A stretch of 44,517 bases of DNA. Source: Bacteroidales bacterium (GTDB lineage Bacteria; Bacteroidota; Bacteroidia; Bacteroidales; VadinHA17). The stretch lies in the NCBI GenBank assembly GCA_025454755.1, contig JALONV010000012.1:1-44517 (forward strand), given 5' to 3'. A program made the position numbers and the translations under genes. A model generated the notes under the pieces. That model was not told the DNA's origin. It did no database searches and saw only the letters and a list, made by a program, of their open reading frames with translations. Positions 1-44,517 of the stretch are shown here, piece after piece; within the stretch, counting starts at the first letter, position 1, and the number at the start of each line of letters is the position of its first letter.

Positions 1-482
1 TCTTTGTCTTTTGCTTTTTTCTTTCTGAAGGAGAGGAATTCACTAAAGGTCAGGGTATGCATCCTGAATTCAATATAACGCCCGGTAAGCAATGTGGCAA
101 TGTCTGACGAGAGCAATCCTGCGTTTGATCCGGTGACATAGATGTCAGCAGTTTTATTTGCCATAAAACTCGCAGCTGCTTTTTCCCACTCCCTGATATC
201 TTGTACCTCATCGATGAACAGATACTTTTTGCCTCTTACCCCCTTGAATTTTTTTAATACAAAATCATTCAGGCTTTTGTAATCAAAAATATTGTCAAAT
301 TCAAGGGAATCCTTATTAATATATAGAATGTTTTTGCTGTTCGTCCCCTGTTCCTTCAGCTCCTCAATAAGCATTTTCAGAAAAGTGCTTTTGCCGCATC
401 TCCTTATTCCTGTAATGACCTTAATAACTGGCTTGCCGATGAACGGCCGTATCTTTTTTAAGTATTTTTCCCGTTTTATCAT
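1..482 (-). CDS. AAA-type ATPase of the DUF4143-associated family, C-terminus cut by window edge
   Basis: Read on the minus strand from the ATG at 482, the frame stays open to base 1, giving about 160 residues of an N-terminal ATPase domain. A Walker A motif GIRRCGKST lies at residues 25-33, a Walker B motif YLFIDEVQD around residues 88-95, and a sensor-like YVTGSNAG further on. The arrangement KxxTGxRRxGKS, FIDEVQ, TGSNA, LxGRYxEFxxxxLTFSEF is that of bacterial ATPases whose C-terminal half is DUF4143. That half would lie outside the window. Members of this family are common, often mobile or accessory, and their physiological role is poorly known. The gene follows a degraded STAND-like fragment on the same strand, which suggests an accessory patch. 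Confidence 0.8.
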   Translation of the reverse strand, partial: MIKREKYLKKIRPFIGKPVIKVITGIRRCGKSTFLKMLIEELKEQGTNSKNILYINKDSLEFDNIFDYKSLNDFVLKKFKGVRGKKYLFIDEVQDIREWEKAAASFMANKTADIYVTGSNAGLLSSDIATLLTGRYIEFRMHTLTFSEFLSFRKKKAKDK

Positions 483-502
483 ATACGATTATAATCTACT
501 CT

Positions 503-706
503 TTACAAAAATAATAAAAAGATACGATTATGATTGAATAAAATATATATTCTGTGCTTTGGAAAGCGTCTGAAGCGAAAAGGCACACCGATACCTTCCA
601 AGCCCTGTAAGGGCGGAATAAAATCCGGATATTTAGTATTACGTCCGAAGAAGATCTCACGATCATCTTTGGTGTAGCTGTCGAGGAATTTAAATGGAGA
701 TTTCAT
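503..706 (-). pseudogene. 5' remnant of a STAND-type NTPase gene
   Basis: The 67-residue frame begins MKSPFKFLDSYTKDDREIFFGR. This closely resembles the start of bacterial STAND/AAA ATP-binding proteins, where a KFLDSYxxxDxxIFFGR segment precedes the P-loop. After about 22 residues the similarity stops, and the rest reads through a repeat-like stretch containing CCAAGCCCTGTAAGGGCGG (about 595-614). No P-loop follows. I infer a gene truncated by recombination or insertion of a short repeat. Family assignment is from motif memory only. Confidence 0.6.
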
Positions 707-724
707 TATTTGATTTTTAAGAAC

Positions 725-830
725 TTACACAGAGGAAATCAAGAGAAGCACAGAGGGTCACAGAGAAAATCCTCTGTGGAACTCTGTGACAGTCTGAGCA
801 AAGTGAAAACCTCTGTGGAACTCTGTGTAA
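725..830. repeat. Dispersed inverted repeat of the CACAGAG type
   Basis: TTACACAGAG (725-734) is mirrored exactly by CTCTGTGTAA (821-830). Between them are further copies of CACAGAGG and CTCTGTGGAACTCTGTG (772-788 and 811-827). The element lies in the non-coding gap between the STAND remnant and the HEPN-like gene. It has the general build of the other intergenic repeats in this window, namely terminal inverted repeats with nested repeats. The rest of the 707-875 gap holds nothing else recognisable. Confidence 0.75.
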
Positions 831-875
831 CAAAAAATTAAATCTGATATCCTGAAAATTAAAATAAAAGGCAAC

Positions 876-1907
876 CTAACCGGATATAGTAGCCAGCATA
901 TCCCTGAACTGATCGACAAGATTTCCATAATTATGCAGACTCCTCAGATCGCATTTTTCTGTCACTTCCGTTCCGACATACATCAGCTGATCGCCACGGA
1001 ATTTGGTATACATGAAAATATCCTTCTTGATGTCGAACTTTTCCTTGTCGTCAATTACCTCCGAGTTTGTATCGATCACAAGAGGAGATAAGTTGAGGTA
1101 TTCATCAATGGTCTTGAGCGATTTCATAAGCAGGACTGAGCTGCTTTCCGCATATTTTGTCTCCTCCAGCTCCTGGGCTTTAAATCCTGAATCGGAACTG
1201 CTGAGAACGTCTATGATGTGATTGAACTTTGCTGTCTGGTTCTTCGGATGTATGACCTTTATCTCCCTTACCGACACCAGCTTGTATTTGGCTATAAAAG
1301 CAAGCTTCTCAAGTATCAACGACAGCTTTTCTTCATATTCAACACAACGTTTTTCGATCTCCTCATTTGTGAGGTTTATCTGGTAATGACCTATCTCATT
1401 CCGTTCCGGAACCCAGAAATCGAGAGCAGCATAAAACTTCTTGTCGAAATTTTCACCCATCTCCGGCATAAACCAGGGAATTGCTTTTTCCTGCATGAAT
1501 GTCCCGATAGCCCTGATGAGCCATGTATAGTTTCCCATACTCAGAACTGCAATCCTGTCGCCGAACTCTTTTTTAAATCCGTCGGTGAGGGAAAGATTTT
1601 TCTCCTTGATATCCTTCCAAAGCTGACTGATCATCAGGAAACTTATGAATTGCATGGTACGCTCGATGGTTTTGAAGATCTGATCAAGACGCATCCTGTC
1701 GAGCTGGCGCGTTGATGCGGAGAAGAGCCTCCGCAGCTCCACCCCGATAGGCCATGGGAAGCTTCTGATGATGAGGTCGCCGAGCAGACGGGGATCCATG
1801 GATTCTTCTTCTTCGTCATCGGCAACGAGCATTTTTTGCATCGATGGTTTGTATTTCAGCATCTCCTGAAACACTTTCTGGATTAAAAGTTCATTGGTTG
1901 CAGCCAT
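876..1907 (-). CDS. Uncharacterised all-helical protein with a HEPN-type RNxxxH motif
   Basis: This is a 343-residue soluble protein without signal peptide or membrane segment. I do not recognise it as a named family. Residues 169-174 read RNEIGH, an exact match to the R-polar-x3-H catalytic motif of HEPN domains, set in a predicted helix-rich region (residues about 85-205). An acidic run DDEEEES lies at residues 30-36. The C-terminal part (residues 290-343) looks mixed alpha/beta and contains the phrase FRGDQLMYVGTE. HEPN domains are often RNases in toxin-antitoxin or anti-phage systems, but the motif alone does not prove activity. The neighbours downstream on the same strand are a STAND remnant and an AAA ATPase, which fits an accessory or conflict-related locus. 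A promoter-like sequence lies directly upstream. Confidence 0.6.
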   Translation of the reverse strand: MAATNELLIQKVFQEMLKYKPSMQKMLVADDEEEESMDPRLLGDLIIRSFPWPIGVELRRLFSASTRQLDRMRLDQIFKTIERTMQFISFLMISQLWKDIKEKNLSLTDGFKKEFGDRIAVLSMGNYTWLIRAIGTFMQEKAIPWFMPEMGENFDKKFYAALDFWVPERNEIGHYQINLTNEEIEKRCVEYEEKLSLILEKLAFIAKYKLVSVREIKVIHPKNQTAKFNHIIDVLSSSDSGFKAQELEETKYAESSSVLLMKSLKTIDEYLNLSPLVIDTNSEVIDDKEKFDIKKDIFMYTKFRGDQLMYVGTEVTEKCDLRSLHNYGNLVDQFRDMLATISG

Positions 1908-1935
1908 AAAATCTGATTGTTTAAATTCAGGATGT

Positions 1936-1967
1936 AAAAATTAACACAATTTTAGCGGAATTGCAAA
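1936..1967 (-). promoter_or_regulatory. Bacteroidota-type promoter for the HEPN-like gene
   Basis: On the minus strand TTTG (1967-1964) is followed after 20 nt by TAATTTTT (1943-1936), close to the Bacteroidota consensus TTTG-N19-TAnnTTTG. It sits about 30 nt before the ATG at 1907. Confidence 0.45.
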
Positions 1968-2008
1968 TAAATCTTTGAACGGATGCACCCAAACCGCTCT
2001 AAAAGTAA

Positions 2009-2135
2009 GAACTCCCGCTGCTTCGCAGCACCCCCTGAAGGGAGTCTAAATTCCATTACAAACTAAGGTAAGTGGTGGGTTTTAGGCCCCCTTTAGGGGG
2101 CAATCATCAGCCAATTGGCTGATGATGGGGGTTTT
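2009..2135. repeat. CCCCCT/AGGGGG scaffold repeat carrying palindromes (copy 1)
   Basis: From left to right it holds AACTCCC, the small palindrome GCTGC-TTC-GCAGC (2017-2029), ACCCCCTGAAGGGAGTCTAAA, a spacer, GGGTTTTAGGCCCCC, TTTAGGGGGC, a perfect 24-bp palindrome (2103-2126, half-site ATCATCAGCCAA) and GGGGGTTT. The same scaffold with different palindromes occurs at 37315-37431. It occupies the gap between the HEPN-like gene and purM. Confidence 0.8.
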
Positions 2136-2163
2136 TCCAAGCCACAACTTTTTTCTATCTTTA
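2132..2163 (+). promoter_or_regulatory. Possible purM promoter
   Basis: TTTT at 2132-2135 is followed after 20 nt by TATCTTTA at 2156-2163, one base off TAnnTTTG. It ends 16 nt before the purM ATG. The match is weaker than at prfA, etfB or the kinase gene. Confidence 0.35.
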
Positions 2164-2179
2164 TCGAAGTTTTTCCATC

Positions 2180-3349
2180 ATGCCAACAGAATCACGATAT
2201 TCCCGCCGCGGCGTTTCCTCACAGAAAGAAGAGGTTCATTCTGCCATAAAGAACATTGATAAGGGATTGTACCCGAATGCTTTCTGCAAGGTCGTTCCAG
2301 ATCTTCTGGGCGGCGACCCGGATTACTGCAACATCATGCATGCCGACGGCGCCGGCACTAAATCATCGCTTGCATATGTATACTGGAAAGAAACAGGCGA
2401 CCTGTCGGTATGGAAAGGGATAGCACAGGATGCCATCGTGATGAACCTCGACGATCTGCTCTGCGTCGGAGCTTATGATAACATATTGCTTTCATCCACC
2501 ATCGGAAGAAATAAGAAACTTATTCCCGGCGATGTAATTGCTGAAATAATAAATGGTACCGAAGAATTCCTTAAAAAGCTGAGAGGACTCGGTATTGGTA
2601 TTTATTCTACAGGCGGAGAGACTGCCGATGTGGGCGATATTGTCAGAACCATCATCGTCGATTCAACCGTTACTGCCCGCATGAAAAGACGCGACGTAAT
2701 ACTGAACAGCAATATTAAGCCGGGAGATGTTATTGTCGGGCTGGCATCTTACGGTCAGACCAGCTACGAAAATGAGTACAACAGCGGCATGGGAAGCAAT
2801 GGCCTTACATCTGCCCGTCACGATGTGTTCGGCAAACAGATAGGGAAGAAATACCCCGAGAGCTTCGACAACTCTCTCTCTGAAGATGTTATCTATTCGG
2901 GGAAATTAAAGCTGACCGATCCCGTTAAAGGTGTTGATCTTAATGCCGGAAAACTTGTTCTGTCTCCAACACGCACATATGCTCCGGTAGTAAAAAAGAT
3001 ACTCGAAACAATAAGACCGGAGATACATGGCATGGTCCATTGTTCTGGAGGAGGACAGACCAAGATCCTGCATTTCATTGATAAACTGCACGTTGTAAAA
3101 GACAACCTTTTCCCGCTTGTTCCATTATTCAAAATAATTCATGAACAATCAGGCACCGGCTGGAAAGAGATGTACCAGGTTTTCAATATGGGCCACAGGT
3201 TCGAGATCTATACAAGTGAAAGAAATGCAGAAGCAATAATCAATATCGCCGGATCATTTAATCTCGAAGCACAAGTGATCGGTCATTGCGAGGCATCAGA
3301 AGGAAGGAAACTTACAATAGATTCAGACTTCGGAATATTTGAATATTAG
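2180..3349 (+). CDS. purM: Phosphoribosylformylglycinamidine cyclo-ligase (AIR synthetase)
   Basis: This is the purine-biosynthesis enzyme that closes the imidazole ring, making AIR from FGAM with ATP in the cytoplasm. The 389-residue protein has the PurM/PurL-type ATP-binding fold. HADGAGTK (residues 54-61) corresponds to the DGxGTK motif, GGETAD (145-150) to GGETAE, and a SGGGQTK segment lies near residue 290. It is longer than the roughly 345-residue E. coli enzyme and matches the longer form I associate with Bacteroidota. The N-terminus SRYSRRGVSSQKEEVHSA aligns with the family start, supporting the ATG at 2180. It is transcribed alone or as the first gene before prfA, from which it is separated by 186 nt that contain a separate promoter. 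Confidence 0.95.
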   Translation: MPTESRYSRRGVSSQKEEVHSAIKNIDKGLYPNAFCKVVPDLLGGDPDYCNIMHADGAGTKSSLAYVYWKETGDLSVWKGIAQDAIVMNLDDLLCVGAYDNILLSSTIGRNKKLIPGDVIAEIINGTEEFLKKLRGLGIGIYSTGGETADVGDIVRTIIVDSTVTARMKRRDVILNSNIKPGDVIVGLASYGQTSYENEYNSGMGSNGLTSARHDVFGKQIGKKYPESFDNSLSEDVIYSGKLKLTDPVKGVDLNAGKLVLSPTRTYAPVVKKILETIRPEIHGMVHCSGGGQTKILHFIDKLHVVKDNLFPLVPLFKIIHEQSGTGWKEMYQVFNMGHRFEIYTSERNAEAIINIAGSFNLEAQVIGHCEASEGRKLTIDSDFGIFEY

Positions 3350-3366
3350 GTTTTTGCTTTTTTACA

Positions 3367-3392
3367 GGCACCGATTGCAAATCGGCGCCAGC
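3367..3392 (-). repeat. Short dispersed hairpin repeat, copy related to 21545-21570
   Basis: On the minus strand it reads GCTGGCGC, then the hairpin CCGATT-TGC-AATCGG, then TGCC. The copy at 21545-21570 has the same flanks with CGGATT-TGC-AATCCG. The only two differences in 26 nt face each other in the stem. Confidence 0.75.
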
Positions 3393-3485
3393 ATTCTAGC
3401 ATTCTTTTCCTGATCTTTCGCCTTCTCCCTTTCTCGCACTCCCGCTCTCACCCCCTCATTCTTTTTACCTTTGCACCATTGTGCC

Positions 3486-3516
3486 TTTGCACCGTTGTAC
3501 CTTTTTCTTATCTTTG
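3486..3516 (+). promoter_or_regulatory. Consensus Bacteroidota promoter for prfA
   Basis: TTTG (3486-3489), exactly 19 nt, then TATCTTTG (3509-3516) is a perfect match to TTTG-N19-TAnnTTTG. The expected start of transcription near 3523 gives a leader of only about 13 nt before the ATG at 3536. The 14-bp palindrome CCTGAAATTTCAGG (3520-3533) fills that leader. The -33 region lies inside a 16-bp tandem duplication (TTTGCACC repeated). Confidence 0.7.
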
Positions 3517-3535
3517 CCCCCTGAAATTTCAGGAT

Positions 3536-4520
3536 ATGGCAGAAAACATGATTCTTGAGAGGCTGAAAGGTGTGAAAACACGTTTCATAGAGGTGGGAGA
3601 GCTTCTTACCAGTCCCGACATTCTGTCGGACAAAGGATCTGCTTTCCAATGAGAAGGATGAGGAGATGAGGGAGATGGCAAAAGCAGAGCTCGATATGTT
3701 GAACGCCCAGTTAACGGATCTGGAAGAAGAGATAAGATGGCTTCTCATCCCTGCTGATCCGGAGGATGATAAAAATGCTGTTGTCGAGATCAGGGCAGGC
3801 ACCGGCGGAGATGAAGCAAGCATATTTGCGGGCGATCTCTACAGGATGTATACAAAGTTTTTCGAGCTGAAAGGATGGAAGGCCGAGATAAACCGTTATT
3901 CTGAAGGCACTGCAGGCGGGTACAAGGAAATAGTAATGAGTGTCTCAGGCGATGGCGTTTATGGCCTTATGAAATATGAATCGGGCGTTCACAGGGTACA
4001 GCGCGTCCCTCAGACCGAAACACAGGGACGAATACATACATCTGCCGCTACGGTAGTTGTTCTTCCCGAAGCCGACGAATTTGATGTTGTGATAAGGAAC
4101 GAAGACATCCGCAAGGATACGTACTGTTCATCAGGTCCGGGCGGGCAGTCAGTCAATACAACCTATTCGGCAATACGTCTAACACATGTCCCCACGGGTA
4201 TAGTAGTTACTTGTCAGGATGAGAAATCACAGCTTAAAAACTACGACAAGGCTCTGGCAGAACTGAGGACAAGGCTTTATAACCTTGAATATCAGAAATA
4301 TCTCGACGAAGTTTCTCACAAGAGAAAAACAATGGTCTCAACTGGCGACAGGTCTGCAAAGATCCGCACATATAATTATCCTCAGGGAAGAATGACCGAC
4401 CACAGGATAAACTATACAGTATATAATCTTCCGTCTATTCTTGACGGGAATATCCAGGAGGTGATCGACAGGCTTCAGATGGCAGAAAATGCCGAACGAC
4501 TCAAGGAAAATAACATTTAA
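3536..4520 (+). pseudogene. prfA: Peptide chain release factor 1, broken by a frame-shifting internal deletion
   Basis: RF1 reads UAA/UAG stops on the ribosome. The first frame (3536-3652) encodes MAENMILERLKG...SPDILSD, the normal RF1 N-terminus, and ends at TGA 3650-3652. The remainder continues in another frame with [20 protein letters not shown] and runs intact to 4520. It includes the stop-codon-recognition region around VPQTE and the catalytic GGQ motif in [12 protein letters not shown]. Compared with the usual roughly 360-residue protein, about 35 residues of domain 1 are missing at the junction near 3632, and the loss is not a multiple of three. The longest single frame starts at ATG 3666 (284 residues) and lacks most of domain 1. 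RF1 is essential, so either the truncated product works, another copy exists, or the assembly dropped bases. Confidence 0.85.
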
Positions 4521-4531
4521 AAAACCTGAAA

Positions 4532-5359
4532 ATGAACCACTCGCAACTTTTCGACAACATAGTCCGGAAGAGATCGTTCCTCTGTGTCGGTCTCGATTCG
4601 GAGATTGAAAAGATACCTTCTTTCCTGAAGAAGCTTAATGACCCGGTTTTTGAATTCAATAAAAGGATCATTGATGCCACTCAGGAATACGCTGTAGCTT
4701 ATAAACCAAATGTTGCCTTCTATGAATCACTTGGTTCTGATGGCTGGCTTTCGCTGGGAGCAACAGTAAGATATTTAAGAAAGAAATATCCGGAGATATT
4801 CATAATTGCTGATGCAAAGCGCGGGGATATAGGCAACACATCCAAAATGTATGCAAAGGCATTCCTGGAGAATATGCCCTTCGATGCAGTGACCGTAGCT
4901 CCCTATATGGGTGAAGATTCAGTTACGCCATTCCTTACTTATACTGATAAATGGGTGGTATTGCTGGCCCTTACTTCGAACAAAGGCGCTGATGATTTCC
5001 AGTATCACAATGAAGACGGCATAAAGCTTTTTGAAAGAGTGCTTACTGTCTCTCAGAAATGGGGATCAGTTAATAACCTTATGTATGTCGTTGGTGCCAC
5101 ACGTGCCGAAATGCTCAAGGATATCCGCAAGATAGTTCCTGATCATTTTCTTCTGGTTCCTGGTGTGGGAGCACAGGGAGGAAGTCTCGCCGAGGTTGCA
5201 AAATACGGAATGACAAATAAATGCGGACTGCTCGTAAATTCATCCAGAGGCATCATTTTTGCCGACAATTCGGAAAATTTCGACAAGATAGCCGGCGAGA
5301 AAGCCAGGGAAATGCAGATGGAAATGGAACGGTATCTGGCTGAAAGGAACCTGATTTAA
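4532..5359 (+). CDS. pyrF: Orotidine 5'-phosphate decarboxylase, long (type 2) form
   Basis: This enzyme converts OMP to UMP, the last step of de novo pyrimidine synthesis. The 275-residue protein carries the signature [11 protein letters not shown] at residues 93-103, with catalytic Lys96 and the D-x-K-R-G-D loop. FLCVGLDSE near the N-terminus binds substrate. The C-terminal part contains VPGVGAQGG and LVNSSRGI, the phosphate-binding loops of the TIM barrel. The length fits the longer subfamily found in Bacteroidota and actinobacteria rather than the roughly 245-residue E. coli type. It starts 11 nt after prfA and is probably co-transcribed with it. Confidence 0.95.
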
Positions 5360-5376
5360 TTACTGGTAATCCGGGG

Positions 5377-5506
5377 AGATTGCTTCGTCGCTTCGCTCCT
5401 CGCAATGACGGTTTCTTTATTATGGCTTGTTTAAACTTAAACAAACCTGAAATGAGGAACCGTCATTGCGAGGAGGCACGCCTGCGGCGTGACGACGAAG
5501 CAATCT
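5377..5506. repeat. Dispersed inverted-repeat element of the ATTGCTTCGTCG type
   Basis: AGATTGCTTCGTCG (5377-5390) is mirrored exactly by CGACGAAGCAATCT (5493-5506). Inside, CCTCGCAATGACG (5398-5410) is mirrored by CGTCATTGCGAGG (5461-5473). Each arm has a slot between these blocks: 7 nt (CTTCGCT) on the left and 19 nt on the right, the latter containing the palindrome CACGCC-TGC-GGCGTG. A central palindrome TTGTTTAA-AC-TTAAACAA marks the axis. It lies 17 nt after pyrF and fills the gap before the DUF2851 gene. Confidence 0.85.
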
Positions 5507-5582
5507 TTAATATTAACCACATACATAATAGAGGTAATATTCTTATCTTTATATCCTCGCTGTATAATTAATTCGTGCTCCC

Positions 5583-6905
5583 ATGAAAGAAGAATTCCTG
5601 CATTACCTGTGGAAGTATGGTCTTTTTGATCATGAGAAATTAATTGACAATGAGGGCAATAGGATAAATGTTATAAATCCCGGTGAGTACAACCGCGATT
5701 CCGGCCCCGATTTCTTTAATACCAGGCTCAGGATTGCCGGTATGGAGTGGGCAGGGAATGTTGAGATACATGTCAGAGCTTCAGATTTCGATAATCACAG
5801 ACATAACACTGATCCTGCATATAACAATGTCATTCTTCACCTGGTGGCAGAGAACGACAGAAAAGTATTCAATTCAAAGGGGGATGAAGTGATGACTTCC
5901 GTACTTGCATACGATCCGCAGGTGTATGATAAGTATCTGCACCTGGTCAATAATCCTTTTATAATTGCCTGTCAGACAGGGATTAATGAACTTGATCTGT
6001 TATATATCCGTCACTGGCTGGGTTCTCTTGTCATCGAAAGAATCCAGGAGAAATCGGAACAGATAATGAAAATATGCACAATGACCGGCAATGACTGGGA
6101 AGAGACATTCTACAGGTTGCTGTCACGTTATTTTGGTTTCAGGGTTAACACAGAACCTTTTGAATTGCTGGCTTCAGCGCTTCCTTTCAAAATAATAAGG
6201 AAACACGCCGATGATCTTTTCCAGATTGAAGCGCTTTTATTCGGAACAGCCGGCATGCTTGAGGAAGGACTCTTCAGGGAGGCGGTGAATGATAAGTATT
6301 ATCTTGCCCTGATAAAGGAATACAAAATTCTTTCCGCAAAATATTCGCTTCATCCTGTCCATGGCTGGATATGGAAATTTGCCCGGCTCAGGCCTGCCAA
6401 CTTCCCGACACTCAGGATCTCACAGCTGGCCGCCATGCTCTCGGTAACAGGAGGTCTCTTCTCCAGAACGCTGGAAGCCACGGATATAGCATCTCTGAGG
6501 AATCTTTTCGAAGTAACCGCATCGGAATACTGGAACGATCATTTTGTTTTTGGCAGAAAAAGCCGCAGTTATCCTAAGTGCACTGGCTCACAGGCCACAG
6601 ATATCCTTCTGATAAATGCAGTTATCCCGGTGATTTTTGTTTATGGCAAATGCAGGGACTCGGCCGGGATATGTGAAAGGGCAATTTCATTTCTTGAGGA
6701 TATTGGTCCGGAAGAGAATTCAATAATTGAAGAGTGGAAAACAGCAGGTATTGAAGCTGATTCTGCATTCATCTCGCAGGCACTTATTCAGCTGAGGAAC
6801 TGTTACTGCAGGAAGAGAAGATGTCTCGATTGCCGGATCGGGGCGAAGCTGATCGGAATGGGGAAGACGTTGAAGAAGAGTGATGAGCTTATTTTGGAGC
6901 CATAA
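5583..6905 (+). CDS. DUF2851 family protein
   Basis: This is a 440-residue soluble protein. It begins MKEEFLHYLWKYGLFD followed by NPGEYNRDSGPDFFNTRLRI and AGNVEIHVRASDF, the conserved N-terminal block of the Bacteroidota-restricted family DUF2851. The C-terminus contains a cysteine cluster CYCRKRRCLDCRIG (about residues 409-422) that could bind a metal. No biochemical function is established for the family as far as I know. The N-terminal D-x-E-x-H-type pattern is reminiscent of nuclease folds, but that is speculation. It stands alone between pyrF and rpsO and is followed directly by a purine-rich repeat tract. Confidence 0.88.
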   Translation: MKEEFLHYLWKYGLFDHEKLIDNEGNRINVINPGEYNRDSGPDFFNTRLRIAGMEWAGNVEIHVRASDFDNHRHNTDPAYNNVILHLVAENDRKVFNSKGDEVMTSVLAYDPQVYDKYLHLVNNPFIIACQTGINELDLLYIRHWLGSLVIERIQEKSEQIMKICTMTGNDWEETFYRLLSRYFGFRVNTEPFELLASALPFKIIRKHADDLFQIEALLFGTAGMLEEGLFREAVNDKYYLALIKEYKILSAKYSLHPVHGWIWKFARLRPANFPTLRISQLAAMLSVTGGLFSRTLEATDIASLRNLFEVTASEYWNDHFVFGRKSRSYPKCTGSQATDILLINAVIPVIFVYGKCRDSAGICERAISFLEDIGPEENSIIEEWKTAGIEADSAFISQALIQLRNCYCRKRRCLDCRIGAKLIGMGKTLKKSDELILEP

Positions 6906-6948
6906 AGAAGAAGAGAGCGGGAGGGGGTGAGGGGGTGAGGGGGAGAAA
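6906..6948 (+). repeat. Purine-only G-rich tract after the DUF2851 stop codon
   Basis: The tract begins at the base after TAA. It is made of GAGGGGGTGAGGGGGTGAGG-like units, with G runs of five that could form a quadruplex. Related tracts occur at 19897-19929, 30791-30826 and 31265-31392. Confidence 0.7.
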
Positions 6949-7117
6949 TTGACGAACATCTGAATTTGTTTGATTAACAGTCTAATAATTACACAAGCGA
7001 ACGCAACGTTTGGTATTTCTTTTACGTCTTTTAATCAGACAACAGAAATTTTAAAGGATCATAAACGTTCATGAAATTGCAGGACTGTTGTAATAATTTT
7101 AATTTTTTTTAAGATTG

Positions 7118-7150
7118 TTTGATTTATTACATAAAAAAGCCTTATTTTTG
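7118..7150 (+). promoter_or_regulatory. Promoter for rpsO
   Basis: TTTG (7118-7121), 21 nt, then TATTTTTG (7143-7150) matches the Bacteroidota promoter apart from slightly long spacing. It predicts a leader of about 50 nt before the rpsO ATG. Confidence 0.55.
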
Positions 7151-7207
7151 CGTTCCAAAATTGGAGACTCGATTTATTTGTGGATTAACAACATTTTAGT
7201 AAGAGAC

Positions 7208-7477
7208 ATGTATTTAACATCAGAAAAAAAGCAGGAGTTATTCAAGTCATTCGGAACGTCAGATAATGATACCGGTACAGCAGAGGGCCAGATAGCGCTC
7301 TTCTCATACAGGATCAATCATCTTACTGAACATTTGAAAAAGAATAAAAATGATTTCAGTACCCAGCAGGCACTTATCAAGCTTGTAGGGAAAAGAAGAA
7401 GGCTTCTTGATTACCTGAGAGTAAAGGATATCAGTCGCTATCGCGAAATCATAAAAGCATTGAAATTACGCAAGTAG
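7208..7477 (+). CDS. rpsO: 30S ribosomal protein S15
   Basis: S15 binds the central domain of 16S rRNA early in 30S assembly. The ATG at 7208 gives MYLTSEKKQELFKSFG and an 89-residue protein, the exact usual length. The frame is open further upstream, but that extension has no family similarity and would overlap the promoter. Family hallmarks are TGTAEGQIALFSYRINHLTEHLK, KLVGKRRRLLDYL and the basic C-terminus. It is followed by a strong terminator and then pnp, the same rpsO-pnp order known from many bacteria. Confidence 0.96.
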   Translation: MYLTSEKKQELFKSFGTSDNDTGTAEGQIALFSYRINHLTEHLKKNKNDFSTQQALIKLVGKRRRLLDYLRVKDISRYREIIKALKLRK

Positions 7478-7482
7478 GGGGG

Positions 7483-7508
7483 AAAGGCAATTCTGAATTG
7501 CCTTTTTT
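7483..7508 (+). terminator. Rho-independent terminator between rpsO and pnp
   Basis: AAAGGCAATT, loop CTG, AATTGCCTTT forms a 10-bp stem (7483-7505), followed by more T residues. It lies 6 nt after the rpsO stop codon. Read-through of this site could feed pnp. Confidence 0.85.
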
Positions 7509-7559
7509 CATACTATTTTTATGCAATCAATTTCAGAAATCACATTTATATTATAATCA

Positions 7560-9719
7560 ATGTTTAAAGTAAAAGAGAAAACTATTGATCTCGGCGACGG
7601 GAGACAAATAGTATTGGAAACAGGAAGACTCGCCAGACAGGCTGACGGGGCTGTCCTTTTAAAAATAGGAAAAACCATGCTGCTGGCAACAGTTGTCGCA
7701 GCAAAAGAGGCAAAGGAAGATACTGACTTCATGCCTCTTTCAGTAGAATACAAGGAAAAATATGCATCTTCAGGCCGCTTTCCGGGCGGATTCCTTAAGA
7801 GAGAAGCAAGACCTTCCGATTACGAGATCCTTATCTCACGACTTGTCGACAGAGCCCTTCGTCCTCTCTTCCCTGAAGATTTTCATGCAGAGACTTTTGT
7901 CACAATAAACTTAATATCGGCCGATACTGATATAATCCCTGACGCACTCGCCGGCCTTGCCGCCTCGGCAGCGCTGACAATATCCGATATCCCGTTTAAC
8001 GGACCTATTTCGGAGGTCAGGGTTGCAAGAGTGAATGGCAATTTCATTGTAAATCCAACTGCCACCCAGCTCAAGGAAGCAGATATCGACCTGATGGTTG
8101 GCGCCACCTACGAAAACATTCTTATGGTGGAAGGTGAGATGAAAGAGGTTTCTGAAGCAGAGATGCTTGAGGCACTGAAGCTGGCTCATGAAACAATTAA
8201 AATTCATTGCAAGGCACAAATGGAATTTGCCGAAGAACTTGGCACTACAGTTAAGCGCACTTATTGCCACGAAGTAAATGATGAGGAGCTTAAGAAAAAA
8301 GTCTGGGCTGAGACATACGACAAATGTTATCAGGTTGCAAAGAACTCTGCCGACAAGCATAACAGGCATGAGGCATTTGATGAAGTTATCAACGGGTTCC
8401 TTGCTCAGTTTAACGAAGAAGATTTCAAAGATGAGGCTCTTGTTAAAAGATATTATCACGACGTGCTTAAAGAAGCCGCAAGAAGGCTAGTCCTTGATGA
8501 ACAGATACGTCTCGACGGCAGAAAACCAAATGAGATACGACCTATTGTCTGTGAAATCGATCCGCTGCCGGCAACACACGGCTCGGCGCTTTTCACACGC
8601 GGTGAAACACAATCGCTGACAACAGTTACTCTTGGTACCAAGCTCGATGAGAAGATCATTGATGAGGTTCTTAACCAGGGAACCGAAAAATTCACTCTTC
8701 ATTATAATTTCCCGCCGTTTGCCACTGGTGAAGCAAAGTCTGCACGCGGAATCAGCCGACGGGAGATAGGTCATGGTAACCTTGCACACAGAGCGCTGAA
8801 GAATATGATGCCGCCCGATACGGAAAATCCTTATGCCATAAGAGTGGTCTCGGATATTCTCGAGTCTAACGGATCATCATCGATGGCGACAGTTTGTGCG
8901 GGGACGCTTGCCCTCATGGATGCAGGCATCCAGATCCGCAAACCGGTTTCAGGAATAGCAATGGGCCTTATAACAGACAAGGATTCCAGCAAATATGCTA
9001 TTCTTTCGGATATTCTTGGCGATGAAGATCATCTTGGAGATATGGATTTCAAGGTAACCGGAACACGTGATGGCATTACTGCCACACAGATGGATATCAA
9101 GGTGGCAGGACTCTCATTCGAGATCCTTACCAAAGCATTAGACCAGGCAAGATCCGGAAGGATGCATATCCTTGATGTAATGACCAGAACGATTGCCGAA
9201 CCACGTCCTGAACTCAAGCCTCATGCCCCAAGGATTGAAATGCTTTCAATTCCCAAGGATATGATAGGTGCTCTCATAGGTCCCGGCGGCAAGGTGATCC
9301 AGGAGATACAGCGCGTAACAGGCGCAACAATTGTTGTCGAGGAGGTTGATGGCCGCGGCGACGTGAATGTTTTTGGGGAGAACAAGGAGGTCATAACCGC
9401 TGCTGTTGACTGGATAAAGAAAATTGTAGCAGTGCCCGAAATCGGTCAGGTTTACAGAGGAAAAGTCAAGACGATTGTTCAGTTTGGCGCTTTTATAGAG
9501 ATCCTTCCCAACAAGGACGGCCTTCTGCATATTTCCGAGATCGACTGGAAGAAAGTTCAGAAAGTAGAAGATGTACTTAAGGTAGGTGATGAAGTGGAAG
9601 TCAAGCTGATAGAGATCGATGCCAAATCAGGGAAGCTGAAACTCTCACGTAAAGTCCTTCTGCCGCGTCCTCCGAAGGAAGAGCGCGATCAGAAAAAACC
9701 TGACGAACAAAGTAAATAA
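7560..9719 (+). CDS. pnp: Polyribonucleotide nucleotidyltransferase (PNPase)
   Basis: PNPase is a phosphorolytic 3'-5' exoribonuclease of RNA turnover that acts as a trimer, often with a DEAD helicase. The 719 residues show the complete domain order: a first RNase PH-like domain (about 10-230), an all-helical linker, a second RNase PH-like domain (about 320-550) with [18 protein letters not shown]-type and [15 protein letters not shown] motifs, a KH domain with GPGG around residue 572, and an S1 domain (about 625-695, [17 protein letters not shown]). The tail is highly charged. The ATG at 7560 gives the canonical start [15 protein letters not shown]. It follows rpsO and is followed by a structured intergenic repeat beginning 6 nt after its stop codon. 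Confidence 0.97.
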
Positions 9720-9724
9720 ATTCT

Positions 9725-9884
9725 TTAACCGCAAAGTACGCAAAGCTCCGTCCCAAAAAAATGGGACGGAGATAGGAACGCCAAGAGCGCAAAGATGATT
9801 CTGATAAAGATATTTCTTTGCGCCCTTTGCGTCTTTTCCTGCCTCAGCATTAGGTGAGTCAGGCTTAGCGGCCTTTGCGGTTAA
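9725..9884. repeat. AACCGCAAAG scaffold repeat with variable palindromes (copy A)
   Basis: The perfect 12-bp terminal inverted repeats are TTAACCGCAAAG (9725-9736) and CTTTGCGGTTAA (9873-9884). At offset 21 lies a perfect hairpin (9746-9771) of CTCCGTCCCA, six A, TGGGACGGAG. Near the right end a second slot holds CCTGCCTCA (9838-9846) pairing with TGAGTCAGG (9855-9863) with one mismatch. Repeated GCAAAG and CTTTGCG words fill the arms. Copy B is at 41456-41581. The element lies directly downstream of pnp. Confidence 0.9.
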
Positions 9885-9905
9885 ATTTTATTTTTCTGGT
9901 CACCT

Positions 9906-9936
9906 TTTGATATTCTTGTTTCAATCTTTAAATTTG
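9906..9936 (+). promoter_or_regulatory. Consensus promoter for the deoxynucleoside kinase gene
   Basis: TTTG (9906-9909), exactly 19 nt, then TAAATTTG (9929-9936) is a perfect Bacteroidota promoter match. The start codon at 9963 lies about 20 nt after the expected transcription start. Confidence 0.7.
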
Positions 9937-9962
9937 ATCTTGAATATATTCTTAGGAAAAGA

Positions 9963-10604
9963 ATGAAGATCAAATACAATTATGTGGTTATTGAGGGCAA
10001 TATAGGTGCAGGCAAGACCACCCTGGCAACAAAAATATCGGAGCAGTTCAATGCGCGTCTCATCCTTGAGCATTTTGCCGACAACCCTTTTCTTCCGAAA
10101 TTCTATAGCGATCCCGGTAAATACTCTTTTCCTCTTGAGTTATCCTTTCTTGCCAGCCGCTACAAGCAGTTGAAGGAGGAGCTGGTACCACAGGATCTGT
10201 TCAGAGCCTTCACCGTTGCAGACTATTATTTCATGAAATCGCTGGTTTTTGCGGCGTCAACGCTTGAGGGCGATGAATATAGTCTCTACAGGCAGATATT
10301 TTATATTATTTATGGTTCGCTTCCGAAGCCGGATATATTTGTATATCTGCATCTTAGTCCAGAAAGGTTGCTTAATAACATAGAAATGAGAGGCAGGAAT
10401 TATGAAAAATCGATAACAAAAGAATATCTGCAAAAGATACAGGAAAGCTATTTTGCCTTCTTCAAACAGAATCCCGACAACAAATATCTGGTAATAGATA
10501 TCGAAAATGTAGACTTTGTGGCCAATGAAAGCCAATACAGGAAAGTTGTCGATGCGATCTTTTATGATGAGTATCCGGCCGGCATGAATACGCTGATTTT
10601 ATAA
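9963..10604 (+). CDS. Deoxynucleoside kinase (deoxyadenosine/deoxyguanosine kinase family)
   Basis: This enzyme would phosphorylate salvaged deoxynucleosides to dNMPs with ATP. The 213 residues show a P-loop GNIGAGKT (12-19) directly after the first beta strand. A VADYYF segment stands where the family carries its DRS-like motif, and RGRNYE (about 140-145) matches the lid region that binds phosphate. A FADNPFLPKFYSD segment after the P-loop is typical of the bacterial dAK/dGK branch. Substrate preference cannot be read from sequence alone. It has its own perfect promoter, so it is probably a single-gene transcript. Confidence 0.9.
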   Translation: MKIKYNYVVIEGNIGAGKTTLATKISEQFNARLILEHFADNPFLPKFYSDPGKYSFPLELSFLASRYKQLKEELVPQDLFRAFTVADYYFMKSLVFAASTLEGDEYSLYRQIFYIIYGSLPKPDIFVYLHLSPERLLNNIEMRGRNYEKSITKEYLQKIQESYFAFFKQNPDNKYLVIDIENVDFVANESQYRKVVDAIFYDEYPAGMNTLIL

Positions 10605-10643
10605 ATATTTTGTGTAATTTAGCTGTTTCTCGTTCAATTTTTT

Positions 10644-10651
10644 TAGATTTG
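10644..10651 (+). promoter_or_regulatory. Promoter -7 element for the OmpA/TPR lipoprotein gene
   Basis: TAGATTTG matches TAnnTTTG and lies 57 nt before the ATG at 10708. No convincing TTTG occurs at the usual 19-21 nt upstream. Confidence 0.4.
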
Positions 10652-10707
10652 CATATAATTAGTAACTTGTATTAACTAAAGATCGTAAACAAATAACTCT
10701 TTTTACT

Positions 10708-12417
10708 ATGAAAAAAATCAGAAGCTATTTTATCCTTATCCTGGCCGCAGTTCTTATGACCGGCTGTAGTGGTCTGAATAAAATGAAGAAAAATGCAGGC
10801 CTGATAAAGTATGAAGTCACCCCACAGGTGCTTCAGACAGATGCAGGCGTTGTTCCTGTTGCTATTAAGGGTGTCTTTCCTGCAAAATATTTTGACAAGA
10901 AGACTACCGTTACAGCTACCCCAGTACTTACTTATGACGGAGGTGAAACCCCTTATGATGCTGTTGTGCTTCAGGGTGAAAGTGTTCAGGCAAATAATAC
11001 CTCGATCAGTTACAACGGCGATAATTTCAGTTATTCCGGAACTGTTCCATACAAGGATGCAATGAAAGTTTCAAAGCTTGTTCTGAAAGCAAAAGCCGTA
11101 AGAGGCTCCAAGAGCCTTGATTTTGATCCGGTTCCGCTTGCTGATGGAGTAATTGCAACTTCTACTCTTGTCATGAAACATGGCAAAACCATTACAATGA
11201 AGGATAATTTCGTAAGAATAGTTCCTGAGAATAAGATGGCCGACATCAACTATGTGATCAACAAGTTTGATATCCGCCCGACAGAACTTAAGGCTGAAGA
11301 TGTTATCGCTATCAAGGATTATATCAAGGCTGTTTCTGCCGATCCAAACTACCAACTAAAATCTGCAGCTATCAGCTCTTATGCTTCTCCCGACGGAAAA
11401 TTTGACCTGAACGAAAAACTATCAGGCAACAGGGGCACTTCCGCTGATAAATTCATCAAGAAGGAATTCGAAAAGATAGAAGCTGCAAAAGCCGAGGGTT
11501 TCTTCAATGCAACAACAACAGCAGAAGACTGGGATGGTTTTAAAACTGAAGTTGAAAACTCAAATATCCAGGACAAAGACCTGATCCTTCGTGTTCTCTC
11601 AATGTACGCCGATCCTGAAGTGCGCGAAAAAGAGATCAAGAACATGGCAGCAGCTTTTGAATCGCTGAAAACCGACATCCTTCCGAAACTAAGAAGGTCA
11701 AAGATGATCATCAATGTTGATAAAATCGGACGCAGCGATGAGCAGATCCTTGCACAGGCCAAATCAGACCCTAAGGTTCTCAGCCTGGAGGAAATGCTTT
11801 ATGCAGCCACTCTTACTACCGATAATAATGAAAAACTTGCATTCTACACAGCTGCTCTCGAAGCTTATCCAAAATGCATACGTGCTGCAAATAACATAGG
11901 TGTTGCCCTTATTTCTCTCGGCAAAGCTGATGACGCGATAACCGCTCTGGTAAACGCACAGGCTATCAACAACAACGACGTTGTAAAGAATAACCTTGCA
12001 GCAGCTTATATGGCAAAAGGCGACCTGGTAAAAGCAGGTGAGATATATAAGTCAATGGCAACAGCTTCAACGGAATCAAAATTCGGTCTTGGCGTCATAG
12101 CTATTACGGAAGGCAAATATGATGATGCAGTTAATTTCCTTGGTACAGACCCTTGCTTCAACCTTGCTCTTGCACAGCTCTGCAAAGGCGATGTCAATAA
12201 GGCAAAAGTTACTCTCGATGCAATGAAAGAAAATTGCAAAGGAAGGGCTCCTTATCTGAAAGCAGTTGTTGGCGCACGTCTCGACGACAGAGATTATATG
12301 CTCAATGGACTCCGTGAATCTGCAGGTATCGATGCTGCATGGAAAGCTTATGCAAAAACTGATCTCGAATTAGCTAAATACTGGAACGACGACACATTCA
12401 AGTCGGCTGTTCAGTAA
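10708..12417 (+). CDS. Outer-membrane-type lipoprotein with OmpA-like and TPR regions
   Basis: The 569-residue precursor starts with a lipoprotein signal MKKIRSYFILILAAVLMTGC. The lipobox LMTGC puts the lipidated Cys at residue 20. Residues about 25-165 form a beta-rich region. Around residues 170-270 there is an OmpA-like segment with VINKFDIRPTELKAEDVIAIKDYI and SSYASPDGKFDLNEKLSGNRG, the peptidoglycan-binding pattern though diverged and interrupted. The C-terminal third (about 350-500) contains TPR-type helices such as AANNIGVALISLGKADDAITAL and NNLAAAYMAKGDLVKAGEIY. A periplasmic scaffold role linking outer membrane and cell wall is a reasonable inference. It appears monocistronic and converges on the trmH-type gene at a shared terminator. 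Confidence 0.82.
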   Translation: MKKIRSYFILILAAVLMTGCSGLNKMKKNAGLIKYEVTPQVLQTDAGVVPVAIKGVFPAKYFDKKTTVTATPVLTYDGGETPYDAVVLQGESVQANNTSISYNGDNFSYSGTVPYKDAMKVSKLVLKAKAVRGSKSLDFDPVPLADGVIATSTLVMKHGKTITMKDNFVRIVPENKMADINYVINKFDIRPTELKAEDVIAIKDYIKAVSADPNYQLKSAAISSYASPDGKFDLNEKLSGNRGTSADKFIKKEFEKIEAAKAEGFFNATTTAEDWDGFKTEVENSNIQDKDLILRVLSMYADPEVREKEIKNMAAAFESLKTDILPKLRRSKMIINVDKIGRSDEQILAQAKSDPKVLSLEEMLYAATLTTDNNEKLAFYTAALEAYPKCIRAANNIGVALISLGKADDAITALVNAQAINNNDVVKNNLAAAYMAKGDLVKAGEIYKSMATASTESKFGLGVIAITEGKYDDAVNFLGTDPCFNLALAQLCKGDVNKAKVTLDAMKENCKGRAPYLKAVVGARLDDRDYMLNGLRESAGIDAAWKAYAKTDLELAKYWNDDTFKSAVQ

Positions 12418-12434
12418 TAATCGATAGAAGTATA

Positions 12435-12983
12435 TTAAAAAGAGACTGCCGGGAGGTGGTCTCTTTTTTTATTCATCTCCCACAACACTATCCCCGCGCT
12501 TACTGCAATGTTGAATGAATGTTTGGTGCCGAACTGTGGAATCTCGACCACGTAATCGCATTCGTTTATAATCGCCTGATCGACACCGTTAACCTCATGT
12601 CCGAAGACCAGTGCATACTTTTTTCCGGGTTCGGATATAAAATCGCCGAGGCTTATTGATCCTTCAGCCTGTTCTATCCCGATGATCTTATATCCCCGTG
12701 ATTTCAGCTCTTTTATGGCTTCGGCAGTATGACTGAAATATTTCCATTCCACCGATTCCGTGGCTCCCAGGGCAGTTTTCTGTATCTCGCGGTGAGGAGG
12801 ACGGGCAGTTATGCCGCAGAGATAAATGCTCTCCGTTAGAAAAGCATCGGCAGTACGAAATACAGATCCTACATTGCTGTGGCTCCTGATATTGTCAAGA
12901 ACAATGATGAAAGGCGATTTTTCCGATTCCCTGAACTGGCTGACGCTTTTCCTTCCGAGTTCCCTGTTTTGAAGCTTGCGCAT
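12435..12983 (-). CDS. TrmH/SpoU family RNA 2'-O-methyltransferase
   Basis: The 182-residue protein is a minimal SPOUT methyltransferase that transfers methyl from AdoMet to a ribose 2'-OH in tRNA or rRNA. All three SpoU motifs are present: NIRSHSNVGSVFRTADAF (about residues 31-48) with the catalytic Arg, ALVFGHEVNGVD (about 123-134), and VEIPQFGTKHSFNIAVSAGIVLWE at the C-terminus, which forms the knotted AdoMet site. It lacks the N-terminal substrate-binding extension of RlmB, so the target RNA is unknown. Its last codons (RDH...VSF) coincide with the hairpin that also terminates the convergent lipoprotein transcript. Confidence 0.92.
   Translation of the reverse strand: MRKLQNRELGRKSVSQFRESEKSPFIIVLDNIRSHSNVGSVFRTADAFLTESIYLCGITARPPHREIQKTALGATESVEWKYFSHTAEAIKELKSRGYKIIGIEQAEGSISLGDFISEPGKKYALVFGHEVNGVDQAIINECDYVVEIPQFGTKHSFNIAVSAGIVLWEMNKKRDHLPAVSF
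12437..12470. terminator. Bidirectional terminator overlapping the 3' end of the trmH-type gene
   Basis: AAAAAGAGAC (12437-12446) pairs with GTCTCTTTTT (12459-12468) around a 12-nt loop. T runs in both orientations serve the lipoprotein gene on the plus strand and the methyltransferase gene on the minus strand. On the minus strand the hairpin is itself coding sequence and ends at the stop codon (12437-12435). Confidence 0.82.
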
Positions 12984-13085
12984 TCTTTTTTGTCACGAAA
13001 ATAGATAAAAAATCTTTTTAATATTGTATTTTGGAAACAGTGATACTTTGATAAAGCATAAACTCCTCTTTAAAAACTCAGGTAT

Positions 13086-14279
13086 ATGAATATTCACGAA
13101 TTCCAGGGGAAATCGATACTGAAAGCATACGATGTCGATATCCAGGAAGGTTTTGTAGCTGAAACTCCCGATCAGGCAATGATGGTAGCCGGCCAGCTCA
13201 GGGAAAAGACCGGCACGCAGTTTTTTGTTGTAAAAGCCCAGATACATGCCGGAGGCAGGGGCAAGGGAGGTGGTGTGAAAGTTGCAAAATCAATCGAAGA
13301 AGCAGGAGAACTGGCTTCAAAAATGATCGGCATGCAGCTCATCACTCCACAGACCGGACCTGCAGGCAAAAAAGTGAAAAGGGTGCTTATTGCCCAGGAC
13401 GTATATTATAAAGGAAATTCAGATATTAAAGAATACTATATCAGCATTTTGTTGAACAGGAATGTAAGTCGATACACAATAATGTATTCATCCGAAGGCG
13501 GCATGTCAATCGAGGAGGTGGCTGAGAAAACTCCGGAAAGGATATTCACTGAAGAAATTGATCCCGGTATTGGCCTTCAGGCGTTTCAATGCCGCAACAT
13601 AGCATTTAACCTTGGCCTGTCAGGCGATGCATTTAAGAATATGCAGAAATTCCTTGCAGGCATATATGAAGCATTCACAGGATGTGATGCCCAGCTTCTT
13701 GAGATAAATCCTGTTCTCAGGACCAGCGATAACAAGATACTTGCCGTCGATTCGAAAGTGGTGCTCGACGACAATGCTCTTTTCAGACATCCTGACCTTG
13801 CTGAGATGCGCGACCTTAACGAAGAAGATCCTGTTGAGGTGGAGGCAGGCAAAAGCAACCTCAATTTTGTTAAGCTCGACGGAAATGTAGGTTGTATGGT
13901 AAATGGAGCCGGCCTTGCCATGGCCACAATGGACATTATCAAGCTGTCGGGCGGCTCTCCTGCAAATTTCCTTGATGTGGGTGGCGGCGCCAATGCAAAA
14001 ACAGTGGAAGCAGGCTTCAGGATAATCCTCAAGGACCCTGCAGTCAAAGCAATACTTATAAATATTTTCGGAGGCATAGTACGATGCGATCGCGTTGCCA
14101 ACGGCGTCGTGGAAGCATATAAAACAATCGGAAAGATCAATGTCCCGGTCATCGTAAGGCTCCAGGGAACAAACGCCGAAGAGGCAAAAGCAATAATCGA
14201 CAATTCAGGTCTGAAAGTATATTCCGCGTCCACATTCCAGGATGCTGCAGATAAAGTGAAGGAGGTGATAGGTGGCTAG
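13086..14279 (+). CDS. sucC: Succinyl-CoA synthetase (ADP-forming) beta subunit
   Basis: This TCA-cycle subunit carries the ATP-grasp nucleotide site and works as a heteromer with SucD. The 397-residue protein begins MNIHEFQGKSILKAYDV and contains KAQIHAGGRGKGGGVKVAKS, LEINPVLR and the C-terminal CoA-ligase segment NFLDVGGGANAKTV and NIFGGIVRCDRVANGVV. The metal- and nucleotide-binding signatures are intact. No sucD follows: the next gene, overlapping by 8 nt, is a DUF5715 protein. Separate sucC and sucD loci are known in Bacteroidota, so the partner is expected elsewhere in the genome. Confidence 0.95.
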   Translation: MNIHEFQGKSILKAYDVDIQEGFVAETPDQAMMVAGQLREKTGTQFFVVKAQIHAGGRGKGGGVKVAKSIEEAGELASKMIGMQLITPQTGPAGKKVKRVLIAQDVYYKGNSDIKEYYISILLNRNVSRYTIMYSSEGGMSIEEVAEKTPERIFTEEIDPGIGLQAFQCRNIAFNLGLSGDAFKNMQKFLAGIYEAFTGCDAQLLEINPVLRTSDNKILAVDSKVVLDDNALFRHPDLAEMRDLNEEDPVEVEAGKSNLNFVKLDGNVGCMVNGAGLAMATMDIIKLSGGSPANFLDVGGGANAKTVEAGFRIILKDPAVKAILINIFGGIVRCDRVANGVVEAYKTIGKINVPVIVRLQGTNAEEAKAIIDNSGLKVYSASTFQDAADKVKEVIGG

Positions 14280-14982
14280 GAGGATAAAGGTAAAACCTCT
14301 GGGATGGACACTCCTGTCAGTAATCTCTGTTCTTGTTGCTTTTATTATTGTCTCCGCTGCCAGCCCTAAAGACAAAAATGAGGGCTTCCGTTATTTTATC
14401 ACAAAAACTTTTGGCCGGGAATGCATCTCATACAGGCAACCGATCTACAGCAGAAAGCTCAGGGATATGCTTCCCGATTACATCGCAAGGTCAAGCGCTG
14501 CCGGCATCAAGAAATGCGCCAATAAAGGAGAACTATTAAAAATGGCTGTAAGGGGAGAGGTCAGGCGGGTCAGGGACGGAAGAGGATATGAAATAGAAGA
14601 TCTTTCGTACAGCTATCCTTATCTTACAAAGGATGGCAAAGCTCTTCTGAAAGAGATCGGCAGACGATTCAGAAAAAAGATCTCAGGAACAAAACTGCGC
14701 GGATCCGATTTCAGGATCACATCAATGACGAGGACTGAAGAGATAACCAGGAAGCTCAGGAGCGCAAACTCAAATGCATCGGATAATTCGCCTCATTATC
14801 ATGGTAATGCATTCGATATCAGCTATGTAAGGTTCTCGGCAGATAAATGGTTTGTGACAGATTGTGATAAATATTATCTGAAAGAGGCGTTAGCCGAAGT
14901 AATATGGAAGCTGAGAGAGGAGAAAAAGTGCTGGGCCACCTATGAGATCAACCAGGGTTGTTTTCACGTTGTAGCCAGGTAG
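14272..14982 (+). CDS. DUF5715 family, M15/VanY-like peptidase-fold membrane-anchored protein
   Basis: The frame starts with GTG at 14272, inside the last codons of sucC, preceded by GGAGGTGATA as a good Shine-Dalgarno sequence. This suggests translational coupling. The 236 residues include one N-terminal membrane segment (about 12-32, LLSVISVLVAFIIVSAAS), so the rest would face the periplasm. SPHYHGNAFDISYV (173-186) has the S-x-H-x2-G-x-A-x-D zinc-binding pattern of M15 D,D-carboxypeptidases (His175, Asp182), and CFHVV (His232) supplies the third ligand. Peptidoglycan cleavage is inferred. The family has no firmly assigned role that I know of. Confidence 0.82.
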   Translation: MARRIKVKPLGWTLLSVISVLVAFIIVSAASPKDKNEGFRYFITKTFGRECISYRQPIYSRKLRDMLPDYIARSSAAGIKKCANKGELLKMAVRGEVRRVRDGRGYEIEDLSYSYPYLTKDGKALLKEIGRRFRKKISGTKLRGSDFRITSMTRTEEITRKLRSANSNASDNSPHYHGNAFDISYVRFSADKWFVTDCDKYYLKEALAEVIWKLREEKKCWATYEINQGCFHVVAR

Positions 14983-14994
14983 GAAAAGTATACA

Positions 14995-15504
14995 TTAACC
15001 TGAAAAACCTATCTTTCTGTGTCTGCCGTCGCAATACGGCTTTTTATCGCTGGCACCGCAGCGGCATATCGATATCATCCCATCTTTTATCTCTTTACCA
15101 GCTCCGCCCTGTACCAGGGTGAAAGTACCTGAAATAACCAGCGGCCCATTTGGCATAACTTTTACAGTAACCAGTTTCTCTTTTACAGTCAGCCTGTCAT
15201 CTTCCATAAGTTCCGGTCGTCTGAATTTTATATGATTTGACTGATCGCTTCCGACCTCCCTGTTCTTTTCCTCATCATTCCATTTCCATGCAAGAGCTTC
15301 TGTAGGACACAGATTCACCACTTCTATGATCCTGTCAGTGGTGGATCCTTTCATATCGACCCAGGGTCTGCGGCTGGGATCAAAAACCTCTATGAGCTCC
15401 CTGTAACAATATGATGCGTGGACACAGGCCGACGGTTTCCAGTAAACGGATATCTCCCCGTTAGTATATTTCCTTTCATCCGTAAGCGATTTGTCTCTTT
15501 CCAT
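14995..15504 (-). CDS. Fe-S protein: mono-cluster ferredoxin-like (Fer4_19) plus CDGSH domain
   Basis: The 169-residue cytoplasmic protein has two parts. Residues about 18-75 (YWKPSACVHASYC, VNLCPTEAL; Cys27, Cys33, Cys66) match the divergent 4Fe-4S domain Fer4_19. Residues 147-162 read CRCGASDKKPYCDGRH, the C-x-C-x2-S-x3-P-x-C-D-G-x-H motif of 2Fe-2S CDGSH (mitoNEET-like) domains, with Arg at the usual Ser/Thr position. Ligands are Cys147, Cys149, Cys158 and His162. This fusion is a recurring bacterial architecture. An electron-transfer or redox-sensing role is inferred. It is convergent with the DUF5715 gene, with 12 nt between the ends. Confidence 0.9.
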   Translation of the reverse strand: MERDKSLTDERKYTNGEISVYWKPSACVHASYCYRELIEVFDPSRRPWVDMKGSTTDRIIEVVNLCPTEALAWKWNDEEKNREVGSDQSNHIKFRRPELMEDDRLTVKEKLVTVKVMPNGPLVISGTFTLVQGGAGKEIKDGMISICRCGASDKKPYCDGRHRKIGFSG

Positions 15505-15587
15505 TCCTGACCTGCACTAAATAGTTAATTGCTTGCAATTTAACAATTTTTGTGATTTATATCAGATATAGTGATATGTCGAATACA

Positions 15588-15595
15588 TATATTTG
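15588..15595 (+). promoter_or_regulatory. Promoter -7 element for the hybrid histidine kinase gene
   Basis: TATATTTG matches TAnnTTTG exactly. Transcription would begin near 15602, which rules out the upstream in-frame start at 15571 and supports a start at 15661 or 15682. No clear -33 TTTG is visible. Confidence 0.45.
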
Positions 15596-15660
15596 CACCT
15601 TTATTTTTTATAATTGAACCGGGGAAATTTATTAATTTTCATTGTTTTAGGATAGGAAAA

Positions 15661-17538
15661 ATGAGGGGGAGAAACTCTGTAATGAATAACAGATTAATCA
15701 TTTACTTTTTTCAGATAATGCTGTTTCTGGTTATTTCACTGAGCGCCTCAGCTTCGGTGATCCCGGGTACAGCTGTCACTTCATCACCATCGACCTACGT
15801 GCTGTCAACAGGATATTTGCATCTGCTGCTGACATTCCTGGGTGCGCTGGTGATTGTCTGTGGATTGATAATTTTCTTTTCATACAAACTAAGGAGGGTA
15901 AACAGGGAGCTTTCGGAAAGGAACAAGCAGGTTGAAGAGATGAACAGCAACCTCCAGAAAGCCAATAATGAGCTTACTCTTCAGAAAGATATGCTTGCAA
16001 GGAAGCATTATGAGTCCGACAAATTCTTCAAGATTCTTCTTCAATCTGCGAATGACGGGATCTCTTATTATGATAAAGACTGGAACCTTAAGTTTTCCAA
16101 CTCGGCATTTTATTCTCTTATAGGATACGACAGGGAGTCGTACCATAAGGAGGATGCCTCAATTTTCATTCATCCTGACGACATCGGATTCCTTGAGAAC
16201 AGGATTGAAACACTCAAGACGCAGGGCTTTCATGAGAGTGAGCTGAGGCTCCGTCATAAAGAAGGCCATTATGTTTTTCTGTCATCAAGATCCGTCACAA
16301 TAAAAGACGAATTCGGCGAAATAATCGGGGCACTTACTGTTTCACGGGATATAACAAAAATGAAACAGGTACATCAGGATCTTTTAAAAGCCAACATTGA
16401 AGCTGAGACGAGCAGCAGACTGAAGAGCAGTTTCCTTGCCAATATATCCCACGAGATACGAACACCACTGAACAGCGTAGTTGGATTCTCAAATCTTCTT
16501 CTTTCAAATGACCTAACCAGGGAAGTCAAGGAAGAATATATTGAACACATAAATCATAACAGCGAAAAGCTTCTTCAGATAATAGGTGACATCATCGACC
16601 TTTCGAGACTTGAAAGTTCACAGATAGAGATCACCTATGAGGAGGCATCAATGAATGAAATTGTTAATGAGGTTGTTAATGAAGCCCGCCAACAGATAAA
16701 GAGAAATGAGAAGCCGATAATCCTGAACATGAAGAACCATCTGGGCGAAAACAGCGACCTCATTTTTACGGATAAGATTTGGCTTAAGCGGGTTTTGAGC
16801 CATCTTATGGATAATGCAGTGAAATTTACGCTCGATGGATCTGTTGAGCTGTCATATTATAAGGAAAATGAAAACCTCTACTTCAAAATAAAGGATACCG
16901 GAATAGGCATCAAAAAGGAAAACCTGGGACGAATATTTGAGGAGTTCAGGCAGGAAATTGACGGTCATCACCGTCCCTTTGAAGGTTTGGGCATCGGGCT
17001 GACTCTTGCCAAGGAAGTAGTCGAAAGAATGGGAGGAAAGATATATGTTGTGTCTGAAAAAGGTATTGGTTCTGAATTCACCTTCTCAATACCTTATCGT
17101 CCGGCAGGAAGCACCAGGAGCAAGCTCAGATCAATGATAGCGGACCAGGCTTCGGCGCCAATTAACTGGACATCAAGGAAATGCCTGCTGGTCGACGATA
17201 ACAAGGATGTACTCTTATACCTGAGCAGGATACTTCTTGATACCGGGATCTCCATTATGACTGCCCGTTCCGGAGCAGAAGCAATCGAACTACTAAGCAA
17301 AACCCACGACATTGATGTTATCCTTCTCGATATGCAGATGCCGGAAATGAACGGCATTGAAGTGACCAAAGAGATAAGGAAGATCAGAAAGGATATACCG
17401 ATCATTGCACAAACAGCATTCATCTTCGAGGATGACAAGGATATCATTCTTGAAGCCGGCTGCGATGCCTGCCTTATCAAACCCATCCGCCAGGAGCATT
17501 TGCTGACGGTTATGAGATCGTTTTTAAAGTCGAATTAA
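15661..17538 (+). CDS. Membrane-anchored hybrid histidine kinase (PAS-HisKA-HATPase-REC)
   Basis: I start at ATG 15661 (ATG 15682 is equally possible). The frame is open to 15571 but the promoter lies in between. The protein of about 625 residues has a signal-like first hydrophobic stretch (IIYFFQIMLFLVISLSASAS), a short periplasmic loop, and a membrane segment (LLLTFLGALVIVCGLIIFF). A coiled coil (SERNKQVEEMNSNLQKA) follows, then a PAS domain with PAC, and HisKA with FLANISHEIRTPLNS (His264). The HATPase has an N box (MDNAVKF) and G boxes (DTGIGI, GLGIGLTLAKEV). The receiver domain has acidic residues VDDN, phospho-acceptor Asp557 in LLDMQMPEMNG, and Lys in IKPI. There is no adjacent response regulator with an output domain, so the partner is unknown. 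Confidence 0.92.
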   Translation: MRGRNSVMNNRLIIYFFQIMLFLVISLSASASVIPGTAVTSSPSTYVLSTGYLHLLLTFLGALVIVCGLIIFFSYKLRRVNRELSERNKQVEEMNSNLQKANNELTLQKDMLARKHYESDKFFKILLQSANDGISYYDKDWNLKFSNSAFYSLIGYDRESYHKEDASIFIHPDDIGFLENRIETLKTQGFHESELRLRHKEGHYVFLSSRSVTIKDEFGEIIGALTVSRDITKMKQVHQDLLKANIEAETSSRLKSSFLANISHEIRTPLNSVVGFSNLLLSNDLTREVKEEYIEHINHNSEKLLQIIGDIIDLSRLESSQIEITYEEASMNEIVNEVVNEARQQIKRNEKPIILNMKNHLGENSDLIFTDKIWLKRVLSHLMDNAVKFTLDGSVELSYYKENENLYFKIKDTGIGIKKENLGRIFEEFRQEIDGHHRPFEGLGIGLTLAKEVVERMGGKIYVVSEKGIGSEFTFSIPYRPAGSTRSKLRSMIADQASAPINWTSRKCLLVDDNKDVLLYLSRILLDTGISIMTARSGAEAIELLSKTHDIDVILLDMQMPEMNGIEVTKEIRKIRKDIPIIAQTAFIFEDDKDIILEAGCDACLIKPIRQEHLLTVMRSFLKSN

Positions 17539-17579
17539 GATTCCTTTTTTCTTATTACATTGCATGTAACTTCCATTAC

Positions 17580-19868
17580 ATGCCAACCCTTTTTGCAGAT
17601 ATAATCCTGCCTGTTGCAGTGAAGGGACGCTTCACCTACAGCATCCCGGAAAATCTTGCCGGTATTGTAAGTCAAGGAGTGCGGGCAACTGTCCAGTTCG
17701 GAAATAAAAGATTGTATTCAGGCATAATCTGCCGCATTCATGACAAGATTCCTGATCTTAAAAATATAAGGCCTTTAATGGAGGTAGCAGATCCTGAACC
17801 AGTTGTTAATGATATTCAACTCAAATTCTGGGAATGGATATCAGAGTATTACATGTGCCTTGAAGGAGAGGTGATGAATGCATCCGTGCCGTCGGCAATG
17901 TTCCCTGAAGGAGTGGCTTCATCTCCCATGCAGGAGAAATATAAACCCAGGGAAGAGACATTCGTTTTACTGGCAAGGAACTTCTCCGATGAAGAACTTA
18001 ACAGCCTGCTTGATAAAATGAAGAATGCTCCAAAGCAAGCTGAGCTTATCAACTCATACCTTTATATAACAGGATACACCTCAGGTTCGGATATAACACC
18101 AGTCAGAAAATCGCTGTTGCTTAAAGAGTCATGTTCTGCGCCAGGTATTATAACCTCACTCGAAAAAAAGGGAATACTGAGATCGGTATCCCTCGAAGTG
18201 GGACGATTGAAACAATTTGATGATCAGAAGGAACCTCTAAGGGAGCTGAGCGACCTCCAGAAAGCGGCATTCGAATCAATTAAAAAGCATTTTGAGGAAA
18301 AGGAAATAGCACTGCTTCATGGTGTAACCTCAAGCGGCAAAACGGAGGTATATATTCATCTTATCGAGGAACAACTGAAAAAGGGGAAGCAGGTTCTTTA
18401 TATGCTTCCGGAAATTGCCCTTACTGCGCAGATCATCCTGAGGCTTCAGAAACATTTCGGGGCAGTGACAGGAGTGTACCATTCCCGATTCAACGACCAG
18501 GAAAAAGTTGAGATATGGAAGAGAGTGGCAGATAAAAACCCGGACACAGGCTACAGGCTTATCCTGGGAGTGCGTTCGTCAGTATTTCTTCCTTTCAATA
18601 ACCTCGGGCTTGTGATAGTCGATGAGGAGCACGACGGCTCATACAAACAACACGATCCGGCACCGCGATACCATGCACGCGATTCTGCAATTATTCTTGC
18701 AGGGTTTCACGGGGCAAAGACACTGCTTGGATCTGCTTCACCTTCGATAGAAAGCTATTTCAATGCTGTTTCGGGTAAATACGGGATCACTGAATTAAAG
18801 GAAAGATACGGGTTTATTAAACTGCCGGAGATAATTGTCGCCAACACTCGTGAAGCCTACAGGAAAAAACTAATGGTCTCGCATTTCACTCCTGAACTGC
18901 TCAATGCAATGGATGGGGCTCTCAGCAGGAACGAACAGATCATTCTCTTCCAGAACAGAAGAGGATTCTCACCTTATATAGAATGCCCCGAATGCGGATG
19001 GATACCGGTATGTACACAATGCGCTGTTAACCTTACCTGGCATAAGAGCATAAACAGGATGGTGTGTCATTATTGCGGGTATACCGCAGCCATTCCTTCA
19101 AAATGTGAGAGTTGCGGATCACCGGGACTTGCAACGCGAGGTTTCGGAACTCAAAAGATCGAAGATGAAATAAAGATCGTTTTTCCTGATGCCAGGGTGG
19201 GAAGGATGGATCAGGATACTACCAGGAGCAGGAACTCATTCAACAGGATCATAAAAGCCTTTGAAGATCACCAGACAGACATCCTCATCGGCACACAGAT
19301 GATCTCTAAAGGTCTTGATTTTGAAAATCTTACAGTGGTTGGCATACTCAATGCCGACAACCTGCTGAACTATCCTGACTTCAGGGCACATGAAAGAAGT
19401 TTCCAGCTTATGGAACAGGTAAGCGGCAGAGCCGGAAGAAGAAAAAAACAGGGAAGAGTTATCATTCAGACATCAGATCCGGCAAATAAAATCATAAGAC
19501 TGATGTTGAGGCATGATTATGCAGGGATGTATAAAATGCAGACACAGGATCGCATGACATTTAACTACCCGCCGTTTTGCAGGATGATCAGGATCAACCT
19601 CAAGCACAAGGAGAGGGCTGTTCTCAACTCATTTGCAGATATTCTCGGGAATGACCTCAGGAGCATGTTCGGGAAGAGGATCCTAGGACCGGAATATCCG
19701 GTGATATCGCGTATCCAGCTGTGGTATATCAAAACCATCCTTATCAAGGTTGAGAAGGAAAAGCCGCTGGCAAAGGCCAAGGCAATGATCATGGATGCGG
19801 TTGAGAAACTCGGAAAAGAGAAAGGAGCAGGAGGGTCGAGAATTGCGATCGATGTCGATCCGTATTAA
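17580..19868 (+). CDS. priA: Primosomal protein N' (replication restart helicase)
   Basis: PriA recognises stalled forks and reloads the replicative helicase. The 762 residues show an N-terminal 3'-DNA-binding domain (FADIILPVAVKGRFTYSIP), an SF2 helicase core with Walker A GVTSSGKTE (about 257-265) and Walker B IVDEEHDGSYKQHD, and a zinc module with paired cysteines (CPECGWIPVCTQC, CHYCG, CESCG). Helicase motifs V and VI follow (GTQMISKGLDFENLTVVGILNAD, EQVSGRAGRRKKQG), then the C-terminal domain. All eight cysteines of the family's zinc sites appear present. It lies alone between the histidine kinase and the DUF6165 gene and is followed by a purine-rich tract. Confidence 0.96.
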   Translation: MPTLFADIILPVAVKGRFTYSIPENLAGIVSQGVRATVQFGNKRLYSGIICRIHDKIPDLKNIRPLMEVADPEPVVNDIQLKFWEWISEYYMCLEGEVMNASVPSAMFPEGVASSPMQEKYKPREETFVLLARNFSDEELNSLLDKMKNAPKQAELINSYLYITGYTSGSDITPVRKSLLLKESCSAPGIITSLEKKGILRSVSLEVGRLKQFDDQKEPLRELSDLQKAAFESIKKHFEEKEIALLHGVTSSGKTEVYIHLIEEQLKKGKQVLYMLPEIALTAQIILRLQKHFGAVTGVYHSRFNDQEKVEIWKRVADKNPDTGYRLILGVRSSVFLPFNNLGLVIVDEEHDGSYKQHDPAPRYHARDSAIILAGFHGAKTLLGSASPSIESYFNAVSGKYGITELKERYGFIKLPEIIVANTREAYRKKLMVSHFTPELLNAMDGALSRNEQIILFQNRRGFSPYIECPECGWIPVCTQCAVNLTWHKSINRMVCHYCGYTAAIPSKCESCGSPGLATRGFGTQKIEDEIKIVFPDARVGRMDQDTTRSRNSFNRIIKAFEDHQTDILIGTQMISKGLDFENLTVVGILNADNLLNYPDFRAHERSFQLMEQVSGRAGRRKKQGRVIIQTSDPANKIIRLMLRHDYAGMYKMQTQDRMTFNYPPFCRMIRINLKHKERAVLNSFADILGNDLRSMFGKRILGPEYPVISRIQLWYIKTILIKVEKEKPLAKAKAMIMDAVEKLGKEKGAGGSRIAIDVDPY

Positions 19869-19896
19869 ACGGTGCAGAGATACAACCGTGGTTATA

Positions 19897-19929
19897 AAAG
19901 AGGGGGAGAGGGCGAGAGGGGGGGAGAAG
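19897..19929 (+). repeat. Purine-only G-rich tract after priA
   Basis: It consists of GAGGGGGAGAGGGCGAGAGG-like units interrupted by a single C, beginning 29 nt after the priA stop. It belongs to the same low-complexity class as 6906-6948, 30791-30826 and 31265-31392. Confidence 0.65.
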
Positions 19930-19975
19930 TTACGTATTTAAAAATCCCGTGGGATGGGTTGCCTTAAAAAGTTAC

Positions 19976-19983
19976 TAAATTTG
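19976..19983 (+). promoter_or_regulatory. Promoter -7 element for the DUF6165-glycosyltransferase pair
   Basis: TAAATTTG lies 18 nt before the ATG at 20002. The -33 region has only a partial TTG match, at short spacing. Confidence 0.42.
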
Positions 19984-20001
19984 ACTATTTAAATAACTTC
20001 T

Positions 20002-20373
20002 ATGAAAATTGAAGTATCAAACGGTGAGATAATCGATAAACAAACTATTATCCAGATAAAACTTGAACGCATTAAGGATAAAGCCAAGCTGGAGAACCTG
20101 AAAAAAGAATTTGATGAGCTTACGAAGGTGACCTCTTCAATACTAAAAACTGATGATCCTCTGTATATGGCCCTATATAAAGTTAACTGTGAATTGTGGG
20201 ACATAGAGGATCATATCCGCGACCTTGAGCGGAAAAAGGACTTCGGAAAGGATTTTATTGAAACTGCACGGTCGGTCTATATAAAAAATGACAGGCGCGC
20301 TGAACTGAAAAGAGAGATAAATATCAAAACCTCATCAGGGCTTATCGAGGAAAAATCGTACGAAAAATACTGA
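20002..20373 (+). CDS. DUF6165 family protein
   Basis: The 123-residue, highly charged and mostly helical protein begins MKIEVSNGEIIDKQTIIQIKLERI, the conserved opening of DUF6165. A second conserved block is LYKVNCELWDIEDHIRDLE. It has no signal peptide or membrane segment. The family often sits next to glycosyltransferases of LPS or cell-surface glycan clusters. Here the glycosyltransferase gene starts one base after the stop codon, so the two are clearly co-translated. An accessory role for the neighbouring enzyme is inferred from linkage alone. Confidence 0.82.
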   Translation: MKIEVSNGEIIDKQTIIQIKLERIKDKAKLENLKKEFDELTKVTSSILKTDDPLYMALYKVNCELWDIEDHIRDLERKKDFGKDFIETARSVYIKNDRRAELKREINIKTSSGLIEEKSYEKY

Positions 20374-20374
20374 G

Positions 20375-21403
20375 ATGCATCTTCTTGTCATAAGGACATC
20401 AGCAATGGGCGATGTAGCTCTGACAACACCGGTAATCCGCGGGTTCAGATCGCAATATCCTGATGTAAAGCTCACAGTGGTTACCAGATCGACATATGAG
20501 CAATTTTTTTACTCAATTAAGGATTGTGATCTTTTTTTCTCCGATTTTAAAAAAAGGCATAGTGGTTTTTTTGGCATCCTGAGGCTTTATCGGGATCTTA
20601 AACGAAAAGGCAGAATCGACCGTGTTATTGATCTGCACGACGTCCTGCGAACCAAGATCCTCAGGTTGTTTTTCAGGATGACAGGAATTCCGTGCGATGT
20701 GATCGACAAAGGCAGAAAAGAAAAGAGAGAGATCATTAAAGGCAGATCGCGGATCAGGCTGAAACATTCAGTCGAAAGGTTTTGTGATGTCTTTGCAAAT
20801 GCAGGATTTCCGGTTGAGCCGGCAGATACTCCATGCATCCTTCACTCCGCAGAGGCTCTTTCTGAAGTATCGGGATTGCAGTTCAACATGGATGATCTGA
20901 ACATAGGAGTGGCACCCTACACACGTCATGCTATCAAAACATGGCCGGAGGAGAAAATACTAAAGCTACTGAAACTTATTTCTGCTGAGCGCAACATAAA
21001 AGTCTGGCTTTTCGGGGGATTTGGTGAAAAGCAAAAACTTGAAAAATTCGCAACGCAATTTCCGGATTCTTATGTAGTCACGGGCACGATGAGCCTTGCT
21101 GGCGAGCTGGCGCTCATGGGACGGCTCGACATGATGATCTCCATGGACTCTTCAAATATGCACATGGCAGCTCTTGTTGGAACCAGGGTTATATCAATAT
21201 GGGGAGCCACCGATCCGCTCTCCGGCTTTTCAGCCTGGCAGCAACCCGATGAAAATGCTATTAGAATCCCTGTCGGAGAGCTCGGATGCAGGCCATGCAC
21301 GGTATTTGGCAAAGGCACATGCCGTCGCAAAGACCTTGCATGCATGAACTGGCTGACGCCGGAGAAAGTGTTTGAAAGACTTGTCAATTTGAAAATTATT
21401 TAA
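20375..21403 (+). CDS. Glycosyltransferase family 9 (heptosyltransferase-like)
   Basis: The 342-residue protein has the GT-B fold of family GT9. It starts MHLLVIRTSAMGDVALTTPVIR, the N-terminal motif that binds the acceptor side, and has MDSSNMHMAALVGTRVISIWGATDP near residues 250-275, the nucleotide-sugar site. GCRPCTVFGKGTCRRKDLACM near the C-terminus matches the cysteine-containing tail of the family. It probably adds a heptose or related sugar to LPS core at the cytoplasmic face. It is downstream of the DUF6165 gene with 1 nt between them. Confidence 0.93.
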   Translation: MHLLVIRTSAMGDVALTTPVIRGFRSQYPDVKLTVVTRSTYEQFFYSIKDCDLFFSDFKKRHSGFFGILRLYRDLKRKGRIDRVIDLHDVLRTKILRLFFRMTGIPCDVIDKGRKEKREIIKGRSRIRLKHSVERFCDVFANAGFPVEPADTPCILHSAEALSEVSGLQFNMDDLNIGVAPYTRHAIKTWPEEKILKLLKLISAERNIKVWLFGGFGEKQKLEKFATQFPDSYVVTGTMSLAGELALMGRLDMMISMDSSNMHMAALVGTRVISIWGATDPLSGFSAWQQPDENAIRIPVGELGCRPCTVFGKGTCRRKDLACMNWLTPEKVFERLVNLKII

Positions 21404-21440
21404 TTTGGAAATTTGAAAATGGTTTATAATCTGGGAAATA

Positions 21441-21616
21441 GCTGGCGCGGATTTGGCTTCGCCGAGTTCGCAAAGATCGAGATACAATTTCCGCTGGCGC
21501 GGATTTGGCTTCGCCGAGCTCGCAAAGATCGAACTACAAGTTCCGCTGGCGCGGATTTGCAATCCGTGCCTTTGCTCGGTTGCAATCCGTGCCTTTGCTC
21601 GGTTGTAATCCGTGCC
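21441..21616 (+). repeat. Tandem and hairpin repeats forming the 5' end of the GH92 reading frame
   Basis: Two 52-bp tandem copies (21441-21492 and 21493-21544, four differences) begin GCTGGCGCGGATTTGG. A third unit starts alike at 21545 but becomes the hairpin CGGATT-TGC-AATCCG. Then a 23-bp unit (CAATCCGTGCCTTTGCTCGG core) repeats at 21558, 21581 and partly at 21604. The hairpin copy matches 3367-3392 on the other strand. In translation the region gives the low-information string GADLQSVP, so the repeats are read as protein only by accident of an open frame. Confidence 0.88.
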
Positions 21617-23896
21617 TTATATCTCTTCCTCTTTATAATTTTAATTCCGGCAGGATGTAAACAGCTTGAAATTAAAAGAGATTTTGATCCCGTTGAGCTT
21701 GTGAATCCGTTAATGGGAACTGATTCGGATTACCGGCTTTCGAACGGTAACACCTATCCTGCCATTGCGCTTCCATGGGGCATGAATTTCTGGACACCCC
21801 AGACGCGTTCTATGGGAAACGGCTGGACATATGCCTATGATGACAATAAAATAATGGGCATCAAGCAGACGCACCAGCCGAGTCCGTGGATTAATGATTA
21901 TGCAGCTTTTTCGCTGATGGCCGAAACAGGAAAGGTAAAAATCCGGGAAGATGATAGAGCATCGTGGTTCTCACATAAAGCAGAGATTGTAAAGCCATAT
22001 TATTACAGCGTATACCTTGCTGATTATGATGTTACTGCAGAAGTGACACCTACGGAACGCTCTGCAATTTTCAGATTTACCTTTCCGGAAGGCGATTCTT
22101 CCTTTATACTTCTTGATGCTTATAACAGGGGATCCATGGTAAAGATAATCCCCTCTGAAAGAAAGATTATCGGCTATTGCCGTAACAACAGAGGAGGAGT
22201 TCCCGCAAATTTCCATAATTATTTTGTAGCTGTATTTGACAGGGATTTCTCTTCCGCCTGCACATTTCATGGCGACACTCTTGCACCTGGTATTCTTGAA
22301 CAGGAAGGGTATCATGCAGGTGCCGTTATTGGTTTTAAAACAACTGAAGATGAAAAGGTAAATGTCCGTATCGCATCTTCATTCATCAGTCCCGCCCAGG
22401 CAGAACTTAACCTGAAGCGTGAAACTGAAGGCAAAGATTTTGATATGGTGAAAAAAGAAGCAAAGAAAAGATGGAACAGTGAACTGGGACGGGTCAGGGT
22501 TGAAGGAGGCACAAGTGACCAGCAGAGGACATTCTATTCGAGCCTCTACAGGATGATACTTTTCCCTCGCGGATTTTATGAGATCAACGAAAATGATGAG
22601 GTAGTTCATTACAGTCCCTATAATGGTAAAATTCTTCCGGGCTATATGTACACCGACAACGGTTTCTGGGATACTTTCAGGGCTCTCTTCCCATTTACAA
22701 CAGTGATGTACCCGGGGCTCAATGCAAAAATCATGGAAGGTCTGGTGAACACATACAAGGAGAGCGGCTGGCTGCCTGAATGGGCCAGTCCGGGTCACCG
22801 CGACTGTATGATAGGATCTAATTCGGCATCGCTTATTACCGATTCATACCTGAAGGGCATCAGGGGATATGACATTGAAACGCTATATGAGGCAATAATA
22901 AAAAATACTAAAAGTGTCGGCCCGCTTTCATCGGTAGGCAGGCTCGGCGCTGATTATTACAACAGGCTTGGCTATATACCATATAATACAGGTATTAACG
23001 AAAATGTGGCGCGTACGCTCGAATATGCCTATGCCGATTTCTGTATCTCGAAGCTGGCTGAGGAACTCGGCAAGCCTCAGGCGGAAATTGACCTGTATGC
23101 AAAACGCGCGATGAACTACAAAAATATCTTTGATCCGGGCAGGAAGCTTATGCGCGGACGAAATGAGGACGGAACCTTCCAATCTCCTTTTAGTCCATAC
23201 AAATGGGGCGATGCTTTCACCGAGGGCAACAGCTGGCACTATACCTGGAGCGTTTTCCAGGATATTGAAGGTCTGATAAGCCTGATGGGAGGAAGAGAAG
23301 CTTTTGTTGCAAAGCTTGATTCAGTTTTTGATGTTCCTCCGGTTTTCGATTATTCATATTATGGATCGGTGATTCATGAGATCAGGGAAATGCAGATCAT
23401 GAACATGGGCAACTATGCACATGGCAATCAGCCCATTCAGCACATGATATACTTATATAATTATGCCGGAGAGCCCTGGAAGACGCAATTCCATGTCCGC
23501 GAAGTTCTTGATAAGCTTTATAACTACACGCCTGACGGATATTGCGGCGATGAGGATAACGGACAGACGTCGGCATGGTATGTATTCTCAGCACTTGGCT
23601 TTTACCCGGTAACTCCGGGTACAGGAGAATATGTTCTGGGCTCTCCGTTATTCGACAGGGTGACACTCTATCTGGAAAATGGAAAGCGGTTCGTTGTGGA
23701 ATCGAAAGACAATGGCAGCGATAAAGTATATGTAGAGAAGGTAAAGCTGTTTGGCAAGGAGCTGGAGAAGAACTATATTACTCATGATGAGATCATGAAA
23801 GGAGGACAGCTGTTGTTTAAGATGACTTCGGAGCCGGATAAGAGTCGTGGGACTAAAGAGGAGGCTTTTCCTTATTCGATGAGCAGGGAGAAATAG
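21566..23896 (+). CDS. GH92 alpha-mannosidase-like surface lipoprotein
   Basis: The frame is open from ATG 21413, but its first about 60 codons are tandem repeat. I place the start at GTG 21566 (TTG 21572 also possible), which leads straight into a lipoprotein signal ALYLFLFIILIPAGC with lipobox IPAGC. The mature part matches exo-acting, calcium-dependent GH92 mannosidases: VNPLMGTDS, NTYPAIALPWGMNFWTPQT, DNGFWDTFRALFP, WLPEWASPGHRDCMIGSNSA, EGNSWHYTWSVFQD, NYAHGNQPIQHMIYLYNYAG, and GDEDNGQTSAWYVFSALGFYPV, which carries the catalytic-base acidic cluster. It would trim alpha-linked mannose from glycans at the cell surface. There is no adjacent susC/susD pair, so it is not in a typical polysaccharide utilisation locus. 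The native start codon may have been replaced by the repeats. Confidence 0.9.
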   Translation: MPLLGCNPCLCSVVIRALYLFLFIILIPAGCKQLEIKRDFDPVELVNPLMGTDSDYRLSNGNTYPAIALPWGMNFWTPQTRSMGNGWTYAYDDNKIMGIKQTHQPSPWINDYAAFSLMAETGKVKIREDDRASWFSHKAEIVKPYYYSVYLADYDVTAEVTPTERSAIFRFTFPEGDSSFILLDAYNRGSMVKIIPSERKIIGYCRNNRGGVPANFHNYFVAVFDRDFSSACTFHGDTLAPGILEQEGYHAGAVIGFKTTEDEKVNVRIASSFISPAQAELNLKRETEGKDFDMVKKEAKKRWNSELGRVRVEGGTSDQQRTFYSSLYRMILFPRGFYEINENDEVVHYSPYNGKILPGYMYTDNGFWDTFRALFPFTTVMYPGLNAKIMEGLVNTYKESGWLPEWASPGHRDCMIGSNSASLITDSYLKGIRGYDIETLYEAIIKNTKSVGPLSSVGRLGADYYNRLGYIPYNTGINENVARTLEYAYADFCISKLAEELGKPQAEIDLYAKRAMNYKNIFDPGRKLMRGRNEDGTFQSPFSPYKWGDAFTEGNSWHYTWSVFQDIEGLISLMGGREAFVAKLDSVFDVPPVFDYSYYGSVIHEIREMQIMNMGNYAHGNQPIQHMIYLYNYAGEPWKTQFHVREVLDKLYNYTPDGYCGDEDNGQTSAWYVFSALGFYPVTPGTGEYVLGSPLFDRVTLYLENGKRFVVESKDNGSDKVYVEKVKLFGKELEKNYITHDEIMKGGQLLFKMTSEPDKSRGTKEEAFPYSMSREK

Positions 23897-23918
23897 TTGA
23901 TACGTTTAAATTTTTTGT

Positions 23919-23926
23919 TATTTTTG
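23919..23926 (+). promoter_or_regulatory. Possible promoter -7 element for tRNA-Pro
   Basis: TATTTTTG matches TAnnTTTG, 47 nt before the mature tRNA start. TTGA at 23897-23900 could serve as a weak upstream element at 18 nt spacing. Confidence 0.35.
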
Positions 23927-23940
23927 TGCCGCTTAGATTA

Positions 23941-23968
23941 GTCCGTCTTCGCCAAGGCTTCGGCGGAC
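23941..23968 (+). repeat. Hairpin repeat with conserved CTTCGCC-AGGCTTCGG loop (copy A)
   Basis: GTCCG (23941-23945) pairs with CGGAC (23964-23968) around a 17-nt loop. Copy B at 33626-33653 has a near-identical loop but a different, still pairing stem. It sits between the presumed tRNA promoter and the mature tRNA, so it would be in the 5' leader. Confidence 0.7.
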
Positions 23969-23972
23969 AAAG

Positions 23973-24048
23973 CGGGGTGTGGCGCAGTTGGTAGCGTACT
24001 ACGTTCGGGACGTAGGGGCCGGAAGTTCGAGTCTTCTCACCCCGACCA
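23973..24048 (+). tRNA. tRNA-Pro (anticodon CGG)
   Basis: All arms fold. The acceptor stem is CGGGGTG (23973-23979) with CACCCCG (24038-24044), discriminator A, and encoded CCA at 24046-24048. The D arm is GCGCAGTTGGTAGCGT. The anticodon stem is CTACG/CGTAG with loop TTCGGGA, giving anticodon CGG at 24006-24008. The T arm is GGAAG-TTCGAGT-CTTCT. It reads the proline codon CCG. Confidence 0.95.
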
Positions 24049-24050
24049 CA

Positions 24051-24084
24051 GGGTAACTGGAAATCAATCAGTTACCCCTTTTTT
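24051..24084 (+). terminator. Terminator of tRNA-Pro
   Basis: GGGTAACTG (24051-24059) pairs with CAGTTACCC (24069-24077), followed by a run of T. It starts 2 nt after the CCA end. A tandem 11-bp duplication TTTTGTACCGA (24081-24091, 24092-24102) follows and could be a remnant of a tRNA-linked integration site. Confidence 0.82.
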
Positions 24085-24213
24085 GTACCGATTTTGTACC
24101 GAAAATGATATTACATAAAACATCACTTCGCTTTTCCATTTATTTTTCATAAATTTGGATTGAAACGCTCGCTGCGTTTAATTGATAGATCTTTTAGAAC
24201 TTCTGAATTGGAA

Positions 24214-24228
24214 ATCACAGATTGTGAT
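24214..24228 (+). promoter_or_regulatory. Operator-like palindrome upstream of the ORF6N gene
   Basis: ATCACA-GAT-TGTGAT lies 11 nt before the ORF6N start codon. Nearly the same sequence, embedded in a 21-bp palindrome, occurs inside the gene at 24441-24461. The pair suggests a binding site for a dimeric regulator, possibly the ORF6N product or a lost partner. Confidence 0.45.
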
Positions 24229-24239
24229 ACCATTTGATT

Positions 24240-24698
24240 ATGAATAATTTACCCATACCAAAAGAAGAAAGTATTTCGAGCCTCATACATATAATTCGTG
24301 GAGAGAAAGTGATGCTTGACTTTGATCTGGCAACGCTCTACAGTGCGGAAACCAGAACTTTAAAACAAGCTGTAAAAAGAAACATTAAGAGATTTCCTGA
24401 AGATTTTATGTTCGTTTTAAGTGCAAGTGAATGGAAGGAGGTTATCACAAATTGTGATAACCTCGGCGCAATTAAATTTTCACCTTCACGCCCATTTGCA
24501 TTTACAGAACAAGGGGTAGCTATGTTATCAAGTATATTAAACAGTGAAAGGGCAATTTCTGTAAATATTCAGATTATCAGGGTATTTACAAGAATGAGAA
24601 CTATGATCGAATCTCATAAAGATATTCTTAAGAAACTTGAAATGTTAGAAAAGAAAGATATTGAACTCGATGAGAAAGTAACACTCATATTTTGTTAA
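24240..24698 (+). CDS. ORF6N domain protein, C-terminally truncated
   Basis: Starting at ATG 24240 the protein has 152 residues. It contains the phage-derived DNA-binding ORF6N domain: IIRGEKVMLDFDLATLYSAETRTLKQAVKRNIKRFPEDFMF, then PFAFTEQGVAMLSSILNSERAISVNIQIIRVFTRMR. The usual coiled tail begins (KKDIELDEKVTLIF) but stops at LIFC, where relatives normally continue about 15-30 residues with an EYLKQ-like segment. Such proteins are related to phage antirepressors and are common in Bacteroidota mobile regions. Its position just after a tRNA gene fits an integration remnant. The 24049-24239 gap holds only the terminator, the TTTTGTACCGA duplication and the operator-like site. From 24699 to 24912 I see only AT-rich sequence. 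Confidence 0.85.
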   Translation: MNNLPIPKEESISSLIHIIRGEKVMLDFDLATLYSAETRTLKQAVKRNIKRFPEDFMFVLSASEWKEVITNCDNLGAIKFSPSRPFAFTEQGVAMLSSILNSERAISVNIQIIRVFTRMRTMIESHKDILKKLEMLEKKDIELDEKVTLIFC

Positions 24699-24912
24699 TT
24701 ATCAATAATATAAAAACACATTTTACAAGTTAATGAATCACTATTGTTTCTGGACATGTAATTGAAACAAGTCCATTTTTATGTTGAAACAGGATTTTAT
24801 ATCAAAGATTCATATAGATAAAAAGCTAAACTCCGGAATAGATCGTTTGAAACCAATTATACTGATAATTATTATTATACCGCCAGCGATCTATTGTATA
24901 GTGAAAGCTGTT

Positions 24913-25806
24913 TTATTTGAATACTTTATCAACCTCAGACAACATCAGTCTGGCCTGATCCTGAAAATAAACATTCCAGGGATAGGTATTCCCTGATTTG
25001 TGAGGGTCCTGGGCTAAAACCCAGTTTAAGTCGTCCACATATCCATCTTTATTTCCTGTGAGGCTATAGAGGTATCTTGCCCTGCCCCAGCGGTTAACCA
25101 GGTAGCCGGGACCTGCCTTAAAGGCTTTTTCGAATTCTTCGGCAGCTTTTGTTTTACTGCCTCCAAATTTCTCAGGTACTGCAATTAAATAAATGGCACG
25201 GGAGAAATAATTGCCTCCGCCCGCCCATTCAGGATCCAGCGAATCAATCCGGGCAATTACAAGCTCATTTTTTATTACGATCTTAGTATTAAACAACCGG
25301 CCAAACTTGCTTATACATTCCTTAAAGTAATAAAAACGTGCAGTGTACCAGTATCCCATAGCATCAATATACTGTTTGTCAAGCTGATTGACAGCATCCC
25401 ATATCTCAACATCATTTTCAACCTGTTGCTTAAACGAGGGATTGAGATACATGGCCTTTTCACAATATTGAATGGCTTCCTTATAATGGTATTTCTTATC
25501 CTTAATCTTTTCACTATAGGCTGCTCCCATTAATATATTATAGTTACCAATACGCCAGAGGGCTTCATAATTCCAGGGATCAGCATCCACAACGAGTTTC
25601 AGCGCTTTGACCAATTCCTTTACCTGTTCTCCTGTAGAAGCGGTTTTCTCCAGTTCAAGCGCTTTCTTGAACAGCAGCGTAGCATCACCACTTTTCGGCG
25701 AAAGATCAGTATCTTCCCATCCGGGATTAAATGATGCACATGATGAAATGATTAAAAACAAGGCTGTTATTACAATCTTGTAATGTCTTTTCGCAGGAGT
25801 TTTCAT
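24913..25806 (-). CDS. TatT-like lipoprotein (TRAP transporter T-component family)
   Basis: The 297-residue precursor has a lipoprotein signal ending LFLIISSCAS (lipidated Cys about residue 23). The mature part is alpha-helical with TPR-like repeats: LVKALKLVVDADPWNYEALWRIGNYNILMGAAYSEK, KYHYKEAIQYCEKAMYLNPSFK and AAEEFEKAFKAGPGYLVNRWGRARYLYSLTG. This pattern matches the TatT/TRAP T-component family. Known TatT forms trimers that pair with a substrate-binding TatP protein. No TRAP transporter gene is visible nearby, so the substrate is unknown. The 3' end runs against the truncated ORF6N region. Upstream, 25807-26054 is AT-rich and shows no gene. Confidence 0.82.
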   Translation of the reverse strand: MKTPAKRHYKIVITALFLIISSCASFNPGWEDTDLSPKSGDATLLFKKALELEKTASTGEQVKELVKALKLVVDADPWNYEALWRIGNYNILMGAAYSEKIKDKKYHYKEAIQYCEKAMYLNPSFKQQVENDVEIWDAVNQLDKQYIDAMGYWYTARFYYFKECISKFGRLFNTKIVIKNELVIARIDSLDPEWAGGGNYFSRAIYLIAVPEKFGGSKTKAAEEFEKAFKAGPGYLVNRWGRARYLYSLTGNKDGYVDDLNWVLAQDPHKSGNTYPWNVYFQDQARLMLSEVDKVFK

Positions 25807-26054
25807 AATTGTTTTATTGTTTTTACAAATAAGAAAAAGAGTAAAGAGAATATTATCGCCCGGGAAAAATATGATTCCTCTGTTATAAAGAAAGGCAACT
25901 TCAAAATTGTTCTCCTAAATTATAAATTATTTTTTACCTTAGATAGAGTTATTTCAAATTATGCATGCATATAAACGAGTTTTATTAAAAGCAACAAAAG
26001 ACATGTTAAAACATCGGGGTAAATTGCTTATCAATACTTTAAAATAAGAATTAC

Positions 26055-26594
26055 ATGAAAATAGTAGCTTTTGGAGCATCCTATAGCAAGCAATCTATCA
26101 ATAAGTGTTTTGCAGGTTACGCTGCAAGACAATTCAATAGTGCCGAAACAGAAGTACTGGATTTAAATAACTACGAACTTCCACTATTCACTGTAGACGC
26201 TGAATCGGAAATTGGGGTTCCGGAAAATGCAAGATCATTTCTTGATAAACTTGAATCAGCAGATTTACTTGTTATTTCAATGGCAGAGCACAACGGTAGT
26301 TATACAGCTGCCTTCAAGAATCTGTTTGACTGGACATCGAGAATAAAAGCCAATATATTTGAAGGCAAGAAAATTTTTTTGCTGTCTGTTTCTCCGGGGA
26401 AACGAGGTGGGATAAGTGCTTTGGAGGCTGCCAGAAGTCGTTTTCCATGGCATGGTGCAGAAATAATCGGCGCCTTTTCATTACCATATTTTAGCGAGAA
26501 TTTTAACCCTGAAAGTGGAATAATAGATCAGGAATTGAATAACCAGTTTAAATTAACTATCTCATCCGCCCAAAAAAGGTTACTGATCAAATAA
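26055..26594 (+). CDS. NADPH-dependent FMN reductase family oxidoreductase
   Basis: The 179-residue flavodoxin-fold protein opens MKIVAFGASYSKQSINKCFAGYAA, where the GxSxxxS loop binds FMN phosphate. SMAEHNGSYTAAFKNLFDW (about residues 75-93) is the conserved xPEYNxSxxxxLKNxxDW segment of the family, with Ala-Glu-His replacing Pro-Glu-Tyr. LLSVSPGKRGG is the third flavin-contacting loop. It probably reduces quinones, azo compounds or free flavin with NAD(P)H. It is a single gene with no evident partner. Confidence 0.88.
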   Translation: MKIVAFGASYSKQSINKCFAGYAARQFNSAETEVLDLNNYELPLFTVDAESEIGVPENARSFLDKLESADLLVISMAEHNGSYTAAFKNLFDWTSRIKANIFEGKKIFLLSVSPGKRGGISALEAARSRFPWHGAEIIGAFSLPYFSENFNPESGIIDQELNNQFKLTISSAQKRLLIK

Positions 26595-26714
26595 TGGATA
26601 TTATAAGTGGTCTTCCCCTGTCTACTAACAGTCAAACTTTTATACTGAACGGCGAAATATTGTATAAATATTTTTTGTACTTTTCATTTCATAACACAAA
26701 TAAACCCTTATACC

Positions 26715-27119
26715 ATGGCACGCGAAGTCAACACCACACAGCCTTATTCCGACAAGCTTGTAAAGCTGATACCCACGGAAATAATAGGCGCATATATGGT
26801 TTTATCGAATATTCTGGGCTCCGCTGCAGGAAACATCCAGACATCAGTGAAGCCATTTCCTGTTACAGATAACGATCTGAAACCCATTCTTTTACAGGTC
26901 GTTTTCTTTGTCCTGCTAATCCTTACTCCTGTTTACCTGAAAAAGATCAGCAAAGTCAATAATGTCACACAGCTGATCGTGACGACAGTCTCGTTCATCA
27001 TCTGGGTGTATACCCTCGGCGGACCGTTTATTGTCTGGGGAATATATTACTCGCTGATAGGATCTGTGGTTCTGGTTCTCTGGTCGGTGATAATACCGTT
27101 ATTTGTTCCGGCGAAGTAG
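26715..27119 (+). CDS. Small membrane protein of unknown function
   Basis: The 134-residue protein has a short soluble N-terminus (MAREVNTTQPYSDKLVKLIPTEIIGAY) and three likely membrane segments at about 60-78 (ILLQVVFFVLLILTPVYL), 86-103 (LIVTTVSFIIWVYTLGG) and 106-129 (IVWGIYYSLIGSVVLVLWSVII). I do not recognise the family. The codon use and the GC of its third positions resemble the housekeeping genes around it, so I treat it as real. It is transcribed towards a pseudogene and small membrane genes on the other strand. Confidence 0.68.
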   Translation: MAREVNTTQPYSDKLVKLIPTEIIGAYMVLSNILGSAAGNIQTSVKPFPVTDNDLKPILLQVVFFVLLILTPVYLKKISKVNNVTQLIVTTVSFIIWVYTLGGPFIVWGIYYSLIGSVVLVLWSVIIPLFVPAK

Positions 27120-27150
27120 ATCGAGCAGGCCAGGCAGGGCTCCTGGCGCC

Positions 27151-27171
27151 CGACGCCTGACGCCTGACGCC
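27151..27171. repeat. Three tandem 7-bp units
   Basis: CGACGCC, TGACGCC, TGACGCC in a row, between the membrane-protein gene and the TlpA-like pseudogene. It is a short low-complexity expansion without visible function. Confidence 0.6.
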
Positions 27172-27175
27172 TTCT

Positions 27176-27418
27176 TCATTTCATCTCCTTCGCCAGCACC
27201 TGTTCGATCTTTTTAAACTCCTCCGCGGTATGAACTGGGTTGCATAGAAGTTTATTATTACGATCTTGCCCTTCAGCTTGCTCAGATCGAAAGATTTGCC
27301 ATCAATTGTTGTGCATGAAAAGACAGGTGCTTTATCTCCGACTTTTGTAAGGGATGTTGTGTCGGTTTTAGCGGCAGCGATTGCAGTTATTGTAAAGAAC
27401 GCAAATACGGTTTTTCAT
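27176..27418 (-). pseudogene. TlpA-like thioredoxin pseudogene with central deletion
   Basis: On the minus strand, allowing one missing A after the ATG at 27418, the sequence encodes MKKTVFAFFTITAIAAA (signal peptide) and then VGDKAPVFSCTTIDGKSFDLSKLKGKIVIINFYAT. This is the unmistakable N-terminal half of a TlpA/ResA-type thioredoxin. The next expected residues, including the W-C-x-x-C active site, are absent. After a junction near 27238 the frame shifts and the sequence resumes with HTAEEFKKIEQVLAKEMK and stop TGA (27178-27176), a plausible C-terminus. About two thirds of the domain is gone, so the product cannot be active. Confidence 0.8.
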
Positions 27419-27428
27419 ATCGGATATT

Positions 27429-27905
27429 TTAAACAAATTCTTTTTTTCTTCCATTCCTTTTCGCAATTGACGATTCCAGATCAGACACGATCTCATTGAG
27501 CATCAACCTGTGGCGAATGACTGTGACGAGCCATGATCCTATAATGATAATGCCAGCAATAATTAAAATCGTAAGGGGATCTTTGGTGGTGAATCCGAGG
27601 ACTGCAAACATAACGAGTTCTGCAATAACCAGGATATACATGAAGATCTCGTATGTAAGGTAGCAATCGCTGTCTATGTATTCAAGCCTGAATATCCCTT
27701 TATCGATGAACTTCATTTTATTGAAGCGCCACACGGAAAAGAACATTTGTGGTGTAAACGAGAGCTGTTCCCTGTCGATAGTAATCTTGTCAACAGATTC
27801 GTAGTCGAGGAAATCTCCGATATCGTTGAATATTTTCTCGAAATCATCGGGAGAAACTCTTGCATTAATACGCTTTGAAAATTTAAAGGTGAATGGGAAT
27901 GTCAT
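27429..27905 (-). CDS. Membrane protein of unknown function
   Basis: The 158-residue protein has a soluble N-terminal half (FTFKFSKRINARVSPDDFEKIFNDIG, then a beta-rich stretch) and two membrane helices at about 92-108 (YILVIAELVMFAVLGF) and 113-130 (LTILIIAGIIIIGSWLVTV). A charged C-terminal tail ends in RNGRKKEFV. I do not recognise the family. It is next to the methyltransferase gene on the same strand, with a 69-nt gap. Confidence 0.65.
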   Translation of the reverse strand: MTFPFTFKFSKRINARVSPDDFEKIFNDIGDFLDYESVDKITIDREQLSFTPQMFFSVWRFNKMKFIDKGIFRLEYIDSDCYLTYEIFMYILVIAELVMFAVLGFTTKDPLTILIIAGIIIIGSWLVTVIRHRLMLNEIVSDLESSIAKRNGRKKEFV

Positions 27906-27974
27906 AGGGTAGTGTTTTCTATACTCAAAGTAAGCGAAATTTTAGTTCGGTTGTTTTGCTTTCAGACAACTTCC

Positions 27975-28577
27975 TCAATTACATACTACGACTGTAAAAA
28001 CTCCATTCCCCTTCATAATTGTCGACCTTATCTCCAGTCCTGCGGCAGCAGTAAACCATCCGATCCCTCCCCTCGATATATATTTCCTGAAATTTTTATG
28101 GTGGTCGCCTTTTGTTATCCGCTCTATTCCATAGGCTATCGTCCGTGAAAAGCCAGGTGGCATCGGAGAGTTGTAATCGGCTATGATAACTTTACCGGCT
28201 ATGCGCTTCATTTCCCTGAGTACCTTCACCGCCAGATCTTCCGGAAACTGATGGATCGCCATCGAGGTTACTGCTATGTCAAATTTTTTGTCATGGTACA
28301 CAGACAGATCGGAAGCATCATGTAATGCAAATGAGACGTTCCATATTCCTTTCTTCCCCGCAGTTCCCGATGCATACGAGATAAGTTTTTCATCAAGATC
28401 GATACCTGTTACATGATTTGCCTTCTGCGCCATTGCAAGCGATAATGTACCCGGTCCGCATGCAATGTCGATAACGGTCGCTGAAGGATCAATAGCCTCA
28501 AGCACAGCTCTCCTCAATCCCGAAAGGAGTGGGTCGATGAGGGCGGTATAGATCAGGGCATTGATTTTTAGGTTCAT
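27975..28577 (-). CDS. Class I SAM-dependent methyltransferase
   Basis: The 200-residue protein has the Rossmann-fold methyltransferase motifs: VIDIACGPGTLS (motif I, about residues 35-46), VTGIDLDEKLISYA (motif II acidic residue), FALHDASDL and FDIAVTSMAIHQFP (motif IV). A C-terminal half with IADYNSPMPPGFSRTIAYGIERI gives it the look of a small-molecule or lipid methyltransferase of the UbiE/Methyltransf_11 type. The substrate cannot be named. The region upstream of its start holds a GTAATC tandem repeat. Confidence 0.87.
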   Translation of the reverse strand: MNLKINALIYTALIDPLLSGLRRAVLEAIDPSATVIDIACGPGTLSLAMAQKANHVTGIDLDEKLISYASGTAGKKGIWNVSFALHDASDLSVYHDKKFDIAVTSMAIHQFPEDLAVKVLREMKRIAGKVIIADYNSPMPPGFSRTIAYGIERITKGDHHKNFRKYISRGGIGWFTAAAGLEIRSTIMKGNGVFTVVVCN

Positions 28578-28612
28578 CGTTCCATGGTTAACTGTTTGAG
28601 AGCGGTACAGCG

Positions 28613-28642
28613 AGTAATCGGTAATCTGTAATCAGTAATCGG
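28613..28642. repeat. GTAATCGGTAATC short tandem repeat (copy 1)
   Basis: There are four imperfect 7-8 bp units of the form GTAATCNG. Similar arrays occur at 29900-29943 and 30642-30657, all in intergenic DNA within 2 kb of each other. Confidence 0.65.
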
Positions 28643-28677
28643 TCAAGAACCAGCGAACCGACATACCGTCGTACCAT

Positions 28678-29259
28678 TTACAACGATCCCCTGAACTTCT
28701 CAAGGTACCTGAGCAGGTCTCCGTGCTCAACATGCCAGTTGCGCTTGCCGGCAAAAAATCCGAAAACACAGAGGCCAATGAAAAAGATGACCCATATCAG
28801 AATTACAAGCCATACCCTGTCGGTGTACTTTGACAGCATGGTCACCACCTGCAGACCTCCCCCGACACCAAAAAGCATCAGGATCGGGATAACGATAAAC
28901 CAGTCAATCAGTGCAAAGTACTTCAGCTTTTTTACGGCCGCATCAACAAACTCTCTAATCGGCATAAAATAAATATTGTCGGGCAGGGGTTTATACCTGA
29001 AAAACAGGTAAACAGCTCCCGAAAGAAAGCCTGTCACGATCAGGAGTAGTCCTGCATTTTCTGAAGTGTTCCTAGCCAGGGTGAGATACATTACAGAAAG
29101 CATGAAAAGAAGGATAATAAAGTATCTTTTCTGCATCATCTGTTTCCTGAAAGACTCTTCTACTCTTCTGAAGAGATCTGTGAGACATAATCCTGTATCA
29201 TCAGCTCTGCTGTTCTTTTCATTCTTACAGGTAATCATCTTAAAATCGTCAAGTTCCAT
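28678..29259 (-). CDS. Membrane protein encoded with the ECF sigma factor, possible regulator of it
   Basis: The 193-residue protein has a soluble N-terminus of about 45 residues and four membrane segments at about 46-63, 70-87, 117-135 and 147-169, then a soluble tail (WHVEHGDLLRYLEKFRGSL). Its ATG lies 11 nt inside the end of the sigma-factor gene, so the two are translationally coupled. Membrane proteins in this position are often anti-sigma factors. No zinc-finger or FecR-type anti-sigma domain is visible, so the role is inferred from position only. Confidence 0.72.
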   Translation of the reverse strand: MELDDFKMITCKNEKNSRADDTGLCLTDLFRRVEESFRKQMMQKRYFIILLFMLSVMYLTLARNTSENAGLLLIVTGFLSGAVYLFFRYKPLPDNIYFMPIREFVDAAVKKLKYFALIDWFIVIPILMLFGVGGGLQVVTMLSKYTDRVWLVILIWVIFFIGLCVFGFFAGKRNWHVEHGDLLRYLEKFRGSL

Positions 29260-29758
29260 ATTTTTCCTCCCATTCTTTTTTTATTCCATTCTTTATCCTG
29301 TGAATCCGTGTTCTTATGTTTGTGTCTGTCAGTCCCGTAATTTCCGAGATTGCCTTTGAATCCATATCCTCGAGATAGAGGTTTACTATCGTCCTGTCGC
29401 CGGGACTCAGTCTGCTGAGGTAATCATTGAAAAATTCAATTTTTTTCTCCCCTGTTTCCTGTTTGTTGCTTTCATCCGGATCATCTTCATCAATCTTCTC
29501 ATTTTCCAACCTGTCAATATGAAGTGTTTCAGGTTTCCTGTTTCTCAATGATGTGAGACATACATTTGTTGCTATCCTGTAGAGCCAGGTGCTGATTGCC
29601 GACTCTCCCCTGAATTTGTCAATGTGCATCCAGACTTTGACGAACACATCCTGCGCGGCATCCTCTGCCTCAGTAGTATTACCGAAATATCTTAAGCAGA
29701 GCCTGAAAACTTTGCGGTAGTTCTCCTCTAGAACCTCTCTGTATATTTTTTCCTTCAT
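29249..29758 (-). CDS. ECF-type RNA polymerase sigma factor
   Basis: The 169-residue protein is a group 4 sigma-70 factor. Region 2 contains VFRLCLRYFGNTTEAEDAAQDVFVKVWMHIDKFRGESAISTWLYRIATNVCL (about 17-68), with the -10-reading helix in the WLYRIATN part. Region 4 (about 115-165) is LSPGDRTIVNLYLEDMDSKAISEITGLTDTNIRTRIHRIKNGIKKEW, a helix-turn-helix reading the -35 region. The acidic linker is typical. It overlaps the downstream membrane gene by 11 nt, and the two likely form one regulatory unit with unknown stimulus. Confidence 0.92.
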   Translation of the reverse strand: MKEKIYREVLEENYRKVFRLCLRYFGNTTEAEDAAQDVFVKVWMHIDKFRGESAISTWLYRIATNVCLTSLRNRKPETLHIDRLENEKIDEDDPDESNKQETGEKKIEFFNDYLSRLSPGDRTIVNLYLEDMDSKAISEITGLTDTNIRTRIHRIKNGIKKEWEEKYGT

Positions 29759-30109
29759 TAACCTGCTATTCAGAATGTACTAACTGATAAATAAATTTAA
29801 TCGAAAATTACTTAATCATTAAAGATTTTCTGATGATTAGATGCAAACCAGTATTATTTGTTGCAGTGGAAGGTGAAAAATAGGTGTAAGGGCGCAGGGG
29901 TAATCAGTATTCGGTAATCAGTATTCGGTAATCGGTAATCGGTCAAAGAACATCTAACCATCGAACCGTCGTGCCTTTCAGTGTTCTATTTCTATATCAT
30001 ATTTCTCCAATAATCTCTGCTAATCTAAGGGGGATACAGAGAAAAAGGCTGCAAGACAATTAAAAAATCTTTAGTAACTTGCTGAAAATATCTAAATACG
30101 CCTGAAGAG
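29759..30109. other. Gene-free divergent region between the sigma factor and DUF4468 genes
   Basis: This stretch has no open frame with coding character. It contains the GTAATC/GTATTCG array (29900-29943), and both gene starts must have their promoters here. I could not identify a convincing TTTG-N19-TAnnTTTG match on either strand. An ECF sigma may use a different promoter form. Confidence 0.5.
29900..29943. repeat. GTAATCGGTAATC short tandem repeat (copy 2)
   Basis: A 14-bp unit (CAGTATTCGGTAAT) occurs twice in tandem, followed by GGTAATCGGTAATCGGTCA-type units. It resembles copy 1, and both end in CGGTCAA and are followed by a CATCGAACC/GCGAACC-like word. Confidence 0.68.
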
Positions 30110-30625
30110 ATGAAAGAGCAGTGGAAGCTTGATGACAACGGTTATGTTACCTGGCAAAAAATAATTGATTGCCCGGGAGTCAGCAAAACGGAACTCTATC
30201 AAAGGTCTCTCGATTATTTTATTGTCAATTACAGCGACGTCAATTCAGTTATACAGGAAAGAGATATTCCTAATGGTACTATTATCGCAAAAGGGATTTT
30301 TAAGAAAGTCCAGGTTAATAACTCTGTGCTTAAAAACTGCGTTGTTGATACCTGGTATCTTTTAAAAACAGAAATCAGGGACAACAGGATAAAGATCACA
30401 TTATCGCTTACTCAATATGATGAATCAGTAAGAGGAAGCGAACCTCCTGATATTCATTATCTGTATCCTGTATCAAAACAATATCCGTTCAATCCCACCG
30501 GCTACCAGAAAGATCTTTATGAAATGGCTTTCAAAATTTCGCAATCCAGAGCTGTTGAAACAATAGCAAATGTTGAAGAAGCCCTTATAGCAGGTAACGC
30601 GCAAGGTATTAGTGATAACTGGTAA
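30110..30625 (+). CDS. DUF4468-like protein
   Basis: The 171-residue protein starts MKEQWKLDDNGYVTWQKIIDCPGVSKTELYQRSLDYF, the opening pattern of the Bacteroidota family DUF4468 (a TBP-like fold). Later blocks fit an alternating beta pattern (NGTIIAKGIFKKVQV, WYLLKTEIRDNRIKITLSL). Members are usually secreted with a signal peptide, but none is visible here, so the product appears cytoplasmic or the true N-terminus is lost. No function is established. It stands alone between the sigma-factor locus and a four-helix-bundle gene. Confidence 0.72.
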   Translation: MKEQWKLDDNGYVTWQKIIDCPGVSKTELYQRSLDYFIVNYSDVNSVIQERDIPNGTIIAKGIFKKVQVNNSVLKNCVVDTWYLLKTEIRDNRIKITLSLTQYDESVRGSEPPDIHYLYPVSKQYPFNPTGYQKDLYEMAFKISQSRAVETIANVEEALIAGNAQGISDNW

Positions 30626-30641
30626 ATTTACTGAAGGTATA

Positions 30642-30657
30642 CGGTAATCAGTAATCT
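30642..30657. repeat. GTAATC short repeat (copy 3, short)
   Basis: CGGTAATCAGTAATCT is two units of the same repeat as 28613-28642 and 29900-29943. Confidence 0.5.
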
Positions 30658-30790
30658 GAAATCCATTCATCGCATGCCTGGCAGCACTCTCATACTTTTA
30701 TGCTAAAATGTGGTATTATATTGATTTGTGGCACATCCTTCTACACGGGGACCTCGGGAAATACATTTAGATTTGCGAACGCAAACTATT

Positions 30791-30826
30791 GAGGGCGGGA
30801 GGGCGAGAGTGGGGGAGGGCGGGAAT
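30791..30826 (+). repeat. Purine-rich G tract
   Basis: GAGGGCGGGAGGGCGAGAG and GGGGGAGGGCGGG units lie just past the 3' end of the convergent four-helix-bundle gene. It belongs to the same class as the other purine tracts. The rest of the 30626-30833 gap shows nothing else. Confidence 0.65.
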
Positions 30827-30833
30827 GTTCTGT

Positions 30834-31208
30834 TTAAAAACTCCATTTATCAGGATGTTTGAGCATATTTATAAGCATTCCGATTATTTTTTCATATTCT
30901 GCAATGATAGTGTGATAACTTTCAGGTTGAAGATAACCGCATTCGCAGGAATAATCTAGCCATACCTGAGTTTCGGCAGCTTCTCCTTCAGAATCAGAAA
31001 GCTTTGAAATAAAAGCTTTTTCATAACGTCTTTTTCTGAAGGCTTCAGCAAGATTTGCGCAAACTGAACGAGAACTTCGACGAATCTGTGAAGTCAATGA
31101 ATATTTTTCCTCTTGAGGATACGTCTTGGTAATCACAAAGATTTCCATAGACACTTTAAACGCCAATTGATATACAATCAATTCTTTGTGTGATTTGATA
31201 GCATTCAT
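30834..31208 (-). CDS. Four-helix bundle protein (S23-like family)
   Basis: The 124-residue protein begins MNAIKSHKELIVYQLAFKVSMEIF and contains SLTSQIRRSSRSVCANLAEAFRKR, the two conserved blocks of the family known from 23S rRNA intervening sequences (TIGR02436). The C-terminal helices carry LSDSEGEAAETQVWLDYSCECGYL. No rRNA gene is present, so it is a stand-alone copy as often seen in Bacteroidota. The biological role is unknown. The fold forms pentamers in solved relatives. Confidence 0.92.
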   Translation of the reverse strand: MNAIKSHKELIVYQLAFKVSMEIFVITKTYPQEEKYSLTSQIRRSSRSVCANLAEAFRKRRYEKAFISKLSDSEGEAAETQVWLDYSCECGYLQPESYHTIIAEYEKIIGMLINMLKHPDKWSF

Positions 31209-31234
31209 AGATTTTAATTTTGCAACAAGACATT

Positions 31235-31242
31235 CAAAGATA
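31235..31242 (-). promoter_or_regulatory. Promoter -7 element for the four-helix-bundle gene
   Basis: On the minus strand TATCTTTG lies 26 nt before the ATG at 31208. No TTTG is seen at the right distance upstream. Confidence 0.4.
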
Positions 31243-31264
31243 CAAGATTTTTAAATCTATTCTC

Positions 31265-31392
31265 TTTTCCTTAACTCATCCTCTCGCCCTCCCGCCCTCC
31301 CCCACTCTCGCCCTCACCCCACTCTCGCCCTCACCCCCTCTCGCCCTCTCGCCCTCCCCCCTCTCGCCCTCACCCCCTCTCGCCCTCACCTT
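31265..31392 (-). repeat. Long purine-rich G tract at the 3' end of the ABC transporter gene
   Basis: About 125 nt on the minus strand are almost purely A and G with single C or T, in units such as GAGGGCGAGAGGGGGTGAGG. The ABC transporter stop codon TGA (31388-31386) is the first TGA of the array. Several four-G runs could form quadruplexes. Confidence 0.82.
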
Positions 31393-33149
31393 GCAAACTG
31401 CAACTCAGTAAGGCTACGATAAAGCCCGCTGTTTGCAATAAGTTCATTATGAGTGCCCTGCTCTACGATGACTCCGTCGTTTAGAACTATAATGCGGTCG
31501 GCATTGCGGACTGTTGAGAGACGATGTGCAATCACCACCGAAGTGCGTCCGTGCATGAGTTTTTCGAGTGCCTCCTGCACAAGACGTTCAGATTCTGAGT
31601 CGAGTGATGAGGTAGCTTCATCGAGAATCAGTATCCTTGGATCCCTCAGAACTGCACGGGCAATAGCTACTCTCTGCCGTTGTCCTCCGGATAGCTGTAC
31701 ACCGCGTTCACCAACAACTGTATCGAGACCATCCGGAAACGACCTGATGAAGTCCCAGGCATTAGCCTGTACCGCTGCTTCAATTATCTCCGGTTCAGAT
31801 GCATCAGGTTTACCATATCCGATATTCTCCCTGATGGTGCCACCGAAAAGAAAGACATCCTGCATCACAATTGCTGTCTGCGAACGTAGTGCCGTGACAG
31901 GAAACTCCTTACTGTCGCGTCCGTCGAACAGGATCCTGCCGTTCTTTACATCATAAAACTTGAGAAGGAGCGATGCAATAGTCGTCTTGCCTGCGCCGCT
32001 CGGACCGACAAGCGCAATCTCCTGTCCGGAGTTGATATTGAAGCTGACATCCTTAAGCACAACCATATCTTCGCGTGATGGATAGCTGAAATTAACATGA
32101 TCAAATTGTATCTCTCCATGAAGTGTATAAGCAGGTTGAGGGACATAGTTTTCGTCTATTTCTTCCACCGGTTCATCGAAGAGAAGAAGAAGATTCTCTG
32201 CTGCACCAATTGTTTTCTGAAGACGTGTATATACGCTTGCCATACCTGCAACATTACCGGCAATGAAACCAGAATAGATGACGAATGAAAAGAGCTCTCC
32301 GGCTTCCATGAGCCCGTTTGAGATCATAACGGCGCCGCGCCAGATCACAAGGGCCATCGACATGAAAATGCCCATGCCGATAAAACTCATCGATGCCTGG
32401 TATTTCCCTCTCTTTATCCCCATTCTGGCCACCTCCTCAGTTTTCTCCCGGTACCGTTTACTCTCAAAGGTCTCGTTTGTGAAGGCCTTTACATTTTGTA
32501 TACCCTGAAGAGTCTCCTCGACGATTGTATTCGACTCTGCAACAAAGGACTGTGCTTTTTTGGAATAACGCCGGATGGCTCTGCCGGCAAAGAATGCCAG
32601 GAGTGCCATAGCCGGGACTATTGCGAGGGTGAAAAGTGTAAGTTTAAAGGAGGTTACCATCATAAGCGTAATGCCGCCGGTAATCACAAGAAGCTGGGAA
32701 AGGAAGTCAGCAAGGGTGTCTGTTATGGAATCATGGAGAAGTGAAATGTCGGCTGAGATACGGCTGTTAAGCTCTCCCACCCTGCGTTCCGAGAAAAACG
32801 TCATCGGAAGTCTTATGAGGCGGTTATAAAGGCTCTGCCGTATTGAGGCGAGCGTTCTTTCAGTAACATGCACGAAGATCCTTGTACGGAAAAATGCAAA
32901 GAATGCCTGAACGACAAGAATAATAAGTAATAACAATCCTGTCCGTGTTATTTCCCTCAAAGTCAGGCCCTTGTTCCCCATGTCGACCATGTCGCCGAGG
33001 AGCTTGGGGAACATCAGGCTTGCACCTGACGAAATGAGAAGGAACAGAAGACCGATGATGAACTTCCATGCATGGGGCTTCAGGAAGCGGTAAAGCTTGA
33101 GCAGTTCCCTGAGTCCGCTCCCGGGGCTTTTCTTTGATTTTTCAGACAT
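31386..33149 (-). CDS. ABC exporter, fused permease and ATPase (MsbA-like)
   Basis: I start at ATG 33149 (MSEKSKKSPGSGL), 7 nt after the yqeY stop. The frame is open further but would overlap yqeY. The 587 residues hold an N-terminal exporter domain with six membrane helices (about 35-320) and a C-terminal ATPase: Walker A LVGPSGAGKTT, Q loop VMQDVFLF, signature LSGGQRQR, Walker B ILILDEATSSLD and the H loop VIAHRLS. It is the half-transporter type that works as a homodimer and may flip lipid A, glycolipids or drugs. Substrate cannot be decided. The stop codon lies in a purine-rich tract. Confidence 0.93.
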   Translation of the reverse strand: MSEKSKKSPGSGLRELLKLYRFLKPHAWKFIIGLLFLLISSGASLMFPKLLGDMVDMGNKGLTLREITRTGLLLLIILVVQAFFAFFRTRIFVHVTERTLASIRQSLYNRLIRLPMTFFSERRVGELNSRISADISLLHDSITDTLADFLSQLLVITGGITLMMVTSFKLTLFTLAIVPAMALLAFFAGRAIRRYSKKAQSFVAESNTIVEETLQGIQNVKAFTNETFESKRYREKTEEVARMGIKRGKYQASMSFIGMGIFMSMALVIWRGAVMISNGLMEAGELFSFVIYSGFIAGNVAGMASVYTRLQKTIGAAENLLLLFDEPVEEIDENYVPQPAYTLHGEIQFDHVNFSYPSREDMVVLKDVSFNINSGQEIALVGPSGAGKTTIASLLLKFYDVKNGRILFDGRDSKEFPVTALRSQTAIVMQDVFLFGGTIRENIGYGKPDASEPEIIEAAVQANAWDFIRSFPDGLDTVVGERGVQLSGGQRQRVAIARAVLRDPRILILDEATSSLDSESERLVQEALEKLMHGRTSVVIAHRLSTVRNADRIIVLNDGVIVEQGTHNELIANSGLYRSLTELQFAR

Positions 33150-33156
33150 CTGCCTG

Positions 33157-33603
33157 TTATACAAGAAGCTGCTTAACCTTCGCTGAGATCTCCCTGCCAT
33201 CAGCTTTACCGGCAAGTTCTTTAGTAGCAACACCCATCACTTTACCCATGTCTGCCGGTGTTTTGGCTCCTATTCTTGCAATGATATCCCTGAGGACTTT
33301 CTCAAGCTCGGCTTCACTCATTTTTGCCGGGAGATACTTCTCCAAAACATTTGCTTCGGCAATCTCTTTTTCAGCGAGCTCCGGACGGTTATTTTGCTTG
33401 TATATTTCAGCAGATTCTTTCCTCTGTTTCACAAGCTTCTGGATGACTTTAAGTTCTTCGTCGGCAGTCAGCGCTTCCTGTCCTTTTTCTGATTTTGCAA
33501 GGAGAAACGCTGTCTTTGCAGCCCGGATAGCTTCAAGTGCTACTTTTTCGCCTCCTTTCATTGCGGCGATTAAATCAGCTGATATTTTCTCTGTTAATGT
33601 CAT
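33157..33603 (-). CDS. GatB/YqeY domain protein
   Basis: The 148-residue protein matches the YqeY family throughout: MTLTEKISADLIAAMKGGEKVALEAIRAAKTAFL, then KQRKESAEIYKQNNRPELAEKEIAEANVLEKYLP and the C-terminal KMSEAELEKVLRDIIARIGAKTPADMGKVMGVATKELAGKADG. The C-terminal domain resembles the tRNA-binding tail of GatB. A role in tRNA binding or amidotransferase function is assumed but not established. It is the gene upstream of the ABC exporter, with 7 nt between them, and probably shares its transcript. Confidence 0.93.
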   Translation of the reverse strand: MTLTEKISADLIAAMKGGEKVALEAIRAAKTAFLLAKSEKGQEALTADEELKVIQKLVKQRKESAEIYKQNNRPELAEKEIAEANVLEKYLPAKMSEAELEKVLRDIIARIGAKTPADMGKVMGVATKELAGKADGREISAKVKQLLV

Positions 33604-33625
33604 ATTCTTAGTGTTATTGGTTACT

Positions 33626-33653
33626 GGCCACCTTCGCCGAGGCTTCGGTGGCT
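33626..33653 (+). repeat. Hairpin repeat with conserved CTTCGCC-AGGCTTCGG loop (copy B)
   Basis: GGCCA (33626-33630) pairs with TGGCT (33649-33653), including one G-T pair, around a 17-nt loop differing at one base from copy A at 23941-23968. It lies in the gap upstream of yqeY, surrounded by TTGCTGGTT words like those at 43713-43755. Confidence 0.7.
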
Positions 33654-33690
33654 AAAAGTTGCTAGTTGCTGGTTCAGGCAGGTTGCTTCT

Positions 33691-34548
33691 TTATTTTCTT
33701 TCAACAGGTTCAACATGAATGGTAACATTAAGATTCTCGAATGAAGTCATCAGCTGATCCTCAATCTGGTCGCAGTATCGATGAGCATTTCCGACTGATT
33801 CATCCTCTGATATCTCCACGTGAATGTCAATAAACCGGTAATTGCCTGCCTTACGTGTGCGCAGGCTATGATAATTAACTCCCATTTCGTTCAGCTTCTT
33901 CTCGAGCTCGTTGACTTCATCAATAGCCCATGATGAGTCAAGCAAAGGCCAGAAGGCCCGCCTGAGAAGCTCATATGATTCCTTTATTATGAAAAGGGCG
34001 ACCAGAATAGCTACAACAGGATCGAGCCATTTTATGTCAGTAAGAAGGATCAGCACCAGGCCGACAGCAACGCCTGCGGAAGTATAAACATCGGTTTTCA
34101 GGTGAAGCGCATCAGCTTCCAGGGCAACTGATTTAGTCTCACGGGCGACTTGATATAATCTTCTGGATACAAAAATATTGACAATTGCCGAGATTGCCAT
34201 TACCACAGAACCTATCCAGAGTTTTTCAAGTACGATCTCTTCGCCAAGGAGCTTTTTAATGGCCTCGACAATGATCATGGCTGCTGCCGCAAATATCAGT
34301 ATTGCCTCAACCACACCCGAGATATTTTCAACTTTGCCATGTCCGTACGGGTGTTTTGAATCAGGTGGATTGTCCGAGACCTTAACCGAAAAAAAGGCAA
34401 TAATTGCAGCAACCAGATCCATCGAAGAATGTATTGCTTCAGAAATAATACTTACGGATCCGCTGAGAATGCCTACAACAACTTTCATAATTATCAGCAG
34501 AGTGTTTGATATTATGGAAAGGCTTGCCGTTTTTACTTTAACATTCAT
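33691..34548 (-). CDS. Cation diffusion facilitator family transporter
   Basis: The 285-residue protein has six membrane helices and a cytoplasmic C-terminal ferredoxin-like domain (about 205-285). Metal-site motifs are HSSMD (His40, Asp44) in the second helix and HLKTD in the fifth, preceded by the family signature HPYGHGKVE in the loop. It would export a divalent cation such as Zn, Fe or Mn using the proton gradient. The HxxxD/HxxxD pattern does not settle which metal. It stands between yqeY and the DUF362 gene on the same strand. Confidence 0.93.
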   Translation of the reverse strand: MNVKVKTASLSIISNTLLIIMKVVVGILSGSVSIISEAIHSSMDLVAAIIAFFSVKVSDNPPDSKHPYGHGKVENISGVVEAILIFAAAAMIIVEAIKKLLGEEIVLEKLWIGSVVMAISAIVNIFVSRRLYQVARETKSVALEADALHLKTDVYTSAGVAVGLVLILLTDIKWLDPVVAILVALFIIKESYELLRRAFWPLLDSSWAIDEVNELEKKLNEMGVNYHSLRTRKAGNYRFIDIHVEISEDESVGNAHRYCDQIEDQLMTSFENLNVTIHVEPVERK

Positions 34549-34608
34549 CTTTTTCGGGAAAAGGTCTCCAAAGATAAGGAGAAATGCAGGGAAACTAAAA
34601 AATATATA

Positions 34609-35727
34609 TCACACAATCACCATATCGTAGGCAAGATGGCCAAGACCTATTTTTTCGGCATGCTTCAGTCCGGACTGCCAGAATGTGTCAGGATGTGCAA
34701 GCTTGAATTTATCTTTTCCTTTAAGATGGTCATTCTTTTGATCGTCACATATCGTGCTTCCCGGCAATGCAGGAGCCGCCATTACAAGGTCTGCGCTGGC
34801 CTGGTCGAGGGCAACCGGATCAAACGATGCCGCTATACCAATATCGGGAACGATCGGATAATCATTCAGATCCCAGCAGTCGCAGTTTGGCGATACGTTC
34901 ATTATGAAATTTATATGAAATGATGGCTTGTCCAAAACAACAGCATATGCATATTCCGAGATTCTCATGCAGGCCGATTCCGATGACGCCGACCATACCA
35001 CTCTCGATGCATCATACTGGCAAACTGCTACACATTGTCCGCAGCCTACACATTTTTCATAGCTGATATGCGCTATCTTATCCTTTCCAACTTTAATAGC
35101 GTCATGAGCGCAATATTTTTCACATACCCGGCATCCCGTGCAGTTTTTCTCATTAATTTTTGGTGATGACCCGGAATGCAGAAAAAGTTTCCCACCAACA
35201 GATGCGCATCCCATTCCAAGATTCTTAAGCGCGCCCCCGAAACCCGTAAGCTCATGTCCCTTAAAATGATTCAGGGTAATTATCACGTCGGCATCGGCAA
35301 TGGCAGACCCTATTTTTGCGACCTTGCATTGTTCGAGATTGACTTCTATATCACGGAATTCAGTTCCTTTTATACCGTCGGCAATAATTACCGGACAGTC
35401 AGTTGCAAGAGGATTATATCCATTCTCAAAAGCAGCTTCAAGATGTGAAGGAGCATTTGATCTTCTTCCAAAATAGAGTGTATTGCAGTCTGTCAGGAAG
35501 GGAACGGCTCCCTTTGACTTAAGGAACTTAACCATCCTGGCGGCATAATTAGGCCTCAGATATGCCATGTTGCCCGGTTCACCGAAATGGATCTTCAGGG
35601 CTGTCAGCTTTCTGTCGAAATCAATCTTTTCAATTCCTGCTTTTACTGCCAGATGTTCAAGTTTTTTCAGAAGGTTCTGCGGAGGTTTGACTCTCAGATC
35701 GGTAAAATATACCTGTGAAGTTTGCAT
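34609..35727 (-). CDS. DUF362 protein with two 4Fe-4S ferredoxin clusters
   Basis: The 372-residue protein has a DUF362 domain surrounding a ferredoxin insert. NHFKGHELTGFGGALKNLGMG (about 154-174) is the DUF362 signature. The two cluster-binding motifs are CTGCRVCEKYC (about 196-206) and CVGCGQCVAVC (about 226-236). No signal peptide is visible. Related proteins occur widely in anaerobes. Their reaction is unknown, though an electron-transfer function is likely. It is 18 nt downstream of ispH, an enzyme that itself needs reducing equivalents from a ferredoxin-type donor. A functional link is a guess from proximity. Confidence 0.9.
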   Translation of the reverse strand: MQTSQVYFTDLRVKPPQNLLKKLEHLAVKAGIEKIDFDRKLTALKIHFGEPGNMAYLRPNYAARMVKFLKSKGAVPFLTDCNTLYFGRRSNAPSHLEAAFENGYNPLATDCPVIIADGIKGTEFRDIEVNLEQCKVAKIGSAIADADVIITLNHFKGHELTGFGGALKNLGMGCASVGGKLFLHSGSSPKINEKNCTGCRVCEKYCAHDAIKVGKDKIAHISYEKCVGCGQCVAVCQYDASRVVWSASSESACMRISEYAYAVVLDKPSFHINFIMNVSPNCDCWDLNDYPIVPDIGIAASFDPVALDQASADLVMAAPALPGSTICDDQKNDHLKGKDKFKLAHPDTFWQSGLKHAEKIGLGHLAYDMVIV

Positions 35728-35745
35728 GGATTTTCTTTTATTTCA

Positions 35746-36621
35746 TCAGAAATCTCTGATTATATCACGGATCTTTTCTATCAGCCATTTTGGTGTGGAA
35801 GTTGCTCCGCATACTCCAACGGTACTCTTTCCTTCAAACCAGGCTTTATCAATTTCGTTTGTTGATGATACAAAATATGTTGAAGGATTGACACTTTTAC
35901 ATACTGCATAAAGCATCTTCCCGTTGGAGCTCTCCCTGCCGCTGACGAAGATTATAACGTCGTGTTGTTTCGCAAACAGTTTAAGATGAGGTTCCCTGTT
36001 CGATACCTGGCCGCAAATGGTATGGAACACTTTCAGGAGTTTTTCAGGATCAGCGGAACTGCTTTCACGTATCCTTTTACGTATTAAATCTGCAATATCA
36101 TCATAATCATTCACGCTCATTGTGGTTTGTGAAAAAAGGCATACCGGTTTTGTCATATCTATTTTCTTAAGGTCATCCGGTCCGGCTACCAGTATCCCTT
36201 CGCCTCCGGTTTGTCCAAGCAGGCCGACGACCTCTGCATGACCCGGTTTTCCGAAGATAACGATCTGTCCTTTACACTTATGTGAAGAGGTGTTTGCTTC
36301 CCTGATCCTGGACTGAAGCTTCTTAACGATAGGGCAGGTTGCTTCAATGATGGTTATGTTGTTTTCCTCAGCAGTGCGGTATGTTTCAGGAGGTTCCCCA
36401 TGAGCCCTTATCAGCACCTTGCAGTTTTTAAGGTTCCTGAATTCTTCGTGAGAGATGGTTATGAGTCCAAGAGAGATTAGACGTTCCATCTCCATGTCAT
36501 TATGCACTATAGGACCCAGTGAATATACTTTTTCGCCCTTGTATAGGGCCTCTTCGGCTATTTCAACTGCATTTTGAACTCCGAAGCAGAATCCTGATTG
36601 CCCGTCAATCTCAACTACCAT
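35746..36621 (-). CDS. ispH: 4-hydroxy-3-methylbut-2-enyl diphosphate reductase
   Basis: IspH catalyses the last step of the MEP isoprenoid pathway, making IPP and DMAPP with an oxygen-sensitive 4Fe-4S cluster. The 291 residues carry all three cluster cysteines: Cys12 in GFCFGVQNA, the cysteine in EATCPIVKK, and the one in TICGQVSNRE. The substrate-contact segments RAHGEPPE, FGKPGHAEVVG and SSTNEIDK are present. The C-terminal VGVCGATSTPKWLIE matches the family. Its start overlaps the end of cmk by 11 nt. Confidence 0.96.
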   Translation of the reverse strand: MVVEIDGQSGFCFGVQNAVEIAEEALYKGEKVYSLGPIVHNDMEMERLISLGLITISHEEFRNLKNCKVLIRAHGEPPETYRTAEENNITIIEATCPIVKKLQSRIREANTSSHKCKGQIVIFGKPGHAEVVGLLGQTGGEGILVAGPDDLKKIDMTKPVCLFSQTTMSVNDYDDIADLIRKRIRESSSADPEKLLKVFHTICGQVSNREPHLKLFAKQHDVIIFVSGRESSNGKMLYAVCKSVNPSTYFVSSTNEIDKAWFEGKSTVGVCGATSTPKWLIEKIRDIIRDF

Positions 36622-37306
36622 TGATCTTCTTTTCGATGATATTCATCACCCATGTCATCTGTTCTGCCACTGTCATTCTTGTATTGTCAAGGACAAGCGC
36701 ATCATCAGCCCTTCGCAGAGGACTTATGTCCCTGTTCTCGTCGGTAATGTCACGTGCAACAATATTACGCCGTATCTCTTCAAAATCAATCTCAACTCCC
36801 TTGTTTTTCAACTCATCGTATCTTCTCTTTGCACGGATTTCAACAGATGCTGTCATAAAGATCTTAAGTTCTGCATCCGGAAAAACAACGGTTCCGATAT
36901 CCCTGCCATCCATCACTATTCCCTTGAACATGCCTATCTGTCTCTGAAGCTCCATCATCCTGGTGCGGACTTCAGATATCTGGCTTATTCTGCTGACATG
37001 TCTGGAAACTTCAATTCCCCTTATTTCTTTTTCGACATTCTCCGAATTCAGAAATGTCTCATATTCAGCAATATCCGGATTATAAACAAATTCTATATTA
37101 ATATCCTTCAGCTCGTTCACAATACTCTGCAGGTCCAGTTTGTCGTTGTCCACAAGTCCGTGTCTCATGCAGTAAAGTGTAACTGTGCGATACATTGCTC
37201 CACTGTCGATATAGAGGTAGTTAAGTTCTTTGGCTATGGTTTTGGCAAAGGTGCTCTTCCCGCAGGATGAGTAGCCGTCGATGGCAATTATGAGTTTCTT
37301 TTTCAT
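36611..37306 (-). CDS. cmk: Cytidylate kinase
   Basis: This enzyme phosphorylates CMP and dCMP with ATP. The 231-residue protein begins MKKKLIIAIDGYSSCGKSTFAK, with the P-loop at residues 11-19. The NMP-binding segment IDSGAMYRTVTLY and the LID region MDGRDIGTVVFPDAELKIFMTASVEIRAKRRY are intact, as is DNTRMT near the C-terminus. It overlaps ispH and lies downstream of porQ. I recall porQ-cmk-ispH as a conserved order in Porphyromonas and relatives. Confidence 0.96.
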   Translation of the reverse strand: MKKKLIIAIDGYSSCGKSTFAKTIAKELNYLYIDSGAMYRTVTLYCMRHGLVDNDKLDLQSIVNELKDINIEFVYNPDIAEYETFLNSENVEKEIRGIEVSRHVSRISQISEVRTRMMELQRQIGMFKGIVMDGRDIGTVVFPDAELKIFMTASVEIRAKRRYDELKNKGVEIDFEEIRRNIVARDITDENRDISPLRRADDALVLDNTRMTVAEQMTWVMNIIEKKINGS

Positions 37307-37314
37307 AGACTTCT

Positions 37315-37431
37315 AACCCCCCAGCCATAAGCATGTCTGCTTATGGCTGGCCCCCTAAAGGGGGCTTAAAACCCAAATCTGATTCAAGATTTGTACTGGT
37401 TTTAGCCCCCCTATCAGGGGGGTTGGGGGGT
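37315..37431. repeat. CCCCCT/AGGGGG scaffold repeat carrying palindromes (copy 2)
   Basis: AACCCCC is followed by a perfect 13-bp-stem palindrome (37321-37333 with 37338-37350, half-site CCAGCCATAAGCA, loop TGTC). Then come CCCCCTAAAGGGGG (37351-37364), CTTAAAACCC, a second palindrome CAAATCT-GATTCA-AGATTTG, GGTTTTAGCCCCC and GGGGGGTTGGGGGGT. The scaffold is shared with 2009-2135 but the palindromes are unrelated in sequence. It lies between porQ and cmk. Confidence 0.85.
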
Positions 37432-37471
37432 CTGTACAAAGATGGGAATAAGACCTGAAATTTCAAAACTC

Positions 37472-38506
37472 CTATTTCCGGAACCGGTTATAGAGAAGAT
37501 CAGGCCGTACGATCAGCGAAATATGATTCGATGCTCCTGCCAGGTGATAGGTGGCTCGTCCGAATTCGATATTGATAAATGAAGTGTTGATCCCGAATCC
37601 CCAGGAAAAACCTACCCCGGCAGTCCTGGTTTCCAGTTTCAGTTCGCTTCTTCTCTGGTAATTGTATCCTGCGCTTATATAGAAATTCTTGTGCGGAAGT
37701 ATCTCAACTCCGAAAACAGCATGTCTCATCAGGTTCTCCAGGAATTCTGATGACTGGAAATAATCTGTTGCTGTAGCTGTGGTGTCGTTATACTCGTAGG
37801 TTAGATCATATTTTTCAAGATGCCTGAGAGTGAGGGAGAACCTGAATGGAGCATGGGCAAGTTTCCCGGATACTCCGGCCTGTATTTCAAAAGGAAGGTC
37901 CTGCCTCTTTTCGCCTGCATAAGTTGTCAACTCAAGGCCTATATTCTTCAGCACAACTCCGGCAGAAAAAAGTCCCGATCTGCTGTGGTATCCTGCTCCG
38001 ATATCGGCGGCAAAACCGAACGAGGTATATTTTTCAAGATGGGACAGCACAGGTTTAACATTGATTCCGATACTGAAAAGAGTGTCTATAACCCTCGACC
38101 AGATAAGGGACATTGCGTATTCCGAAGCGCTGAAAGATCCTGTAATTATGCCAGATGCATCTGCTTCGGTGAACGAACCATAATTAAGGTATGTAATCCC
38201 GGCAGCGAAATTTCCTATTCCCCGGTATGTCTTTGAATAATGAACCTGGCCATAATTAACTCCGGCAAAGTAATCGACATAGCTCAGTGCGAAACTGTTG
38301 TTCATTGATGAATCCAGCAGGGCAGGATTATGATATGAGAGATTTAAATTGCCGGTATTGAGCGACACATTGGTCCCTCCGAGCGAAGATACAAGTCCGG
38401 AATGTGTAAGGTTCAGGAATTCATAAACATTATCGCCTCCGGTCTGTGCCTGAGATACTGAAACCAGGAGACTTAGTATTAATATATGAATGCTTTTCCT
38501 GCCCAT
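37472..38506 (-). CDS. porQ: Type IX secretion system protein PorQ
   Basis: I start at the second ATG, 38506 (MGRKSIHILILSLLVSVSQAQ, a signal peptide), because a promoter -7 element lies just upstream. The 344-residue precursor is an outer-membrane beta-barrel-type protein. Repeated GxN and amphipathic strands such as HSGLVSSLGGTNVSLNTGNLNLSYHNPALLDSSMNNSFALSYVDYFAGVNYGQVHYSKTY match PorQ, a component of T9SS cargo processing and attachment in Bacteroidota. It supports a T9SS-encoding genome. Downstream are cmk and ispH, after a repeat element. Confidence 0.9.
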   Translation of the reverse strand: MGRKSIHILILSLLVSVSQAQTGGDNVYEFLNLTHSGLVSSLGGTNVSLNTGNLNLSYHNPALLDSSMNNSFALSYVDYFAGVNYGQVHYSKTYRGIGNFAAGITYLNYGSFTEADASGIITGSFSASEYAMSLIWSRVIDTLFSIGINVKPVLSHLEKYTSFGFAADIGAGYHSRSGLFSAGVVLKNIGLELTTYAGEKRQDLPFEIQAGVSGKLAHAPFRFSLTLRHLEKYDLTYEYNDTTATATDYFQSSEFLENLMRHAVFGVEILPHKNFYISAGYNYQRRSELKLETRTAGVGFSWGFGINTSFINIEFGRATYHLAGASNHISLIVRPDLLYNRFRK

Positions 38507-38521
38507 AATAACAATGGTAGT

Positions 38522-38529
38522 CAAATATA
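38522..38529 (-). promoter_or_regulatory. Promoter -7 element for porQ
   Basis: On the minus strand TATATTTG matches TAnnTTTG, 15 nt before the ATG at 38506. It lies inside the longer possible frame starting at 38533, arguing against that start. No clear -33 element is visible. Confidence 0.45.
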
Positions 38530-38571
38530 ACACGATTTATTTAAACGGTCCATCACCGTAAATTAGTATTA

Positions 38572-39495
38572 TCAGGCTGTCTTGCCTGTGAGTGTCAGGG
38601 CCTCGTCAGTCTTTTCCCTGTGTCCGTTTATCTGTGACATGAAGAGTCCGGCGATCACAATGGCCATCCCCAGGAGATTCTGAAGAGAGAGCTTTTCATC
38701 AAGCAGGATGAAAGAGAATAGGGCAGTGAATATAGGGATGCAGTTTGAAAAAATGTTTGCCTTCGTGATCCCCATATTTTTTACTGAGAAGGCAAAAAGA
38801 ATGAATGCCCCGCAGGAAGCAAACAGAGCCAGCTCGACTATTGGAATGAAATGTCTTATATCGAAAGGAGTTGTGCTGAGAGGCTCGACTTCGAAGATGA
38901 GAAAGAGCGGCAGAAAGAGAATTACGCCAATGACATTCTGGACATTCACAATGAATACCGGCCCGTATGAACCGACCAGACGGCTGAGGGTGAGATTGTA
39001 ACCTACGGCTGAAAATACCGCAAGGATCATCAGCATAAGGCCTTTAACATTAAATGAGAGAGATCCATCCCTGTTTATTATGAAGACAAGAACTCCCACG
39101 AACGACAGGATTATTCCTGCATAATTTATGAGCTTCAGCCTCTCTTTGAAAATGATCCATGCCCCCAGTGTTGCAATTACAGGAATGGTTGATATAAGAA
39201 CCGATCCGACAGTGGCTGATACGTATGTGAGGCCAAAGCTCTCGCCAAGGAAATAAAAAAAAGGCTCCAGCACGGCCAGAAGGACAAAGAGCTTTATGTC
39301 TTTCTTCTTAATCTTCACAAAATTCTTTGTAACAGAGAGATAGGCAGAAAGTAATGCTGCTGATATTACGAGCCTGATAAAAACGATTGTTATCGGACGG
39401 TAGACCTCATTGGCCATCTTGAACCAGATGAAAGATACTGACCAGAATATCATTGCCAGGATCACTGCACCGTATGTACCGAGGACTTTTTTCAA
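38572..39495 (-). CDS. DMT-family (EamA) transporter
   Basis: The 307-residue protein has ten predicted membrane helices in two EamA halves: VILAMIFWSVSFIWFKMAN opens the first, and LMILAVFSAVGYNLTLSRLVG opens the second. Conserved features are the SATVGSVLISTIPVIATLGAWIIFKE block of the first half and FSNCIPIFTALFSFILLDEKLS of the second. Such carriers export amino acids, nucleotides or other metabolites. The substrate cannot be predicted. It diverges from the etf operon and probably has its promoter in the 218-nt intergenic region. Confidence 0.92.
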   Translation of the reverse strand: MKKVLGTYGAVILAMIFWSVSFIWFKMANEVYRPITIVFIRLVISAALLSAYLSVTKNFVKIKKKDIKLFVLLAVLEPFFYFLGESFGLTYVSATVGSVLISTIPVIATLGAWIIFKERLKLINYAGIILSFVGVLVFIINRDGSLSFNVKGLMLMILAVFSAVGYNLTLSRLVGSYGPVFIVNVQNVIGVILFLPLFLIFEVEPLSTTPFDIRHFIPIVELALFASCGAFILFAFSVKNMGITKANIFSNCIPIFTALFSFILLDEKLSLQNLLGMAIVIAGLFMSQINGHREKTDEALTLTGKTA

Positions 39496-39640
39496 GCGGC
39501 TAATTAATTAAGGCGCGAATTTAGGATTTATTTCGACTAATAATAGCGATGAAGTTGAAGTATTTTCATAAACATCAGGTATACAATAGTATAACCTTAT
39601 TAATTCTTTCGAACACTATTGAAAAATGACAGAATTTACA

Positions 39641-39671
39641 TTTGATGATGAATCATAAATTATTATATTTG
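39641..39671 (+). promoter_or_regulatory. Consensus promoter for the etf operon
   Basis: TTTG (39641-39644), exactly 19 nt, then TATATTTG (39664-39671) is a perfect match to the Bacteroidota promoter. The etfB ATG lies 43 nt further on. Confidence 0.72.
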
Positions 39672-39713
39672 CCGCCTCTGGGAAAGAAAAATATAACTCT
39701 AAAACAGATTTGA

Positions 39714-40463
39714 ATGAAAATTCTGGTATGCATAAGCAATGTTCCCGACACAACGACAAAAATAAAGATCGCTGAAGGGAATGCTTCGATAGACACTGCA
39801 GGCATTCAATGGGTTATCAACCCCTGGGATGAACTTTCATTGACCCGTGCCCTGGAACTCAGGGACGATCAGTCGACAGGCATTAAATCAGTCACTGTGG
39901 CACATGTGGGGCCGGCAATATCAGAGCCAACCATCCGCAAGGCCCTGGCAATTGGTGCTGATGATGCAATCCGTGTAAATGCAGAATCTGCAGACGCTTA
40001 TTTTGTGGCAGAGCAGCTTGCCGAAGCGATAAAGAAGGAGCAGTTCGATATAATAATGTGCGGCATCGAGTCAAGCGACTATAATGGTTCAGTAGTAGGA
40101 GGAATGGTTGCAGAGTTTCTCGGGATACCTTCGGTGTCTGCAGCATCTGCGATAAACTTTGAAGGCGGGGTTCCGGTCATAACACGTGATATAGACGGCG
40201 GGAAGGAAATTATTAATGTCCCTGTCCCCTTCGTTGCCATTGTTCAGAAAGGTATAGCAAAAGAACCTCGCATCGCTGCAATGAGAGGCATCATGATGGC
40301 GAGGACAAAACCCATAAAAACATTAGAACCGGTTGCAATTGAGCCACTTACACAGATCGTGTCTTTTGAAAAGCCTGCTCCGCGCTCAGCCTGCAAATTT
40401 GTCGATGCTGCCAACCCGGGCCAGCTTATCGACCTCCTGAGGAATGAAGCAAAAGTCATCTGA
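39714..40463 (+). CDS. etfB: Electron transfer flavoprotein beta subunit
   Basis: EtfB pairs with EtfA to carry electrons from acyl-CoA dehydrogenases. The 249-residue protein starts MKILVCISNVPDTTTKIKI and has WVINPWDELSLTRALELRDD, DDAIRVNAESADAYFVAEQLAEAIK and CGIESSDYNGSVVGGMVAEFLGIPSVSAAS, the AMP-binding region of the family. It is the first gene of a plus-strand operon with its own perfect promoter. etfA follows after 23 nt. Confidence 0.94.
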   Translation: MKILVCISNVPDTTTKIKIAEGNASIDTAGIQWVINPWDELSLTRALELRDDQSTGIKSVTVAHVGPAISEPTIRKALAIGADDAIRVNAESADAYFVAEQLAEAIKKEQFDIIMCGIESSDYNGSVVGGMVAEFLGIPSVSAASAINFEGGVPVITRDIDGGKEIINVPVPFVAIVQKGIAKEPRIAAMRGIMMARTKPIKTLEPVAIEPLTQIVSFEKPAPRSACKFVDAANPGQLIDLLRNEAKVI

Positions 40464-40486
40464 TAAATAAAATTAACTTAACCAAT

Positions 40487-41455
40487 ATGTCAGTATTAGT
40501 ATATACCGAAAACTGGGACGGAAAATTCAAGAAACTCTCCTTTGAACTTGTATCTTATGCATCTGCCGTTGCAAAAATGCTGAATACATCAGTGACGGCT
40601 CTTTCGATAGGTAATGTCGGTGACGATGAACTGAAGAAGCTTGGTAATTATGGAGCGCAGAAGATACTGAGCGCTCATAATGATCAGCTTGCAGTGCTTG
40701 ATAACCAGGCATACACCAGTGTCATTGCAGAGATTGCAGGAAAAGAGAATGCTTCCGTGGTAATCATTTCTAACAACAATACAGGGAAAGCCCTGGCTCC
40801 GAGATTATCTGTAAGACTTAAGGCCGGTGTAGGATCCGGCGTCAGCAAACTGCCATTGAGCACTGATCCGTTCACGGTTTACAAGAGAGCCTATTCGGGG
40901 AATGCCTTTGCACATGTGGTGATAAAGTCCGGTATAAAGATCCTGACTCTTGCCCAGAACTCCTTCGACCTGCTTGAAACTCCAAATAATGCAGTGCTTG
41001 AAAAAGCTGAGGTTAAGGTGGATGCCTCTTTTATCAAAACTAAGGTGAAAGATGTGAATAAGCAGACAGGAAAAATACTGCTTACCGATGCCGATATTGT
41101 TGTTTCAGGAGGCAGGGGAATGAAATCTCCTGACAACTGGGGACCGCTTGTTGAACTGGCCGATGCGCTTGGCGCAGCAACAGCATGTTCGCGTCCTGTT
41201 TCGGATGAAGGATGGCGGACACATGAGGAGCATACCGGCCAGACAGGAAAAATAATTGCACCTAACCTGTATATCGCGGTGGGTATTTCCGGAGCCACAC
41301 AGCATCTTGCAGGTGTAAGCTCATCGAAATATATTGTGGCAATAAACACCGATAAGGATGCACCGATCTTCGAAGCCGCACAATACGGAATCGTTGGCGA
41401 CGCAATGAAAATATTACCGCAGTTGGTTATGGCTTTAAAGGAAATAAAGAAATAA
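40487..41455 (+). CDS. etfA: Electron transfer flavoprotein alpha subunit
   Basis: The 322-residue protein has an N-terminal domain and a C-terminal FAD domain. The FAD signature is VVSGGRGMKSPDNWGPLVELADALGAATACSRPVSDEGW followed by HTGQTGKIIAPNLYIAVGISGATQHLAG and AINTDKDAPIFEAAQYGIVGD. No ferredoxin domain is fused, so this is the plain ETF type. It forms the dimer with EtfB and would hand electrons to the membrane Fe-S oxidoreductase encoded next. A structured repeat starts directly after its stop codon. Confidence 0.95.
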   Translation: MSVLVYTENWDGKFKKLSFELVSYASAVAKMLNTSVTALSIGNVGDDELKKLGNYGAQKILSAHNDQLAVLDNQAYTSVIAEIAGKENASVVIISNNNTGKALAPRLSVRLKAGVGSGVSKLPLSTDPFTVYKRAYSGNAFAHVVIKSGIKILTLAQNSFDLLETPNNAVLEKAEVKVDASFIKTKVKDVNKQTGKILLTDADIVVSGGRGMKSPDNWGPLVELADALGAATACSRPVSDEGWRTHEEHTGQTGKIIAPNLYIAVGISGATQHLAGVSSSKYIVAINTDKDAPIFEAAQYGIVGDAMKILPQLVMALKEIKK

Positions 41456-41581
41456 TTAACCGCAAAGAGCGCAAAGCTCTGTACCGGTAAATCGGTACAG
41501 AGTGAAGACGCAATAAACGCAAAGGAAAACAGAGCAATTCTTTGCGGCCTTTGCGTAAGATCTTAGCGTCCTTTGCGGTTA
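41456..41581. repeat. AACCGCAAAG scaffold repeat with variable palindromes (copy B)
   Basis: Terminal inverted repeats are TTAACCGCAAAG (41456-41467) and CTTTGCGGTTA (41571-41581). At offset 21 lies a perfect hairpin (41477-41502) of CTCTGTACCG, loop GTAAAT, CGGTACAGAG. The right-hand slot holds TAAGATCTTA (41556-41565). It sits between two genes of one operon, so it would be transcribed within the etf mRNA. Confidence 0.9.
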
Positions 41582-41605
41582 TAAAGAATTTTAAATATAT
41601 CCTGA

Positions 41606-43693
41606 ATGACTAAGCAAATTATTTTTGCAATATCGCTTATAATAACTCTAGGAGTCTTTGCCTATACCATCAACAGGCTTGCTTCATATTTCAGGTTTAC
41701 CCGACCTGCTTTTCCTGTAAGAAATTTTGGCAGACGTTTTGGGATAATGATGGAGGTGGCATTCGGCCAGACAAAGATCTTCCGCAGGCCGGTAATAGGA
41801 TTCTTCCACGCTATGGTATTCTGGGGCTTCTGTGTCATCCTGCTCGGGAGCGTCGAAATGGTAATCGACGGCCTAGCCGGCACTGAAAAAGCATTGAAAT
41901 TCCTTGGCCCGGTTCATGACTTTATAATGGCATCGGGCGACATCTTTGCACTTATCGTTGCAGTAGCTATAATAATATTTCTTTTCCGTCGCCTCTTCCT
42001 TCATATCAGCCGATTTGAAGGAATTGAAATGAAGAAAAGATCGCACCGCGACGCAAATATTTCCCTGTCGCTGATCCTGCTTCTCATGCTTTCGCTCATG
42101 TCGATGAACCTGGGATACATGGGATACAGGGAAACAGCCGGAGGACAAATCGATGGTATATATCCTTTTGCCGGAATGCTCCTGTCTGTTTTCCCCGCAC
42201 TATCTGCTGAAACTTTCAATACTATTTATGAAGTATCATGGTGGGCACATATCCTTACCATCTTCTTCTTTGCGAATTACCTTCCATATTCGAAACACTT
42301 CCATGTTTTCATGTCAGTACCGAATGTATTTCTTACACGGCTTGAGCCGCTCGGCAAGCTTGATAACATGGAAAGCATTACCAGAGAGGTGAAGCTGATG
42401 ATGAATCCCGAAACAGCATATGCTGCATCTCCATCTGATGTTCCTCCTCAAAGATTCGGCGTGAAAGATGCAGAAGATGCAACCTGGAAAAATTATTTTG
42501 ATTCGCTCTCATGCACTGAATGCGGAAGATGCACATCTGTCTGTCCGGCCAATATAACAGGGAAGAAACTCTCGCCAAGAAAAGTGATGATGGACCTCAG
42601 GGCAAGAATGAAGGAGAAAGGACCCCTGATAGTCAGATCCCGATCGCTATCGGGAGGCAAAGAAGTCAATGATAATCGTTCATTATTAGGAGATTACATA
42701 TCAGAGGAAGAATTATGGGCATGTACTACATGCAATGCATGCGCGCGCGAATGTCCGATCAATATAAATCATCCTTCGCTGATAGTTGACATGAGAAGGT
42801 ACCTTGTGCTTGAAGAGGCCTCTGCTCCCGGCGAGCTGAAATCGGTTTTTAACAACATTGAGAACAACGGCGCCCCTTGGCAGTACTCAGCAGAGGACAG
42901 GATGAATTGGGCAAAGGATATGGAAGTACCTGTGATGTCGGATCTTTTTGCACGTGGAGAGAAGCCGGAATATCTTTTCTGGGTAGGATGTGCAGGCGCT
43001 TTTGACGACAGATACAAAAAGGTAGTAAGAGCCTTTGCAAAGATTCTGAATCATCTTAAGGTGAGCTATGCCGTTCTTGGCAGAGAGGAGACATGCACAG
43101 GAGATCCTGCCCGTCGTGCCGGCAATGAAATGCTTTTCCAGATGCAGGCTATGCATGTGATTTCAACATTGAAAGGTTATGATGTAAAGAAGATCATAAC
43201 AGCATGCCCTCACTGCTTCAACACTTTTAAGAACGAATATCCTGACCTTGACGGTAACTTTGAGGTAACAGGATACGTCCAGCTGCTGAGCAGGTTCATA
43301 AAGGAAGGCAAGCTTGACGTTTCACAATTGAAGGGAACGAAAATAACTTTCCATGATCCCTGTTATCTTGGCAGGGCAAATGAGATATATGATGAGCCGC
43401 GTCATGTTCTGAACTCTCTTACAAATAACTTTACGGAGATGGACAGGAACAGGAGCTTTGCCCTCTGCTGCGGAGCCGGCGGAGCGCAAATGTTCAAGGA
43501 GGCGGAAAAAGGCGATAAGGAGATCTTTATCGAAAGGACAGAAGATGCGCTCAAAACCGGTGCATCAGTCATTGCCACAGCATGCCCCTTCTGCATGACG
43601 ATGCTGACGGATGGGCTGAAGTATAAGAATAAGGAGGAAGAGGTTAAAAATCTTGATATAGCTGAATTAGTTGTACAAGGGTTGGGAATATAA
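41606..43693 (+). CDS. Membrane Fe-S oxidoreductase, ETF:quinone oxidoreductase type (HdrD-like)
   Basis: The 695-residue protein fuses a membrane domain and soluble Fe-S domains. Residues 1-240 carry about six membrane helices resembling the NarI-type cytochrome b domain, with several histidines. Two 4Fe-4S motifs follow: CTECGRCTSVCP (Cys303 on) and CTTCNACARECP (Cys373 on). Two CCG domains of heterodisulfide-reductase type contain ETCTGDPARR, ACPHCFNTFKNEYP, HDPCYLGR and CCGAGG. This architecture matches the proposed EMO enzymes that pass electrons from ETF to menaquinone. A 7-bp-stem palindrome (42638-42655) is inserted in frame between the two ferredoxin motifs. Confidence 0.92.
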   Translation: MTKQIIFAISLIITLGVFAYTINRLASYFRFTRPAFPVRNFGRRFGIMMEVAFGQTKIFRRPVIGFFHAMVFWGFCVILLGSVEMVIDGLAGTEKALKFLGPVHDFIMASGDIFALIVAVAIIIFLFRRLFLHISRFEGIEMKKRSHRDANISLSLILLLMLSLMSMNLGYMGYRETAGGQIDGIYPFAGMLLSVFPALSAETFNTIYEVSWWAHILTIFFFANYLPYSKHFHVFMSVPNVFLTRLEPLGKLDNMESITREVKLMMNPETAYAASPSDVPPQRFGVKDAEDATWKNYFDSLSCTECGRCTSVCPANITGKKLSPRKVMMDLRARMKEKGPLIVRSRSLSGGKEVNDNRSLLGDYISEEELWACTTCNACARECPININHPSLIVDMRRYLVLEEASAPGELKSVFNNIENNGAPWQYSAEDRMNWAKDMEVPVMSDLFARGEKPEYLFWVGCAGAFDDRYKKVVRAFAKILNHLKVSYAVLGREETCTGDPARRAGNEMLFQMQAMHVISTLKGYDVKKIITACPHCFNTFKNEYPDLDGNFEVTGYVQLLSRFIKEGKLDVSQLKGTKITFHDPCYLGRANEIYDEPRHVLNSLTNNFTEMDRNRSFALCCGAGGAQMFKEAEKGDKEIFIERTEDALKTGASVIATACPFCMTMLTDGLKYKNKEEEVKNLDIAELVVQGLGI
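42638..42655 (+). repeat. Short palindrome inside the oxidoreductase coding sequence
   Basis: TCCCGAT-CGCT-ATCGGGA is a perfect 7-bp stem with 4-nt loop. It encodes part of RSRSLSGG in the linker between the two ferredoxin motifs. I recall similar CCCGAT...ATCGGG hairpins as common dispersed words in Bacteroidota intergenic DNA. Confidence 0.6.
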
Positions 43694-43712
43694 ATAATGT
43701 TGCTGGGTTCTA

Positions 43713-43755
43713 GTTCCTGGTTGCTGGTTAAGTGCAACAACCAGTAACCAGGAAC
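43713..43755. repeat. Inverted repeat GTTCCTGGTTGCTGGTT
   Basis: GTTCCTGGTTGCTGGTT (43713-43729) pairs with AACCAGTAACCAGGAAC (43739-43755), with one G-T pair, around a 9-nt loop. It lies between the oxidoreductase and acyl-CoA dehydrogenase genes. Related TTGCTGGTT words occur at 33658-33676. Confidence 0.78.
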
Positions 43756-43797
43756 GAGTAATGTTTCATAAAAAGTAGAAATTTTAATTTTATAGCA

Positions 43798-44517
43798 ATG
43801 GACAATAGTAAAATCATACGAAGCGGCGAATTTCTCGTAACTGACATTGAGCCAAACGATATTTTTATCCCCGAGGAATTCAACGAAGAACAGAAGATGA
43901 TCGCCCAGACATGCCGCGATTTTCTTGAAGCGGAAGTGTGACAGGGAGCTGATGAAAAGCATCCTCAAGAAATCCGGTGAGCTTGGACTGATGGGAATAT
44001 CTATACCCGAGGAATTCGGTGGATTCGGACAGTCATTTGTTACACAGATGCTTGCCGCCGAGACCACAGGTGCCGGCTATTCGTTTTCCGTTGCTTATAT
44101 GGCACACTGCGGCATTGGAACATTACCGATAATGTACTACGGCAACAAGAATCAGAGAGAACACTATGTGACAAAACTGGCTACCGGTGAATTGATCGGT
44201 TCTTATTGTCTTACTGAGCCGGGAGCCGGGAGCGACGCCAATTCCGGGAAGACAAATGCAAAACTATCAGAGGATGGTAAACACTATATTCTCAACGGAC
44301 AGAAGATGTGGATCACCAACGCAGGATTTGCCGACACCCAGGTCGTGTTTGCCAAGATAGACAACGACAGGGTGCTGAGCGCTTTCATCGTGGAACGAAA
44401 TTATCCTGGCCTGTTAATTGGTCCCGATGAACATAAAATGGGAATTAAAGGCTCATCGACTGCACAGATATATTATACCGATGTAAAAGTTCCTGTAGAG
44501 AATCTTTTAGGGAAGAG
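43798..44517 (+). pseudogene. Acyl-CoA dehydrogenase, frame-broken near the N-terminus and cut by window edge
   Basis: The first frame (43798-43941) encodes MDNSKIIRSGEFLVTDIEP...MIAQTCRDFLEAEV and meets TGA at 43939-43941. From 43940 another frame continues to the window end with DRELMKSILKKSGELGLMGISIPEEFGGFG, then GSYCLTEPGAGSDANSG (the ACAD signature that binds FAD and substrate) and KMWITNAGFADTQVVFAK. Relatives carry about 10-18 extra residues at the junction, so a short out-of-frame deletion is the simplest reading. The enzyme would oxidise acyl-CoA and pass electrons to the EtfAB encoded upstream. The 3' end lies outside the window. Confidence 0.85.

Follow-up and report, generated by a model that had tools for sequence, protein, structure and literature searches.

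Gene-less inverted-repeat elements in a Bacteroidales genome share their ends with elements carrying a GxxExxY nuclease gene

The parent enzymes of MITEs are DDE or HUH transposases, the PD-(D/E)XK homing endonucleases I-Bth0305I and I-Ssp6803I belong to introns, and integron attC sites form cassette arrays with an integrase. REP repeats of REP/RAYT systems, tagged by GTAG or CGTC, show complementary stem changes between copies and also stand free, and CGTC repeats occur in Bacteroidetes as well (PMC3733652). We analyzed a 44,517-nucleotide contig (the window) from a Bacteroidales bacterium and found repeats that, like MITEs, are short, gene-less, intergenic and multicopy, have inverted ends and appear to be internal-deletion derivatives of a gene-bearing element. 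Unlike those of MITEs, their ends consist of arrayed, spaced heptamers in which hairpin slots are optional, and the likely parent gene encodes a PD-(D/E)XK nuclease instead of a transposase of the DDE or HUH class. Complementary stem changes and free-standing hairpins are shared with REPs, although the scaffold itself is not a REP and has no link to Y1 genes; unlike attC sites, the copies are dispersed.

Copies A and B lack coding capacity and are bounded by inverted repeats; the ends of both read TTAACCGCAAAG...CTTTGCGGTTA(A). The scaffold consists of TTAAC, two CGCAAAG boxes, a first slot, two further boxes and a short centre, followed by the mirrored half. At offset 21, each copy contains a hairpin whose 10-bp stem is perfect and whose loop has 6 nt, and the left stems of A and B differ at positions 4, 7 and 10, with all three differences compensated. 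The initial annotation had described the shared ends, the hairpin at identical offset and the compensated changes, all of which we confirmed. It had also described a palindromic right slot in both copies, which is true of A (a hairpin with 1 mismatch in 9) and not of B, whose slot is only six nucleotides long; the right-hand palindrome of B, TAAGATCTTA, takes four of its bases from the adjacent box CTTAGCG and is therefore not a slot hairpin. As single-stranded DNA, both copies are predicted to adopt a fold with an outer stem and side arms (z of -10.24 for A and -7.04 for B against 200 dinucleotide shuffles). Their parts are the following:

9725–9884, no strand: copy A, complete gene-less element with four box pairs and two hairpin slots
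9725–9745, + strand: outer left end of A, TTAAC and then two CGCAAAG boxes
9746–9771, + strand: left slot of A, class I 26-nt hairpin with the perfect 10-bp stem
9779–9794, + strand: inner left box pair of A, CGCCAAG-AG-CGCAAAG
9795–9815, no strand: centre of A, the position occupied by the GxxExxY gene in gene-bearing elements
9816–9831, - strand: inner right box pair of A, CTTTGCG-CC-CTTTGCG
9838–9863, - strand: right slot of A, 26-nt hairpin with one mismatch
9864–9884, - strand: outer right end of A, CTTAGCG-GC-CTTTGCG-GTTAA
41456–41581, no strand: copy B, complete gene-less element
41458–41476, + strand: outer left end of B, AAC and a box pair
41477–41502, + strand: left slot of B, class I 26-nt hairpin with the perfect 10-bp stem; G010 orthologue within L088
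41509–41524, + strand: inner left boxes of B, the first CGCAATA (decayed), the second CGCAAAG
41540–41555, - strand: inner right box pair of B
41556–41561, no strand: right slot of B, TAAGAT, the short 6-nt form without hairpin
41562–41581, - strand: outer right end of B, CTTAGCG-TC-CTTTGCG-GTTA

Two copies proved a large underestimate: at least 38 scaffold sites, some incomplete, were read in the same genome (G000), and the box-pair pattern with at most three mismatches matched 58+64 times genome-wide compared with 1+4 times for the reversed control. Among 74 half-elements of this genome, the slot was 3–9 nt long in 25, 13 nt in 5 and at least 14 nt in 34, while 10 were without an inner box. 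Of the 34 long slots, 17 held a clear hairpin, commonly 26 nt long (equalled by no more than 5 of 100 mononucleotide shuffles), and in the relative G012 the slots were short in 56 of 61 half-elements. Self-complementarity, proposed as a constant property of the slots, is thus not general; with hairpins optional and many slots short, the picture goes part of the way towards the mostly non-palindromic slots that had been named as evidence against a selected hairpin. Across 36 genomes of the genus, half-site counts range from 0 to 68, with at least one in 26. The site orthologous to one copy (L041) is element-free in the nearest relative, G010, with flanks 76% and 80% identical and, as regards a target-site duplication, an ambiguous boundary. 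At the A locus, relatives have CACAGAG boxes. In several of them, a terminator-like hairpin was seen by eye at the same spot.

These boxes form the terminal repeats of elements with a GxxExxY gene (TIGR04256/PF13366), a family of small PD-(D/E)XK nucleases of about 125 aa; the box consensus is CRCNRAG, and A and B have the flavour CGCAAAG. A PF13366 gene of the same genome (G000:C106:5290-5640) lies within a CGCAAAG scaffold, L052, that has its ends in common with the gene-less copies, GTACTA in the left slot and a hairpin in the right, and an inner right pair down to one clear box. The same kind of box pairs surrounds the gene at L229 (genome G013), and at both loci GxxExxY is the sole gene between the arrays. 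In G032, a gene on contig C170 (2095–2445) is bracketed by half-sites at 1990–2008 and 2521–2539. The B locus provides a series from three species in which the gene is intact in G018 (131 aa), 71 aa remain in G019 and about 30 codons remain between retained boxes in G005. We consider A and B, with a probability of about 0.68, to be gene-less, MITE-like derivatives of GxxExxY elements, the nuclease moving the elements and, in trans, the gene-less copies; that GxxExxY drives this mobility is what we infer. The target of the nuclease would be the box arrays, probably when these adopt a fold or cruciform in supercoiled or single-stranded DNA, and the cut would lead to the element being copied or homing to new intergenic sites, with gene-less copies mobilized in trans. 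The slot hairpins would be secondary, REP-like hairpins between outer and inner box pairs that prolong the junction-shaped fold, and their arms may co-change because the fold is selected or because template switching corrects imperfect palindromes.

Four of four proteins score 141.8–150.6 bits against TIGR04256 (curated cut-off 35). Residues E27, D67, E77, K79 and Q91 are conserved in 17/17 proteins of the order and in 80/80 named proteins, partly by construction for E27 and D67 since these lie within the peptide patterns of the scan. The PD-(D/E)XK signature (catalytic D, ExK and a preceding E) is equally complete in both sets, and nuclease activity is predicted from it. For the predicted fold (pLDDT 95.1), the nearest solved structures in Foldseek were SSO0001, a Cas4, and lambda exonuclease, both weak (E 0.005–0.009), and no match had E below 0.001; a PDB sequence search returned nothing convincing (best E 0.33). 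GxxExxY has the QxxxY motif of Cas4 and lambda exonuclease and differs from them in chain length (125 aa vs. 202–228 aa) and genomic setting. I-Bth0305I and I-Ssp6803I, likewise small nucleases of mobile settings, were matched very weakly (E 0.15 and 0.64), and GxxExxY is set apart from them by its inverted arrays and gene-less derivatives. No function of GxxExxY was found in the databases and literature searched; the passages naming it, in a search with most subscription journals outside its range, treat neither repeats nor mobility, and titles and abstract openings in the same range yielded nothing on the boxes. The recurrent arrays place a protein present in many genomes in a genomic context and suggest a testable role for it, and the link explains one class of repeats between genes; if it proves to move the element, the nuclease would be a mobile-element enzyme of a kind distinct from the usual transposases and recombinases.

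GxxExxY could instead be a passenger or defence cargo without part in mobility, the arrays being moved by another enzyme or by recombination. Seven genomes of the genus have half-sites and no PF13366 match, and box copies can be abundant without one, with 67 half-sites in G012 (an assembly 95% complete), 24 in G006, 19 in G024 and 11 in G026; within the genus, half-site numbers do not track PF13366 counts (rho 0.26, p 0.12). As a point against the main reading, inspection by eye of 21 of the 30 loci in the order showed that about half of the 21 carry inverted flanks whose sequence is different or mixed (L214, L230, L233 and L234 among them). The protein also shows a weak, below-cut-off similarity to Cas4 models, and a PADLOC defence-system search gave weak hits only. 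The recurrence of the gene–array association in several phyla and the position of GxxExxY as sole gene at L052 and L229 argue against cargo, and we regard this explanation as unlikely.

Still less probable is that the elements are RNA-level structures, two-way terminators or mRNA-stabilizing hairpins, kept by selection. Their placement would suit such a role, with 26 of 27 classified own copies between mechanically called ORFs and 18 of those between tandem ones, as would the very stable folds of A and B and the hairpin seen by eye at the A locus of several relatives. It is countered by the variation of half-sites between congeners, by the gene borne by the full form and by Rfam, where six gene-less copies and L052 had no match at the gathering threshold and the 60 kb searched gave a single tRNA only.

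The hairpins have a second existence outside the scaffold: one slot-hairpin class is also found free-standing in the genome and is therefore REP-like. Its core (class II) has 25 exact and 18 one-mismatch matches, 7 or 8 of these 43 in slots, and with at most two mismatches 82 matches against 26 for the reversed control. In 29 hairpins classed as free-standing, outer pairs 1–4 are Watson–Crick in 20–22 (null 8–12). Two lie in the window:

33627–33652, + strand: REP-like hairpin of class II, standing free, with relatives among the slot hairpins of other copies
23942–23967, + strand: REP-like hairpin of class II, standing free, shortly upstream of a tRNA gene (23973–24045)

The presence of this family and of three Y1_Tnp genes in G000 raised the prospect that a Y1 (IS200/IS605-type) transposase moves the copies as REP-like repeats, a link that the initial annotation had suggested checking. 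The scaffold, however, brackets GxxExxY, and the three Y1 loci lack it: within 600 nt they have one lone box, two lone boxes and none, respectively, the cores of both hairpin classes are absent, and no Y1 gene is flanked by the repeat. Nor, by eye, is a GTAG or CGTC tag typical of the free class II hairpins, C[AG]A[AT]G following 17 of the 29 and CGTC one. Among six genus genomes without Y1_Tnp match, some of them assemblies 77–87% complete, half-sites number 11–14 in three (G022 14, G026 11, G035 13), 3 in one and none in two, and their number does not track the Y1 count (rho 0.30, p 0.08). A Y1 origin of the scaffold is thus improbable, although for the hairpins by themselves the REP/RAYT reading may be correct.

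Among 20 slot hairpins of the own genome, which are paralogous copies, the paired stem positions show strong covariation. We compared four orthologous hairpins with those of G010. The left and right hairpins of L034 had no stem change; the B hairpin had one compensated pair, two pairs broken in G010 and one changed on one side; and the L038 hairpin had four pairs broken in G010. The earlier suggestion of selection on a hairpin is thus partly supported: the covariation among paralogues is real, but the orthologous comparisons do not show steady selection on pairing. The covariation could instead be mutational, with template switching perfecting imperfect palindromes and no selection on structure; such changes are known at quasipalindromes (PMC7202029 and PMC8604942). 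The uncompensated changes in orthologous stems and the compensated variation in the outer stems of the 29 free hairpins are consistent with this process, whereas L034 speaks against it: the orthologous element is 150/158 identical with its stems unchanged, while its 150-nt flanks are only 113/141 and 116/144 identical. We judge a purely mutational origin to be somewhat short of an even chance.

The association of GxxExxY with arrays extends beyond the order. Counting within 300 nt on each side of the 76 loci with full flanks (out of 80 named), we found two or more CRCNRAG boxes pointing inward on both sides in 51/76 vs. 1/128 neighbouring ORFs, and on at least one side in 72/76 vs. 15/128, in a test that was not blind since the motif had been generalized after viewing relatives' flanks and those parts of the named flanks that aligned. 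Outward arrays were also present on both sides in 13/76 loci and in 0/128 controls. The both-side loci include records titled Bacteroidota, Melioribacter, Planctomycetota, Treponema, Balneolaceae and three Cyanobacteria; an Acidobacteria-titled locus (L287) has boxes upstream only. Plain local alignment of the inverted flanks gave a weak signal, the boxes being degenerate, with 11/77 loci exceeding the 99th percentile for mismatched pairs and 16/77 exceeding that for neighbour ORFs. The flavours of the two ends match, with a mean distance of 0.776 vs. 1.562 when shuffled (0/5000 shuffles as low; n = 53), and left and right agree at box position 2 in 57/58 loci and at position 5 in 51/57; a tree test of coordinated flavour change found 1–3 supported independent pairs, too few for significance. 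We tentatively propose, short of favouring it outright, that GxxExxY elements form a new class of mobile DNA that spans phyla: one small PD-(D/E)XK nuclease would read inverted heptamer arrays through the shape into which they fold, box flavours could drift if both ends co-change, and gene-less copies with variable hairpins would be carried along. If true, the paired change of both ends would keep the shape while the sequence changes. The phage records searched contained no GxxExxY match, and seven plasmid records did.

Elements of the kind represented by two gene-less copies in the window are numerous in its genome.

9725-9884: copy A
41456-41581: copy B

Searching the 2.93-Mb genome for the box-pair pattern with at most three mismatches gave 58 forward and 64 reverse matches, compared with 1 forward and 4 reverse for a reversed control. 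From the matches listed, we took 36 further stretches, making 38 sites with A and B. Because some of these are half elements or fragments from the ends of contigs, and any unlisted site would be missed, 38 does not count complete copies, nor does it set a ceiling. The common layout is TTAAC, two heptamers (box-NN-box; CGCAAAG-flavoured in A and B), a slot, a second box-NN-box and a centre, followed by the mirror image. Of 28 own copies entered, 27 were classified against mechanically called ORFs: 26 lie between ORFs (neighbours tandem in 18, convergent in 4 and divergent in 4) and one within an 81-aa ORF that is probably no real gene. As single-stranded DNA, A and B are predicted to form an outer stem with side arms, with stabilities far above shuffles (z = -10.24 and -7.04, respectively).

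The initial annotation had assigned each copy a left-slot hairpin with compensated differences and a second palindrome on the right. The left-slot hairpins stood, while the right-hand palindrome of B was not borne out: it takes bases from the adjoining box, leaving B with one hairpin slot instead of two. The proposed covariation was found among twenty 26-nt hairpins chosen by hand (18 own, one from relative G012 and one from relative G010; a 28-nt hairpin was trimmed, a 24-nt one extended by one base per side and other lengths excluded). Pair 4-23 is Watson–Crick in 19 of them, where shuffling predicts 5.3, and all four pair types occur. Pairs 2-6, 10 and 11 were also well above shuffles, pairs 7 and 8 showed a weaker excess (p about 0.015) and pairs 1 and 9 none, although the significance is overstated, the hairpins being related paralogues.

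The twenty fall into two classes: one, including A left and B left, is fully paired, and the other contains a 3x3 internal loop. This second class has a core that is also free-standing in the genome, with 25 perfect matches and 18 at one mismatch; allowing up to two mismatches gave 82 matches, against 26 in the control. A script divided 37 readable hairpins with this core into 29 free and 8 in slots, a split that is approximate, since L331, scored as a slot case, proves free when inspected, and L048, scored as free, sits within a longer slot. A free-standing REP-like hairpin at 23942-23967 of the window ends 5 nt before a tRNA gene, and at L317, L322, L326 and L339 such hairpins appeared by eye to be nested in like hairpins. 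Slot length was 3-9 nt in 25 of the 74 own half-elements, 13 nt in 5 and at least 14 nt in 34; the remaining 10 lack the inner box. In 17 of the 34 long slots, the hairpin was matched by no more than 5 of 100 shuffles. Of 61 half-elements in G012, 56 have short slots, three have slots of at least 14 nt, one has a 13-nt slot and one lacks the inner box.

The full form carries GxxExxY, a small gene. At the B locus, relative G018 has an intact GxxExxY gene flanked by related boxes, G019 retains 71 aa, and in G005 only some 19 codons from its start and 11 from its end remain. In G032 and G027, box ends downstream of the gene at this locus (L143 and L144) enclose a quite different hairpin, GTAGAGACG...CGTCTCTAC. 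PF13366 is present in 32 of 60 relatives and has three matches in the own genome, where the scaffold enclosing one copy (L052, contig C106) is of CGCAAAG flavour; its right slot holds a hairpin and its inner right box pair is down to one clear box. The L052 protein is 80% identical to that of L229, also CGCAAAG-flavoured, and 59% to that of CACAGAG-flavoured L208; at L208 and L215, a CACAGAG GxxExxY element lies beside or inside CGCAAAG boxes. At L208, L213, L215, L229, L052 and L314, which belong to several species and vary in box flavour, GxxExxY apparently follows the same upstream gene end, judged by eye; this points to either an old site or a hotspot. GxxExxY proteins passed TIGR04256 in four of four cases, and putative catalytic residues are retained in 80 of 80. 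The confidently predicted fold (pLDDT 95.1) points to PD-(D/E)XK nucleases, on weak matches such as SSO0001 and lambda exonuclease.

In named genomes (record titles are the depositors' own, many of metagenome bins), a scan gave the best 80 of 580 confirmed relatives, 76 with full flanks. Judging by the nearest of the named loci, the host of the window probably belongs to the Bacteroidota. At least two inward boxes on both sides occurred at 51 of these 76 loci and at 1 of 128 neighbouring ORFs, which were mechanically called from the same loci and may include some non-genes. Inward boxes averaged 3.09 upstream and 3.55 downstream, compared with 0.23 and 0.45 at the neighbours, for a motif chosen without prior fixing. 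Flavour agreed between the two ends of these loci; 10 and 12 flavour changes were counted on a best tree that is poorly supported, and a paired test on the same tree was without power. At the named GxxExxY loci, long slots occurred in 10 of 84 half-elements, none of the ten with a hairpin at p 0.05; in the same survey, further loci of the genus and order gave 3 of 10.

In the nearest relative with data, G010 (1.10 Mb sampled), both flanks were found for 10 of 31 own elements tried. Three sites retain a CGCAAAG element (L034, L038 and B), three have a CACAGAG-flavoured one (A, L065 and L052) and four have no box element (L039, L041, L058 and L066), L041 being a clean element-free site. Given 11 CACAGAG clusters in the 1.10 Mb, three shared sites out of seven look, by our own informal estimate, like more than random placement. 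Between orthologues, both L034 hairpins have zero stem changes, L038 has four broken pairs, and B has one compensated pair, two broken and one altered on one side. Joint stem changes may be a product of template switching instead of selection.

Most likely, GxxExxY acts on the folded box arrays, and gene-less copies would be carried along with its activity. Box copy number did not track gene presence (rho 0.26, p 0.12), which counts against a GxxExxY-driven model. Arrays also occur in other arrangements: at L151, L156 and L352 around 5343-5483 they face outward, like two half elements back to back, and at L182 (G012:C286:3682-3792) the outer box pair forms five tandem 23-nt repeats, with one mismatch in the final unit, as a small satellite made from the element's end.
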